In this document: in pieces, positions 1 to 64,000 of the stretch | How the letters are laid out: every line of letters starts with the position of its first letter | Numbering within the stretch: the first letter of the stretch is position 1 | Source of the DNA: Chamaelirium japonicum | Lineage: Eukaryota; Streptophyta; Magnoliopsida; Liliales; Melanthiaceae | Assembly: GCA_947650365.1 (NCBI GenBank) | Contig: CANTAL010000144.1 | Span: 625,001 to 689,000 of the forward strand | Direction: 5' to 3' | DNA: 64,000 nucleotides | Program-made: the position numbers and the translations under genes | Notes under the pieces: generated by a model | The model's database searches: none | The model's input: the letters and a program-made list of their open reading frames with translations, nothing else | What the model was told of the DNA's origin: nothing

Positions 1-345
1 ATTCATACGATCCAATCTAATTCATTCGCACGAATTTATCCATTCTAATTCATTCGTACGATCCATTCTAATTCATTCGCACAATCCATTCTAATTCATT
101 CATAGGATCCATTCTAATTCTTTCGCACGATCCATTCTAATTCATTCGTACAATCTATTCTAATTCATTCGTACGATCCATTCTAATTCATTCGCACGAT
201 CCATTCTAATTCATTTGCATGAATGGATCCATTCTAATTTATTCGTACAATCCATTCTATTTCATTCGTACAATCCATTCTTACTCATTCGTATGATCCA
301 TTCTAATTCATTCACACGAATGTATCCACTCTAATTCATTCGTAT
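1..345 (+). repeat. Plus block 1
   Basis: The block begins inside the array at the window edge. It holds mostly 23-bp units, with one 28-bp unit near 306. Confidence 0.9.
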
Positions 346-692
346 GGATATATTCGTGAGAATGAATTAGAATGGATACATTCGTGCGGATGAATTAGAA
401 TGGGTCGTACGAATGAATTAGAATGGATCGTACGAATGAATTAGAATGGATCATACGAATGAAATAGACTGGATTGTACGAATGAATTAGAATGGATCGT
501 ACGAATGAATTAGAATGGATCGTGTGAAAGAATTAGAATGGATTGTATGAATGAATTAGAATGGATCGTATGAATGAATTAGAATGGATACATTCGTGCG
601 AATGAATTAGAATGGATCGTGCGAATGAAATAGAATGGATCGTACGAATGAATTAGAATGGATCGTACGAATGAATTAGAATAGATTGTGCG
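346..692 (-). repeat. Minus block 2
   Basis: Left junction is at cgtatggatatattcg. From 521 the block is duplicated at 3585. Confidence 0.9.
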
Positions 693-735
693 ACGAATGT
701 ATCCATTCTAGTTCATTCGTACGATCCATTCTAAT
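521..735. repeat. Segmental duplication B, copy 1
   Basis: Matches 3585-3799 at a constant offset of 3,064 bp, from cgtgtgaaag through the strand switch gattgtgcgacgaatgtatc. The only differences I see are substitutions. Confidence 0.9.
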
Positions 736-750
736 TCATTCATACGATCA
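693..750 (+). repeat. Plus block 3 (about two units)
   Basis: Left junction gattgtgcgacgaatgtatc is identical to the one opening the plus block at 3757. Confidence 0.9.
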
Positions 751-2996
751 TAGATCGTACGAAGGAATTAGAATGGATCATACGAATGAATTAGAATGAA
801 TGGATCGTACGAATGAATTAGAATGGATCGTATGAATGAATTAGAATGGATACATTCGTGCGAATGAATTAGAATGGATCGTACAAATGAGAAATAATGG
901 ATCGTACGAATGAAATAGAATGGATTGTACGAAGGAATTAGAATGGATCATACGAATGAAATAGAATGGATCGTACGAAAGAATTAGAATGGATCGTAGG
1001 AATGAATTAGAATGGATCGTACGAATAAATTAGAATGGATCGTACGAATGAAATAGAATGGATTGTACGAATGAATTAGAATGGATCGTACGAATGAATT
1101 AGCATGGATCGTGCTAATGAATTAGAATGGAACGTGCGAATGAATTAGAATGGATCGTAGAATGGATCGTATGAATGAATTAGATTGGATTGTATGAATG
1201 AATTAGAATGGATCATATGCATGAACTAGAATAGATCGTACGAAGGAATTAGAATGGATCGTACGAAGGAATTAGAATGAATACATTCGTGCGAATGAAT
1301 TAGAATGGATCGTACGAATAAATTAAAATGGATCGTACGAATGAATTAGAATGGATCGTACGAATGAAATAGAATGGATTGTATGAATGAATTAGAATGG
1401 ATCGTACGAATGAATTCATACATGTACGAATGAATTAGAATGGATACATTCGTGCGAATGAATTAGAATTAGAATGGATCGTGCGAATGAATTAGAATGG
1501 ATCGTATGAATGAATTAGAATGGATCGTGCGAATGAATTAGAATGGATACATTCGTGCGAATGAATTAGAATGGGTCATACGAATGAATTAGAATGGATC
1601 GTATGAATGAATTAGATTGGATCGTAAGAATGAATTAGAATGGATCGTGCGAATGAATTTGAATGGATCGTACGAATGAATTAAAATGGATCGTATGAAT
1701 GAATTAGAATGGATCGTATGAATAAATTAGAATGGATCGTAACAATGAATTAGAATGGATCGTACGTATGAATTAGAATGGATACATTCATGGGAATGAA
1801 TTAGAATGGATCGTACGAATGAATTAGAATTGATACATTCGTGCGAATGAATTAGAATGGATCGTATGAATGAATTAGAATGGATCGTGCGAATGAATTA
1901 GAATGGATCATACGAATGAATTAAAATGGATCGTATGAATGAATTAGAATGGATCGTATGAATGAATTAGAATGGATCGTATGAATCAATTAGAATGGAT
2001 CGTGCGAATGAATTAGAATGGATCGTACGAATGAATTAGAATGGATCGTATGAATGAATTAGAATGGATCATGCGAATGAATTAGAATGGATCGTATGAA
2101 TAAAATAGAATGGATCGTATGAATTAGAATGGATCGTACGAAGGAATTAGAATGGATCGTACGAATGAATTCATACATGTACGAATGAATTAGAATGGAT
2201 ACATTCGTGCAAAGAAATTAGAATTAGAATGGATCGTGCGAATGAATTAGAATGGATCGTATGAATGAATTAGAATAGATCGTACGAATGAATTAGAATG
2301 GATCGTATGAATGAATTAGAATGGATCGTGCGAATGAATTAGAATAGATCGTACAAATGAATTAGAATGATCTTGCGAATGAATTAGAATGGATCGTATG
2401 AATGAATTAGAATGGATCGTGCGAATGAAATTGAATGGATCGTACGAATGAATTAGTGTGGATTGTGCGAATGAATTAGAATGGATCGTACGAATGAATT
2501 AGAATAGATTGTGCGAATGAATTAGAATGAATCGTACGAATGAATTAGAATGGATCGTAATAATGGATCGTACGAATGAAATAGAATGGATCGTACGAAT
2601 GGATTAGAATTCATTCGTAAGAATGAAATATAATGGATCGTACGAAGGAATTAGAATGGATCGTACGAAGGAATTAGAATGGATCGTACGAATGAATTAG
2701 AATGGATACATTCGTGCAAAAGAATAAGAATGGATTGTATGAATGAATTAGAATGGATCGAATGAATGAATTAGAATGGATCGTGCGAATGAATTAGATA
2801 TGATCATATGAATGAATTAGATTGGATCGTATGAATGAATTAGAATGGATCGTGCGAATGAATTAAAATGGATCGTACGAATGAATTAGAATTGATCGTG
2901 TGAATGAATAAGAATGGATCGTACGAATGAATTAGAATGGGTTGTACGAAGGATATAAAATGGATCGTATGAATGAATTAGAATGGATACATTCGT
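751..2996 (-). repeat. Minus block 4
   Basis: Left junction is catacgatcatagatcgtac. This is the longest minus block. It carries two copies, 755 bp apart, of the odd string gaattcatacatg (1412 and 2167), each followed by the short duplication gaattagaattagaatgg. Confidence 0.92.
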
Positions 2997-3410
2997 ACAA
3001 TCCATTCTAATTCATTTGTATGATCCATTCTAATTCACTCATACGATCCATTCTAATTCATTCATATGATCCATTCTAATTCATTCGCACGAATGTTCAT
3101 ACAATCCATTCTAATTCATTCGCACGAATGTACGATCCATTCTTACTCGTTCGTACGATCCATTCTAATTCATTCGCACGAATGTATCCATTCTAATTCA
3201 TTCGTACGATCCATTCTAATTCATTCGCACGAATGTATCCATTCTAATTCATTCGTACGATCCATTCTAATTCATTCGCACAATCCATTCTAATTCATTC
3301 GTACGATCTATTCTTATTCATTCGTACGATCCATTCTAATTCATTCCTACAATCCATTCTAATTCTTTCGCACGATTCTTTCAAATTCATTCGTACGATC
3401 CATTCTAATT
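2997..3410 (+). repeat. Plus block 5
   Basis: Left junction is ggatacattcgtacaatcca. It has several 28-bp units (3128, 3176 and 3229 area). Confidence 0.9.
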
Positions 3411-3756
3411 GATCGTACGAAGGAATTAGAATGGATCGGATACATTCGTGCGAATGAATTAGAATGGATCATACGAAGGAATTAGAATGGATCGTACGAA
3501 GGAATTAGAATGGATCGTACGAAGGAATTAGAATGGATCGTGCGAATGAATTAGAATGGATCGTATGAATGAAATAGAATGGATCGTGTGAAAGAATTAG
3601 AATGGATTGTATGAATGAATTAGAATGGATCGTATGAATAAATTAGAATGGATACATTCGTGTGAATGAATTAGAATGGATCTTGCGAATGAAATAGAAT
3701 GGATCGTACGAATGAATTAGAATGGATCGTACGAATGAATTAGAATAGATTGTGCG
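3411..3756 (-). repeat. Minus block 6
   Basis: Left junction is cattctaattgatcgtacga. From 3585 it is a copy of 521 onward. Confidence 0.9.
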
Positions 3757-3799
3757 ACGAATGTATCCATTCAAATTCATTTGTACGATCCATTCGAAT
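3585..3799. repeat. Segmental duplication B, copy 2
   Basis: Copy of 521-735, including the strand switch. Confidence 0.9.
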
Positions 3800-3840
3800 T
3801 CATTCATACGATCCATTCTAATTCATTCATACAATCCATT
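3757..3840 (+). repeat. Plus block 7
   Basis: Left junction gattgtgcgacgaatgtatc is the second copy of the junction at 693. Confidence 0.9.
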
Positions 3841-3913
3841 ACGAATAAATTAGAAAGGATACATTCGTGCGAATGAATTAGAATGGATCATACGAATGAG
3901 TAAGATTGGATCG
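3841..3913 (-). repeat. Minus block 8
   Basis: Left junction is acaatccattacgaataaat, an abrupt cut in mid-unit. Confidence 0.88.
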
Positions 3914-6385
3914 TACGATCCATTCTAATTCATTTGCACGATCCATTCTAATTCATTCGCACGATTCATTCTAATTCATTCATACGATCTATTCTAATTC
4001 TTTCGCACGAATGTATCCTTTCTAATTCATTCGCACGAATGTATCCATTCTAATTGATTCGTACGATCCATTCTAATTCCTTCGTACGATTCATTCTAAT
4101 TCATTCATACGATCCATTCTAATTCATTCGTACGATCCATTCTAATTCATTCGCACGATCCATTCTAATTCATAAGTGCGATCCATTCTAATTCATTTGT
4201 ACGATCCATTCTAATTCATTCGTACGTTCCAGTCTAATTCATTAGCATGATCCATGCTAATTCATTCGTACGATCCATTCTAATTCATTCGCACGATCCA
4301 TTCTAATTCATTCGCATGAATGTATCCATTCTAATTCATTCGTACGATCCAATCTAATTCATTCGTACGATCCATTCTAATTCATTCATACGATCCATTC
4401 TAATTCATTCGTATGATCCATTCTAATTCATTCGCACGATCCATTCTAATTCATTCAAACGATCCATTCTAATTCATTCGCACGAATGTATCCATTCTAA
4501 TTCATTCATACGATCCATTCTAATTCATTCGCACGAATGTATCCATTCTAATTCCTTTGTACGATCTATTCTATTTCATTCGTACGATCCATTCTATTTC
4601 ATTCGTATGATCCCAAACGATCCATTCTTACTCATTCATACGATCCATTCTAATTCATTCGCACGATCTATTCTAATTCATTCATACGATCCATTCTAAT
4701 TCATTCATACGATCCATTCTAATTCATTCGTACGATCCATTCGAATTCATTCGCACGATCCATTCTAATTCATTCATACGATCCATTCTAATTCATTCGC
4801 ACGTATGTATCCATTCTAATTCATTCGTACGATCCATTCTAATTCATTTGGACGAATATATCCATTCTAATTCCTTCGTATGATCCATTCTAATTCATTC
4901 ATACAATCCATTCTAATTCATTCGCACAATCTATTCTAATTCATTCATACGATCCATTCTAATTCTTTCGCACGAATGGATCCATTCTAATTCATTCGTA
5001 CAATCCATTCTAATTCATTCGTACGGTCCATTCTAATTCATTCGTACGATCCATTCTAATTCATTCGTACGATCTATTCTAATCCATTCGTACGATCCAT
5101 TCTAATTCATTCGTACGATCCATTTTAATTCATTCATACAATCCATTCTAATTCATTTGCACGAATATATCTATTCTAATTCATTCGTACGATCCATTCT
5201 AATTCCTTCGTACGATCCATTCTAATTCCTTCGTACAATCTATTCTAATTCATTCGTATGATCCATTCTAATTCATTCGTACAATCCATTCTATTTCATT
5301 CGTACGATCCATTCATACTCATTCGTACGATCCATTCTAATTCATTCATATGATCCAATCTAATTCATTTGCACGAATATATCCATTCTAATTCATTCGT
5401 ACGATCCATTCTATTTCATTCGTACGATTGATTCTTACTCATTCGTATGATCCATTCTAATTCGTTCGTACGATCCATTCTAATTCATTCGTACGATCCA
5501 TTCTAATTCATTCGCACGATCAATTCTAATTCATTCATACAATCCATTCTAATTCATTCGCACGATCCATTCTAATTCATTCATACGATCCAATCTAATT
5601 CATTCATACGATCCATTCTAATTCATTCGTATGATCCATTCTAATTCCTTCGTACGATCCATTCTAATTCATTCCTATGATCCATTCTAATTCATTCGTA
5701 CGATCCATTCTAATTCTTTCGTACGATCCATTCTAATTCATTCGCACGATCCATTCTAATTCATTCGTACGATCCATTCTATTTCATTCGTACGATCCAT
5801 TCTTACTCGATCAATTCTAATTCATTAATACGATCCATTCTTACTCATTCATACGATCCATTCTAATTCATTCATATGATCTATTCTAATTCATTAATAT
5901 GATCCAATCTAATTCATTCATATGATCCATTCTAATTCCTTCGTACGATCCATTCTAATTCTTTCACACGATCCATTCTAATTCATTCGTACGATCCATT
6001 CTAATTCATTCGCACGATCCATTCTAATTCATTCATACGATCTATTCTTTTTCACTCGTACGATCCATTATTACGATCCATTCTAATTCATTCGCACGAT
6101 CCATTCTAATTCATTAATACGATCCATTCTAATTCATTCGTACGACGCACGATCTATTCTAATTCATTCATACAATCCAATCTAATTCATTCATACGTAT
6201 CCATTCTAATTCATTCGTACGATCCATTCTAATTCATTCATATGATCCATTCTAATTCATTCGTACGATCCATTCTAATTTATTTGTACGATCCATTCTA
6301 ATTCATTCGTACGATCCATTCTAATTCATTCATATGATCCATTCTAATTCATTCGCACGAATGTATCCATTCTAATTCATTCGTA
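3914..6385 (+). repeat. Plus block 9
   Basis: Left junction lies in the palindrome ggatcgtacgatcc. This is 2.47 kb without a switch. It includes the marker gtacgacgcacgatc near 6142 and the TTAGCATG/CATGCTAA pair near 4242. Confidence 0.92.
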
Positions 6386-6483
6386 CGAAGGAATTAGAAT
6401 GGATCGTACGAATGAATTAGAATGGATACATTCGTGCGAATGAATTAGAATGGATCATACGAATGAATTAGAATGGATTGTAC
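6386..6483 (-). repeat. Minus block 10
   Basis: Left junction attcattcgtacgaaggaat passes through CGTACG. About four units. Confidence 0.9.
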
Positions 6484-6707
6484 GAATGTATCCATTCTAA
6501 TTCATTCGTACGATCCATTCTAATTCCTTCGTACGATCCATTCTAAATCATTCAAACGATTCAATTTAATTCATTCATAGGATCCATTCTAATTCATTCG
6601 CACAATCTATTCTAATTCATTCGTACGATCCATTCTAATTCATTCGCACAATCTATTCTAATTCATTCATACGATCCATTCTAATTCATTCATACGATCC
6701 ATTCTAA
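6484..6707 (+). repeat. Plus block 11
   Basis: Left junction ggattgtacgaatgtatcc is one of three copies (also 25618 and 39860 areas). Confidence 0.9.
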
Positions 6708-6806
6708 CGTACGAATGAATTAGAATGGATCGTACGAAGGAATTAGAATGGATCGTACGAAGGAATTAGAATGGATCGTACGAATGAATTAGAATGGATA
6801 CATTCG
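6708..6806 (-). repeat. Minus block 12
   Basis: Left junction is cattctaacgtacgaatgaa. Confidence 0.9.
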
Positions 6807-6953
6807 TACAATCCATTCTAATTCATTCGTACGATCCATTCTAATTCATTCGCACGAATGTATCCATTCTAATTCATTCGTACGATCCATTCTAATTCCT
6901 TCGTACGATCCATTCTAATTCCTTCGTACGATCCATTCTAATTCATTCATACG
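6807..6953 (+). repeat. Plus block 13
   Basis: Left junction is acattcgtacaatccattc. Confidence 0.9.
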
Positions 6954-7123
6954 TTAGAATGGATCGTATGAATGAATTAGAATGGATCGTATGAATGAAT
7001 TAGAATAGATTGTGCGAATGAATTAGAATGGATCGTACGAATGAATTAGAATGGTGCGAATAAATTAGAATGGATCGTGTGAATGGATTAGAATGGATCG
7101 TACGAATGAATTAGAATGGATCG
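6954..7123 (-). repeat. Minus block 14
   Basis: Left junction is attcatacgttagaatggat. Confidence 0.9.
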
Positions 7124-7970
7124 CGTACAATCCATTCTATTTCATTCTTACGATCCATTCTTACTCATTAGCACGATCCATTCTAATTCATTCGTACAAT
7201 CCATTCTAATTCATTCGTACAATCCATTCTAATTCATTCGCACGATCCATTTTAATTCATTCGCACCATTCTAATTCATTCGCACAATCTATTCTAATTC
7301 ATTCGCATGATCCATTCTAATTCATTCATACGATCCATTCTAATTCATTCGCACGAATTTATCCATTCTAATTCATTCGTACGATCCATTCTATTTTATT
7401 CGTACGATCCATTCTTACTCATTCGTACGATCCATTCTAATTCATTTGCACGAATATATCCATTCTAATTAATTCGTACGATCCATTCTAATTCCTTCGT
7501 ACGATCCATTCTAATTCATTAATACGATCCAATCTAATTCATTCGTACAATCAATTCTAATTCATTATCACGATCCATTCTAATTCATTCGTACGATCCA
7601 TTCTAATTCATTCGCACAATCAATTCTAATTCATTCGTACGATCCATTCTAATTCATTAGCACGATCCATTCTAATTCATTCATACAATCCATTCTAATT
7701 CTTTCACACGATCCATTGCTAATTCATTCGCACGATTTATTCTAATTCATTAGCATGATCCATGCGAATTCATTCGCACGATCCATTCTAATTCATTCAT
7801 ACGATCCATTCTAATTCATTCATACGATCTATTCTAAATCTTTCGCACGAATGTATCCATTCTAATTCATTCATACGATCTAATCTAATTCATTCGTACG
7901 ATCCATTCTAATTCATTCGTACGATCCATTCTAATTCCTCATACGATCCATTCTAATTCATTCGCACGAA
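7124..7970 (+). repeat. Plus block 15
   Basis: Left junction is atggatcgcgtacaatccat. Confidence 0.9.
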
Positions 7971-8018
7971 TGGATCGTGTGAATGAGTAAGAATAAATCA
8001 TATGAATCTAATAGAATG
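7971..8018 (-). repeat. Minus block 16 (about two units)
   Basis: Left junction is ttcgcacgaatggatcgtgt. Units here are unusually degenerate (gaataaatcatatgaatc). Confidence 0.85.
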
Positions 8019-10546
8019 TACGATATATTCTAATTTATTCGTACGATCCATTCTAATTCATTCAGATGATCCATTCTAATTTATTCGCACGAATGTATCC
8101 ATTCTAATTCATTCGTACGATCCATTCTAATTCATTTGTACAATCTATTCAATTTCATTCGTACGATCCATTCTTACTCATTCGTATGATCCATTCTAAT
8201 TCATTCGTACGATCCATTCTAATTCCTTCGTACAAATGTATCCACTCTAATTCATTCGTACGAACCGTTCTAATTCATTCGCACGATTTATTCTAATTCC
8301 TTCATACGATCCATTCTAATTCTTTCGTACGATCCATTCTAATTCATTCATACGATCCATTCTAATTCATTCGTACGATCCATTCTAATTCATTCGTACG
8401 ATCCATTCTAATTCATTCGTACAATCCACTCTAATTCATTCGCATGATCCATTCGAATTCACTCATACGATTCATTCTAATTCATTCGTACGATCCATTC
8501 TAATTCATTCGTACGAATGTATCCTTTCTAATTCCTTCGTACGATCCATTCTAATTCCTTCGTACGAATCATTCTTGCTCATTCGTACGATCCATTCTTA
8601 CTCATTCGTACGATCCATTGTAATTCATTCGCACGAATGTATCCATTCTAATTCATTCGTACGATCCATTCTAATTCCTTCGTACGATCCATTCTAATTC
8701 CTTCGTACGATCCATTCTAATTCCTTTGTACGACCTATTATATTTCATTCGTATCGTAGGATCCATTCTAATTCATTCGCACGATCCATTCTAATTCATT
8801 CATACGATCCATTCTAATTCTTTTGTACGATCCATTCTAATTCATTCGCACAATCCATTCTAATTCACTAATACGATCCAATCTAATTCATTCATACGAT
8901 CCATTCTAATTCATTCGCACGATCTATTCTAATTCATTCATACGACCTATTCTAATTCATTCGTACGATCCATTCTAATTCATTCATACGATCCATTCTA
9001 ATTTCACACGATCCATTCTAATTCATTTGTATGATCCATTCTTATTCATTCCCATGAATGTATCCATTCTAATTCATACGTACGATCCATTCTAATTCAT
9101 TTATATGATCCAATCTAATTCATTCATACAATCCATTCTAATTCATTCGCACAAATTTATCCATTCTAATTCATTCGTACGATCCATTCTAATTCATTCG
9201 CACGATCCATTCCAATTCATTAATACGATCCAATCTAATTCATTCATACGATCCATTGTAATTCATTCGCACGAATGTATCCATTCTAATTCATTCGTAC
9301 GATCCATTCCAATTCATTCGCACAATCTATTCTAATTCATTCGTATGATCCATGCTAATTCATTCGTACGATCCATTATAATTCATTCGCACGATCCATT
9401 CTAATTCATTAACACGAATGTATCCATTCTAATTCATTCGTACGATCCATTCTAATTCATTCGTACAATCCATTCTATTTTATTCGTACGATCCATTTGT
9501 ATGATCCATTCTAATTCATTCGTACGATCCATTCTTACTCATTCGCACGATCCATTCTAATTTATTCACACGAATGTATCCATTCTAACTCATTCGTACG
9601 ATCCATTCTAATTCATTCGTACAATCCATTCTATTTTATTCGTACGATCCATTCTTACCATTCGTATGATCCATTGTAATTCATTCGCACGAATGTATCC
9701 ATTCTTATTCATTCGAACGATCCATTCTAATTCCTTCGTATGATCCATTCTAATTCATTCCCATGAATGTATCCATTCTAATTGATACGTACAATCCATT
9801 CTATTTCATTCGTTCGATCCATTCTTACTCATTCGTACGATCCATTCTAATTCATTCGCACGAATGTATCCACTCTAATTCATTCGTACGATCCATTCTA
9901 ATTCCTATGATCCATTCTAATTCATTCGTATGAATGTATCCATTCTAATTCATTCGTACGAATGTATCCATTCTAATTCATTCATAAGATCCATTCTAAT
10001 TCATTCGCACGATCCATTCGAATTCACTCATACGATCCATTCTAAGTCATTCATACGATCCATTATAATTCATTCGCACGATCCATTCTAATTCATTCAT
10101 ACGATCCATTCTAATTCATTCGTACGATCCATTCTAATTCATTCGCAGGATCCATTCTAATTCATTCATACGATCCATTCTAATTCATTCATACAATCTA
10201 TTCTAATTCATTCGCACAAATGTATCCATTCTAATTCATTCATATGATCCATTCTAATTCATTCGCACGAATGTATCCATTCTAATTCATTCGTACGATC
10301 TATTCTAATTCATTCATACGATCCATTCTAATTCATTCACACGATCCATTCTAATTCATTGATATGATCCAATTTATTTCATTCATACGATCCATTCTAA
10401 TTCATTCGTATGATCCATTCTAATTCATTCGTACGATCCATTCTAATTCATTCATACGATCCATTCTAATTCATTCGTACGATCCATTCTAATTCATTCG
10501 CACGATCCATTCTAATTCATTCATACGATCCAATCTAATTCCTTCG
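8019..10546 (+). repeat. Plus block 17, longest in the window
   Basis: Left junction is atagaatgtacgatatattc. It includes the marker tgtacgacctattatatttc near 8727 and a short form of the 226-bp higher-order core from about 9036. Confidence 0.92.
9036..9210 (+). repeat. Higher-order core, shortened plus copy
   Basis: Has cttattcattcccatgaatg, catttatatgatccaatc and gcacaaatttatcc in order, then departs from the core. Confidence 0.8.
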
Positions 10547-11611
10547 TACGAATGAATTAGAATAGATCGTACGAATCAATTAGAATGGATCGTACGAATG
10601 AATTAGAATGGATCGTACGAATGAATTAAAATGGATCGTGCGAATGAATTAGAATTGATCGTACGAATGAATTAGAAAGGATCGTGCGAACGAATTAGAA
10701 TGGATTGTATGAATGAATTAGAATGGATCGTGCGAATGAATTAGAATGGATCGTACGAATGAATTAGAATGGATCGTACGAATGAATTAGAATGGATACA
10801 ATCATGTGAATGAATTAGAATGGATCGTATGAATGAATTAGAATAGATTGTGCGATATGAGTGAATTCGGTACGAATGAATTAGAATGGATCGTACGAAG
10901 GAATTAGAGTGGATCGTACGAAGGAATTAGAATGGATCGTACGAATGAATTAGAATAGATTCTTTAAATGAATTAGAATGGATCGTATGAATGAATTAGA
11001 ATGGATTGTATGAATGAATTAGAATGGATCGTATGAATGAATTAGAAAGGATCGTGCGAATGAATTAGAATGGATCGTACGAATGAATTAGAATGGATCG
11101 TATGAATGAATTAGAATGGATCGTGCGAATGAATTAGAATGGATCGTACGAATGAATTAGAGTGGATACATTCGTGCGAATGAATTAGAATGGATCGTAC
11201 GAAAGAGTAAGAATGGATCGTACGAATGAAATAGAATGGATCGTACGTATCAATTAGAATGGATACATTCATGGGAATGAATTAGAATGGATCGTACGAA
11301 GAAATTAGAATGGATCGTACGAAGGAATTAGAATGGATCGTACGAATGAATTAGAATGGATACATTCGTGCAAAAGAATTAGAATGGATTGTATGATTGA
11401 ATTATAATGGATCTTAGAATGGATCGTACGAATGAGTAAGAATGGATCGTACAAATGAATTAGAATGGATCGTACAAATGAATTAGAATGGATTCATTCG
11501 TGCGAATGAATTAGAATGGATCGTGCGAATGAATTAGAATGGATCGTACAAATGAATTAGAATGGATACATTCGTGCGAATGAACTAGAATGGATCATAC
11601 GAATAAGTAAG
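10547..11611 (-). repeat. Minus block 18
   Basis: Left junction ttccttcgtacgaatgaatt lies in CGTACG. It holds the odd unit tgcgatatgagtgaattc near 10851, seen again near 57325 and 58707. Confidence 0.9.
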
Positions 11612-13397
11612 AATGTATCCAATCTAATTCATTCGTATGATCCATTCTAATTCATTCATACGATCCATTCTAATTCATTCGTACAATCCATTCTAATTAA
11701 TTCGCACGAATGTATGCATTCTAATTCATTCGTACGATCCATTGTAATTCATTCGCACGATCCATTCTAATTCATTCATACAATTCATTCTAATTCATTC
11801 GTACGATCCATTCTAATTCATTCGCACAATCTATTCTAATTCATTCATACGATCCATTCTAATTCATTCATACGATCCATTCTAATTCATTAATACGATC
11901 CATCTAATTCATTCATACGATCCATTCTAATTCCTTCGTACGATCCATTCTAATTCATATGATCCATTCTATTTCATTCATACGATCCATTCTAATTCAT
12001 TCGTACGATCCATTCTAATTCATTCACACGAATGTATCCATTCTAATTCATTCATACGATCCATTCTAATAAATTCATACGATCCATTCTAATTCATTCA
12101 TACGATCCATTCTAATTCATTCGTCAAATCCATTCTAATTCATTCGCACGAATGTATCCATTCTAATTCATTCGTACGATCCATTCTAATTCATTCGCAC
12201 GATCCATTCTAATTCATTCATACAATCCAGTCTAATTCTTTCACACGATCCATTCTAATTCATTCGTACGATCCATTCTATTTCATTCATATGATCCATT
12301 CAATTCATTCGTACGATCCATTCTAATTCTTTCGCACGATCCATTTTAATTGATTCGTACGATCCATTCTAATTCATTCGTACGATCCTCCCTAATTCAT
12401 TCGTACGATCCATTCTAATTCATTCGTACGATCCATTCTAATTCATTCGCACGATCCATTCTAATTCATTCATACGATCCATTCTAATTCATTCATACAA
12501 TCCATTCTAATTCATTCGTACGATCCATTCTAATTCATTCGCACAATCTATTCTAATTCATTCGTACGATCCAATCTAATTCCTTCGTACAATCCATTCT
12601 AATTCCTTCGTACGATCCATTCTATTTCATTCGTAGGATCCATTCTAATTCATTCGTATGATCCATTCTAATTCCTTCGTACGATCCATTCTAATTCATA
12701 CGATCCATTCTATTTCCTTCATACGATCCATTCTAATTCATTCACACGATCCATTCTAATTCATTCATACGATCCAATCTAATTCATTCATACGATCCAT
12801 TCTAATTCATTCGCACAATCTATTCTAATTCATTCATACGATCCATTCTAATTCATTCGTACGGTCCATTCTAATTCATGCGCACGATCCATTCTAATTC
12901 ATTCTAATCATTCGTATAATCCATTCTAATTCATTCGTATGTATCCATCCTATTCATTCGTACGATCCATTCTATTTCATTCGTACGATCCATTCTTACT
13001 CATTCATACGATCCATTCTAATTCATAAGTACGATCCATTCTAATTCATTTGCACGATCCATTCTAATTCATTCGTACGATCCATTCTAATTCATTTGCA
13101 CAATCTGTTCTATTTCATTCGTACGATCCATTCTAATTCATTCGTACGATCCATTCTAATTCATTCATACGATCCATTCTAAGTCATTCGTACGATCCAT
13201 TCTAATTCATTCGCACGATCCATTCTAATTCATAATTACAATCTATTCTAATTAATTCGTACGATCCATTCTAATTCATTCGTACAATCCATTCTATTTC
13301 ATTCGTACGATCCATTCTTACTCATTCGTACGATCCATTCTAATTCATTCGTATGATCCATTCTAAATCATTTGCACGAATGTATCCATCCATTGCA
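11612..13397 (+). repeat. Plus block 19
   Basis: Left junction is gtaagaatgtatccaatcta. Confidence 0.9.
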
Positions 13398-13710
13398 CGA
13401 ATGGATACATTCATGGGAATGAATTAGAATGGATTGTACGAATGAAATAGAATGGATCGTACGAATGAATTAGAATGGATACATTCGTGCGAATGAATTA
13501 GAATGGATTGTACGAATGAATTAGAATGAATACATTCGTGCGAATGAATTAGAATAGATTGTACGAATGAATTAGAATGGATCATACGAATGAATTAGAA
13601 TGGATTGTACGAAGGAATTAGAATGGATACATTCGTGCGAATGAATTAGAATGGATCGTACGAATGAATTAAAATAGATTGTGTGAATGAATTAGAATGG
13701 ATCATACGTA
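13398..13710 (-). repeat. Minus block 20
   Basis: Left junction catccattgcacgaatggat forms a hairpin: ATCCATT and AATGGAT around GCACG at 13388-13406. Confidence 0.9.
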
Positions 13711-13756
13711 GGAATGTATCCATTCTAATTCCTTCGTACGAATGGATCCATTCTAA
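13711..13756 (+). repeat. Plus block 21 (about two units)
   Basis: Left junction is catacgtaggaatgtatcca. It ends in a 24-bp perfect palindrome. Confidence 0.9.
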
Positions 13757-13768
13757 TTAGAATGGATC
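13745..13768. repeat. 24-bp perfect palindrome at a strand switch
   Basis: Arm GATCCATTCTAA and its reverse complement, no spacer, at the plus-to-minus switch. Confidence 0.95.
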
Positions 13769-15781
13769 GTACGAATGAAATAGAATGGATCGTACGAATT
13801 AATTAGAATGGATCATGCGAATAAATTAGAATTGCTCGTACGAATGAATTAGAGTGGATACATTTGTACGAAGGAATTAAAATGGATCGTACGAATGAAT
13901 TAGAATGGATTCATTCGTGCAAATGAATTAGAATGGATCGTATGAATGAATTAGAATGGATTGTATGAATGAATTAGAATGGATCGTACGAATGAATTAG
14001 AATGGATACATTCGTGCGAATGAATTAGAATGGATTATACGAATGAGTAAGAATGGATCGTACGAATGAAATAGAATTGATTGTACGAATGAATTAGAAT
14101 GGATCATACTAATGAATTAGAATGGATCGTGCGAATGAATAAGAATGGATCGTGCGAATGAATTAGAATGGATCGAGCGAATGAATTAGAATGGATCGTA
14201 CGAATGAGTAAGAATGGATCGTACGAATGAAATAGAATGGATCGTACGAATGAATTAGAGTGGATCGTGCGAATGAATTAGAATGGATCATACGAATGAA
14301 TTAGAATAGATTGTGCGAATAAATTAGAATGGATCGTACAATGAATTAGAATAGATCGTAATAATGGATCGTATGAATGAATTAGAATGGATACATTCGT
14401 ACGAATGAATTAGAATGGATTGTACGAAGGAATTAGAATGGATACATTCGTACGAATGAATTAGAATGGATCCTACAATGAATTAGAATAGATTGTGCGA
14501 ATGAATTAGAATGGATCGGATGAATGAATTAGATTGGATCGTATGAATGAATTAGAATGGATCGTGCGAATGAATTAGAATGGATCGTACGAATGAATTA
14601 GAATGGATCATACGAATGAAATAGATGGATACATTCGTGCGAATGAATTAGAATAGATCGTACGAATGAGTAAGAATGGATCGTACGAATGAAATAGAAT
14701 GGATTGTACGAATGAATTAGAATGGATCGTACGAATGAAATAGAATGGATCGTACGTATGAATTACAATGGATCGTGCGAATGAATTAGAATGGATCGTA
14801 TGAATGAATTAGAATGGATCGTACGAATGAAATAGAATGGATCGTGCGAATGAATTAGATTGGATCGTGCGAATGAAATAGAATGGATCGTGCGAATGAA
14901 ATAGAATGGATACAAATGAATTAGACTGGATCATACGAATGAATTAGAATGGATCGTACGAATGAAATAGAATGGATCATACGTATGAATTAGAATGGAT
15001 CGTGCGAATGAATTAGAAAGGATCGTATGAATGAAATAGAATGGATCGTACAAATGAAATAGAATGGATCGGGCGAATGAATTAGAATGGATCGTGCGAA
15101 TGAAATAGAATGGATACAAATGAGTTAGAATGGATCATACGAATGAATTAGAATGGATCGTATGAGTGAATTCGAGTGGATCGTGCGAATGAATTAGAAT
15201 GGATTGTACGAATGAATTAGAATGGATCGTGCTAATGAGTAAGAATGGATCGTACGAATGAATTAGAATGGATCGTATGAATGAATTAGAATGGATCGTA
15301 CGAAGGAATTAGAATGGATCGTACGAATGAATTAGAATGGATATATTCGTGCGAATGAATTAGAATGGATCGTACGAATGAGTAAAAATGGATCGTACGA
15401 ATGAAATAGAATGGATTATACGAAGGAATTTGAATGGATACATTCGTGCGAATGAATTAGAATGGATTGTACGAATGAATTAGATTGGATCATGCGAATG
15501 AATTAGAATGGATTGTACAAATGAGTAAGAATGGATCGTGCGAATGAATTAGAATGGATCGTACGAATGAATTAGAATGGATACATTCGTGCAAAAGAAT
15601 TAGAATGGATTGTATAAATGAATTAGAATGGATCGTGCGAATGAATTAGAATGGATACATTCGTGCGATTGAATTAGAATGGATCGTATGAATGAATTAG
15701 ATTGGATCGTATGAATGAATTAGAATGGATCGTGCGAATGAATTAGAATGGATCGTACGAATGAATTAGAATGGATCATAT
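13757..15781 (-). repeat. Minus block 22
   Basis: Left junction is the centre of ccattctaattagaatgg. From 14411 it is copy 1 of the 1.9-kb segmental duplication. Confidence 0.92.
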
Positions 15782-16290
15782 GTTCTAATTCATTCGCACG
15801 AATGTATCCATTCTAATTCATTCGTACGATCCATTCTAATTCATTCATACGATCCATTCTATTTCATTTGCACGAATATATCCATTTATATTCATTTGTA
15901 GGATCCATTCTAATTCATTCGTACGATCCATTCTAATTCATTCGCACAATCTATTCTAATTCATTCGTACGATCAATTCTAATTCATTAGCACGATCCAT
16001 TATAATTCATTCGGAATGGATCATACGAATGAATTAGAATGGATCGTATGAGTGAATTCGAATGGATCATGCGAATGAATTAGAATGGATTGTACGAATG
16101 AATTAGAATGGATCGTATGAATGAATTAGATTGGATCATATGAATGAATTAGAATGGATTGTGCGAATGAATTAGAATGGATCGTACGAATGAATTAGAA
16201 TGGATCGTATGAATGAATTAGAATGGTTCGTGCGAATGAATTAGAATGGATCATACGAATGAATTAGAATGGATACATTCGTGCAAATGA
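14411..16290. repeat. Segmental duplication A, copy 1
   Basis: This segment reappears at 17881-19783. Offset is 3,470 bp at the left (tagaatggattgtacgaagg at 14411 and 17881) and 3,493 bp from about 15100 on, so copy 2 has one extra 23-bp unit. Shared landmarks are atagatggatac, two tacaaatga units, atgagtgaattcg, gcaaaagaat, both strand switches of the plus island and gaatggttcgtgcg. Homology stops shortly after gtgcaaatga (16281). Confidence 0.93.
15782..16012 (+). repeat. Plus block 23
   Basis: Left junction gatcatatgttctaattcat matches the one at 19275. This is an island inside the duplicated segment. Confidence 0.9.
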
Positions 16291-17245
16291 ATTAGAATGG
16301 ACACATTCGTGCGAATGAATTAGAATGGATCGAGCGAATGAATTAGAATGGATCGTACGAATGAGTAAGAATGGATCGTACGAATGAAATAGAATGGATC
16401 GTACGAATGAATTAGAATGGATTGTGCGAATGAATTAGAATGGATCATACGAAATAAATTAGAATAGATTGTGCGAATGAATTAGAATGGATCGTACAAT
16501 AAATTAGAATAGATCGTAATAATGGATCATACGAATGAAATAGAATGGATCGTACGAATTAATTAGAATTCATTCGTACGAATGAAATAGAATGGATCGT
16601 ACGAAGGAATTAGAATGGATCGTACGAAGGAATTAGAAAAGATCGTACGAATTAATTAGAATGGATACATTCGTGCAAAAGAATTAGAATCGATTGTATA
16701 AATGAGATAGAATGGATCGAATGAATGAATTAGAATGGATCGTGCGAATGAATTAGATTGGATCGTATGAATGAATTAGAATGGATCGTACGAATGAATT
16801 AGAATAGATTGTGCGAATGAATTAGAATGGATCGTACGAATGAATTAGAATTGATCGTACGAATGAATTAGAATAGATTGTGCGAATGAATTAGAATGGG
16901 TCGTACGAATGAATTAGAATGGATCGTATGAATGAATTAGAATGGATCGTACGAATGAATTAGAAGGATCGTGCGAATGAATTAGAATGGATCGTGCGAA
17001 TGAATTAGAATGGATCGTATGAATGAATTAGAATGGATCGTGTGAATGAATTAGAATGGATCATATGAATAAAATAGAATGGATCGTATGAATTAGAATG
17101 TATCGTACGAAGGAATTAGAATGGATCGTATGAATGAATTTGATTGGATCGTATTAATGAATTAGAATGGATTGTATGAATGAGTTAGAATGGATCGTAC
17201 GAATGAGTAAGAATGGATCGTATTAATGAATTAGAATTGATCGTG
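16013..17245 (-). repeat. Minus block 24
   Basis: Left junction aattcattcggaatggatca matches the one at 19507. Confidence 0.9.
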
Positions 17246-17872
17246 CGCACGAATCATTCAAATTCATTCGTACAATCCATTCTAATTCAATCGCACGATC
17301 CATTCAAATTCACTCATACGATCCATTCTAATTCATTCCTACAATCCATTCTAATTCATTCGCACGATCCATTCTAATTCTTTCACACGATCCATTCTAT
17401 TTCATTTATACGATCCATTCTAATTCATTCGCACGACCCATTCTAATTCATTCATACGATCCATTCTAATTCATTCGTACGATCCATTCTAATTCATTTG
17501 CACGATCCATTCTAATTCATAAGTACGATCCATTCTAATTCATTCATACGATCCATTCTAATTCATTTGCACGATCCATTCTAATTCCATTCTATTTCAT
17601 TCGTACGATCCATTCTTACTCAATCGTATGATCCATTCTAAATCATTCGCACGAATGTATCCATTCTAATTCATTCGTACGATCCATTCTAATTCATTCG
17701 CACGATCCATTTTAATTCATTAATACGATCCAATCTAATTCATTCATATGATCCATTCTAATTCATTCGCACAAATGTATCTATTCTAATTCATTCGTAC
17801 GATTCTAATTCTTTCATATAATCCATTCTAATTCTTTCACACGTCATACGATCCATTCTAATTCCTTCGTAC
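17246..17872 (+). repeat. Plus block 25
   Basis: Left junction gatcgtgcgcacgaatcatt includes the palindrome CGTGCGCACG. Confidence 0.9.
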
Positions 17873-19274
17873 GATTGAATTAGAATGGATTGTACGAAGG
17901 AATTAGAATGGATACATTCGTACGAATGAATTAGAATGGATCCTACGAATGAATTAGAATAGATTGTGCGAATGAATTAGAATGGATCGTATGAATGAAT
18001 TAGATTGGATCGTATGAATGAATTCGAATGGATCGGGCGAATGAATTAGAATGGATCGTACGAATGAATTAGAATGGATCATACGAATGAAATAGATGGA
18101 TACATTCGTGCGAATGAATTAGAATAGATCGTACGAATGAGTAAGAATGGATCTTACGAATGAAATAGAATGGATTGTACGAATGAATTAGAATGGATCG
18201 TACGAATGAAATAGAATGGATCGTACGTATGAATTAGAATGGATCGTGCGAATGAATTAGAATGGATCGTATGAATGAATTAGAATGGATAGTACGAATG
18301 AAATAGAATGGATCGTGCGGATGAATTAGAATGGATCGTGCGAATGAATAGAATGGATCGTGCGAATGAAATAGAATGGATACAAATGAATTAGAATGGA
18401 TCATACGAATGAATTAGAATGGATCGTACGAATGAAATAGAATGGATCGTACGTATGAATTAGAATGGATCGTGCGAATGAATTAGAATGGATCGTATGA
18501 ATGAATTAGAATGGATCGTACGAATGAAATAGAATGGATCGTGCGAATGAATTAGAATGGATCGTGCGAATGAATTAGAATGGATCGTGCAAATGAAATA
18601 GAATGGATACAAATGAGTTAGAATGGATCATATGAATGAATTAGAATGGATCGTATGAGTGAATTCGAGTGGATCGTGCGAATGAATTAGAATGGATTGT
18701 ACGAATGAATTAGAATGGATCGTGCTAATGAGTAAGAATGGATCGTACGAATGAATTAGAATGGATCGTATGAATGAATTAGAATGGATCGTACGAAGGA
18801 ATTAGAACGGATCGTACGAATGAATTAGAATGGATATATTCGGGCGAATGAATTAGAATGGATCGTACGAATGAGTAAGAATGGATCGTACGAATGAAAT
18901 TGAATGGATTGTACGAAGGAATTAGAATGGATACATTCGTCCGAATGAATTAGAATGGATTGTACGAATGAATTAGATTGGATCGTGCGAATGAATTAGA
19001 ATAGATCGTACAAATGAGTAAGAATGGGTCGTGCGAATGAATCAGAATGGATCGTACGAATGAATTAGAATGGATACATTCGTGCAAAAGAATTAGAATG
19101 GATTGTATGAATGAATTAGAATGTATCGTGCGAATGAATTAGAATGGATACATTCGTGCGATTGAATTAGAATGGATCGTATGAATGAATTAGATTGGAT
19201 CGTATGAATGAATTAGAATGGATCGTGCGAATGAATTAGAATGGATCGTACGAATGACTTAGAATGGATCGTAT
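17873..19274 (-). repeat. Minus block 26
   Basis: Left junction cttcgtacgattgaattaga is also the left edge of copy 2 of the 1.9-kb duplication. Confidence 0.92.
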
Positions 19275-19783
19275 GTTCTAATTCATTCGCACGAATGTAT
19301 CCATGCTAATTCATTCGTACGATCCATTCTAATTCATTCATACGATCCATTCTATTTCATTTGCACGAATATATCCATTCTAATTCATTCGTATGATCCA
19401 TTCTAATTCATTCGTACGATCCATTCTAATTCATTCGCACAATCTATTCTAATTCATTCGTACGATCAATTCTAATTCATTAGCACGATCCATTATAATT
19501 CATTCGGAATGGATCATACGAATAAATTAGAATGGATCGTATGAGTGAATTCGAATGGATCGTGCGAATGAATTAGAATGGATTGTACGAATGAATTAGA
19601 ATGGATCGTATGAATGAATTAGATTGGATCATATGAATGAATTAGAATGGATTGTGCGAATGAATTAGAATGGATCGTACGAATGAATTAGAATGGATCG
19701 TCTGAATGAATTAGAATGGTTCGTGCGAATGAATTAGAATGGATCGTATGAATGAATTAGAATGGATACATTCGTGCAAATGA
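17881..19783. repeat. Segmental duplication A, copy 2
   Basis: Second copy of 14411-16290. Its left edge coincides with a strand switch, and its right edge lies just after gtgcaaatga at 19774. It includes a whole plus island (19275-19506), so inversion came before duplication. Confidence 0.93.
19275..19506 (+). repeat. Plus block 27
   Basis: Left junction gatcgtatgttctaattcat. Copy of the island at 15782. Confidence 0.9.
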
Positions 19784-20669
19784 AAAGAATGGATCGTACG
19801 AATGAGTAAGAATGGATCGTACAATTAGAATGGATCGTACGAATGAATTAGATTGGATCGTATGAATGAATTAGAATGGATCGTACGAATGAATTAGAAT
19901 AGATCGTACGAAGGAATTAGAATGGATCGTATGAGTGAATTAGAATGGATCGTACGAATGAATTAGAATGGATCGTATGAATGAATTAGAATGGACACAT
20001 TCGTGCGAATGAATTAGAATGAGTAAGAATGGATCGTACGAATGAAATAGAATGGATTGTACGAATGAATTAGAATGGATCGTACGAATGAATGAGTAAG
20101 AATGGATCGTACGAATGAAATAGAATGGATTGTACGAATGAATTAGAATGGATCGTACAAATGAATAAGAAAGGATCGTGCGAAAGAATTAGAATGGATT
20201 GTACGAATTAATTAGAATGGATCGTGCGTCGTACGAATGAATTAGAATGGATCGTATTAATGAATTAGAATGGATCGTGCGAATGAATTAGAATGGTTCG
20301 TACGAATGAATTAGAATGGATCGTACGAATGAATTAGAATGGATCGTACGAATAAGTAAGAATGGATTGTACGAATGAATTAGAATGGATCGTACGAATG
20401 AATTAGAAAGGATCGTACGAATGAATTAGAATGGATCGTGCGAATGAATTAGAATGGATCGTGCGAATGAATTAGAATGGATCGTGCGAATGAATTAGAA
20501 TGGATCGTACGAATGAGTAAGAATAGATCGTACGAATGAAATAGAATGGATCGTACGAATGAATTAGAATGGATCGTGCGAATGAATTAGAATGGATCGT
20601 ACGAATGAATTTGAATAGATTGTGCGAATGAATTAGAATGGATCATACAAATGAATTAGAATGGATCGT
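19507..20669 (-). repeat. Minus block 28
   Basis: Left junction aattcattcggaatggatca. From 20094 it matches 41172 onward. Confidence 0.9.
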
Positions 20670-21174
20670 AATTTATTCGTACGATCCATTCTATTTCAAT
20701 CGTACGATCCATTATTACGATCCATTCTAATTCATTCGTACGATCCATTCTAATTCATTCGAACAATCTATTCTAATTCATTCGTACGATCCATTCTAAT
20801 TCATTAGCACGATCCATTCAAATTCATTCATACAATCCATTCTAATTCATTCGTACGATCCATTCTAGTTCATTCGCATGAATGCATTCATTCTAATTCA
20901 ATCCGATCCTTTCTAATTCATTCATACGATCCAATCTAATTTATTCATACGATCTATTCTAATTCATTCGTACGATCCATTCTAATTCCTTCGTACGATC
21001 CATTCTAATTCATTCATACGATCCATTCTAATTCATTTGTACGATCCATTCTAATTCATTCGCACGATCCATTCTAATTCATTCGCACGATCCATTCTAA
21101 TTCATTCGTACGATCCATTCTAATTCATTCATACAATCTATTCTAATTCTTTTCCACGAATGTATCCATTCTAA
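20670..21174 (+). repeat. Plus block 29
   Basis: Left junction is aatggatcgtaatttattcg. Confidence 0.9.
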
Positions 21175-21530
21175 TTAGAATGAGTTAGAATGGATACAAT
21201 CGTACGAATGAATTAGAATAGATCATACGAATGAATTAGAATAGATTGTGCGAATGAATTAGAATGGATCGTACGAATGAATTATAATGGATAAATTCGT
21301 GCGAATGAATTAGAATGGATTGTATGAATGAATTAGATTGGATCGTATAAATGAATTAGAATGAATCGTACGAATGAATTAGAATGGATCTTGCGAATGC
21401 ATTAGAATGGATCGTACGAATGAATTAGAATTGATACATTCGTACGAATGAATTAGAATGGATCGTATGTATGAATTAGATTGTACGAAGGAATTAGAAT
21501 GGATCATACGAATGAAATAGAATGGATCGT
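21175..21530 (-). repeat. Minus block 30
   Basis: Left junction ccattctaattagaatgagt carries a 16-bp perfect palindrome at 21167-21182. Confidence 0.9.
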
Positions 21531-22286
21531 AATCTAATTCATTCATACGATCCATTCTAATTTATTCGCACAATCTATTCTAATTCATTCGTACAATTCA
21601 TTCTATTTCATTCGTACGATCCATTCTTACTCATTCGTATGATCCATTCTAATTTATTCGCACGAATGTATCCATTCTAATTCATTCGTATGATCCATTC
21701 TAATTCATTCATATGATCCATTCTAATTCATTTGCACGAATATATCCTTTCTAATTCATTCGTACGATCCATTCTAATTCCTTCGTACGATCCATTATAA
21801 TTCATTCGTACGATCCATTCTAATTCATTCGTACGATCCATTCGAATTCATTCGCACGAATGTATCCATTCTAATTCATTCGTACGATCCATTCTAATTC
21901 ATTAGCACGAAAAAACACGATCCACTCTAATTCATTCGTACGATCCATTCTTACTCAATCGTATGATCCATTGTAATTCATTCGAACGAATGTATCCATT
22001 CTAATTCGATCCATTCTAATTCATTCGCACGATCCATTCTAATTCATTCGCACGAATGTATCCATTCTAATTCCTTCGCAAGATCCATTCTAATTCATTC
22101 ATACGATCCAATCTAATTCATTCATACGATCCATTCTAATTCTTTCGCACGAATGTATCCATTCTAATTCATTTGTATGATCCATTCTAATTCATTAGCA
22201 TGAAAAAAAATGATCCACTCTAATTCATTCGTACGATCCATTCTAATTCCATTGTATGACCCATTATATTTCATTCCTATGATCCA
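21531..22286 (+). repeat. Plus block 31
   Basis: Left junction is ggatcgtaatctaattcatt. It contains two units broken by runs of A (about 21909 and 22203). Confidence 0.9.
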
Positions 22287-24286
22287 CGTGCTAATGAATT
22301 AGAATTGATCGTACGAATGAATTAGAATGGATCGTGCTAATGAATTAGAATGGATCGTACGAATGAATTAGAATGGATCGTACAAATGAATTAGAATGGA
22401 TACATTCGTGCGAATGAATTAGAATGGATCGTACGAATGAATTAGAATGGATCGTGCGAATGAATTAGAATGGATCATATGAATGAATTAGAATGGATTG
22501 TGCGAATGAATTAGAATGGATCGTACGAATGAATTAGAATGGATTGTACGAATGAAAAAGAATGGATCGTACGAAGGAATTAGAATGGATTATACGAATG
22601 AAATAGAATCGATCGTACGAACGAATTAGAATGGATCGTACGTGCGAAGGAATTAGAATGGATCGTACGAATGAATTAGAATGGATCGTACGAATGAATT
22701 AGAATGGATTGTACGAATGAATTAGAATGGATACATTCGTGTGAATGAATTAGAATGGATCGTACGAATGAATTAGAATGGATCGTATGAATGAAATAGA
22801 ATGGATCGTATGAATTATAATGGATCGTATGAAGGAATTAGAATGGATCGTATGAATGAATTAGATTGGATCGTATTAATGAATTAGAATGGATCGTACG
22901 AATGAATTAGAATGGTTCGTACGAATGAGTAAGAATGGATTGTATTAATGAATTAGAATTGATCGTGCGAATGAATTCGAATGGATGGTACGAATGAATT
23001 AGAATGGATCGTACGAATGAATTAGAAAGGATCGTGCGAATGAATCAGAATGGATCGTACGAATGAGTAAGAATGGATCGTACGAATGAAATAGAATGGA
23101 TTGTACGAATGAATTAGAATGGATCGTACGAATGAATTAGAATGGATCGCACGAATGAATTAGAATGGATAGATCATATGAATGAATTAGAATGGATCGT
23201 ACAAAGAAATTAGAATGGATCATACGAATGAAATATAATGGGTCGTACAAAGGAATTAGAATGGATCGTACGTATGAATTAGAATGGATTCATTCGTGCG
23301 AATGAATTAGAATGAATCGTGCGAATGAATTAGAATGGATCATACGAGTGAATTAGAATGGATCGTACGAATGAATTAGAATGGATACATTCGTGCGAAT
23401 GAATTAGAATGGATCGTACGAATGAGTAAGAATGGATCGTAAGAATGAAATAGAATTGATTGTACGAATGAATTAGAATGGATCGTACGAATGAATTAGA
23501 ATGAATACATTCGTACGAATGAATTAGAATGGATCGTACGAATGAATTAGAATGGATCGTGCGAATGAATTAGAATGGATCATACGAATGAATTAGAATG
23601 GATCGTACGAATGAATTAGAATGGATCGTACGAATGAATTAGAATGGATACATTCGTGCGAATGAATTAGAATGGATCGTACGAATGAGAAAGAATGGAT
23701 CGTACGAATGAAATAGAATGGATCGGACGAATGAATTAGAATGGATCGTATGAATGAATTAGAATGGATCGTACGAATGAATTAGAATGGATCATACGAA
23801 TGAATTAGAGTAGATCGTGTGAAAGAATTAGAATTGATTGTATGAATGAACTAGAATAGATTGTGCGAATGAATTAGAATGGATCGTACGAATGAATTAG
23901 AATGGATCGTGCGAATGAATTAGAATGTATACATTCGTGCGAATGAATTAGAATGGATCATACGAATGAGTAAGAATGGATCGTACGAATGAAATAGAAT
24001 GGATTGTACGAATGAATTAGAATGGATCGTATGAATGAATTAGAATGGATACATTCATGCGAATGAATTAGAATGGATCGTTTGAAAGAATTAGAATGGA
24101 TTGTATGAATGAATTAGAATGGATCGTATGAATGGATTAGAATGGATCGTACGAATGAATTAGATTGGATCGTATGAATGAATTAGAATGGATCGTGTGA
24201 ATGAATTAGAATGGATCGTACAAATGAATTTGAATGGATCGTATGAATGAATTAGAATGGATCGTACAAAGGATTGATACATTCGT
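22287..24286 (-). repeat. Minus block 32
   Basis: Left junction is tgatccacgtgctaatgaat. 2.0 kb without a switch. Confidence 0.9.
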
Positions 24287-24334
24287 GATGATCCATTCTA
24301 ATTCATTCATACGATCCATTCTAATTCATTTGCA
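24287..24334 (+). repeat. Plus block 33 (two-unit island)
   Basis: Left junction is tacattcgtgatgatccatt. The island and both its junctions recur at 62066-62112. Confidence 0.9.
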
Positions 24335-24757
24335 CGTACGAATGAATTAGAATGGATCGTACGAATGAATTAGAATGGATCATACGAATGAAATAGATGG
24401 ATACATTCATGCGAATGAATTAGAATAGATCGTATGAATAAATTAAAATGGATCGTGCGAATGAATTAGAATGGATCATACGAATGAATTAGAATTGATC
24501 GTATGAATGAATTAGAATGGATCATACAAAGGATGGATACATTCGTGCTAATTAATTAGAATAGATTGTGCGAATGAATTAGAATGGATCGTACGAATGA
24601 ATTAGATTGGATCGTATGAATGAATTAGAATGGATCGTGCGAATGAATTAGAATGGATTGTACGAATGAATTAGACTGGATCGTACGAATGAATTAGAAT
24701 GGATCGTACGAAGGAATTAGAATGGATCGTACGAAGGAATTAGAATGGATACATTCG
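24335..24757 (-). repeat. Minus block 34
   Basis: Left junction is catttgcacgtacgaatgaa. Confidence 0.9.
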
Positions 24758-25069
24758 TCGCACAATCTATTCTGATTCATTCATACGATCCATTCTAATT
24801 CATTCGTACGATCCATTCTAATTCATTCATACAATCCATTCTAATTCTTTCACACGATCCATTCTAATTCATTCGTACGATCCATTCGAATTCATTCGTA
24901 AGATCCATTCTTATTTAATCATATGATCCATTCTAATTCATACATACGATCCATTCTAATTCATTCGTATGATCCATTCTAATTTATTCGCACGAATGTA
25001 TCCATTCTAATTCATTCGTACGGATCCAATCTAATTCATTCATACAATCCATTCTAACTCATTCGCACG
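24758..25069 (+). repeat. Plus block 35
   Basis: Left junction is tacattcgtcgcacaatcta. Confidence 0.9.
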
Positions 25070-25623
25070 GAATGGATCATATGAATGAATTAGAATGGAT
25101 ACATTTGAGCGAATGAATTCGAATGGATCGTACGAATGAATTAGAATGGATAAATTCGTGCGAATGAATTAGAATGGATCGTATGAATGAATTAGAATGG
25201 ATTGTATGAATGAATTAGAATGTATCGTACGAATGGAATAGAATGGATCGTACGAATGAATGAATTTGGATCGTGCTAATGAATTAGAATGGATCGTACG
25301 AATTACGAATAAATTAGAATGAATTAGAATGGAACGTACGAATGAATTAGAATAGATCGTACGAATGAATTAGAATGGATCGTACGAATGAATTAGAATG
25401 GATACATTCGTGCGAATGAATTAGAATGGATCGTACGAATGAGTAAGAATGGGTCGTACGAATGAAATAGAATGGATTGTACGAATGAATTAGAATGGAT
25501 CGTATGAATGAATTAGAATGGATACATTCGTGCGAATGAATTAGAATGGATCGTATGAATGAATTAGAATGGATCGTATGAGTGAATTAGAATGGATCGT
25601 ACGAATGAATTAGAATGGATTGT
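25070..25623 (-). repeat. Minus block 36
   Basis: Left junction attcgcacggaatggatcat recurs at 45702. Confidence 0.9.
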
Positions 25624-26445
25624 ACGAATGTATCCATTCTAATTCATTCGTACGATCCATTCGAATTCATTCGTACGATCCATTCTAATTCATTCGTACG
25701 ATCCATTCTAATTCATTCGCACAATCTATTCTAATTCATTCGTACGATCAATTCTAATTCATTCGTACGATCCATTCTAATTCATTCGCACTATCTATTC
25801 TAATTTATTCGTACGATCCATTCTAATTCATTCGCACGAATGTATCCATTCTAATTCATTCATACGATTCATTCTAATTCCTTCATACGATCCATTCTAA
25901 TTCATATGATCCATTCTATTTCATTCGTACGATCCATTCTATTTCATTCGTACGATCCATTCTTATTCATTCGTACGATCCATTCTAATTCATTAATACG
26001 ATCAAATCTAATTCATTCATACGATCCATTCTAATTTATTTGTACGTTCCATTCTAATTCATTCGTACGATCCATTCTAATTCATTCATACGATCCATTC
26101 TAATTCATTCGTACGATCCATTCTAATTCATTCGCACGAATGTATCCATTCTAATTCATTCATACGATCTATTCTATTTCTTTCGTACGATCCATTCTAA
26201 TTCATACGATCCATTCTATTTCTTTCATACGATCCATTCTAATTCATTCGCACGATCCATTCTAATTCATTCATACGATCCATTCTAATTCATTCGTACG
26301 ATCCATTCTAATTCATTCGTACGATCGATTCTAATTGATTCGTACGATCCATTCTAATTCATTCATACGATCCATTCTAATTTATTTGCATGAATATATC
26401 CATTCTAATTCATTCGTACGATCCATTCTAATTCATTCGTACGAT

Positions 26446-26671
26446 CCATTCTTATTCATTCCCTTGAATGTATCCACTCTAATTCATACATACGATCCAT
26501 TCTAATTCATTTATACGATCCAATCTAATTCATTCATACAATCCATTCTAATTCATTCGCACGAATTTATCCATTCTAATTCATTCGTACGATCCATTCT
26601 AATTCATTCGCACAATCTATTCTAATTCATTCGTATGTTCCATTCTAATTCATTAGCACGATCCATGCTAA
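26446..26671 (+). repeat. Higher-order core, full plus copy
   Basis: Ordered landmarks are CTTATTCATTCCC, CATACATACG, CATTTATACGATCCAATC, GCACGAATTTATCC, GCACAATCTATTC, GTTCCATTC and TTAGCACGATCCATGCTAA. The same order occurs at 38506 and, reversed, at 30749. Confidence 0.88.
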
Positions 26672-26784
26672 TTTATTCGTACGATCCATTCTAATTCCTT
26701 CGTACGATCCATTCTAATTCATTCGTACGATCCATTCTAATTCATTCGTACGATCCATACGATCCAATCTGTTTCATTCATACG

Positions 26785-27065
26785 ATCCAATCTAATTCAT
26801 TCATACGATCCATTCTAATTCATTCGTATGTATCCATTCTAATTCATTCATACGATCCATTCTAATTCATTCGTACGATCCATTCTAATTCATTCGCACG
26901 ATCCATTCTAATTCATTAATACGATCCATTCTAATTCATTTGTAAGACGTACGATCCATTCTAATTCATTCATACAATCCAATCTAATTCATTCATACGA
27001 TCCATTCTAATTCATTCGTATGTATCCATTCTAATTCATTCATACGATCCATTCTAATTCCTTCG
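26785..27065 (+). repeat. Higher-order repeat segment D, copy 1
   Basis: Matches about 51602-51880 with offset 24,817 bp at both cattcgtatgtatcc sites (26821 to 51638 and 27013 to 51830). Internally, cattcgtatgtatcc repeats after 192 bp in both copies. Confidence 0.87.
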
Positions 27066-27426
27066 TACGATCCATTCTAATTCATTTATACGATCCAATC
27101 TAATTCATTCATACATCCCATTCTAATTCATTCGCACGAATGTACGATCCATTCTTACTCATTCGTACGATCCATTCTTATTCATTCACACGAATGTATC
27201 CATTCTAATTCATTCGTACGATCCATTCTAATTCATTCGCACAATCCATTCTAATTCATTCCTACGATCCATTCTAATTCATTCGCACGAATATATCCAT
27301 TCTAATTCATTCATACGATCCATTCTAGTTCCTTCGTACGATCCATTCTTATTCATTCGCACGATCCATTCTAATTCATTCGCACGAATGTATCCGTTCT
27401 AATTCATTCGTACGATCCATTCTAAT

Positions 27427-27519
27427 CGTACGAATGAATTAGAATGGATCGTATGAATGAATTAGAATGGATCGTGTGAAAGAATTAGAATGGATAGTAT
27501 GAATGAATTAGAATGGATC
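27427..27519 (-). repeat. Minus block 38
   Basis: Left junction is attctaatcgtacgaatgaa. Confidence 0.9.
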
Positions 27520-27538
27520 GATCCATTCTAATTCATTC
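27501..27538. repeat. 38-bp perfect palindrome at a strand switch
   Basis: Arm GAATGAATTAGAATGGATC is followed at once by its exact reverse complement, with no spacer. The next bases out (t, g) do not pair. Confidence 0.95.
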
Positions 27539-27703
27539 GCACGAATGTATCCATTCTAATTCATTCGTACAATCCATTATATTTCATTCGTACGATCCAT
27601 TCTAATTCATTTGTACGTTCCATTCTAATTCATTAGCACGATCCATGCTAATTCATTCGCACAATCTATTCTAATTCATTCGTACGATCCATTCTAATTC
27701 ATT
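27520..27703 (+). repeat. Plus block 39
   Basis: Left junction is the centre of a 38-bp perfect palindrome (ggatcgatcc core). Confidence 0.92.
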
Positions 27704-27802
27704 AGAATCATGGGAATGAATTATAATGGATCGTACGAAGGAATTAGAATGGATCGTACGAAGGAATTAGATTGGATCGTACGAATGAATTAGAATGGAT
27801 AC
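27704..27802 (-). repeat. Minus block 40
   Basis: Left junction is aattcattagaatcatggga. Confidence 0.88.
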
Positions 27803-29456
27803 ATTCATTCTAATCCATTCTATTTCATTCGTACGATCCATTCTAATTCATTCGTACAATCTATTCTTACTCATTCGTACGATCCATTCTTACTCATTCG
27901 TATGATCCATTCTAATTCATTCGCACGAATTTATCCATTCTAATTCATTCGTACGATCCATTTTATTTCATTCGTACGATCCATTCTAATTCATTCGCAC
28001 GATCCATTATAATTCTAATTCCTTCGTACGTACGATCCATTCTAATTCCTTTGTACGATCCATTCTATTTCTTTCATAAGATCCAATCTAATTCATTCAT
28101 ACGATCCATTCTATTTCATTCGTACGATCCATTCTTACTCATTCATACGATCCATTCTAATTCATTTGCACGATCCATTCTAATTCATTCGTACAATCCA
28201 TTCTATTTCATTCGTACGATCCATTCTTACTCATTCGTATGATCCATTCTAATTCATTCGCACGAATGTATCTATTCTAATTTATTCGTACGATCCATTC
28301 TAATTCATTCGTACGATCTATTCTAATTCATTCATACGATCCATTCTAATTCATTCATACGATCCATTCTATTTCTTTCGCATGAATGTATCCATTCTAA
28401 TTCATTCGTACGTTCCATTCTAATTCATTCGCACGATTATATCCATTCTAATTCATTTGTACGATCTATTCTAATTCATTCGCACAATCTATTCTAATTC
28501 ATTCGTACAATCCATTCTATTTCATTCGTACGATCCATTCTTACTCATTCGTACGATCCATTCTAAATCATTCGTATGATCCATTCTAATTCATTCGCAC
28601 GATCCATTCTAATTCATTCGTACAATCCATTCTAATTCATTTGCACGAATATATCCATTCTAATTCATTCGTACGATCCATTCTAATTCATTCATACGAT
28701 CCATTCTAATTCATTCATACAATCCATTCTAATTCTTTCACACGATCCATTCTAATTCATTCGTACGTTCCATTCTAATTCATTAGCACGATCTATGCTA
28801 ATTCATTCGTACGATCCATTCTAATTCATTCGCACGATCCAATCTAATTCATTCGCACGAATGTATCCATTCTAATTCATTCGTACGATCCATTCTAATT
28901 CATTCGCACGAATGTATATAATTCATTCGTACGATCCATCCTAATTCATTCGTACAATCCATTCTAATTCATTCATACAATCCATTCTAATTCATTCGTA
29001 CGATCCATTCTAATTCATTCGCACGATCCATGCTAATTCATTCGTACGATCCATTCTATTTCATTCGTACAATCCATTCTAATTCATTCGTACGATCCAT
29101 TCTAATTCATTCGTACAATCCATTCTATTTCATTCGTACGATCTTACTCATTCGTACTCGTACAATCCATTCTAATTCATTCGTACGATCCATTCTAAAT
29201 CATTCGCACGAATATATCCAGATCCATTCTAATTCATTCGCACGATCCATTCTAATTTATTCGCACGATCCATTCTAATTCATTCGTACAATCCATTCTT
29301 ACTCATTCGTACGATCCATTCTAATTCATTCGCACGAATTTATCCATTCTAATTCATTCGTACGATCTATTCTAATTCATTCATAAGTACGATCCATTCT
29401 ATTTCGTTCGTACGATCCATTCTAATTCATTCGTACGATCCATTCTAATTCCTTCG
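27803..29456 (+). repeat. Plus block 41
   Basis: Left junction is atggatacattcattctaat. Confidence 0.9.
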
Positions 29457-31022
29457 TACGAATGAATTAGAATGGATTGTATGAATGAATTAGAATGGAT
29501 CGTATAAATGAAATAGAATGGATCGTACGTATGAATTAGAATGGATACATTCATGGGATCGTACGAATGAACTAGAATTGATACATTCGTGCAAAAGAAT
29601 TAGAATGGATTATATGAATGAATTAGAATGGATTATGCGAATGAACTAGAATGGATCGTACAAATGAATTAGAATGGATACATTCGTGCGAATGAATTAT
29701 AATTGATTGTACGAATGAATTAGAATGGATCGTACGAATGAATTAGAATGGATCGTATGAATGAATTAGAATGGATACATACGAATGAATTAGAATGGAT
29801 CGTATGAATGAATTAAATTGGATCGTATGAATGAATTAGAATGGATCGTGCGTCATACGAATGAATTAGAATGGATCGTATTAATGAATTAGAATGGATC
29901 GTGCGAATGAATTAGAATGGATCGTACGAATGAATTAGAATGGATCGTATGAATGAATTATAATGGATATATACGAATGAATTAGAATGGATCGTATGAA
30001 TGAATTAGATTGGATACATTCGTGCGAATGAATTAGAATGGATCATGCTAATGAATTAGAATGGATCGTACGAATGAATTAGAATGCGTACGAAGGAATT
30101 AGAATGGATCGTGCGAATGAATTAGAATGGATCGTACGAATGAATTAGAATGGATTGTACGAGTGAATTAGAATGGATCGTATGCATTCGTGCGAATGAA
30201 TTAGAATGGATCGTATAAATGAATTAGAATGGATCGTATGAGTGAATTAGAATGGATCGTGCAAATGAATTAGAATGGATCGAACGAAAGAATTAGAATG
30301 GATCGTATGAGTGAATTAGAATGGATCGTGCGAATGAATTAGAATGGATCGTACGAAAGAATTAGAATGGATCGTGCGAATGAATTAGAATGGATCGTAC
30401 GAATGAACTAAAATAGATTGTGCGAATGAATTAGAATGGATCGTGCGAATGAATTAGAATGGATCGTGCGAATGAATTAGAATGGATCGTGCGAATGAAT
30501 TAGAATGGATCGTGCGAATAAATTAGAATGGATCGTACGAATGAATTAGAATGGGTACATTCGTGCAAAAGAATTAGAATGGATTGTATGAATGAATTAG
30601 AATGGATCGTGCTAATGAATTAGAATGGATCGTACGAATGAATTAGAATAGATTGTGCGAATGAATTAGAATAGATCGTACGAATGAATTAGAATGGATC
30701 GTAATAATGGATCATACGAATGAAATAGAATGGATCGTACGAATGAATTAGCATGGATCGTGCTAATGAATTAGAATGGAACGTACGAATGAATAAGAAT
30801 AGATTGTGCGAATGAATTAGAATGGATCGTACGAATGAATTAGAATGGATAAATTCGTGCGAATGAATTAGAATGGATTGTATGAATGAATTAGATTGGA
30901 TCGTATAAATGAATTAGAATGGATCGTACGTATGAATTAGAATGGATACATTCATGGGAATGAATAAGAATGGATCATACGAAGTAATTAGAATGGATCA
31001 TACGAATGAAATAGAATGGATC
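29457..31022 (-). repeat. Minus block 42
   Basis: Left junction is ttccttcgtacgaatgaatt. Holds the full reverse copy of the higher-order core (30749-30973). Confidence 0.92.
30749..30973 (-). repeat. Higher-order core, full minus copy
   Basis: On the plus strand the landmarks read ttagcatggatcgtgctaa, ggaacgtacg, agattgtgcg, ggataaattcgtgcg, gattggatcgtataaatg, cgtacgtatg and cattcatgggaatgaataag. This is the reverse complement of 26446-26671 in exact reverse order, 225 bp. Confidence 0.88.
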
Positions 31023-31621
31023 CGTACGATCCATTCTAATTCATTCGCACGATCCATTCTAATTCATTAATACGATCCAATCTAATTCATTCATACGATC
31101 CATTCTAATTCATTCATACGATCCATTCTAATTCATTCGTACGATCCATTCTAATTCATTCGCACGATGCATTCTAATTCATTAATACGATCCATTCTAA
31201 TTCATTCGCACGATCCATTCTATTTCATTCGTACGATCCATTCGTACTCATTCGTACGATCCATTCTAATTCATTTGCATGAATATATCCATTATAATTC
31301 ATTCGTACAATCCATTCTAATTCCTTCGTACGATCCATTCTAATTCATTCGCACGAATGTATCCATTCTAATTCATTCGTACTATCCATTCTAATTCATT
31401 CGTACGATCCATTCTAATTCATTAATACGATCCAATCTAATTCATTCATACGATCCAATCTAATTCATTCGCAAGATCCATTCTAATTCATTCATACGAT
31501 CCAATCTAATTCATTCATACGATCCATTCAAATTCATTCGGACGAATGTATCAATTCTAATTCATTCATACAATCCATTCTAATTCATTCGTACGATCCA
31601 TTCTAATTCATTCACACGATA
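31023..31621 (+). repeat. Plus block 43
   Basis: Left junction is atggatccgtacgatccatt. Confidence 0.9.
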
Positions 31622-32793
31622 CAATGAATTAGAATGGATCGTATGAATGAATTAGATTGGATCGTATTAATGAATTAGAATGGATCGTACGAATGAGTAA
31701 GAATGGATCGTACGAATGAAATAGAATGGATCGTACGAATGAATTAGAATAGATTGTGCGAATGAATTAGAATGGATCGTACGACGAATGAATTAGAATG
31801 GATCGTGCGAATGAATTAGAATGGATCGTACAAATGAATTAGAATGGATCGTGCGAATGAATTAGAATGGATCGTGCGAATGAATTAGAATGGATCGTGC
31901 GAATGAATTAGAATGGATCGTACGAATGAGTAAGAATGGATCGTACGAATGAAATAGAATGGATCGTACGAATGAATTAGAATGGATCGTGTGAATGAAT
32001 TAGAATGGATCGTACGAATGAATTAGAATAGATTGTGCGAATGAATTAGAATGGATCGTACGAATGAATAAGAATGGATCATACGAATGAATTAGAATGG
32101 ATCGTATGAATGAATTAGAATGGATCGTACGAATGAATTAGCATGGATCGTGCTAATGAATTAGAATGGAACGTACAAATAAATTAGAATGGATCGTATG
32201 AATGAATTAGATTTGATCGTATTAATGAATTAGAATGGATCATATGAATGAATAAGAATGGATCGTACGAATGAAATAGAATGGATCGTACGAATGAAAT
32301 AGAATGGATCGTATGAATTAGAATGAATCGTATGAAGGAATTAGAATGGATCGTATGAATGAATTAGAATGGATACATTCGTGCGAATGAATTAGAATGG
32401 ATCGTACGAATGAATTAGAATAGATTGTGCGAATGAATTAGAATGGATCGTACGAATGAATTAGAATTGATCGTACGAATGAATTAGAATAGATTGTGCG
32501 AATGAATTAGAATGGATCGTACGAATGAATTAGAATGGATCGTACGAATGAATTAGAATGGATCGTACGAATGAATTAGAAAGGATCGTGCGAATGATTT
32601 AGAATGGATCGTGCGAATGAATTAGAATGGATCATTCGAATGAATTAGAATAGATCGTGTGAATGAATTAGAATGGATCGTATGAATGAAATAGAATGGA
32701 TCATATGAATTAGAATGGATCGTACGAAGGAATTAGAATGGATCGTACGAATGAATTAGAATGGATCATACGAATGAGGAAGAATGGATCGTA
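31622..32793 (-). repeat. Minus block 44
   Basis: Left junction is ttcacacgatacaatgaatt. Confidence 0.9.
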
Positions 32794-33691
32794 CTCTAAT
32801 TTATTCGCACGAATGTATCCATTCTAATTCATTTGTACGATCCATTCTAAATTTTTCGCACGATCCATTCTAATTCATTCATAGAATCGATCCAATCTAA
32901 TTCATTCATACGAACCATTCTAATTCTTTCACACGAATGTATCCATCCTTTGTACGATCCATTCTAATTCATTCATACGATCCATTCTAATTCATTCGAA
33001 CGATCCATTCTAATTCATTCGCACGATCCATTCTAATTCATTCATACGATCTAATCTAATTCATTTGTACGATCCATTCTAATTCATTCATTCGATCCAT
33101 TCTAATTCATTCATACAATCCATTCTAATTCTTTCACACGATCCATTCTAATTCATTCGTACTATCCATTCTAATTCATTCGCATGATCCAATCTAATTC
33201 ATTCGCACGATCCATTCTAATTCATTCATACGATCCAATCTAATTCATTTGCACGAATATATCCATTCTAATTCATTCATATGATCCTTTCTAATTCATT
33301 CATAAGATCCATTCTAATTCATTCACACAATCTATTCTAATTCATTCGTACGATCCATTCTAATTCATTCGCACGATCCATTCTAATTCATTCGCACAAT
33401 CTATTCTAATTCATTCGTATGACCCATTCTAATTCATTCGTACGATCCATTCTAATTCCTTTGTACGATCCATTCTAATTCATTCGCACGATCCATTCTA
33501 ATGCATTCGCACGATCCATTCTAATTCATTCATACGATCCATTCTAATTCATTCGCACGAATGTATCCATTCTAATTCATTCGTACGATCCATTCTTATT
33601 CATTCGCACAATCTATTCAAATTCCTTCGTATGATCCATTCTAATTCAATCGTATGATCCATTCTAATTCATTCGCACGAATGTATCCATT
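32794..33691 (+). repeat. Plus block 45
   Basis: Left junction ggatcgtactctaatttatt recurs at 61091. Confidence 0.9.
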
Positions 33692-34280
33692 CGGGCGAAT
33701 GAATTAGAATGGATCATACGATTAAATAAGAATGGATGTACAAATGAAATAGAATGGATTGTATGAATGTATTAAAATGGATCATATGAATAAATTAGAA
33801 AGGATCGTACGAATAAATTAGAATGAATCGTACGAATGAATTAGAATGGATTATACGAAGGAATTAGAATGGATTGTATGAATGAATTAGAATGGATCGT
33901 ACGAATGAATTAGAATGGATCGTACGAAGGAATTAGAATGGATCGTACGAAGGAATTAGAATGGATCGTACGAATGAATTAGAATAGATTGTGCGAATCA
34001 ATTAGAATGGATCGTACGAATGAATTAGAATGGATACATTCGTGCGAATGAATTAGAATGGATCATACGAAATAGTAAGATTGGATCGAACAAATGAAAT
34101 AGAATGGATTGTACGAAAGAATTAGAATAGATTCATTCGAATGAATTAGAATGGATCGTGTGAAAGAATTAGAATGGATTGTATGAATGAAGTAGAATGG
34201 ATCGTATGAATGATGAATTAGAATGTATCGTACGAATGAATTAGAATGGATCATACTAATGAATTAGAATGGATAGATTC
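33692..34280 (-). repeat. Minus block 46
   Basis: Left junction is tatccattcgggcgaatgaa. Confidence 0.9.
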
Positions 34281-34352
34281 CGTACGATCCATTCTAATTC
34301 CTTCGTACGATCTATTCTAATTCATTCATACAATCCATTCTAATTCATTCGT
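34281..34352 (+). repeat. Plus block 47 (three-unit island)
   Basis: Left junction atagattccgtacgatccat. The island is repeated at 42075. Confidence 0.9.
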
Positions 34353-34585
34353 ACGAAGAAATTAGAATGGATCGTACGAATGAATTAGAATGGATCGTAC
34401 AAATGAAATAGAATGGATCGTATGAATGAATTAGAATGGATCATGCGAATGAATTTGAATGGATCGTATGAATGAAATAGAAAGGATCGTATGAATTAGA
34501 ATGGATCGTACGAATGAATTAGAAAGGATCGTACGAAGGAATTAGAATGGATCGTACGAATGAATTAGAATGGATACATTCGTGC
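34353..34585 (-). repeat. Minus block 48
   Basis: Left junction is attcattcgtacgaagaaat. Confidence 0.9.
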
Positions 34586-34642
34586 GAATTTATCCATTCT
34601 AATTCATTCGTACGAGCCATTCTAATTCCTTCGTACGATCCA
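34586..34642 (+). repeat. Plus block 49
   Basis: Left junction is attcgtgcgaatttatccat. Confidence 0.9.
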
Positions 34643-34905
34643 ATGAATTAGAATAGATTGTGCGAATGAATTAGAATGGATCGTGCGAATGAATTAGATT
34701 AGATCGTACAAATGAAATAGAATAGATCGTACGAATGAATTAGAATGGATCGTAAGGACTTAGAATGGATCGTACGAATGAATTAGAATGGATTGTGCGA
34801 ATGAATTAGAATGGATCGTACGAATGAAATAGAATGGATCGTACGAAGGAATTAGAATGGATCGTACGAAGGAATTAGAATGGATCGTATGAAGGAATTA
34901 GAATG
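34643..34905 (-). repeat. Minus block 50
   Basis: Left junction is cgtacgatccaatgaattag. Confidence 0.9.
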
Positions 34906-35349
34906 TATCAATTCTAATTCATTCATACAATCTATTCTAATTCATTCGTACGATCCATTCTAATTCATTCGTATAATCCATTCTAATTCATTCATACGAT
35001 CCAATATAATTCATTTGCACGAATATATATTCTAATTTCATTCGTACGATCCATTCTTACTCATTCGTATGATCCATTCTAATTCATTCGTACGATCCAT
35101 TCTAATTCATTCGTACGATCTATTTTAATTTATTCGCACGATCAATTCTAATTCATTCATACAATCCATTCTAATTCTTTCACACGATCCATTCTAATTC
35201 ATTCGTACAATCCATTCTATTTCATTCGTATGATCCATTCTTACACATTCGTACGATCTATTCTAATTCATTCGTACGATCCATTCTAATTCATTCGTAT
35301 GATCTATTCTAATTCATTCGTACGATCCATTCTAATTCATTCGTATGAT
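34906..35349 (+). repeat. Plus block 51
   Basis: Left junction is agaatgtatcaattctaatt. Confidence 0.9.
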
Positions 35350-35556
35350 CAATTAGAATGGATCGTATGAATATATTAGAATGGATCATACGAATGAGTA
35401 AGAATGGATCATACGAATGAAATAAAATGGATTATACGAATGAATTAGAATGGATCGTACGAATGAATTAGAATGGATACATTACTGCGATTGAATTAGA
35501 ATGGATCATACGAATGAATTAGAATGGATCGTACGAATGAATTAGAATAGATCGTA
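35350..35556 (-). repeat. Minus block 52
   Basis: Left junction is tcgtatgatcaattagaatg. Confidence 0.9.
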
Positions 35557-35596
35557 CATTCTAATTCCTTCGTACGATCCATTCTAATTCCTTCGT
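35557..35596 (+). repeat. Plus block 53 (under two units)
   Basis: Left junction is atcgtacattctaattcctt. Confidence 0.88.
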
Positions 35597-35705
35597 ACGA
35601 ATTAGAATGGATCGTACGAAGGAATTAGAATGGATCGTACGAATGAATTAGAATTGATACATTCGTGCGAATGAATTAGAATGGATCGTATGAATGAATT
35701 AGAAC
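35597..35705 (-). repeat. Minus block 54
   Basis: Left junction is ccttcgtacgaattagaatg. Confidence 0.9.
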
Positions 35706-36755
35706 GCACGAATGTATCCATTCTAATTCATTCGTTCGATCCATTCTAATTCATTCGCACGATCCATTCTAATTCATTCGCACAATCTATTCTAATTCAT
35801 TTATACGATCCATTCTAATTCATTCGCACGAATGTATCCATTCTAATTCATTCGCACGATCTATTCTAATTCTTTCGCACGAATGTATCCATTCTAATTC
35901 ATTCGCACGAATGTATCCATCATAATTCATTCGTACGAACCATTCTAATTCCTTCGTACGATCCATTCTAATTCATTAGCATGATCCATTCTAATTCATT
36001 CGTACAATCCATTCTAATTCATTCGTACGATCCATTCTTATTCATTCGTACAATTCATTCGTATGATCCATTCTAATTCATTCGTACGAATGTATCCACT
36101 CTAATTCATTCATACGATCCATTCTAATTCATTCATACGATTCATTCTAATTCCTTCGTACGATCCATTCTAATTCATTCATACGATCCATTCTAATTCA
36201 TTCGTACGATCCATTCTAGTTCATTCGCACGATCTATTCTAATTCATTCATACGATCCATTCTAATTCATTCATACGATCTATTCTAATTCTTTCGCACG
36301 AATGTATCCATTCTAATTCATTCGCACGAATGTATCCATTCTAATTCATTCGTACAATCCATTCTAATTCCTCCGTACAATCCATTCTAATTAATTAGCA
36401 CGATCCATTCTAATTCATTCGCACGATACATTCTAATTCATTCGTAAGATCCATTCTAATTCATTCGCACGATCCATTCTAATTCATTCGTACAATCCAT
36501 TCTAATTCATTCGCACGATCCATTCTACTTCATTCGCACAATCTATTCTAATTCATTCATACGATCCATTCTAATTCATTCGCACGAATGTATCCATTCT
36601 AATTCATTCGTACGATCTATTCTAATTCCTTCGTACGAATGTATCCACTCTAGTTCATTCATACGATCCATTCTAATTCATTCGCACGATCCATTCTAAT
36701 TCATTCGTACGATCTATTCTAATTCATTCGCACGATCCGTTCTAATTCATTCGTC
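35706..36755 (+). repeat. Plus block 55
   Basis: Left junction is gaattagaacgcacgaatgt. Rich in 28-bp units. Confidence 0.9.
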
Positions 36756-37585
36756 GTACGAAGGAATTAGAATGGATACATTTGTGCGAATGAATTAGAA
36801 TGGATTGTGCGAATGAATTAGAATGGATCTACTAATGAATTAGAATGGATCTTATTAATGAATTAGAATGGATCGTGCGAATGAATTAGAATGGATCGTA
36901 CGAATGAATTAGAATGGATCGTGCGAATGAATTAGAATGGATCGTGCGAATGAATTAGAAGGATCGTGCGAATGAATTAGAATGGATCGTACGAATGAAT
37001 TAGAATGGATCGTATGAATGAATTAGAATGGATCGTGCGAATGAATTAGAATGAATCGTATGAATGAATTAGAATGGATCGTGCGAATGAATTAGAATGG
37101 ATCGTACGAATGAATTAGAATGGATACATTCGTGCGAATGAATTAGAATGGATTGTATGAATGAATTAGAATGGATCGTATGAATGAATTTGAATGGATC
37201 GTGCGAATGAATTAGAATGGATCGTACGAATGAATTAGAATGGATCGTATGAATGAATTAGAATGGATCGTGCGAATGAATTAGAATGGATCGTGCGAAT
37301 GAATTAGAATGGATCGTACGAATGAATTAGAATGGATCGTGCGAATGAATTAGAATGGATCGTATGAATGAAATAGAATGGATCGTATGAATTAGAATGG
37401 ATCGTACGAAGGAATTAGAATGGATCGTATGAATGAATTAGATTGGATCGTGGATACATTCGTGTGAATGAATTAGAATGGATCGTACGAATGAATTAGA
37501 ATGAATTGTACGAATGAATTAGAATGGATCGTGCGAATGAATTAGAATGGATCGTACGAATGAATTAGAATGGATACATTCGTGC
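36756..37585 (-). repeat. Minus block 56
   Basis: Left junction attcattcgtcgtacgaagg is identical to the one at 63774. Confidence 0.9.
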
Positions 37586-37652
37586 GTTCTAATTCATTCA
37601 TACAATCCATTCTAATTCATTAGCACGAATGTATCCATTCTAATTCATTCGT
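37586..37652 (+). repeat. Plus block 57
   Basis: Left junction cattcgtgcgttctaattca is identical to the one at 53810. Confidence 0.9.
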
Positions 37653-37669
37653 ACGAAGGAATTAGAATG
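37653..37669 (-). repeat. Minus block 58 (single inverted unit)
   Basis: Left junction attcattcgtacgaaggaat. The minus sequence lasts less than one unit before atgatctatt resumes plus. Confidence 0.85.
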
Positions 37670-37812
37670 TATGATCTATTCTATTTCATTCGTACGATCC
37701 ATTCTAATTCATTCGTATGATCCATTCTAATTCATTTGCATGAATGTATCCATTCTAATTCATTCGTACGATCCATTCTAATTCATTCGCACGATCCATT
37801 CTAATTCATTTG
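37670..37812 (+). repeat. Plus block 59
   Basis: Left junction attagaatgtatgatctatt, close to the one at 53917. Confidence 0.88.
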
Positions 37813-37916
37813 TGCGAATGAATACATTTGTGCGAATGAATTAGAATGGATCGTACGAATGGATTAGAATGGATCATGCAAATTAATTAGAATGGATCGT
37901 ACGAATGAATTAGAAT
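37813..37916 (-). repeat. Minus block 60
   Basis: Left junction is ttcatttgtgcgaatgaata. Minus half of compound repeat copy 1. Confidence 0.9.
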
Positions 37917-38024
37917 TACGATCCAATCTAATTCATTCATACGATCTATTCTAATTCTTTCGCACGAATGTATCCATTCTAATTCATTCGTACGTTCCAT
38001 TCTAATTCATTCGCACAATCTATT
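37917..38024 (+). repeat. Plus block 61
   Basis: Left junction ttagaattacgatccaatct. Plus half of compound repeat copy 1. Confidence 0.9.
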
Positions 38025-38125
38025 AATGGATACATTTGGGCGAATGAATTAGAATGGAACGTACGAATGAATTAGAATGGATCATCCGAATTAATTAGAA
38101 TGGATCGTACGAATGAATTAGAATT
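38025..38125 (-). repeat. Minus block 62
   Basis: Left junction is caatctattaatggatacat. Minus half of compound repeat copy 2. Confidence 0.9.
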
Positions 38126-38209
38126 ACGATCCAATCTAATTCATTCATACGATCTATTCTAATTCTTTCGCACGAATGTATCCATTTTAATTCATTCGTA
38201 CGTTCCGTT
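38126..38209 (+). repeat. Plus block 63
   Basis: Left junction ttagaattacgatccaatct repeats the one at 37917. Confidence 0.9.
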
Positions 38210-38453
38210 AATGGATCGTGCGAATGAATTAGAATGGATCGTACGAATGAACTAGAATGGATCGTATGAATGAATTAGAATTGATCGTGCGAATGAATTA
38301 GAATGGATCGTATGAATGAATTAGAATTGATCGTCCGAATGAATTAGAATGGATCGTATGAATGAATTAGAGTGGATACATTCGTGCAAATGAATTAGAA
38401 TGGATCGTATTAATGAATTAGAATGGATCGTGCGAATAAATTAGAATGGATCG
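38210..38453 (-). repeat. Minus block 64
   Basis: Left junction is cgttccgttaatggatcgtg. Confidence 0.9.
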
Positions 38454-38465
38454 TACGATCCATTC
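38444..38465. repeat. 22-bp perfect palindrome at a strand switch
   Basis: Arm GAATGGATCGT and its reverse complement, centred on CGTACG. Confidence 0.95.
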
Positions 38466-38863
38466 AATTTCATTCGTATGATCCATTCTAATTCCTTCGT
38501 ACGATCCATTCTTATTCATTCCTATAAATGTATCCATTCTAATTCATACGTACGATCCATTCAAATTCATTTATAGGATCCAATCTAATTCATTCATACA
38601 ATCCATTCTAAATCATTCGCACGAATTTATCCATTCTAATTCATTCGTACGATCCATTCTAATTCATTCGCACAATCTATTCTAATTCATTCGTACGTTC
38701 CATTCTAATTCATTAGCATGATCCATGCTAATTCATTTGTACAATCCATTCTTACGATCCATTATTACGATCCATTCTAATTCATTCGTACGATCCATTC
38801 TAATTCATTCATACGATCCATTCTAATTCATTTGCACGAATATACCCATTCTAATTCATTCGT
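38454..38863 (+). repeat. Plus block 65
   Basis: Left junction is in a 22-bp palindrome with core ggatcgtacgatcc. Holds a full plus copy of the higher-order core (38506-38731). Confidence 0.92.
38506..38731 (+). repeat. Higher-order core, full plus copy
   Basis: Same ordered landmarks as 26446-26671 and the same length (226 bp), ending in TTAGCATGATCCATGCTAA. Confidence 0.88.
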
Positions 38864-39866
38864 AGGATACGATCGTACGAATGAATTAGAATGGATCATA
38901 CGAATGAGTAAGAATAGATCATACGAATGAATTAGAAAAGATCGTACGAATGAATTAGAATGCATCGTGCTAATGAATTAGAATTGATCGTACGAATGAA
39001 TTAGAATAGATACATTCGTGTGAATGAATTAGAATGGATCACACGAATGAGTAAGAATGGATCGTACGAATGAAATAGAATGGATTGTATGAATGAATTA
39101 GAATGGATCGTGTACGAATGAATTAGAATGGATCGTACGAATGAATTAGAATGGATCGTAACGAATGAGTTAGAATAGATTGTGCGAATGAATTAGATTG
39201 GATCGTGCCAATGAATTAGAATGGATCGTACGAATGAATTTGAATGGATCGTATGAATGAATTAGAATGGATCGTGCGAATGAATTATAATGGATCGTAC
39301 GAATGAATTAGAATGGATATATTCGTGCGAATGAATTAGAATGGATACATTCGTGCGAGAGAATTAGAATAGATCGTATGAATGAATTAGAATGGATCGT
39401 ATGAATGAATTAGAATGGATCGTGCGAATAAATTAGAATGGATTGTACGAATGAATTAGAATGGATCGTATAAATGAATTAGAATGGATCGTACGAAGAA
39501 ATTAGAATAGATCGTACGAATGAATTAGAATGGATACATTCGTGCGAATGAATTAGAATGGATACATTCGTGCGAAAGAATTAGAATAGATCGTATGAAT
39601 GAATTAGAATGGATCGTATGAATGAATTAGAATGGATCGTGCGAATGAATTAGAATGGATCGTACGAATGAATTAGAATGGATCGTATGAATGAATTAGA
39701 ATGGATCGTACGAAGGAATTAGAATGGATCGTACGAATGAATTAGAATGGATCGTATGAATGAATTAGAGTGGATACATTCGTATGAATGAATTAGAATG
39801 GATCAAATGAACGAATCGTACGAATGAATTAGAATGGATCGTACGAATGAATTAGAATGGATTGTA
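38864..39866 (-). repeat. Minus block 66
   Basis: Left junction ttcgtaggatacgatcgtac, a variant of the recurrent cgtaggatac junction. Confidence 0.9.
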
Positions 39867-40221
39867 CGAATGTATCCATTCTAATTCATTCGTACGATCC
39901 CTTCTAATTCCTTCGTACGATCCATTCGAATTCATTTGGACGAATATATCCATTCTAATTCATTTGTACGATCCATTCTATTTCATTCGTATGATCCATT
40001 CTAATTCATTTATATGATCCAATCTAATTCATTCATACAATCCATTCTAATTTATTCGCACGAATTTATCCATTCATTCGTACGATCCATTCTAATTCAT
40101 TCGCGCGATCCATTCTAATTCATTCATACGATCCATTCTAATTCCTTTGTACGATCCATTCTAATTCATTCATACGATCCATTCTAATTCATTCGTACGA
40201 TCCATTCTAATTCATTCACAC
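39867..40221 (+). repeat. Plus block 67
   Basis: Left junction ggattgtacgaatgtatcc, third copy. Confidence 0.9.
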
Positions 40222-40233
40222 GGAATGGATCGT
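40222..40233 (-). repeat. Minus block 68 (half-unit inversion)
   Basis: Left junction attcacacggaatggatcgt. Only gaatggatcgt is inverted before plus sequence resumes. The result is a 22-bp palindrome at 40223-40244. Confidence 0.85.
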
Positions 40234-40244
40234 ACGATCCATTC
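40223..40244. repeat. 22-bp perfect palindrome at a half-unit inversion
   Basis: Same palindrome as 38444-38465. Here the minus arm stands alone between plus units. Confidence 0.95.
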
Positions 40245-41130
40245 TAATTCATTCGTACGATCCATTCTAATTCACTCGCACGATCAATTCTAATTCATTA
40301 ATACGATCCATTCTAATTCATTCGTACGACGCACGATCCATTCTAATTCATTCGCACGAATGTATCCATTCTAATTCATTCGTACAATCCATTCTAATTC
40401 CTTCGTATGATCCATTCTTACTCATTAGCACGATCCATTCTAATTCATTCGTACAATCCATTCTAATTCATTCGCACGATCCATTCTAATTCATTCATAC
40501 GATCCATTCTAATTCATTCATACAATCCATTCTAATTCTTTCACACGATCCATTCTAATTCATTCGTACAATCTATTCTAATTCATTCGTACGATCCATT
40601 CTAATTCATTCGTACGATCCATTCTAATTCATTCATACGATCCATTCTAATTCATTTGCACGATCCATTCTAATTCATTCATACGATCCATTCTAATTCA
40701 TTCGCACGATCCATTCTAATTCATTCGCATATCCATTCTAATTCATTCATACGATCCATTCTAATTCATTCGCACGAATGTATCCATTCTAATTCATTCG
40801 TACGATCCATTCTAATTCATTCGTACGATCTATTCTAATTCATTCATACGATCCATTCTAATTCATTCGCACGGTCCATTCTAATTCATTCGCACAATCT
40901 ATTCTAATCCATTCATACGATCCATTCTAATTCATTAGCACGATCCATTCTAATTCATTCGTACGATCCATTCTATTTCATTCATACGATCCATTTCTAA
41001 TTCATTAGTACGATCCATTCTAATTTATTCATACGATCCATTCTAATTCATTCGTACGATCCATTCTAATTCATTCATAAGATCCATTCTAATTCATTTG
41101 CACAAATATATCCATTCTAATTCATTCGTA
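40234..41130 (+). repeat. Plus block 69
   Basis: Left junction ggatcgtacgatcc. Contains gtacgacgcacgatcc near 40325, like 6142. Confidence 0.9.
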
Positions 41131-42074
41131 GGATACATTCGTGCAAATGAATTAGAATGGATCATATGAATGAGTAAGAATGGATCGTACGAATGAAATA
41201 GAATGGATTGTACGAATGAATTAGAATGGATCGTACAAATGAATAAGAAAGGATCGTGCGAAAGAATTAGAATGGATTGTATGAATTAATTAGAATGGAT
41301 CGTGCGTCGTACGAATGAATTAGAATGGATCGTATTAATGAATTAGAATGGATCGTGCGAATGAATTAGAATGGATCGTACGAATGAATTAGAATGGATC
41401 GTACGAATGAATTAGAATGGATCGTACGAAGGAATTAGAATGGATCGTACGAAGTAATTAAAATGGATCGTACGAAGGTACGAATGAATTAGAATGGATA
41501 CGTTCGTGCGAATGAATTAGAATGGATCGTACAAATGAGTAAGAATGGATCGTACGAATGAAATAGAATGGATCGTACAAGTGAATTCGAATGGATCGTG
41601 CAAATGAATTAGAATGGATCGTACGAATGAATTAGAATGGATCGTACGAATGAATTAGAATGGATACATTCATGCGAATGAATTAGAAGGGATCGTACGA
41701 ATGAGTAAGAATGGATCGTACGAATGAAATAGAATGGATTGTACGAAGGAATTAGAATGGATCATACGAATGAAATAGAATGGATCGTGTGATAGAATTA
41801 GAATGGATTGTATGAATGAATTAGAATGGATCGTATGAATTAATTAGAATAGATTGTGCGAATGAATTAGAATGGATCGTACGAATGAATTAGAATGGAT
41901 ACATTCGTGTGAATGAATTAGAATGGATCGAACGAATGAGTAAAAATGGATCATACGAATGAAATAGAATGGATTGTACGAATGAATTAGAATGGATTCA
42001 TTCGAATGAATTAGAATGGATCATCTGAATGAATTAGAATGGATCGTACGAATGAATTAGAATGGATACATTCC
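41131..42074 (-). repeat. Minus block 70
   Basis: Left junction attcgtaggatacattcgtg, seen also at 56815 and 58197. Confidence 0.9.
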
Positions 42075-42146
42075 GTACGATCCATTCTAATTCATTCGTA
42101 CGATCTATTCTAATTCATTCATACAATCCATTCTAATTCATTCGTA
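42075..42146 (+). repeat. Plus block 71 (three-unit island)
   Basis: Left junction atacattccgtacgatccat. Copy of the island at 34281. Confidence 0.9.
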
Positions 42147-43228
42147 CGAAGGAATTAGAATGGATCGTACGAATGAATTAGAATGGATCGTACGAATGAA
42201 ATAGAATGGATCGTACTTATGAATTAGAATGGATCGTATGAAAGAATTAGAATGGATCGTACGAATGAATTAGAATAGATCGTACGAATGATTTAGAATG
42301 GATACATTCGTGCGAATGAATTAGAATGGATCGTACGAATGAGTAAGAATGGATTGTACGAATGAATTAGAATGGATTGTGCGAATGAATTAGAATGGAT
42401 CGTGCAAATGAATTAGAATGGATCTGGATACATTCGTGCGGATGAATTAGAATGGATCGTACGAATGAATTAGAATGGATCGTACGAGTATGAATGAGTA
42501 AGAATGGATCGTACGAATGAAATAGAATGGATTGTACGAATGAATTAGAATGGATCGTACGAATGAATTAGAATGGATCGTGTGAAAGAATTAGAATGGA
42601 TCGTACGAATGAATTACAATGTATACATTCGTTCAAAAGAATTAGAATGGATTGTATGAGTGAATTAGAATGGATCGTGCTAATGAATTAGAATGGATCG
42701 TACGAATGAATTAGAATGGATCGTATGAATGAATTAGAATCGATTGTGCGAAACGTACGAATGAATTAGAATACATTGTGCGAATGAATTCGAATGGATC
42801 GTACGAATGAATTAGAATGGATAAATTCGTGCGAATGAATTAGAATGGATTGTACGAATGAATTAGAATGGATCATACGAATGAATTAGAATCGATCGTA
42901 CGAATCAATTAGAATGGATACATTCGTGCGAATGAATTAGAATGGATCATATGAATGAGTAAGAATGGATCGTACGAATGAAATAGAATGGATTGTACGA
43001 ATGAATTAGAATGGATTCATTCGTGCGAATGAATTAGAATGGATCGTACGAATGAATTAGAATGGATCGTACGTATGAATTAGAAAGGATACATTCATGG
43101 GAATGAATAAGAATGGATCGTACGAACGAATTAGAATGGATCGTACAAATGAATTAGAATGTATATATTCGTGCAAATGAATTAGAATGTATAGTATGAA
43201 TGAATTAGAATGGATCGTGCGAATGAAT
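42147..43228 (-). repeat. Minus block 72
   Basis: Left junction is attcattcgtacgaaggaat. Confidence 0.9.
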
Positions 43229-43241
43229 TCTAATTCATTCG
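43220..43241. repeat. Short inverted repeat at a single inverted unit
   Basis: Arms CGAATGAATT and AATTCATTCG flank the two bases CT. Confidence 0.93.
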
Positions 43242-43243
43242 TA
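43229..43243 (+). repeat. Plus block 73 (single inverted unit)
   Basis: Left junction cgaatgaattctaattcatt makes 10-bp arms around CT at 43220-43241. Confidence 0.85.
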
Positions 43244-43631
43244 CGTGCGTATGAATTAGAATGGATCGTACGAATGAATTAGAGTGGATACATTCGTACG
43301 AAGGAATTAGACTGGACCGTACGAATGAATTAGAATGGATCGTATGAATGAATTAGAATGGATCGTACGAATGAGTAAGAATGGATCGTACGAATGTATT
43401 CGTGCGTGTGAAAGAATTAGAATGGATTGTACGAATGAATTAGAATGGATCGTACGAATGAATTAGAATGGATACATTCGTGCGAATGAATTAGAATAGA
43501 TTCTGCGAATGAATTAGAATGGATCGTACTAATGAATTAGAATGAATTGTATGAATGAATTAGAATGGATCGTGCGAATGAATTAGAATGGATCGTACGA
43601 ATGAATTAGAATGGATCGTACGAATGAATTA
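43244..43631 (-). repeat. Minus block 74
   Basis: Left junction attcgtacgtgcgtatgaat. Includes the odd string aatgtattcgtgcgtgtgaa (43393), repeated at 53691. Confidence 0.9.
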
Positions 43632-44510
43632 GATCCATTCATACAATCCATACTACGATCGATTCTAATTCATTCATACAATCCATTCTAATTCTTTCGT
43701 ACGATCCATTCTAATTCATTCGTACAATCCATTCTATTTCATTCGTACGATCCATTCTTACTCATTCGTACGATCCATTCTAATTCATACACACGAATAT
43801 ATCCATTCTAATTCATTCGTACGATCTATTCTAATTCATTCGTACGATCCATTCTAATTCCTTCGTACGATCCATTCTAATTCATTCATACGATCCATAC
43901 GATCCAATCTAATTCATTTATACGATCCATTCTAATTCATTCGCACGAATGTATCCATTCTAATTTATTCGTACGATCCATTCTAATTCATTCGCACGAA
44001 TGTATCCATTCTAATTCATTCGTATGATCCATTCTAATTCACTCGCACAATCTATTCTAATTAATTCATACGATCCATTCTAATTCATTTGCACGAATAT
44101 ATCCATTCTATTTCATTCGTACGATCCATTCTTACTCATTCTTACGATCCATTCTTTCGCACGAATGTATCCATTCTAATTTATTTGTACGATCCATTCT
44201 AATTCCTTCTTACGATCCATTCTAATTCCTTCGTACGATCCATTCTAATTCCTTTGTACGACCTATTATATTTCATTCGTATGATCTATTCTAATTCCTT
44301 CGTACGATCCATTCTCATTCATTCACACTAATTTATCCATTCTAATTCATTCATACGATCCATTCTAATTCATTCGCACAATCTATTCTAATTCATTCGT
44401 ATGTTCCATTCTAATTCATTAGCACGATCCATGCTAATTCATTCGTACGATCCATTCTATTTCATTCGTACGATCCATTCTAATTCATTCATACGATCCA
44501 TTCTAATTCA
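43632..44510 (+). repeat. Plus block 75
   Basis: Left junction gaattagatccattcataca. From 43671 it matches 49238 onward. Confidence 0.9.
43671..44340 (+). repeat. Higher-order repeat segment C, copy 1
   Basis: Collinear with 49238-49912. Offset is 5,567 bp at cattcataca and at cgatccatac (43891), and 5,573 bp at cctttgtacgac (44251). Unit subtypes appear in the same order throughout: TATTTC, TTACTC, a truncated CGATCCATAC unit, paired 28-bp units, GAATATATCC and CCTTTGTACGAC. Confidence 0.9.
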
Positions 44511-44635
44511 AATGGATCGTACGAATGAATTAGAATGGATCGTATGAATGAATTTGAACGGATCGTACAAAGGAATTAGAATGGATCGTACAAATGAATT
44601 AGAATGGATCGTATGAATGAATTAGAATGGATCGT
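44511..44635 (-). repeat. Minus block 76
   Basis: Left junction is ttctaattcaaatggatcgt. Confidence 0.9.
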
Positions 44636-45709
44636 GTATCCATTCTAATTCATTCGTACGATCCATTCTAATTCATAAGTATGATCCATTCTAATTCATT
44701 AGCATGATCCATTCTAATTCATTCGTACGATTCATTATAATTCATTCGCACAATCTATTCTAATTTATTCGTACGTTCCATTCTAATTCATTAGCACGAT
44801 CCATGCTAATTCATTCGTACGATCCATTCTATTTCATTCGTACGATCCATTATTACGATCCATTCTAATTCATTCGTACGATCCATTCAAATTCATTCGC
44901 ACAATCTATTCTAATTCATTAGTACGATCCATTCTAATTCATTAGCACGATCCATTCTAATTCATTCATACAATCCATTCTAATTCTTTTGCATGAATGT
45001 ATCCATTCTAATTAATTCGTACGATCCATTCTAATTCCTTCGTACGATCCATTCTAATTCATTCCCATGAATGTATTCATTCTAATTGATACGTACGATC
45101 CATTCTATTTCATTCGTACGATCCATTCTTACTCATTCGTACGATCCATTCTAATTCATTCGCACGAATGTATCCACTCTAATTCATTCGTACGATCCAT
45201 TCTAATTCATTCGCACGATCCATTCTAATTCATTCTTACGATCCATTCTAATTCATTCGTATGATCCATTCTAATTTATTCGCACGATCCATTCTAATTC
45301 ATTTATACGATCCATTCTAATTCATTCATACAATCCATTCTAATTCTTTCAGACGATCCATTCTAATTCATTCGTACGATCCATTCTAATTCATTCGTAC
45401 AATCCATTCTAATTCATTCACACGAATGTATCCATTCTAATTCATTCGTACGATCCATTCTAATTCATTCGCACGATCCATTCTAATTCATTCATACAAT
45501 CCATTGTAACTCTTTTGCACGAATGTATCCATTCTAATTCATTCGTACGATCCATTCTAATTCATTCATACGATCCATTCTAATTCATTCGCACGATCCA
45601 TTCTAATTCATTCATACGATCCATTCTAATTCCTTTGTACGATCCATTCTAATTCATTCATACGTTCCATTCTAATTCATTCGTACGATTCATTCTAATT
45701 CATTCGCAC
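44636..45709 (+). repeat. Plus block 77
   Basis: Left junction ggatcgtgtatccattctaa. The stretch from 45063 resembles 9751 onward. Confidence 0.9.
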
Positions 45710-47160
45710 GGAATGGATCGTACCAATGAATTAGAATGGATACAGTCGTGCGAATGAATTCGAATGGATCGTACGAATGAATTAGAATGGATAAATTCGT
45801 GCGAATGAATTAGAATGGATTGTATGAATAAATTAGATTGCATCGTATAAATGAATTAGAATGGATCGTACGCATGGATTAGAATGGATACATTCATGGG
45901 AATGAATAAGAATGGATCGTACGAAGGAATTAGAATGGATCATACGAATGAAATTAGAATGGATCATACGAAGGAATTAGAATGGATCGTACGAAGGAAT
46001 TAGAATGGATCGTACGAATGAATTAGAATGGATCGTTTGAATGAATTAGAATGGATCGTGCGAATGAATTAGAATGGATCGTACGAAGGAATTAGAATCG
46101 ATCGTGCGAATGAATTAGAATGGATCGTACGAATGAATTGGAATGGATATATTCGTGCAAATGAATTAGATTAGATCGTATGAATGAATTAGAATGGATC
46201 GTATGTATGAATTAGAATGGATACATTCATGGGAATGAATTAGAATGGATCGTACAAAGGAATTAGAATGGAATGGATCGTACTTATGAATTAGAATGGA
46301 TCGTACGAATGAATTAGAATGGATCGTGTGAATGAATTAGAATGGATCGTGCAAATGAATTAGAATGGATCGTATGAATGAATTAGAATGGATACATACG
46401 AATGAATTACAATGGATCGTACGAAGGAATTGGAATGGATCGTACGTACGAAGGAATTAGAATGGATCGTACGAAAGAATTAGAAAGGATCGTACGAATG
46501 AATTAGAATGGATACATTCATGCGAATGAATTAGAATGGATCGTGCGTACGAATTAATTAGAATGTATACATTCATGCGAATGAATTAGAAGGGATCGTA
46601 TGAATGGATTAGATTGGATCGTATGAATGAATTAGAATGGATTGTACGTATGAATTAGAATGGATACATTCATGGGAATGAATTAGAATGGATCGTATAA
46701 AGGAATTAGAATGGATCATACGAATGAAATATAATGGGTCGTACAAAGGAATAAGAATGGATCGTACGAAGGAATTAGAATGGATCGTACGAAGGAATTA
46801 GAATGGATCGTGCTAATGAATTAGAATAGATCGTACGAATGAATTAGAATAGATTGTGCGAATTAATTAAAATGGATCGTACGAATGAATTAGAATGGAT
46901 ACATTCGTCCGAAGGAATTAGAATAGATCGTACGAAGGAATTATAATGGATCGTACGAATGAATTAGAATAGATCGTACGAATAAATTAGAATGGATACA
47001 TTCGTGCGAATAAATTAGAATGGATCGTGCGAATGAATTTTGAATGGATCGTACAAATGAATTAGAATAGATCGTACGAATGAATTAGAATGGATCGTAT
47101 GAATGAATTAGAATGGATCGTGCGAATGAATTAAAATGGATTATACGAATGAAATAGAAT
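45710..47160 (-). repeat. Minus block 78
   Basis: Left junction attcgcacggaatggatcgt, like 25061. Holds a shorter minus form of the higher-order core near 45790. Confidence 0.9.
45785..45912 (-). repeat. Higher-order core, shortened minus copy
   Basis: Reads ggataaattcgtgcg, gattgcatcgtataaatg, cgtacgcatg and cattcatgggaatgaataag in order. Confidence 0.82.
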
Positions 47161-48651
47161 GCTAATTCATTCATACGATCCATTCTTACTCATTCGTACG
47201 ATCCATTCTAATTTATTCGTACGATGCATTCTAATTCATTCGTACGAATGTATCCATTCTAATTCATTCGTACGATCCATTCTAATTCATTCGTACAATC
47301 TACTCTATTTCATTCGTACGATCCATTCTTTCTCATTCGTACGATCCATTCTAATTCATTCGCATGAATGTATCCATTCTAATTCATTCATACGATCCAT
47401 TCTAAGTCATTTGTATGATCCATTCTAATTCAGTCCCATGAATGTATCCATTCTAATTCATACTTACGATCCACTCTAATTCATTCATACGATCCAATCT
47501 AATTCATTCATACGATCCATTCTAATTCATTCGTACGATCCATTCTAATTCATTCGCACGATCCATTCTAATTCATTCATACGATCCAATCTAATTCATT
47601 CATACGATCCATTCTAATTCATTCGCACGAATGTATCCATTCTAATTTATTCGTATGATTGATTCTAATTCATTCATACAATCCATTCTAATTCTTTTGC
47701 ACGAATGTATCCATTCTAAGTCATTCGTACGATACATTCTAATTCATTCGTACGATCCATTCTAATTCATTTGCACGATCCATTCTAATTCATTCATACG
47801 ATCCAATCTAATTCATTCGTACGATCCATTCTAATTCATTCGCACGTATGTATCAACTCTAATTCATTCGTACGATCCATTCTAATTCATTCTAATTCCT
47901 TCGTATGATCCATTCTAATTCCTTTGTACGATCCATTCTAATTCATTCATACGATCCATTCTAATTCATTCGCACGAATGTATCCATTCTAATTCATTCA
48001 TACGATCCATTCTAATTCATTCGCACGAATGTATCTATTCTAATTCCTTCGTACGATCAATTCTAATTTCTTCGTACGATCCATTCTAATTCCTTCGTAC
48101 GATCCATTCTATTTCATTCGTATGATCCATTCTAATTCATTCGTATGATCCATTCTAATTCCTTCGTACGATCCATTCTAATTCATATGATCCATTCTAT
48201 TTCATTCATACGATCCATTCTAATTTATTCGCACGATCCATTCTAATTCATTCATATGATCCATTCTAATTCATTCGTACGATCCATTCTAATTCATTCG
48301 CACGATCCATTCTAATTCATTCGTACGATCCATTCTAATTCATTCGTACGATCCATTCTAATTCATTCGCACGATCCATTCTAATTCATTCATACGATCC
48401 ATTCTAATTCATTCGTACAATCTATTCTAATTCATTCGCACGATCCATTCGAATTCACTCATACGATCCATTCTAATTCATTCATACGATCCATTCTAAT
48501 TCATTCGTACGATCCATTCTAATTCATTCGTACAATCCATTCTATTTTATTCATACGATCCATTTTTACTCATTCGTACGATCCATTCTAATTCATTCGT
48601 ACAATCTATTCTAATTCATTCGTACGATCCATTCTAATTCACTAGCACGAT
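47161..48651 (+). repeat. Plus block 79
   Basis: Left junction is aatagaatgctaattcattc. Confidence 0.9.
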
Positions 48652-48724
48652 CGTACGAATTAATTAGAATGGATCGTACGAAAGAAATAGAATGGATCAT
48701 ACGAATGAAATAAAATGGATCGTA
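48652..48724 (-). repeat. Minus block 80
   Basis: Left junction is agcacgatcgtacgaattaa. Confidence 0.88.
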
Positions 48725-49237
48725 CGACCCATTCTAATTCATTCGCACGATCCATTCTAATTCATTCGTATGATCCATTCTAATTCATTCGCACGAATGT
48801 ATCCATTCTAATTCATTCGTACGATCCATTCTAATTCATTCATACAATCCATTCTAATTCATTCGTACGATCCATTCTAATTTATTCGCACGATCCATTC
48901 TAATTCATTTATACGATCCAATCTAATTCATTCATACGATCCATTCAAATTCATTCGCACGAATGTATCCATTCTAATTCATTCGTACGATCCATTCTAA
49001 TTCATTCGCACAATCTATTCTAATTCATTCGCACGATCCATTCTAATTCATTCGTACAATCCATTCTTACTCATTCGTACGATCCATTCTAATTCATTCG
49101 CACGAATGTATCCATTCTAATTCATTCGTACGATCTATTCTAATTCATTCTTACGATCCATTCTAATTCATTCGCACAATCCATTCTAATTCATTCGCAC
49201 GATCCATTCAAATTCATTCATACGATCCATTCTAATT

Positions 49238-49912
49238 CATTCATACAATCCATTCTAATTCTTTCGTACGATCTATTCTAATTCATTCATACAATCCATT
49301 TTATTTAATTCGTACGATCCATTCTTACTCATTCGTACGATCCATTCTAATTCATTCGCATGAATGTATCCATTCTAATTCATTCGTACGATCTATTCTA
49401 ATTCATTCGTACGATCCATTCTAATTCCTTCGTTCGATCCATTCTAATTCATTCATGCGATCCATACGATCCAATCTAATTCACTCATACGATCCATTCT
49501 AATTCATTCGCACGAATGTATCCATTCTAATTCATTCGTACGATCCATTCGAATTCATTCGCACGAATGTATCCATTCTAATTCATTCGTACGATCCATT
49601 CTAATTCATTCACACAATCTATTCTAATTCATTCATACGATCCATTCTAATTTATTTGCACGAATATATCCATTCTATTTCATTCGTACGATCCATTCTT
49701 ACTCATTCGTACGATCCATTCTAATTCATTCACATGAATGTATCCATTCTAATTCATTCGTACGATCCATTCTAATTCCTTTGTACGATCCATTCTAATT
49801 CCTTCATACGATCCATTCTAATTCCTTTGTACGACGCATTATATTTCATTCGTATGACCCATTCTAATTCCTTCGTACGATCCATTCGTATTCATTCCCA
49901 TGAAGTATCCAT
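49238..49912 (+). repeat. Higher-order repeat segment C, copy 2
   Basis: Copy of 43671-44340, with one intact unit where copy 1 has a short deletion near 44150. Confidence 0.9.
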
Positions 49913-50471
49913 TCTAATTCATACATACGATCCATTCTAATTCATTTATACGATTCAATCTAATTCATTCATACAATCCATTCTAATTCTTTTACACGAA
50001 TGTATCCATTCTAATTCATTCGTACGATCCATTCTAATTCATTCGTACGATCCATTCTAATTCATTTGCACGATCCATTCTAATTCATTCATACGATCCA
50101 ATCTAATTCATTCATACGATCCATTCTTACTCATTCGTATGATCCATTCTAATTCATTCGTACGATCCAATCTAATTCATTCATACGATCCATTCTAATT
50201 CATTCGTACGATCCATTCTAATTCATTCATACGATCTATTCTAATTCATTCGCACGAATGTATCCATTCTAATTCATTCGTACGATCCATTCTAATTCAT
50301 TCGTACGATCCATTCTAATTCATTCGCACGATCCATTCTAATTCATTCATACGATCCATTCTAATTCATTCGTACGATCCATTCTAATTCCTTCGTACGA
50401 TCCATTCTAATTCCTTCGTACGATCCATTCTAATTTCATTCGTTTGATCCATTCTAATTCCTTCGTACGAT

Positions 50472-50625
50472 CCATTCTTATTCATTCCCATGAATGTATC
50501 CATTCTAATTCATACGTATGATCCATTCTAATTCATTTATACGATCCAATCTAATTCATTTATACAATCCATTCTAATTCATTCGCACGAATTTATCCAT
50601 TCTAATTCATTCGTACGATCCATTC
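50472..50625 (+). repeat. Higher-order core, shortened plus copy
   Basis: Has cttattcattcccatgaatg, cgtatgatcc, catttatacgatccaatc and gcacgaatttatcc, then departs. Confidence 0.8.
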
Positions 50626-50676
50626 GAATTCATTCGCACGAATGTATCCATTCTAATTCATTCGTACGATCCATTC

Positions 50677-51330
50677 CGTGCGAATGAATTAGAATGGATC
50701 GTACGAATGAATTAGAATGGATCATATGAATGAATTAGAATGGATCGTACAAATGAATTAGAATGGATCGTACGAATGAATTAGATTGGATCGTATTAAT
50801 GAAATAGAATGGATCGTACGAATGATTTAGAATGGATACATTCGTGTGAATGAATTAGAATGGATCGTATGAATGAATTAGAATGGATCGTACGAATGAA
50901 TTAGAATGGATCGTACGAATGAATTAGATTGGATCGTACGAATGAATTAGAATGGATCATACGAATGAGCAAGAATGGATCATATGAATGAATTAGATTA
51001 GATCATATGAATGAATTAGAATGGATCGTGCGAATGAATTAGAATGGATCGTGCGAATGAATTAGAATGGATCATACGAATGAGTAAGTATGGATCGTAT
51101 GAATAAATTAGATTGGATCGTATGAATGAATTAGAATGGATCGTGCGAATGAATTAGAATGGATCGTACGAATGAATAAGAATGGATCGTACAAATGAAT
51201 TAGAATGGATACATTCGTGCTAAAGAATTAGAATGGATTGTATGAATGAATTAGAATGGATCGTGTGAATGAATTAGAATGGATCGTACGAATGAATTAG
51301 AATGGATACAATCGTGCGAATGAATTAGAG
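50677..51330 (-). repeat. Minus block 82
   Basis: Left junction is cgatccattccgtgcgaatg. Confidence 0.9.
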
Positions 51331-51601
51331 TACGATCCATTCTTACTCATTCGTACGATCCATTCTAATTCATTCGCACGAATGTATCCATTCTAATTCA
51401 TTCGTACGATCCTTTCTAATTCCTTCGTACGATCCATTCTAATTCATTTGCACGATCCATTCTAATTCATTCATACAATCCATTCTAATTCATTTGCACG
51501 AATGTATCCATTCTAATTCATTCGTACGATCCATTCTAATTCATTCGTACGATCCATTCTAATTCATTCGCACAATCCATTCTAATTCATTCGCACGAAT
51601 G

Positions 51602-51880
51602 TATCCAATCTAATTCATTCATACGATCCATTTAATTCATTCGTATGTATCCATTCTAATTCATTCATACGATCCATTCTAATCCATTCGTACGATCCAT
51701 TCTAATTCATTCGCACGATCCATTCTAATTCATTAATACGATCCATTCTAATTCATTCGTACGATTCACGATCCATTCTAATTCATTCATACGATCCAAT
51801 CTAATTCATTCATACGATCCATTCTAATTCATTCGTATGTATCCTTTCTAATTCATTCATACGATCCATTCTAATTCATT
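51602..51880 (+). repeat. Higher-order repeat segment D, copy 2
   Basis: Copy of 26785-27065, with a 2-base deletion near 51630 (ccatttaattc). Confidence 0.87.
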
Positions 51881-52217
51881 CGTACGATCCATTCTAATTC
51901 ATTCATACAATCCATTCTAATTCATTCGCACGAATGTATCCGATCTAATTCATTCGTACGATCCAATCTAATTCATTCGCAAGATCCTTCCGAATTCATT
52001 CATACAATCCATTCTAATTCTTTTGCACGAATGTATCCATTCTAATTCATTCGTATAATCCATTCTAATTCATTCGTACGATCCATTTTAATTCCTTCGT
52101 ACGATCCATTCTAATTCCTTCGTACGATCCATTCTAATTCCTTACGATCCATTCTAATTCCTTCGTACGATCCATTCTAATTCATTCGCACGATCCATTC
52201 TAATTCCTTCGTACGAT

Positions 52218-52425
52218 CAATTCTTATTCATTCCCATGAATGTATCCATTCTAATTCATACGTACGATCCATTCTAATTCATTTATACGATCCAATCTAA
52301 TTCATTCATACAATCCATTCTAATTCATTCGCACGAATTTATCCATTCTAATTCATTCGTACGATCCATTCTAATTCATTTGCACAATCTATTCTAATTC
52401 ATTCGTACGTTCCATTCTAATTCAT
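52218..52425 (+). repeat. Higher-order core, plus copy lacking its last landmark
   Basis: Runs from cttattcattcccatgaatg to the GTTCCATTC unit. It lacks the TTAGCAC...CATGCTAA unit that should follow. Confidence 0.82.
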
Positions 52426-52966
52426 TCGTACGATCCATTCTAATTCCTTCGTACGATCTATTCTAATTCCTTCGTACGATCCATTCTAATTCCTTCGTAC
52501 GATCCATTCTATTTCATTCATACGATCCATTCTAATTCTTTCGCACGATTCATTCTAATTCATTCGTACGATCCATTCTAATTCATTCGCACAATCTATT
52601 CTAATTCATTCGTACGATCCATTCTAATTCATACGCACGATCCATTCTAATTCATTCGCACGAATGAATCCATTCTAATTCATGCGTACGATCAATTCTA
52701 ATTTATTCGTACGATCCATTCTAATTCATTCGTATGATCCATTCTAATTCATTCGCACGATCCCTTCTAATTCATTCGTACGATCCATTCTAATTCCTTC
52801 GTACGATCCATTCTAATTCATTTGCACAATCCATTCTAATTCATTTATACGATCCAATCTAATTCATTGATACAATCCAATCTAATTCATTCATACGATC
52901 CATTCTAATTCATTCGTACGATCCATTCTAATTCATTTGCACGATCCATTCGAATTCATTCATACG

Positions 52967-53809
52967 ATCGATTGTACGAATGAATTAGAATGGATTCATT
53001 CGTGCGAATGAATTAGAATGTATCGTGTGAATGAATTAGAATGGATCGTACGAATGAATTAGAATGGATCGTGCGAATGAATTAGAATGGGATCGTACGA
53101 ATGAATTAGAATGGATATATTCGTGCAAATGAATTAGAATGGATCGTATGAATGAATTAGAATGGATCGTACGAATGAATTAGAATGGATCGTACGAATG
53201 AATTAGAATGGATCGTACGAATGAATTAGAATGGATCATACGAATGAGTAAGAATGAATTAGAATGGATCGTACGAATGAATTAGAATGGATCGTATGAA
53301 TGAGTAAGAATGGATCGTACGAATGAAATAGAATGGATTGTACGAATGAATTAGAATGGATCGTACGAATGAATTAGAATGGATCGTGGTAAAGAATTAG
53401 AATGGATTGTATGAATGATTTAGAATTGATCGTGCGAATGAATTAGAATGGATCGTACGAATGAATTAGAATGGATCGTACGAATGAATTAGAATGGATC
53501 GTATGAATGAAATAGAATGGATCGTATGAATTAGAATGGATCGTACGAATGAAATAGAATAGATCGTACGAATGAATTAGAATGGATACATTCGTGCGAA
53601 TGAATTAGAATGGATCGTACGAATGAATTAGAATGGATCGTGCAAATGAATTAGAATGGATCGTACGAATGAGTAAGAATGGATCGTACGAATGTATTCG
53701 TGCGTGTGAAAGAATTAAAATGGATCGTGCGAATGAATTAGAATGGATACATTCATGCGAATGAATTAGAATGGATCGTATAAATGAATTAGAATGGTTA
53801 CATTCGTGC
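52967..53809 (-). repeat. Minus block 84
   Basis: Left junction is catacgatcgattgtacgaa. Confidence 0.9.
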
Positions 53810-53876
53810 GTTCTAATTCATTCTTACGATCCATTCTAATTCATCCGCACGAATGTATCCATTCTAATTCATTAGT
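53810..53876 (+). repeat. Plus block 85
   Basis: Left junction cattcgtgcgttctaattca, copy of the one at 37586. Confidence 0.9.
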
Positions 53877-53916
53877 ACGAATGAATTGGAATGGATCATA
53901 CGAAGGAATTAGAATG
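53877..53916 (-). repeat. Minus block 86 (under two units)
   Basis: Left junction ttcattagtacgaatgaatt. It is the counterpart of the one-unit island at 37653, one unit longer. Confidence 0.88.
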
Positions 53917-54291
53917 TACGATCTATTCTAATTCATTCGTACGATCCATTCTAATTCATTCGTATGATCCATTCTAATTCATTCGTACGATCCATTCTAA
54001 TTCATTCGTACAATCCATTCTATTTCATTCGTACGATCCATTCTTACTCATTCGTATGATCCATTCTAATTTATTCATACGATCCATTCTAATTCATTCG
54101 TACGATCCATTCTAATTCATTCGTACAAATGTATCCATGCTTTGTACGATCCATTCTAATTCATTCATACAATCCATTTTAATTCATTCGTACGATCCAT
54201 TCTAATTCATTCGCATGATCCATTCTAATTCATTCATACGATCCAATATAATTCATTCGTACGATTCATTCTAATTCCTTCGTATGAATGT
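53917..54291 (+). repeat. Plus block 87
   Basis: Left junction is attagaatgtacgatctatt. Confidence 0.9.
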
Positions 54292-55738
54292 ATGGATTGT
54301 ACGAATGAATTAGAATGAATCGTACGAATGAAATAGAATGGCTTGTACGAAGGAATTAGAATGGATCATACGAATGAATTAGAATGGATCGTACGAATGA
54401 ATTAGATTGGATCGTATGAATGAATTAGAATGGATCGTGCGAATGAATTAGAATGGATCGTACGAATGAATTAGAATGGATCGTATGAATGAAATAGAAT
54501 GGATTGTACAAAGGATGGATATATTCGTGCAAATGAATTAGAATGGATCATACGAAGGAATTAGAATGGATCGTACGAATGAATTACAATGGATCGTGCG
54601 AATGAATTAGAATGGACCGTACGAATGAATTAGAATGGATCGGGTGAAAGAATTAGAATGGATTGTATGAATGAATTAGAATGGATCGTATGAATGAATT
54701 AGATTGGATCGTATTAATGAATTAGAATGGATCGTGCGAATGAATTAGAATGGATCGTACGAATGAATTAGAATGGATCGTATGAATGAATTAGAATGGA
54801 TACATACGAATGAATTAGAATGGATCGTATGAATGAATTAGATTGGATCGTATGAATGAATTAGAAAGGATCGTGCGTCGTACGAATGAATTAGAATGGA
54901 TCGTATTAATGAATTATAATGGATCGTGTGAATGAATTAGAATGGATCGTACGAATGAATTAGAATGGATAGTATGAATGAATTAGAATGGATACATACG
55001 AATGAATTAGAATGGATCGTATGAATGAATTAGATTGGATCATATGAATGAATTAGAATGGATCGTGCGTCGTATGAATGAATTAGAATGGATCGTGCGA
55101 ATGAATTAGAATGGATCGTACGAATGAATTAGAATCGATCGTGTGAAAGAATTAGAATGGATTGTATGAATGAATTAGAATGGATTAGAATGGATCGTAC
55201 GAATGAATTAGAATGGATCGTGCTAATGAATTAGAATTGATCGTACGAATGAATTAGAATAGATTGTGCGAATGAATTAGAATGGATCGTACGAATGAAT
55301 TAGAATGGATACATTCGTGCGAATGAATTAGAATGGATCGTGCCAATGAATTAGAATGGATCGTACGAATGAATTAGAATGGATCGTACGAATGAATTAG
55401 AATGGATCGTACGAAGGAATTAGAATGGATCGTACGAAGGAATTAGAATGGATCGTACGAATGAAATAGAATGGATTGTACGAAGGAATTAGAATGGATC
55501 ATACGAATGAAATAGAATGGATCGTGTGAAAGAATTAGAATGGATTGTATGAATGAATTAGAATGGATCGTATGAATGAATTAGAATAGACTGTGCGAAT
55601 GAATTAGAATGGATTGTACGAAGGAATTAGAATGGATACATTCGTGCGAATGAATTAGAATGGATCGTACGAATGAATTAGAATGCATCGTGCGAATGAA
55701 TTAGAATGGATCGTACGAATGAGTAAGAATGGATCGTG
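54292..55738 (-). repeat. Minus block 88
   Basis: Left junction gtatgaatgtatggattgta. Contains an internal tandem repeat bearing gtgcgtcgta (54873, 55066). Confidence 0.9.
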
Positions 55739-56814
55739 CGATCCAATCTAATTCATTCATACGATCTATTCTAATTCATTCATACGATCCATTCTAATTC
55801 ATTCGTACGATTCATTCTAATTCAATCCATTCTAATTCATTCGTACGATCCATCCTAATTCATTAATACGATCCAATCTAATTCATTCATACGATCCATT
55901 CTAATTCCCTTGTACGATCCATTCTAATTCATAAGATCCATTCTATTTCATTCATACGATCCATTCTAATTCATTCACACGATCCATTCTAATTCATTCA
56001 TACGATCCATTCTAATTCATTTGTACGATCCATTCTAATTCATTCGTACGTTCCATTCTAATTCATTACCACGATCCATGCTAATTCATTCGTACGATCC
56101 ATTCTAATTCATTCGCACGATCCATTCTAATTCATTCATACGATCCATTCTAATTCATTCGTACGATCCATTCAAATTCATTCGCACGATCCATTCTAAT
56201 TCATTCGCACAATCTATTCTAATTCATTCGCACTATCTATTCCAATTCATTCGTACGATCCATTCTAATTCATTCGCACGATCCATTCTAATTCATTCGT
56301 ACAATCCATTCTATTTCATTCATACGATCCATTCTAATTCATTCATACGATCCATTCTAATTCATTCGTACGATCCATTCTAACGTACGATCCATTCTAA
56401 TTCATTCGCACGAATGTATCCATTCTAATTCATTCGTACGATCCATTCTAATTCATTCGTACGATCCATTCTATTTCATTTGTACGATCCATTCTAATTC
56501 ATTCGTACGATCCATTCTAATTCTTTCGTACGATCCATTCTAATTCATTCGCACGATCCATTCTAATTCATTCGTACGATCCATTCTAATTCATTCGCAC
56601 GAATGTATCCATTCTAATTCATTCGTACGATCCATTCTAATCCTTCATACGATCCATTCTAATTCCTTCGTACGATCCATTCTAATTCCTTCGTATGATC
56701 CATTCTAATTCATTCATACGATCCATTCTAATTCATTCGTACGATCCATTCTAATTCATTCATACGATCCATTCTAATTCATTTGCACGAATATATCCAT
56801 TCTAATTCATTCGT
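55739..56814 (+). repeat. Plus block 89
   Basis: Left junction is ggatcgtgcgatccaatcta. From 56160 it belongs to tandem copy 1. Confidence 0.9.
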
Positions 56815-57124
56815 AGGATACATTCGTGCGAATGAATTAGAATGGATCATACGAATGAGTAAGAATGGATCGTACGAATGAATTAGAATAGATCGTACGA
56901 ATGAATTAGAATGGATCGTGCTAATGAATTAGAATTGATCGTACAAATGAATTAGAATAGATTGTGCAAATGAATTAGAATGTATCGTACAAATGAATTA
57001 GAATGGATACATTCATGCGAATGGATTAGAATGGATCATACGAATGAATTAGAATGGATCGTACGAATGAATTAGAATAGATTGTGCGAATGAATTAGAA
57101 TGGATCGTATGAATGAATTAGAAT
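56815..57124 (-). repeat. Minus block 90
   Basis: Left junction attcgtaggatacattcgtg. Confidence 0.9.
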
Positions 57125-57180
57125 ACAATCCATTCTATTTCATTCGTACGATTCATTCTAATTCATTCGTACAATCCATA
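57125..57180 (+). repeat. Plus block 91
   Basis: Left junction attagaatacaatccattct. Confidence 0.9.
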
Positions 57181-57440
57181 CATTCGTGCGAATTAATTAG
57201 AATGGATCATATGAATGAATTAGAATGGATCATATGAGTGAATTCGAATGGATCGTGCGAATGAATTAGAATGGATTGTACTAATGAATTAGAATGGATC
57301 GTATGAATGAATTAGAATAGATTGTGCGATATGAGTGAATTCTAATGGATCGTGCGAATGAATTAGAATGGATTGTACGAATGAATTAGAATGGATCGTA
57401 TGAATGAATTAGAATGGATCGTGCGAATGAAATAGAATGG
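57181..57440 (-). repeat. Minus block 92
   Basis: Left junction acaatccatacattcgtgcg. Confidence 0.9.
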
Positions 57441-58196
57441 ATTCGCATGAATGTATCTATTCTAATTCATTCGTACGATCCATTCTAATTCATTCGTACG
57501 ATCCATTCTATTTCATTCGCACGATCCATTCTAATTCATTCGTACGATCCATTCAAATTCATTCGCACGATCCATTCTAATTCATTCGCACAATCTATTC
57601 TAATTCATTCGCACTATCTATTCCAAATCATTCGTACGATCCATTCTAATTCATTCGCACTATCCATTCTAATTCATTCGTACAATCCAGTCTATTTCAT
57701 TCATACGATCCATTCTAATTCATTCATACGATCCATTCTAATTCATTCGTACGATCCATTCTAACGTACGATCCATTCTAATTCATTCGCACGAATGTAT
57801 CCATTCTAATTCATTCGTACGATCCATTCTAATTCATTCGTACGATCCATTCTATTTCATTTGTACGATCCATTCTAATTCATTCGTACGATCCATTCTA
57901 ATTCCTTTGTACGATCCATTCTAATTCATTCGCACGATCCATTCTAATTCATTCGTACGATCCATTCTAATTCATTCGCACGAATGTATCCATTCTAATT
58001 CATTCGTACGATCCATTCTAATTCCTTCGTACGATCCATTCTAATTCCTTCGTACGATCCATTCTAATTCCTTCGTATGATCCATTCTAATTCATTCATA
58101 CGATCCATTCTAATTCATTCGTACGATCCATTCTAATTCATTCATACGATCCATTCTAATTCATTTGCACGAATATATCCATTCTAACTCATTCGT
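57441..58196 (+). repeat. Plus block 93
   Basis: Left junction agaatggattcgcatgaatg. The boundary of the two tandem 1.38-kb copies falls inside it. Confidence 0.9.
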
Positions 58197-58506
58197 AGGA
58201 TACATTCGTGCGAATGAATTAGAATGGATCATACGAATGAGTAAGAATGGATCGTACGAATGAATTAGAATAGATCGTACGATTGAATTAGAATGGATCG
58301 TGCTAATGAATTAGAATTGATCGTACAAATGAATTAGAATAGATTGTGCAAATGAATTAGAATGTATCGTACAAATGAATTAGAATGGATACATTCATGC
58401 GAATGGATTAGAATGGATCGTACGAATGGATTAGAATGGATCGTACGAATGAATTAGAATAGATTGTGCGAATGAATTAGAATGGATCGTATGAATGAAT
58501 TAGAAT
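58197..58506 (-). repeat. Minus block 94
   Basis: Left junction attcgtaggatacattcgtg, 1,382 bp after its twin. Confidence 0.9.
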
Positions 58507-58561
58507 ACAATCCATTCTATTTCATTCGTACGATTCATTCTAATTCATTCATACAATCCAT
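58507..58561 (+). repeat. Plus block 95
   Basis: Left junction attagaatacaatccattct, 1,382 bp after its twin. Confidence 0.9.
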
Positions 58562-58822
58562 ACATTCGTGCGAATTAATTAGAATGGATCATATGAATGA
58601 ATTAGAATGGATCGTATGAGTGAATTCGAATGGATCGTGCGAATGAATTAGAATGGATTGTACCAATGAATTAGAATGGATCGTATGAATGAATTAGAAT
58701 AGATTATGCGATATGAGTGAATTCTAATGGATCGTGCGAATGAATTAGAATGGATTGTACGAATGAATTAGAATGGATCGTATGAATGAATTAGAATGGA
58801 TCGTGCGAATGAAATAGAATGG
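58562..58822 (-). repeat. Minus block 96
   Basis: Left junction acaatccatacattcgtgcg, 1,382 bp after its twin. Confidence 0.9.
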
Positions 58823-59003
58823 ATTCGCATGAATGTATCTATTCTAATTCATTCGTACGATCCATTCTAATTCATTCGTACGATCCATTCTATTTCATTC
58901 GCACGATCCATTCGAATTCACTCATACGATCCATTCTAATTCATTCATACGATTCATTCTAATTCATTCATACGATCCATTCTAATTCATTCGCATGAAT
59001 GTT
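58823..59003 (+). repeat. Plus block 97
   Basis: Left junction agaatggattcgcatgaatg, 1,382 bp after its twin. Tandem copy 2 ends near 58912. Confidence 0.9.
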
Positions 59004-59059
59004 TCGATTGTACGAATGAATTAGAATGAATCGTACGAATGAAATAGAATGGATCGTAA
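59004..59059 (-). repeat. Minus block 98
   Basis: Left junction is atgaatgtttcgattgtacg. Confidence 0.88.
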
Positions 59060-59360
59060 TATAATTCATACATACGATCATTCATTCGCACAATCTATTC
59101 TAATTTAATCGTACGATCCATTCTAATTCATTCGTACGATCCATTCTAATTCATTCGCACGGATGTATCCATTCTAATTCATTCGTACGATCCATTCTAA
59201 TTCATTCGAACAATCTATTCTAATTCATTCGTACGATCAATTCTAATTCATTAGCACGATCCATTCTAATTCATTCGTACGATCTATTCTAATTCATTTG
59301 TACGATCCATTCTTACTGATTCGTGTGATCCATTCTAATTCATTCGCACGAATGTATCCT
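59060..59360 (+). repeat. Plus block 99
   Basis: Left junction is ggatcgtaatataattcata. Confidence 0.88.
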
Positions 59361-60369
59361 ACGAATGAATTAGAATGGATATATTCGTGCAAATGAATTA
59401 GAATGGATCGTATTAATGAATTAGAATGGATCGTAGGAATGAATTAGAATGGATCGTGCGAATGAATTAGAATGGATCGTGCGAATGAATTAGAATGGAT
59501 CATACGAATGAATTAGAATGGATCGTATGAATGAATTAGATTGGATCGTATGAATGAATTAGAATGGATCGTGCGAATGAATTAGAATGGATTGCACGAA
59601 GGAATTAGAATGGATCGTACGAAGGAATTAGAATAGATCGTACGAATGAATTCGAATGGATATATTCGTGCAAATGAATTAGAATGAATCGTACGAATGA
59701 TATAGAATGGATCGTATGAATGAATTAGAATGGATCGTGCGAATGAATTAGAATGGATCGTGTGAATGAATTAGAATGGATCGTACGAATGAATTAGAAT
59801 GGATCGTATCAATGAATTAGAATGGATCGTACGAAGGAATTAGAATGGATCATACGAATGAATTAGAATGGATCGTATGAATGAATTAGATTGGATCGTA
59901 TGAATGAATTAGAATGGATCGTGCGAATGAATTAGAATGGATCGTGCAAATGAATTAGAATGGATCGTACGAAGGAAATAGAATGGATCGTATGAATGAA
60001 TTAGAATAGATCGTGCGAATGAATTAGAATGGATCGTACGAATGAATTAGAGTTGATACATTCGTGCGAATGAATTAGAATGGATCGTACGAATGAGTAA
60101 GAATGGATCGTACGAACGAATTAGAATGGATCGTATGAATGAGTTAGAATGGATCGTACGAATGAATTTGAATGGATCGTATGAATGAATTAGAATGGAT
60201 CGTGCAAATGAATTAGAATGGATCATACTTATGAATTACAATGGATCGTACGAATGAATTAGGTTGGATACAGTCGTGCGAATGAATTAGAATGGATCGT
60301 ATGAATGAATTAGAATGGATCGTGCGAATGAATTAGAATGGATCGTACGAATGAATTGGAATGGATACA
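59361..60369 (-). repeat. Minus block 100
   Basis: Left junction is atgtatcctacgaatgaatt. Confidence 0.9.
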
Positions 60370-60471
60370 CGATCCATTCTAATTCATTCATACGATCCAT
60401 TCTAATTCATTCGTACGATCCATTCTAATTCCTTTGTACGATCTATTCTAATTCATTCATACGATCCATTC
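60370..60471 (+). repeat. Plus block 101
   Basis: Left junction is atggatacacgatccattct. Confidence 0.9.
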
Positions 60472-61100
60472 TCGTATAAATGAATTAGAATGGATCGTAC
60501 ATATGAATTAGAATGGATACATTCATGGGAATGAATAAGAATGGATCGTACGAATGAATTAGAATGGATCGTACGAATGAATTAGAATGGCTCGAACGAA
60601 TGAATTAGAATGGCTCGTACGAATGAAATAGAATGGATCGTACGTATGAATTAGAATGGATCGTGCGAATGAATTAGAATGGATCGTACGAATGAATTAG
60701 AATGGATACATTCGTGCGAATGAATTAGAATGGATCGTACGAATGAGTAAGAATGGATCGTACGAATGAAATAGAATGGATCATACGAATGAATTAGAAT
60801 GGATTCATTCGTGCGAATGAATTAGAATGGATCGTGCGAATGAATTAGAATGGATCGTATGAATGAATTAGAATGGATATATTCGTGCGAATGAATTAGA
60901 ATGGATCGTACGAATGAATTAGAATGGATCCTACGAATGAGTAAGAATGGATCATACGAATGAAATAGAATGGATCATACGAATGAATTAGAATGGATCA
61001 TGTGAATGAATTAGAATGGATCGTACGAATTAATTAGAGTGGATACATTCGTATGAATGAATTAGAAGGGATAATATGAATGAGTAAGAATGGATCGTAC
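60472..61100 (-). repeat. Minus block 102
   Basis: Left junction gatccattctcgtataaatg cuts into the minus form of the higher-order core, whose remainder follows to about 60545. Confidence 0.9.
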
Positions 61101-61234
61101 TCTAATTCATTCGCACGAATGTATCCATTCTAATTCATTCGTACGATCCATTCTAATTCATTCGTACGATCCATTCTAATTCATTCGCACGATACATTCT
61201 AATTCATTCGTACGATCCATTCTAATTCATTTGC
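61101..61234 (+). repeat. Plus block 103
   Basis: Left junction ggatcgtactctaattcatt, copy of the one at 32785. Confidence 0.9.
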
Positions 61235-62065
61235 ATGAATGAATTAGAATGGATCATGTGAATGAATTAGAATGGATCGTACGAATGAATTAGAATGGAT
61301 CGTATGAATGAATTAGAATAGATTGTGCGAATGAATTAGAATGGATCATACGAATGAATTAGAATGGATAAATTCGTGCGAATGAATTAGAATGGATTGT
61401 ATGAATGAATTAGATTGGATCGTATAAATGAATTAGAATGGATCGTATGTATGAATTAAAATGGATACATTCATGGGAATGAATTAGAATGGATCGTACG
61501 AAGGAATTAGAATAGATCGTGCGAATGAATTAGAATGGATCGTACGAATGAATTAAAATGGATCGTACGAATGAATTAGAATGGATCGTACGAATGAATT
61601 AGAATGGATCGTATGAATGAATTAGAGTGGATCGTGTGAAAGAATTAGAATGGATTGTATGAATGAATTAAAATAGATTGTGCGAATGAATTAGAATGGA
61701 TCGTACGAATGAATTAGAATGGATCATGCGAATGAATTAGAATATATACATTCATGCGAATGAATTAGAATGGATCATATGAATGAGTAAGAATGGATCG
61801 TACGAATGAAATAGAATGGATTGTACGAATGAATTAAAATGGATCGTACGAATGAATTAGAATGGGTCGTCTGAAAGAATTAGAATGGATTATATGAATG
61901 AATTAGAATGGATCGTATGAATGAATTAGAATGGATCGTACGAATGAATTAGAATGGATACATTCGTGCGAATGAATTATAATGGATCGTACGAATGAGT
62001 AAGAATGGATCGTACGAATGAAATAGAATGGATTGTACGTATCAATTAGAATGGATACATTCGTG
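61235..62065 (-). repeat. Minus block 104
   Basis: Left junction is tcatttgcatgaatgaatta. Holds a minus form of the higher-order core (61313-61480). Confidence 0.9.
61313..61480 (-). repeat. Higher-order core, shortened minus copy
   Basis: Reads atagattgtgcg, ggataaattcgtgcg, gattggatcgtataaatg, cgtatgtatg and cattcatgggaatgaat. Confidence 0.82.
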
Positions 62066-62112
62066 ACGATCCATTCTAATTCATTCATACGATCCATTCT
62101 AATTCATTCGCA
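62066..62112 (+). repeat. Plus block 105 (two-unit island)
   Basis: Left junction tacattcgtgacgatccatt. Copy of the island at 24287. Confidence 0.9.
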
Positions 62113-62406
62113 CGTACGAATGAATTAGAATGGATCGTACGAATGAATTAGAATGGATACATTGTGCGAATGAATTAGAATGGATCGTACGAAGGAATTA
62201 GAATGGATCGTACGAATGAATTAGAATGGATATATTCGTGCAAATGAATTAGAATGGATCATACGAATGAATAAGAATGGATCTTACGATTGAAATAGAA
62301 TGGATCGTACGAATGAATTAGAATGGATAAATTCGTGCGAATGAATTAGAATGGATTGTATGAATGAATTAGATTGGATCATACGAATGAATTAGAATGG
62401 ATCGTA
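62113..62406 (-). repeat. Minus block 106
   Basis: Left junction is cattcgcacgtacgaatgaa. Confidence 0.9.
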
Positions 62407-63773
62407 CGTCCTTTGTATGATCCATTCTAATTTATTCATACGATCCATTCTAATTCATTCGTACGATCCATTCTAATTCATTCGCACGATCCATTCTAAT
62501 TCATTCATACGATCCAATCTAATTCATTCATACGATCCTATCTAATTCATTCGCACAATCTATTCTAATTCATTCGTATGATCCATTCAAATTCATTCGT
62601 ATGATCCATTCTAATTCATTCGTACGACCCATTCTATTTCATTCGCACGATCCATTCTAATTCATTTGCACGATCCATTCTAATTCATTCGCACGATCCA
62701 TTCTAATTCATTCGTACAATCCATTCAATTTCATTCGTACGATCCATTTTTACTCATTCGTACGATCCATTCTAATTCATTCGCACGAATGTATCCATTC
62801 TAATTCATTCGTACGATCCATTCTAATTCATTCGTACGATCCATTCTAATGCATTCGTACGATCCATTCTAATTCATTCGCATGATCCATTCTAATTCAT
62901 TCGTACGATCCATTCTAATTCATTCGCACGAATGTATCCATTCTAATTCATTCGTACGATCCATTCTAATTCATTCATACAATCCATTCTAATTCATTCG
63001 TACGATCCATTCTAATTCATTCGTACGATCCATTCTAATTCATTCGCATGAATGTATCCATTCTAATTAATTCGCACGATCCATTCTAATTCATTCGTAA
63101 GATCCATTCTAATTCATTCGCATGATCCATTCTAATTCATTCGCTCGATCCATTCTAATTCATTCGCACGATCTATTCTAATTCATTCATACGATCCATT
63201 CTAATTCATTCGCACGATCCATTCTAATTTATTCGCACGATCCATTCTAATTCATTCATACGATCCATTATAATTCATTTGTACGATCCATTCTAATTCA
63301 TTCGCATGATCTATTCTAATTCATTCGCATGATCCATTCTAATTCATTCATACGATCCATTCTTATTCATTCGTACGATCTATTCTAATTCATTCGCACA
63401 ATCATTCTAATTCATTCCTACGATCTATTCTAATTCCTTCGTACGATCCATTCTAATTCATTCGTACGATCCATTCTAATTCATTCGTACGATCCATTCA
63501 AATTCATTCGTACAATCCATTCTAATTCATTCGCACGATCCATTCTAATTCATTCACACAATCTATTCTAATTCATTCATATGATCCATTCTAATTCATT
63601 CATACGATTCATTCTAATTCATTCACATGAATGTATCCATTCTAATTCATTCGTACGATCCATTCTAATTCCTTCGTACACATTTATCCACTCTAATTCA
63701 ATCGTACGATCCATTTTAATTCATTCGTATGATCCATTCTAATTCATTCGCACGATCCATTCTAATTCATTCG
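62407..63773 (+). repeat. Plus block 107
   Basis: Left junction is gatcgtacgtcctttgtatg. Confidence 0.9.
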
Positions 63774-64000
63774 TCGTACGAAGGAATTAGAATGGATACA
63801 TTCGTGCGAATGAATTATAATGGATCATGCGAATGAATTAGAATGGATCATACGAATGAATTAGAATGGATCGTAAGAATGAATTAGAATGGATCGTACG
63901 AATGAATTAGAATGGATTGTACGAATGAATTAGAATGGATCGTACGAATGAATTAGAATGGATCGTGCGAATGAATTAGAATGGATCGTGCGAATGAATT
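63774..64000 (-). repeat. Minus block 108, runs off the window
   Basis: Left junction attcattcgtcgtacgaagg repeats the one at 36756. The window ends inside a unit. Confidence 0.9.

Follow-up and report, generated by a model that had tools for sequence, protein, structure and literature searches.

What kind of repeat fills the 64,000-bp stretch of DNA analysed here (the window), and how did its units come to lie in short blocks of alternating orientation? The window, which covers positions 625001-689000 of its contig, an unplaced one of 805,175 bp, is occupied by a single satellite with the consensus TCGTACGATCCATTCTAATTCAT; the match states of a strand-aware HMM hold 62,086 of the 64,000 bases, and 93.1% of these equal the consensus. 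The dominant monomer is 23 bp (exactly so in 2146 of 2814 units). A 28-bp variant is represented by 279 units of exactly this length, and an insert of at least 4 bp is found in 345 units. Position 3 is C in 81% of the 28-mers (20% of the 23-mers) and T in 78% of the 23-mers. This bias, together with the 28-bp units, fits the 5-bp indel plus one substitution that distinguish the published 23- and 28-bp monomers Chio1 and Chio2 (Kuo et al. 2023, PMC10264360). The consensus, which reads CATTCGTACGATCC across the unit border, contains both an 8-bp dyad and the 9-bp TTCGTACGA, given in a 2025 paper as a shared centromere satellite motif (PMC12722358).

Several features of its sequence thus identify the array as the centromeric Chio1 (23 bp)/Chio2 (28 bp) satellite of the holocentric plant Chionographis japonica. 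Plant-like flanks, together with the 23- and 28-bp units, first pointed to Chionographis. The assembly totals 1,518,659,071 bp compared with the published 1,526,137,861 bp (a gap of <0.5%). It encodes a 23/23 match to the published C. japonica CENH3 peptide, beginning at ATG, and a 17/20 rather than a 20/20 match to the published NDC80 peptide, inside an Ndc80_HEC protein. Unit lengths, indel and substitution, 8-bp dyad, TTCGTACGA, mixed orientation, genome size and CENH3 peptide are alike in both (PMC10264360, PMC12722358), and we found no separating feature in the available parts of these accounts; the match is one of described features, as the published monomers are shown as a figure. Scans of the window returned no Rfam match, no tRNA and no ORF of at least 120 amino acids from stop to stop. 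An exact satellite 26-mer had no match in genome_contigs and viral_contigs, two collections that may not include the genome of the window itself. Satellite sequence words had no match in literature texts, a literature search for a 23-bp satellite returned none, and other literature searches gave neighbouring systems only.

Table 1. Coordinates of the array, its duplicated segments and representative junctions (positions in the window; F, forward; R, reverse).
Feature	Position	Strand	Details
Chio1/Chio2 satellite array	1..64000	alternating	2814 units, whole or partial; 102 blocks (prior 1e-6)
Higher-order tandem duplication, period ~1382 bp	56081..58995	+	98.0% identical, 1534-bp alignment, 1 gap position
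Direct duplicate pair	14396..16496 and 17866..19977	+	94.7% identical, two switches
Segment with diverged inverted copy	25671..26062, copy 32156-32547	+	top inverted log-odds score, 60.1
Segment with switch 45710	45635..46086		inverted copy 50301-50752, own switch 50676
F>R junction at 8-bp dyad	29425..29495	+	switch after 29459; predicted long single-strand hairpin, -23 kcal/mol, z -9.9
R>F junction at TCGTACGA	3884..3944	+	switch after 3914
R>F junction, Chio2-overlap type	6458..6510	+	GTACGAATG then TATCC; switch after 6488
Short forward block between reverse blocks, example of the original prediction	13718..13758	+	41 bp, HMM

We confirm that the strand switching in the window is real. When switches were called with the HMM at priors from 1e-2 to 1e-15, their number fell from 195 (1e-2, very loose) through 113 (1e-3), 107 (1e-4) and 105 (1e-5) to 101 (1e-6 and 1e-8), 99 (1e-10), 95 (1e-12) and 93 (1e-15), and the 107 switches and 108 blocks of the original prediction are reproduced exactly at 1e-4. 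A one-strand array with alignment noise is ruled out, as simulated one-strand arrays drawn from the profile gave no switch in 9 of 9 runs (three arrays at three priors). Our working set (prior 1e-6; 101 switches, 102 blocks) has a mean block length of 627 bp (median 348.5 bp, CV 1.00). The same alternating pattern is present in 12 other loci of the assembly, with switch densities of 1.28/kb there and 1.58/kb in the window; one stretch of ~20 kb (C1:64,796,155-64,816,845) lies nearly on one strand. Strand-specific subfamilies are likewise ruled out, as unit likeness is ~0.88 whether or not two units share a strand; the exception is lag 1 across junctions, where it is 0.850 and the units compared are partial. 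Unit identity does not drop as distance grows. Neighbouring unit types are strongly linked, which means that shuffling is incomplete.

The strand changes are old features of the DNA. Depending on the threshold, the 101 switches group into ~76-89 junction lineages and are therefore not all independent, and junctions have been copied in both orientations (Table 1). The duplication with the 1382-bp period carries four switches per copy (56825, 57124, 57183 and 57442 versus 58207, 58506, 58565 and 58824), and the 94.7% identical pair shares the switches 15782/19275 and 16013/19506. Segments are shared beyond chance 18 times in direct and 18 times in inverted orientation, with a switch inside 8 of these 36; maximum scores in three permutations were 21.3 (direct) and 18.0 (inverted).

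Microhomology is in excess at the junctions. An overlap of at least 6 bp is found at 42 of the 101 window junctions compared with 9.6% of 3000 random joins, and at 39 of 132 junctions from the 12 other loci (random, 9.5%); an 8-bp overlap occurs at 8 of 101 junctions versus 155 of 20,000 random joins. About half of the junctions show little or no overlap (≤5 bp in 59 of 101), and a stricter, profile-based overlap test that leaves the Chio2 insert out of account gave no significant result (P = 0.079). Junction copies inflate junction tests; among 84 dereplicated junctions a phase bias persists (P = 0.012 and 0.0005). The phase classes that are common in other loci (2, 7 and 0) do not lead in the window. 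Genome-wide, the 8-bp dyad has 4185 and 3267 palindromic joins, compared with counts of 0, 1, 30 and 73 for the four joins used as controls; the consensus-word probabilities are of similar size, and a palindromic join pools ~9 equivalent breakpoints, a control join 1-3. At called boundaries, TCGTACGA is not enriched relative to circular shifts (10 versus 9.2), a null that represents array positions rather than random joins, nor are CATTCGCACGAATG and CGAATG. Additional R>F junctions of the Chio2-overlap type occur after 25630 and 39872. Junction-adjacent units contain fewer 28-mers (14 of 202 versus 345 of 2814 overall), and many of them are cut short.

Could missed adapters, chimeric contigs or misjoined repeats have produced the pattern, or a replicating strand that folds back at the dyad and uses itself as template? 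The latter would leave mirror-image arms, and mirror-image flanks at most switches would equally mark a read fold-back artefact; we find them neither in the window nor in the 12 other loci. With 400-bp arms, local alignment places 9 of 101 junctions above the 95th and 1 of 101 above the 99th percentile of the null, whereas anchoring at the junction leaves 3 and 0 of 101, and adjacent block lengths are unmatched (permutation P = 0.39). The claim that flanks lack mirror symmetry is thus mostly borne out, and the switch originally given as an example (13758) has a best palindrome arm of 12 bp. In the 12 other loci, 16 of 126 junctions exceed the 95th and 4 of 126 the 99th percentile, a slight excess over a null that paired different loci only. 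Fold-back or missed-adapter artefacts as a general cause are ruled out by the mostly non-mirror flanks and unmatched block lengths. Satellite arrays are hard to assemble, and gap runs of 500 and 5000 N occur in two loci elsewhere in the assembly. Against an artefact, junctions are common to copies diverged by at least 2-5%, 1-bp length errors are few (59 of 2814 units are 22 or 24 bp long versus 2146 of 23 bp), the other loci show the same pattern, and the published assembly, which we take to be this one, is PacBio HiFi at 58.5x, its authors reporting mixed orientation. We consider an artefact extremely improbable, and the original view that read fold-back is not the source is supported by the flanks, by junctions recurring in diverged copies and by the 12 other loci. 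Fold-back replication draws support from the 8-bp stem predicted for two neighbouring Chio1 units (-6 kcal/mol, z -3.2), the common palindromic joins and the slight mirror excess in the other loci; the near absence of mirror arms in the window, which later turnover may have eroded, and the unmatched blocks make it unlikely.

In-place inversion, in which head-to-tail segments are excised and put back in reverse, or are flipped when inverted copies recombine, predicts an end-to-end phase relation that we find in 4 of 100 window blocks (4.3 expected) and in 6 of 229 blocks from the window and 13 loci (10.0 expected). Clean inversion can be rejected as a general rule. The same holds for clean insertion, whose register fits 10 of 229 blocks, and for replacement that preserves length, which fits 13 of the 229 (10.0 expected for each); among blocks ≤120 bp, the insertion register is found within 1 base in 13 of 52 (6.8 expected). 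An off-register peak lies at +9 (25 of 229 blocks). Later moves could have wiped the register of old blocks, and recombination between opposite-strand blocks would flip an interval without new junctions and be invisible to this test; even so, we judge inversion improbable. It is very unlikely, finally, that mixing is selected, for instance because inverted copies form hairpins or cruciforms that aid CENH3 loading. The forward fraction is close to one half (0.503 in the window, 0.491 in the 12 loci), and related proposals were made by the authors for Tribolium macro-dyads (PMC13081366) and for TTCGTACGA (PMC12722358), but random strand choice also yields one half (permutation sd 0.049), and the sister plant's array is centromeric yet said to be consistently oriented (PMC12722358).

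We favor, as the probable explanation, turnover of the array through break repair or template switching that is ectopic, assisted by microhomology and free to use either strand, with the junctions copied afterwards. Breaks, perhaps triggered by hairpins, or stalled forks would be repaired from copies of the same repeat, possibly far off, on either strand. The dyad TCGTACGA in each monomer would provide identity between the two strands and the 5-bp Chio2 extra would add a second CGAATG/CATTCG overlap, together giving 6-10 bp of inter-strand identity, so that a broken or displaced end could join, or continue on, an opposite-strand copy. Every such event would leave one switch, and later duplication or conversion would copy switches in direct or inverted orientation, mixing the strands to ~50:50. 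Weighing against this reading are the junctions with little overlap, the non-significant profile-based test, the lack of motif enrichment at called boundaries, the phase classes of the window, the low share of 28-mers next to junctions, the slight mirror excess in the other loci and the linkage of neighbouring unit types. More tentatively, and with considerable doubt, arrays might begin as head-to-tail tandems whose higher-order period is (Chio1)2-4-Chio2; the C1 stretch would be a relict of that state. Inside actively repaired centromere chromatin they would be broken up and rejoined via TCGTACGA and the Chio2 overlap, in both orientations and between centromere units that lie megabases from one another; strand scrambling would then be a clock and trace of turnover, and switch density a measure of past break repair.

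That Chio arrays mix strands is already known: Kuo et al. 2023 (PMC10264360) reported arrays of mixed forward and reverse orientation, and the 2025 paper (PMC12722358) calls the orientation "frequently alternating". The original judgement that such switching is unusual therefore stands for satellites in general but not as a novelty, being in print for this plant. The available parts of these accounts hold no counterpart to the switch densities, the mostly non-mirror flanks, the lineage count, the junctions copied both ways, the microhomology excess, the dyad-join counts, the chance-level clean inversion or the ~20-kb one-strand stretch. Tribolium macro-dyads (PMC13081366) similarly alternate subarray orientation in (peri)centromeric regions and have short dyads in the monomer, but are described as consisting, for the most part, of two subarrays in opposite orientation, each of several kb, that tend to symmetry, with one or two or a few conserved inversion sites; the window instead has 102 blocks in 64 kb with unmatched neighbours, and 76-89 lineages rather than one or two sites. 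The Chama satellite of Chamaelirium luteum (PMC12722358), from a sister lineage, is centromeric and has TTCGTACGA in common, but its monomer is 60 bp and its arrays are said to be homogeneous, with a consistent orientation. In CUS-TR24 of Cuscuta europaea (PMC8091179), satellite loci likewise show both orientations and segmental duplications; there, opposite-orientation arrays are rarer (10-15% nearby), and SSRs and LINEs interrupt them.

According to Kuo et al. (PMC10264360), it is not known what role the 8-bp dyad plays; the 2025 authors (PMC12722358) propose that breaks may arise from hairpins of TTCGTACGA. Our findings touch on the reasons for the fast change of centromere satellites and on whether short dyads cause breaks. 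An array that records rejoinings as strand switches would offer a readable trace of its turnover, for which the consistently oriented sister species offers a comparison.

Over all its 64 kb the window (G000:C156:625001-689000) consists purely of tandem copies of a 23-bp unit, and we found no ORF of at least 120 aa, no Rfam match and no tRNA in it. The satellite fits Chio, the centromeric satellite of holocentric Chionographis japonica, a species listed at NCBI under Chamaelirium japonicum. According to the accessible text of Kuo et al. 2023 (PMC10264360), Chio consists of 23- and 28-bp monomers (Chio1 and Chio2, 5 bp and one substitution apart) with an 8-bp dyad, and accounts for 16.11% of the C. 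japonica genome (published HiFi assembly, 1,526,137,861 bp), which has 100 centromere units with forward and reverse arrays mixed in each. A 34-base satellite word, allowing up to 3 mismatches, occurs 3,288,016 times in forward and 3,251,428 times in reverse orientation in the whole assembly that contains the window (1,518,659,071 bp); at 23 bp per occurrence this amounts to ∼150 Mb, about a tenth of the assembly. The published CENH3 peptide is present at 23/23 residues. The published NDC80 antibody peptide matches an Ndc80_HEC protein (contig C1, 80,383,384-80,383,443; locus L034) at 17/20 residues, and beyond an allelic or strain difference we cannot explain the three that differ.

We called strand switches using a circular profile HMM that models the unit in both orientations. 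At a prior of 1e-4 it returns 107 switches, exactly the number in the original prediction. Between priors of 1e-15 and 1e-3 the count stays within 93-113, and at 1e-2 it rises to 195; simulated one-strand arrays gave 0 switches in 9 runs. The 101 switches at 1e-6 formed the working set for later tests. Blocks have a mean length of 627 bp (median 348.5, CV 1.00), and 50.3% of the bases are forward (sd under chance block order, 4.9 points).

Fold-back reads leave mirror-image flanks. Such flanks are not the rule here: 9/101 window junctions exceed the 95th percentile of the null and 1/101 the 99th, with 16/126 and 4/126, respectively, at other loci. The same junctions reappear within diverged duplications in the window, and 12 other loci, none abutting it, behave alike (133 switches over 103,668 bp of satellite sequence, or 1.28 per kb; forward share 49.1%). 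The initial doubt about a read artefact, for which mirror-image flanks at most switches would have spoken, is upheld, and the strand switching is confirmed.

Unit identity in the window is 0.877-0.882 on the same strand at all tested lags (1 to 800 units) and about equal between strands, and the types of adjacent units depend on each other, with a mutual information z of 25 at lag 1. The window holds 18 direct and 18 inverted shared segments above chance (log-odds at least 25; the highest scores reached by three permutations were 21.3 direct and 18.0 inverted). A switch lies inside 8 of these 36 segments. Comparison with 17 other pieces of the assembly, at a threshold of 22 that is not calibrated across loci, gave 23 common segments with L014, 18 with L027, 14 each with L016 and L022, 13 with L023, 8 with L013, 4 with L018, one each with L015, L017, L019, L020 and L031, and none with L021, L024, L025, L028 and L030. 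L022, L023 and L027 lie on C1, and therefore part of the sharing crosses contigs; the window's unplaced contig, C156, may be part of C1. Register tests favored neither clean inversion nor insertion nor replacement of blocks. One off-register phase offset (+9) is common to 25/229 blocks (10.0 expected) and probably stems from favored junction classes.

Satellite features and their positions
Feature	Position	Locus pieces
Chio, single strand, ∼20.7 kb	G000:C1:64,796,155-64,816,845	L029:8155-10000, L028:1-10000, L030:1-8845
Small Chio arrays outside large arrays	G000:C1, about 42.7 Mb	L025:2821-5862, L026:5310-5637
Recent higher-order tandem repeat of 1382 bp, each copy with four strand switches	window 56081-58995	

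The one-strand stretch on C1, interrupted by two non-satellite gaps (450 and 475 bp), has an identity to the window consensus of 0.916-0.922 versus 0.929-0.942 in the larger scrambled loci, and 8.4-8.9 28-mers per kb versus 4.3-5.9. Its autocorrelation peaks at 97, 120 and 74 bp correspond to 3, 4 or 2 Chio1 plus one Chio2. It is possibly an older array, a relict of the unscrambled state, a single locus and a lead only. The small arrays in L025 and L026 are dense both in 28-mers, with 10.9 and 9.2 per kb, and in switches, with 12 and 1, respectively; the latter array runs from a short forward into a reverse block and looks fold-back-like.

For each junction we added the exit phase to the entry phase; the result, S, stays constant when an ambiguous breakpoint slides. 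With near-identical junctions removed (43 and 41 kept), S is non-uniform in the window (P 0.012 and 0.0005). Common classes fall at the dyad TCGTACGA (6 for F>R, 8 for R>F) and at the Chio2-insert overlap CGAATG/CATTC (19 and 3). The window's leading classes are enriched at other loci (17/66 versus 8.6; 24/67 versus 11.7), which also favor classes 2, 7 and 0. Overlaps of at least 6 bp occur at 42/101 window junctions versus 9.6% of random joins, and at 39/132 junctions elsewhere versus 9.5%. A narrower test ignoring the Chio2 insert gave an overall P of 0.079 in the window, with 8-bp overlaps at 8/101 junctions versus 155/20,000. Boundaries lie within the word CGAATGTAT at 15/101 window junctions versus 2.4 by circular shift (10/133 versus 4.3 at other loci); for the dyad word there is no enrichment in the window (10/101 versus 9.2), the null here being intact units, which carry this word everywhere. 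Across the genome, exact palindromic dyad joins of 26 bp occur 4185 and 3267 times, compared with 0, 1, 30 and 73 times for control joins of equal length and same-order word probability. This factor is rough, because about nine breakpoints are pooled in a dyad join and one to three in a control, and because copying inflates every count.

In the window, unit columns 1, 2, 5 and 6, within the dyad, show CpG transitions at 7, 24, 11 and 13%, and the four remaining C columns C>T at 1.5-7.6%, fitting the Chio CpG methylation reported in the accessible part of PMC10264360.

Alternation of Chio is already in print, in words, in the accessible parts of PMC10264360 and of a 2025 paper (PMC12722358, "frequently alternating orientation"), and is therefore known; the 2025 paper describes the Chama arrays of the sister genus as consistently oriented. 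The junction-level picture is absent from these parts of the published accounts. As a source of the switches, ectopic, microhomology-assisted repair would be the best fit.
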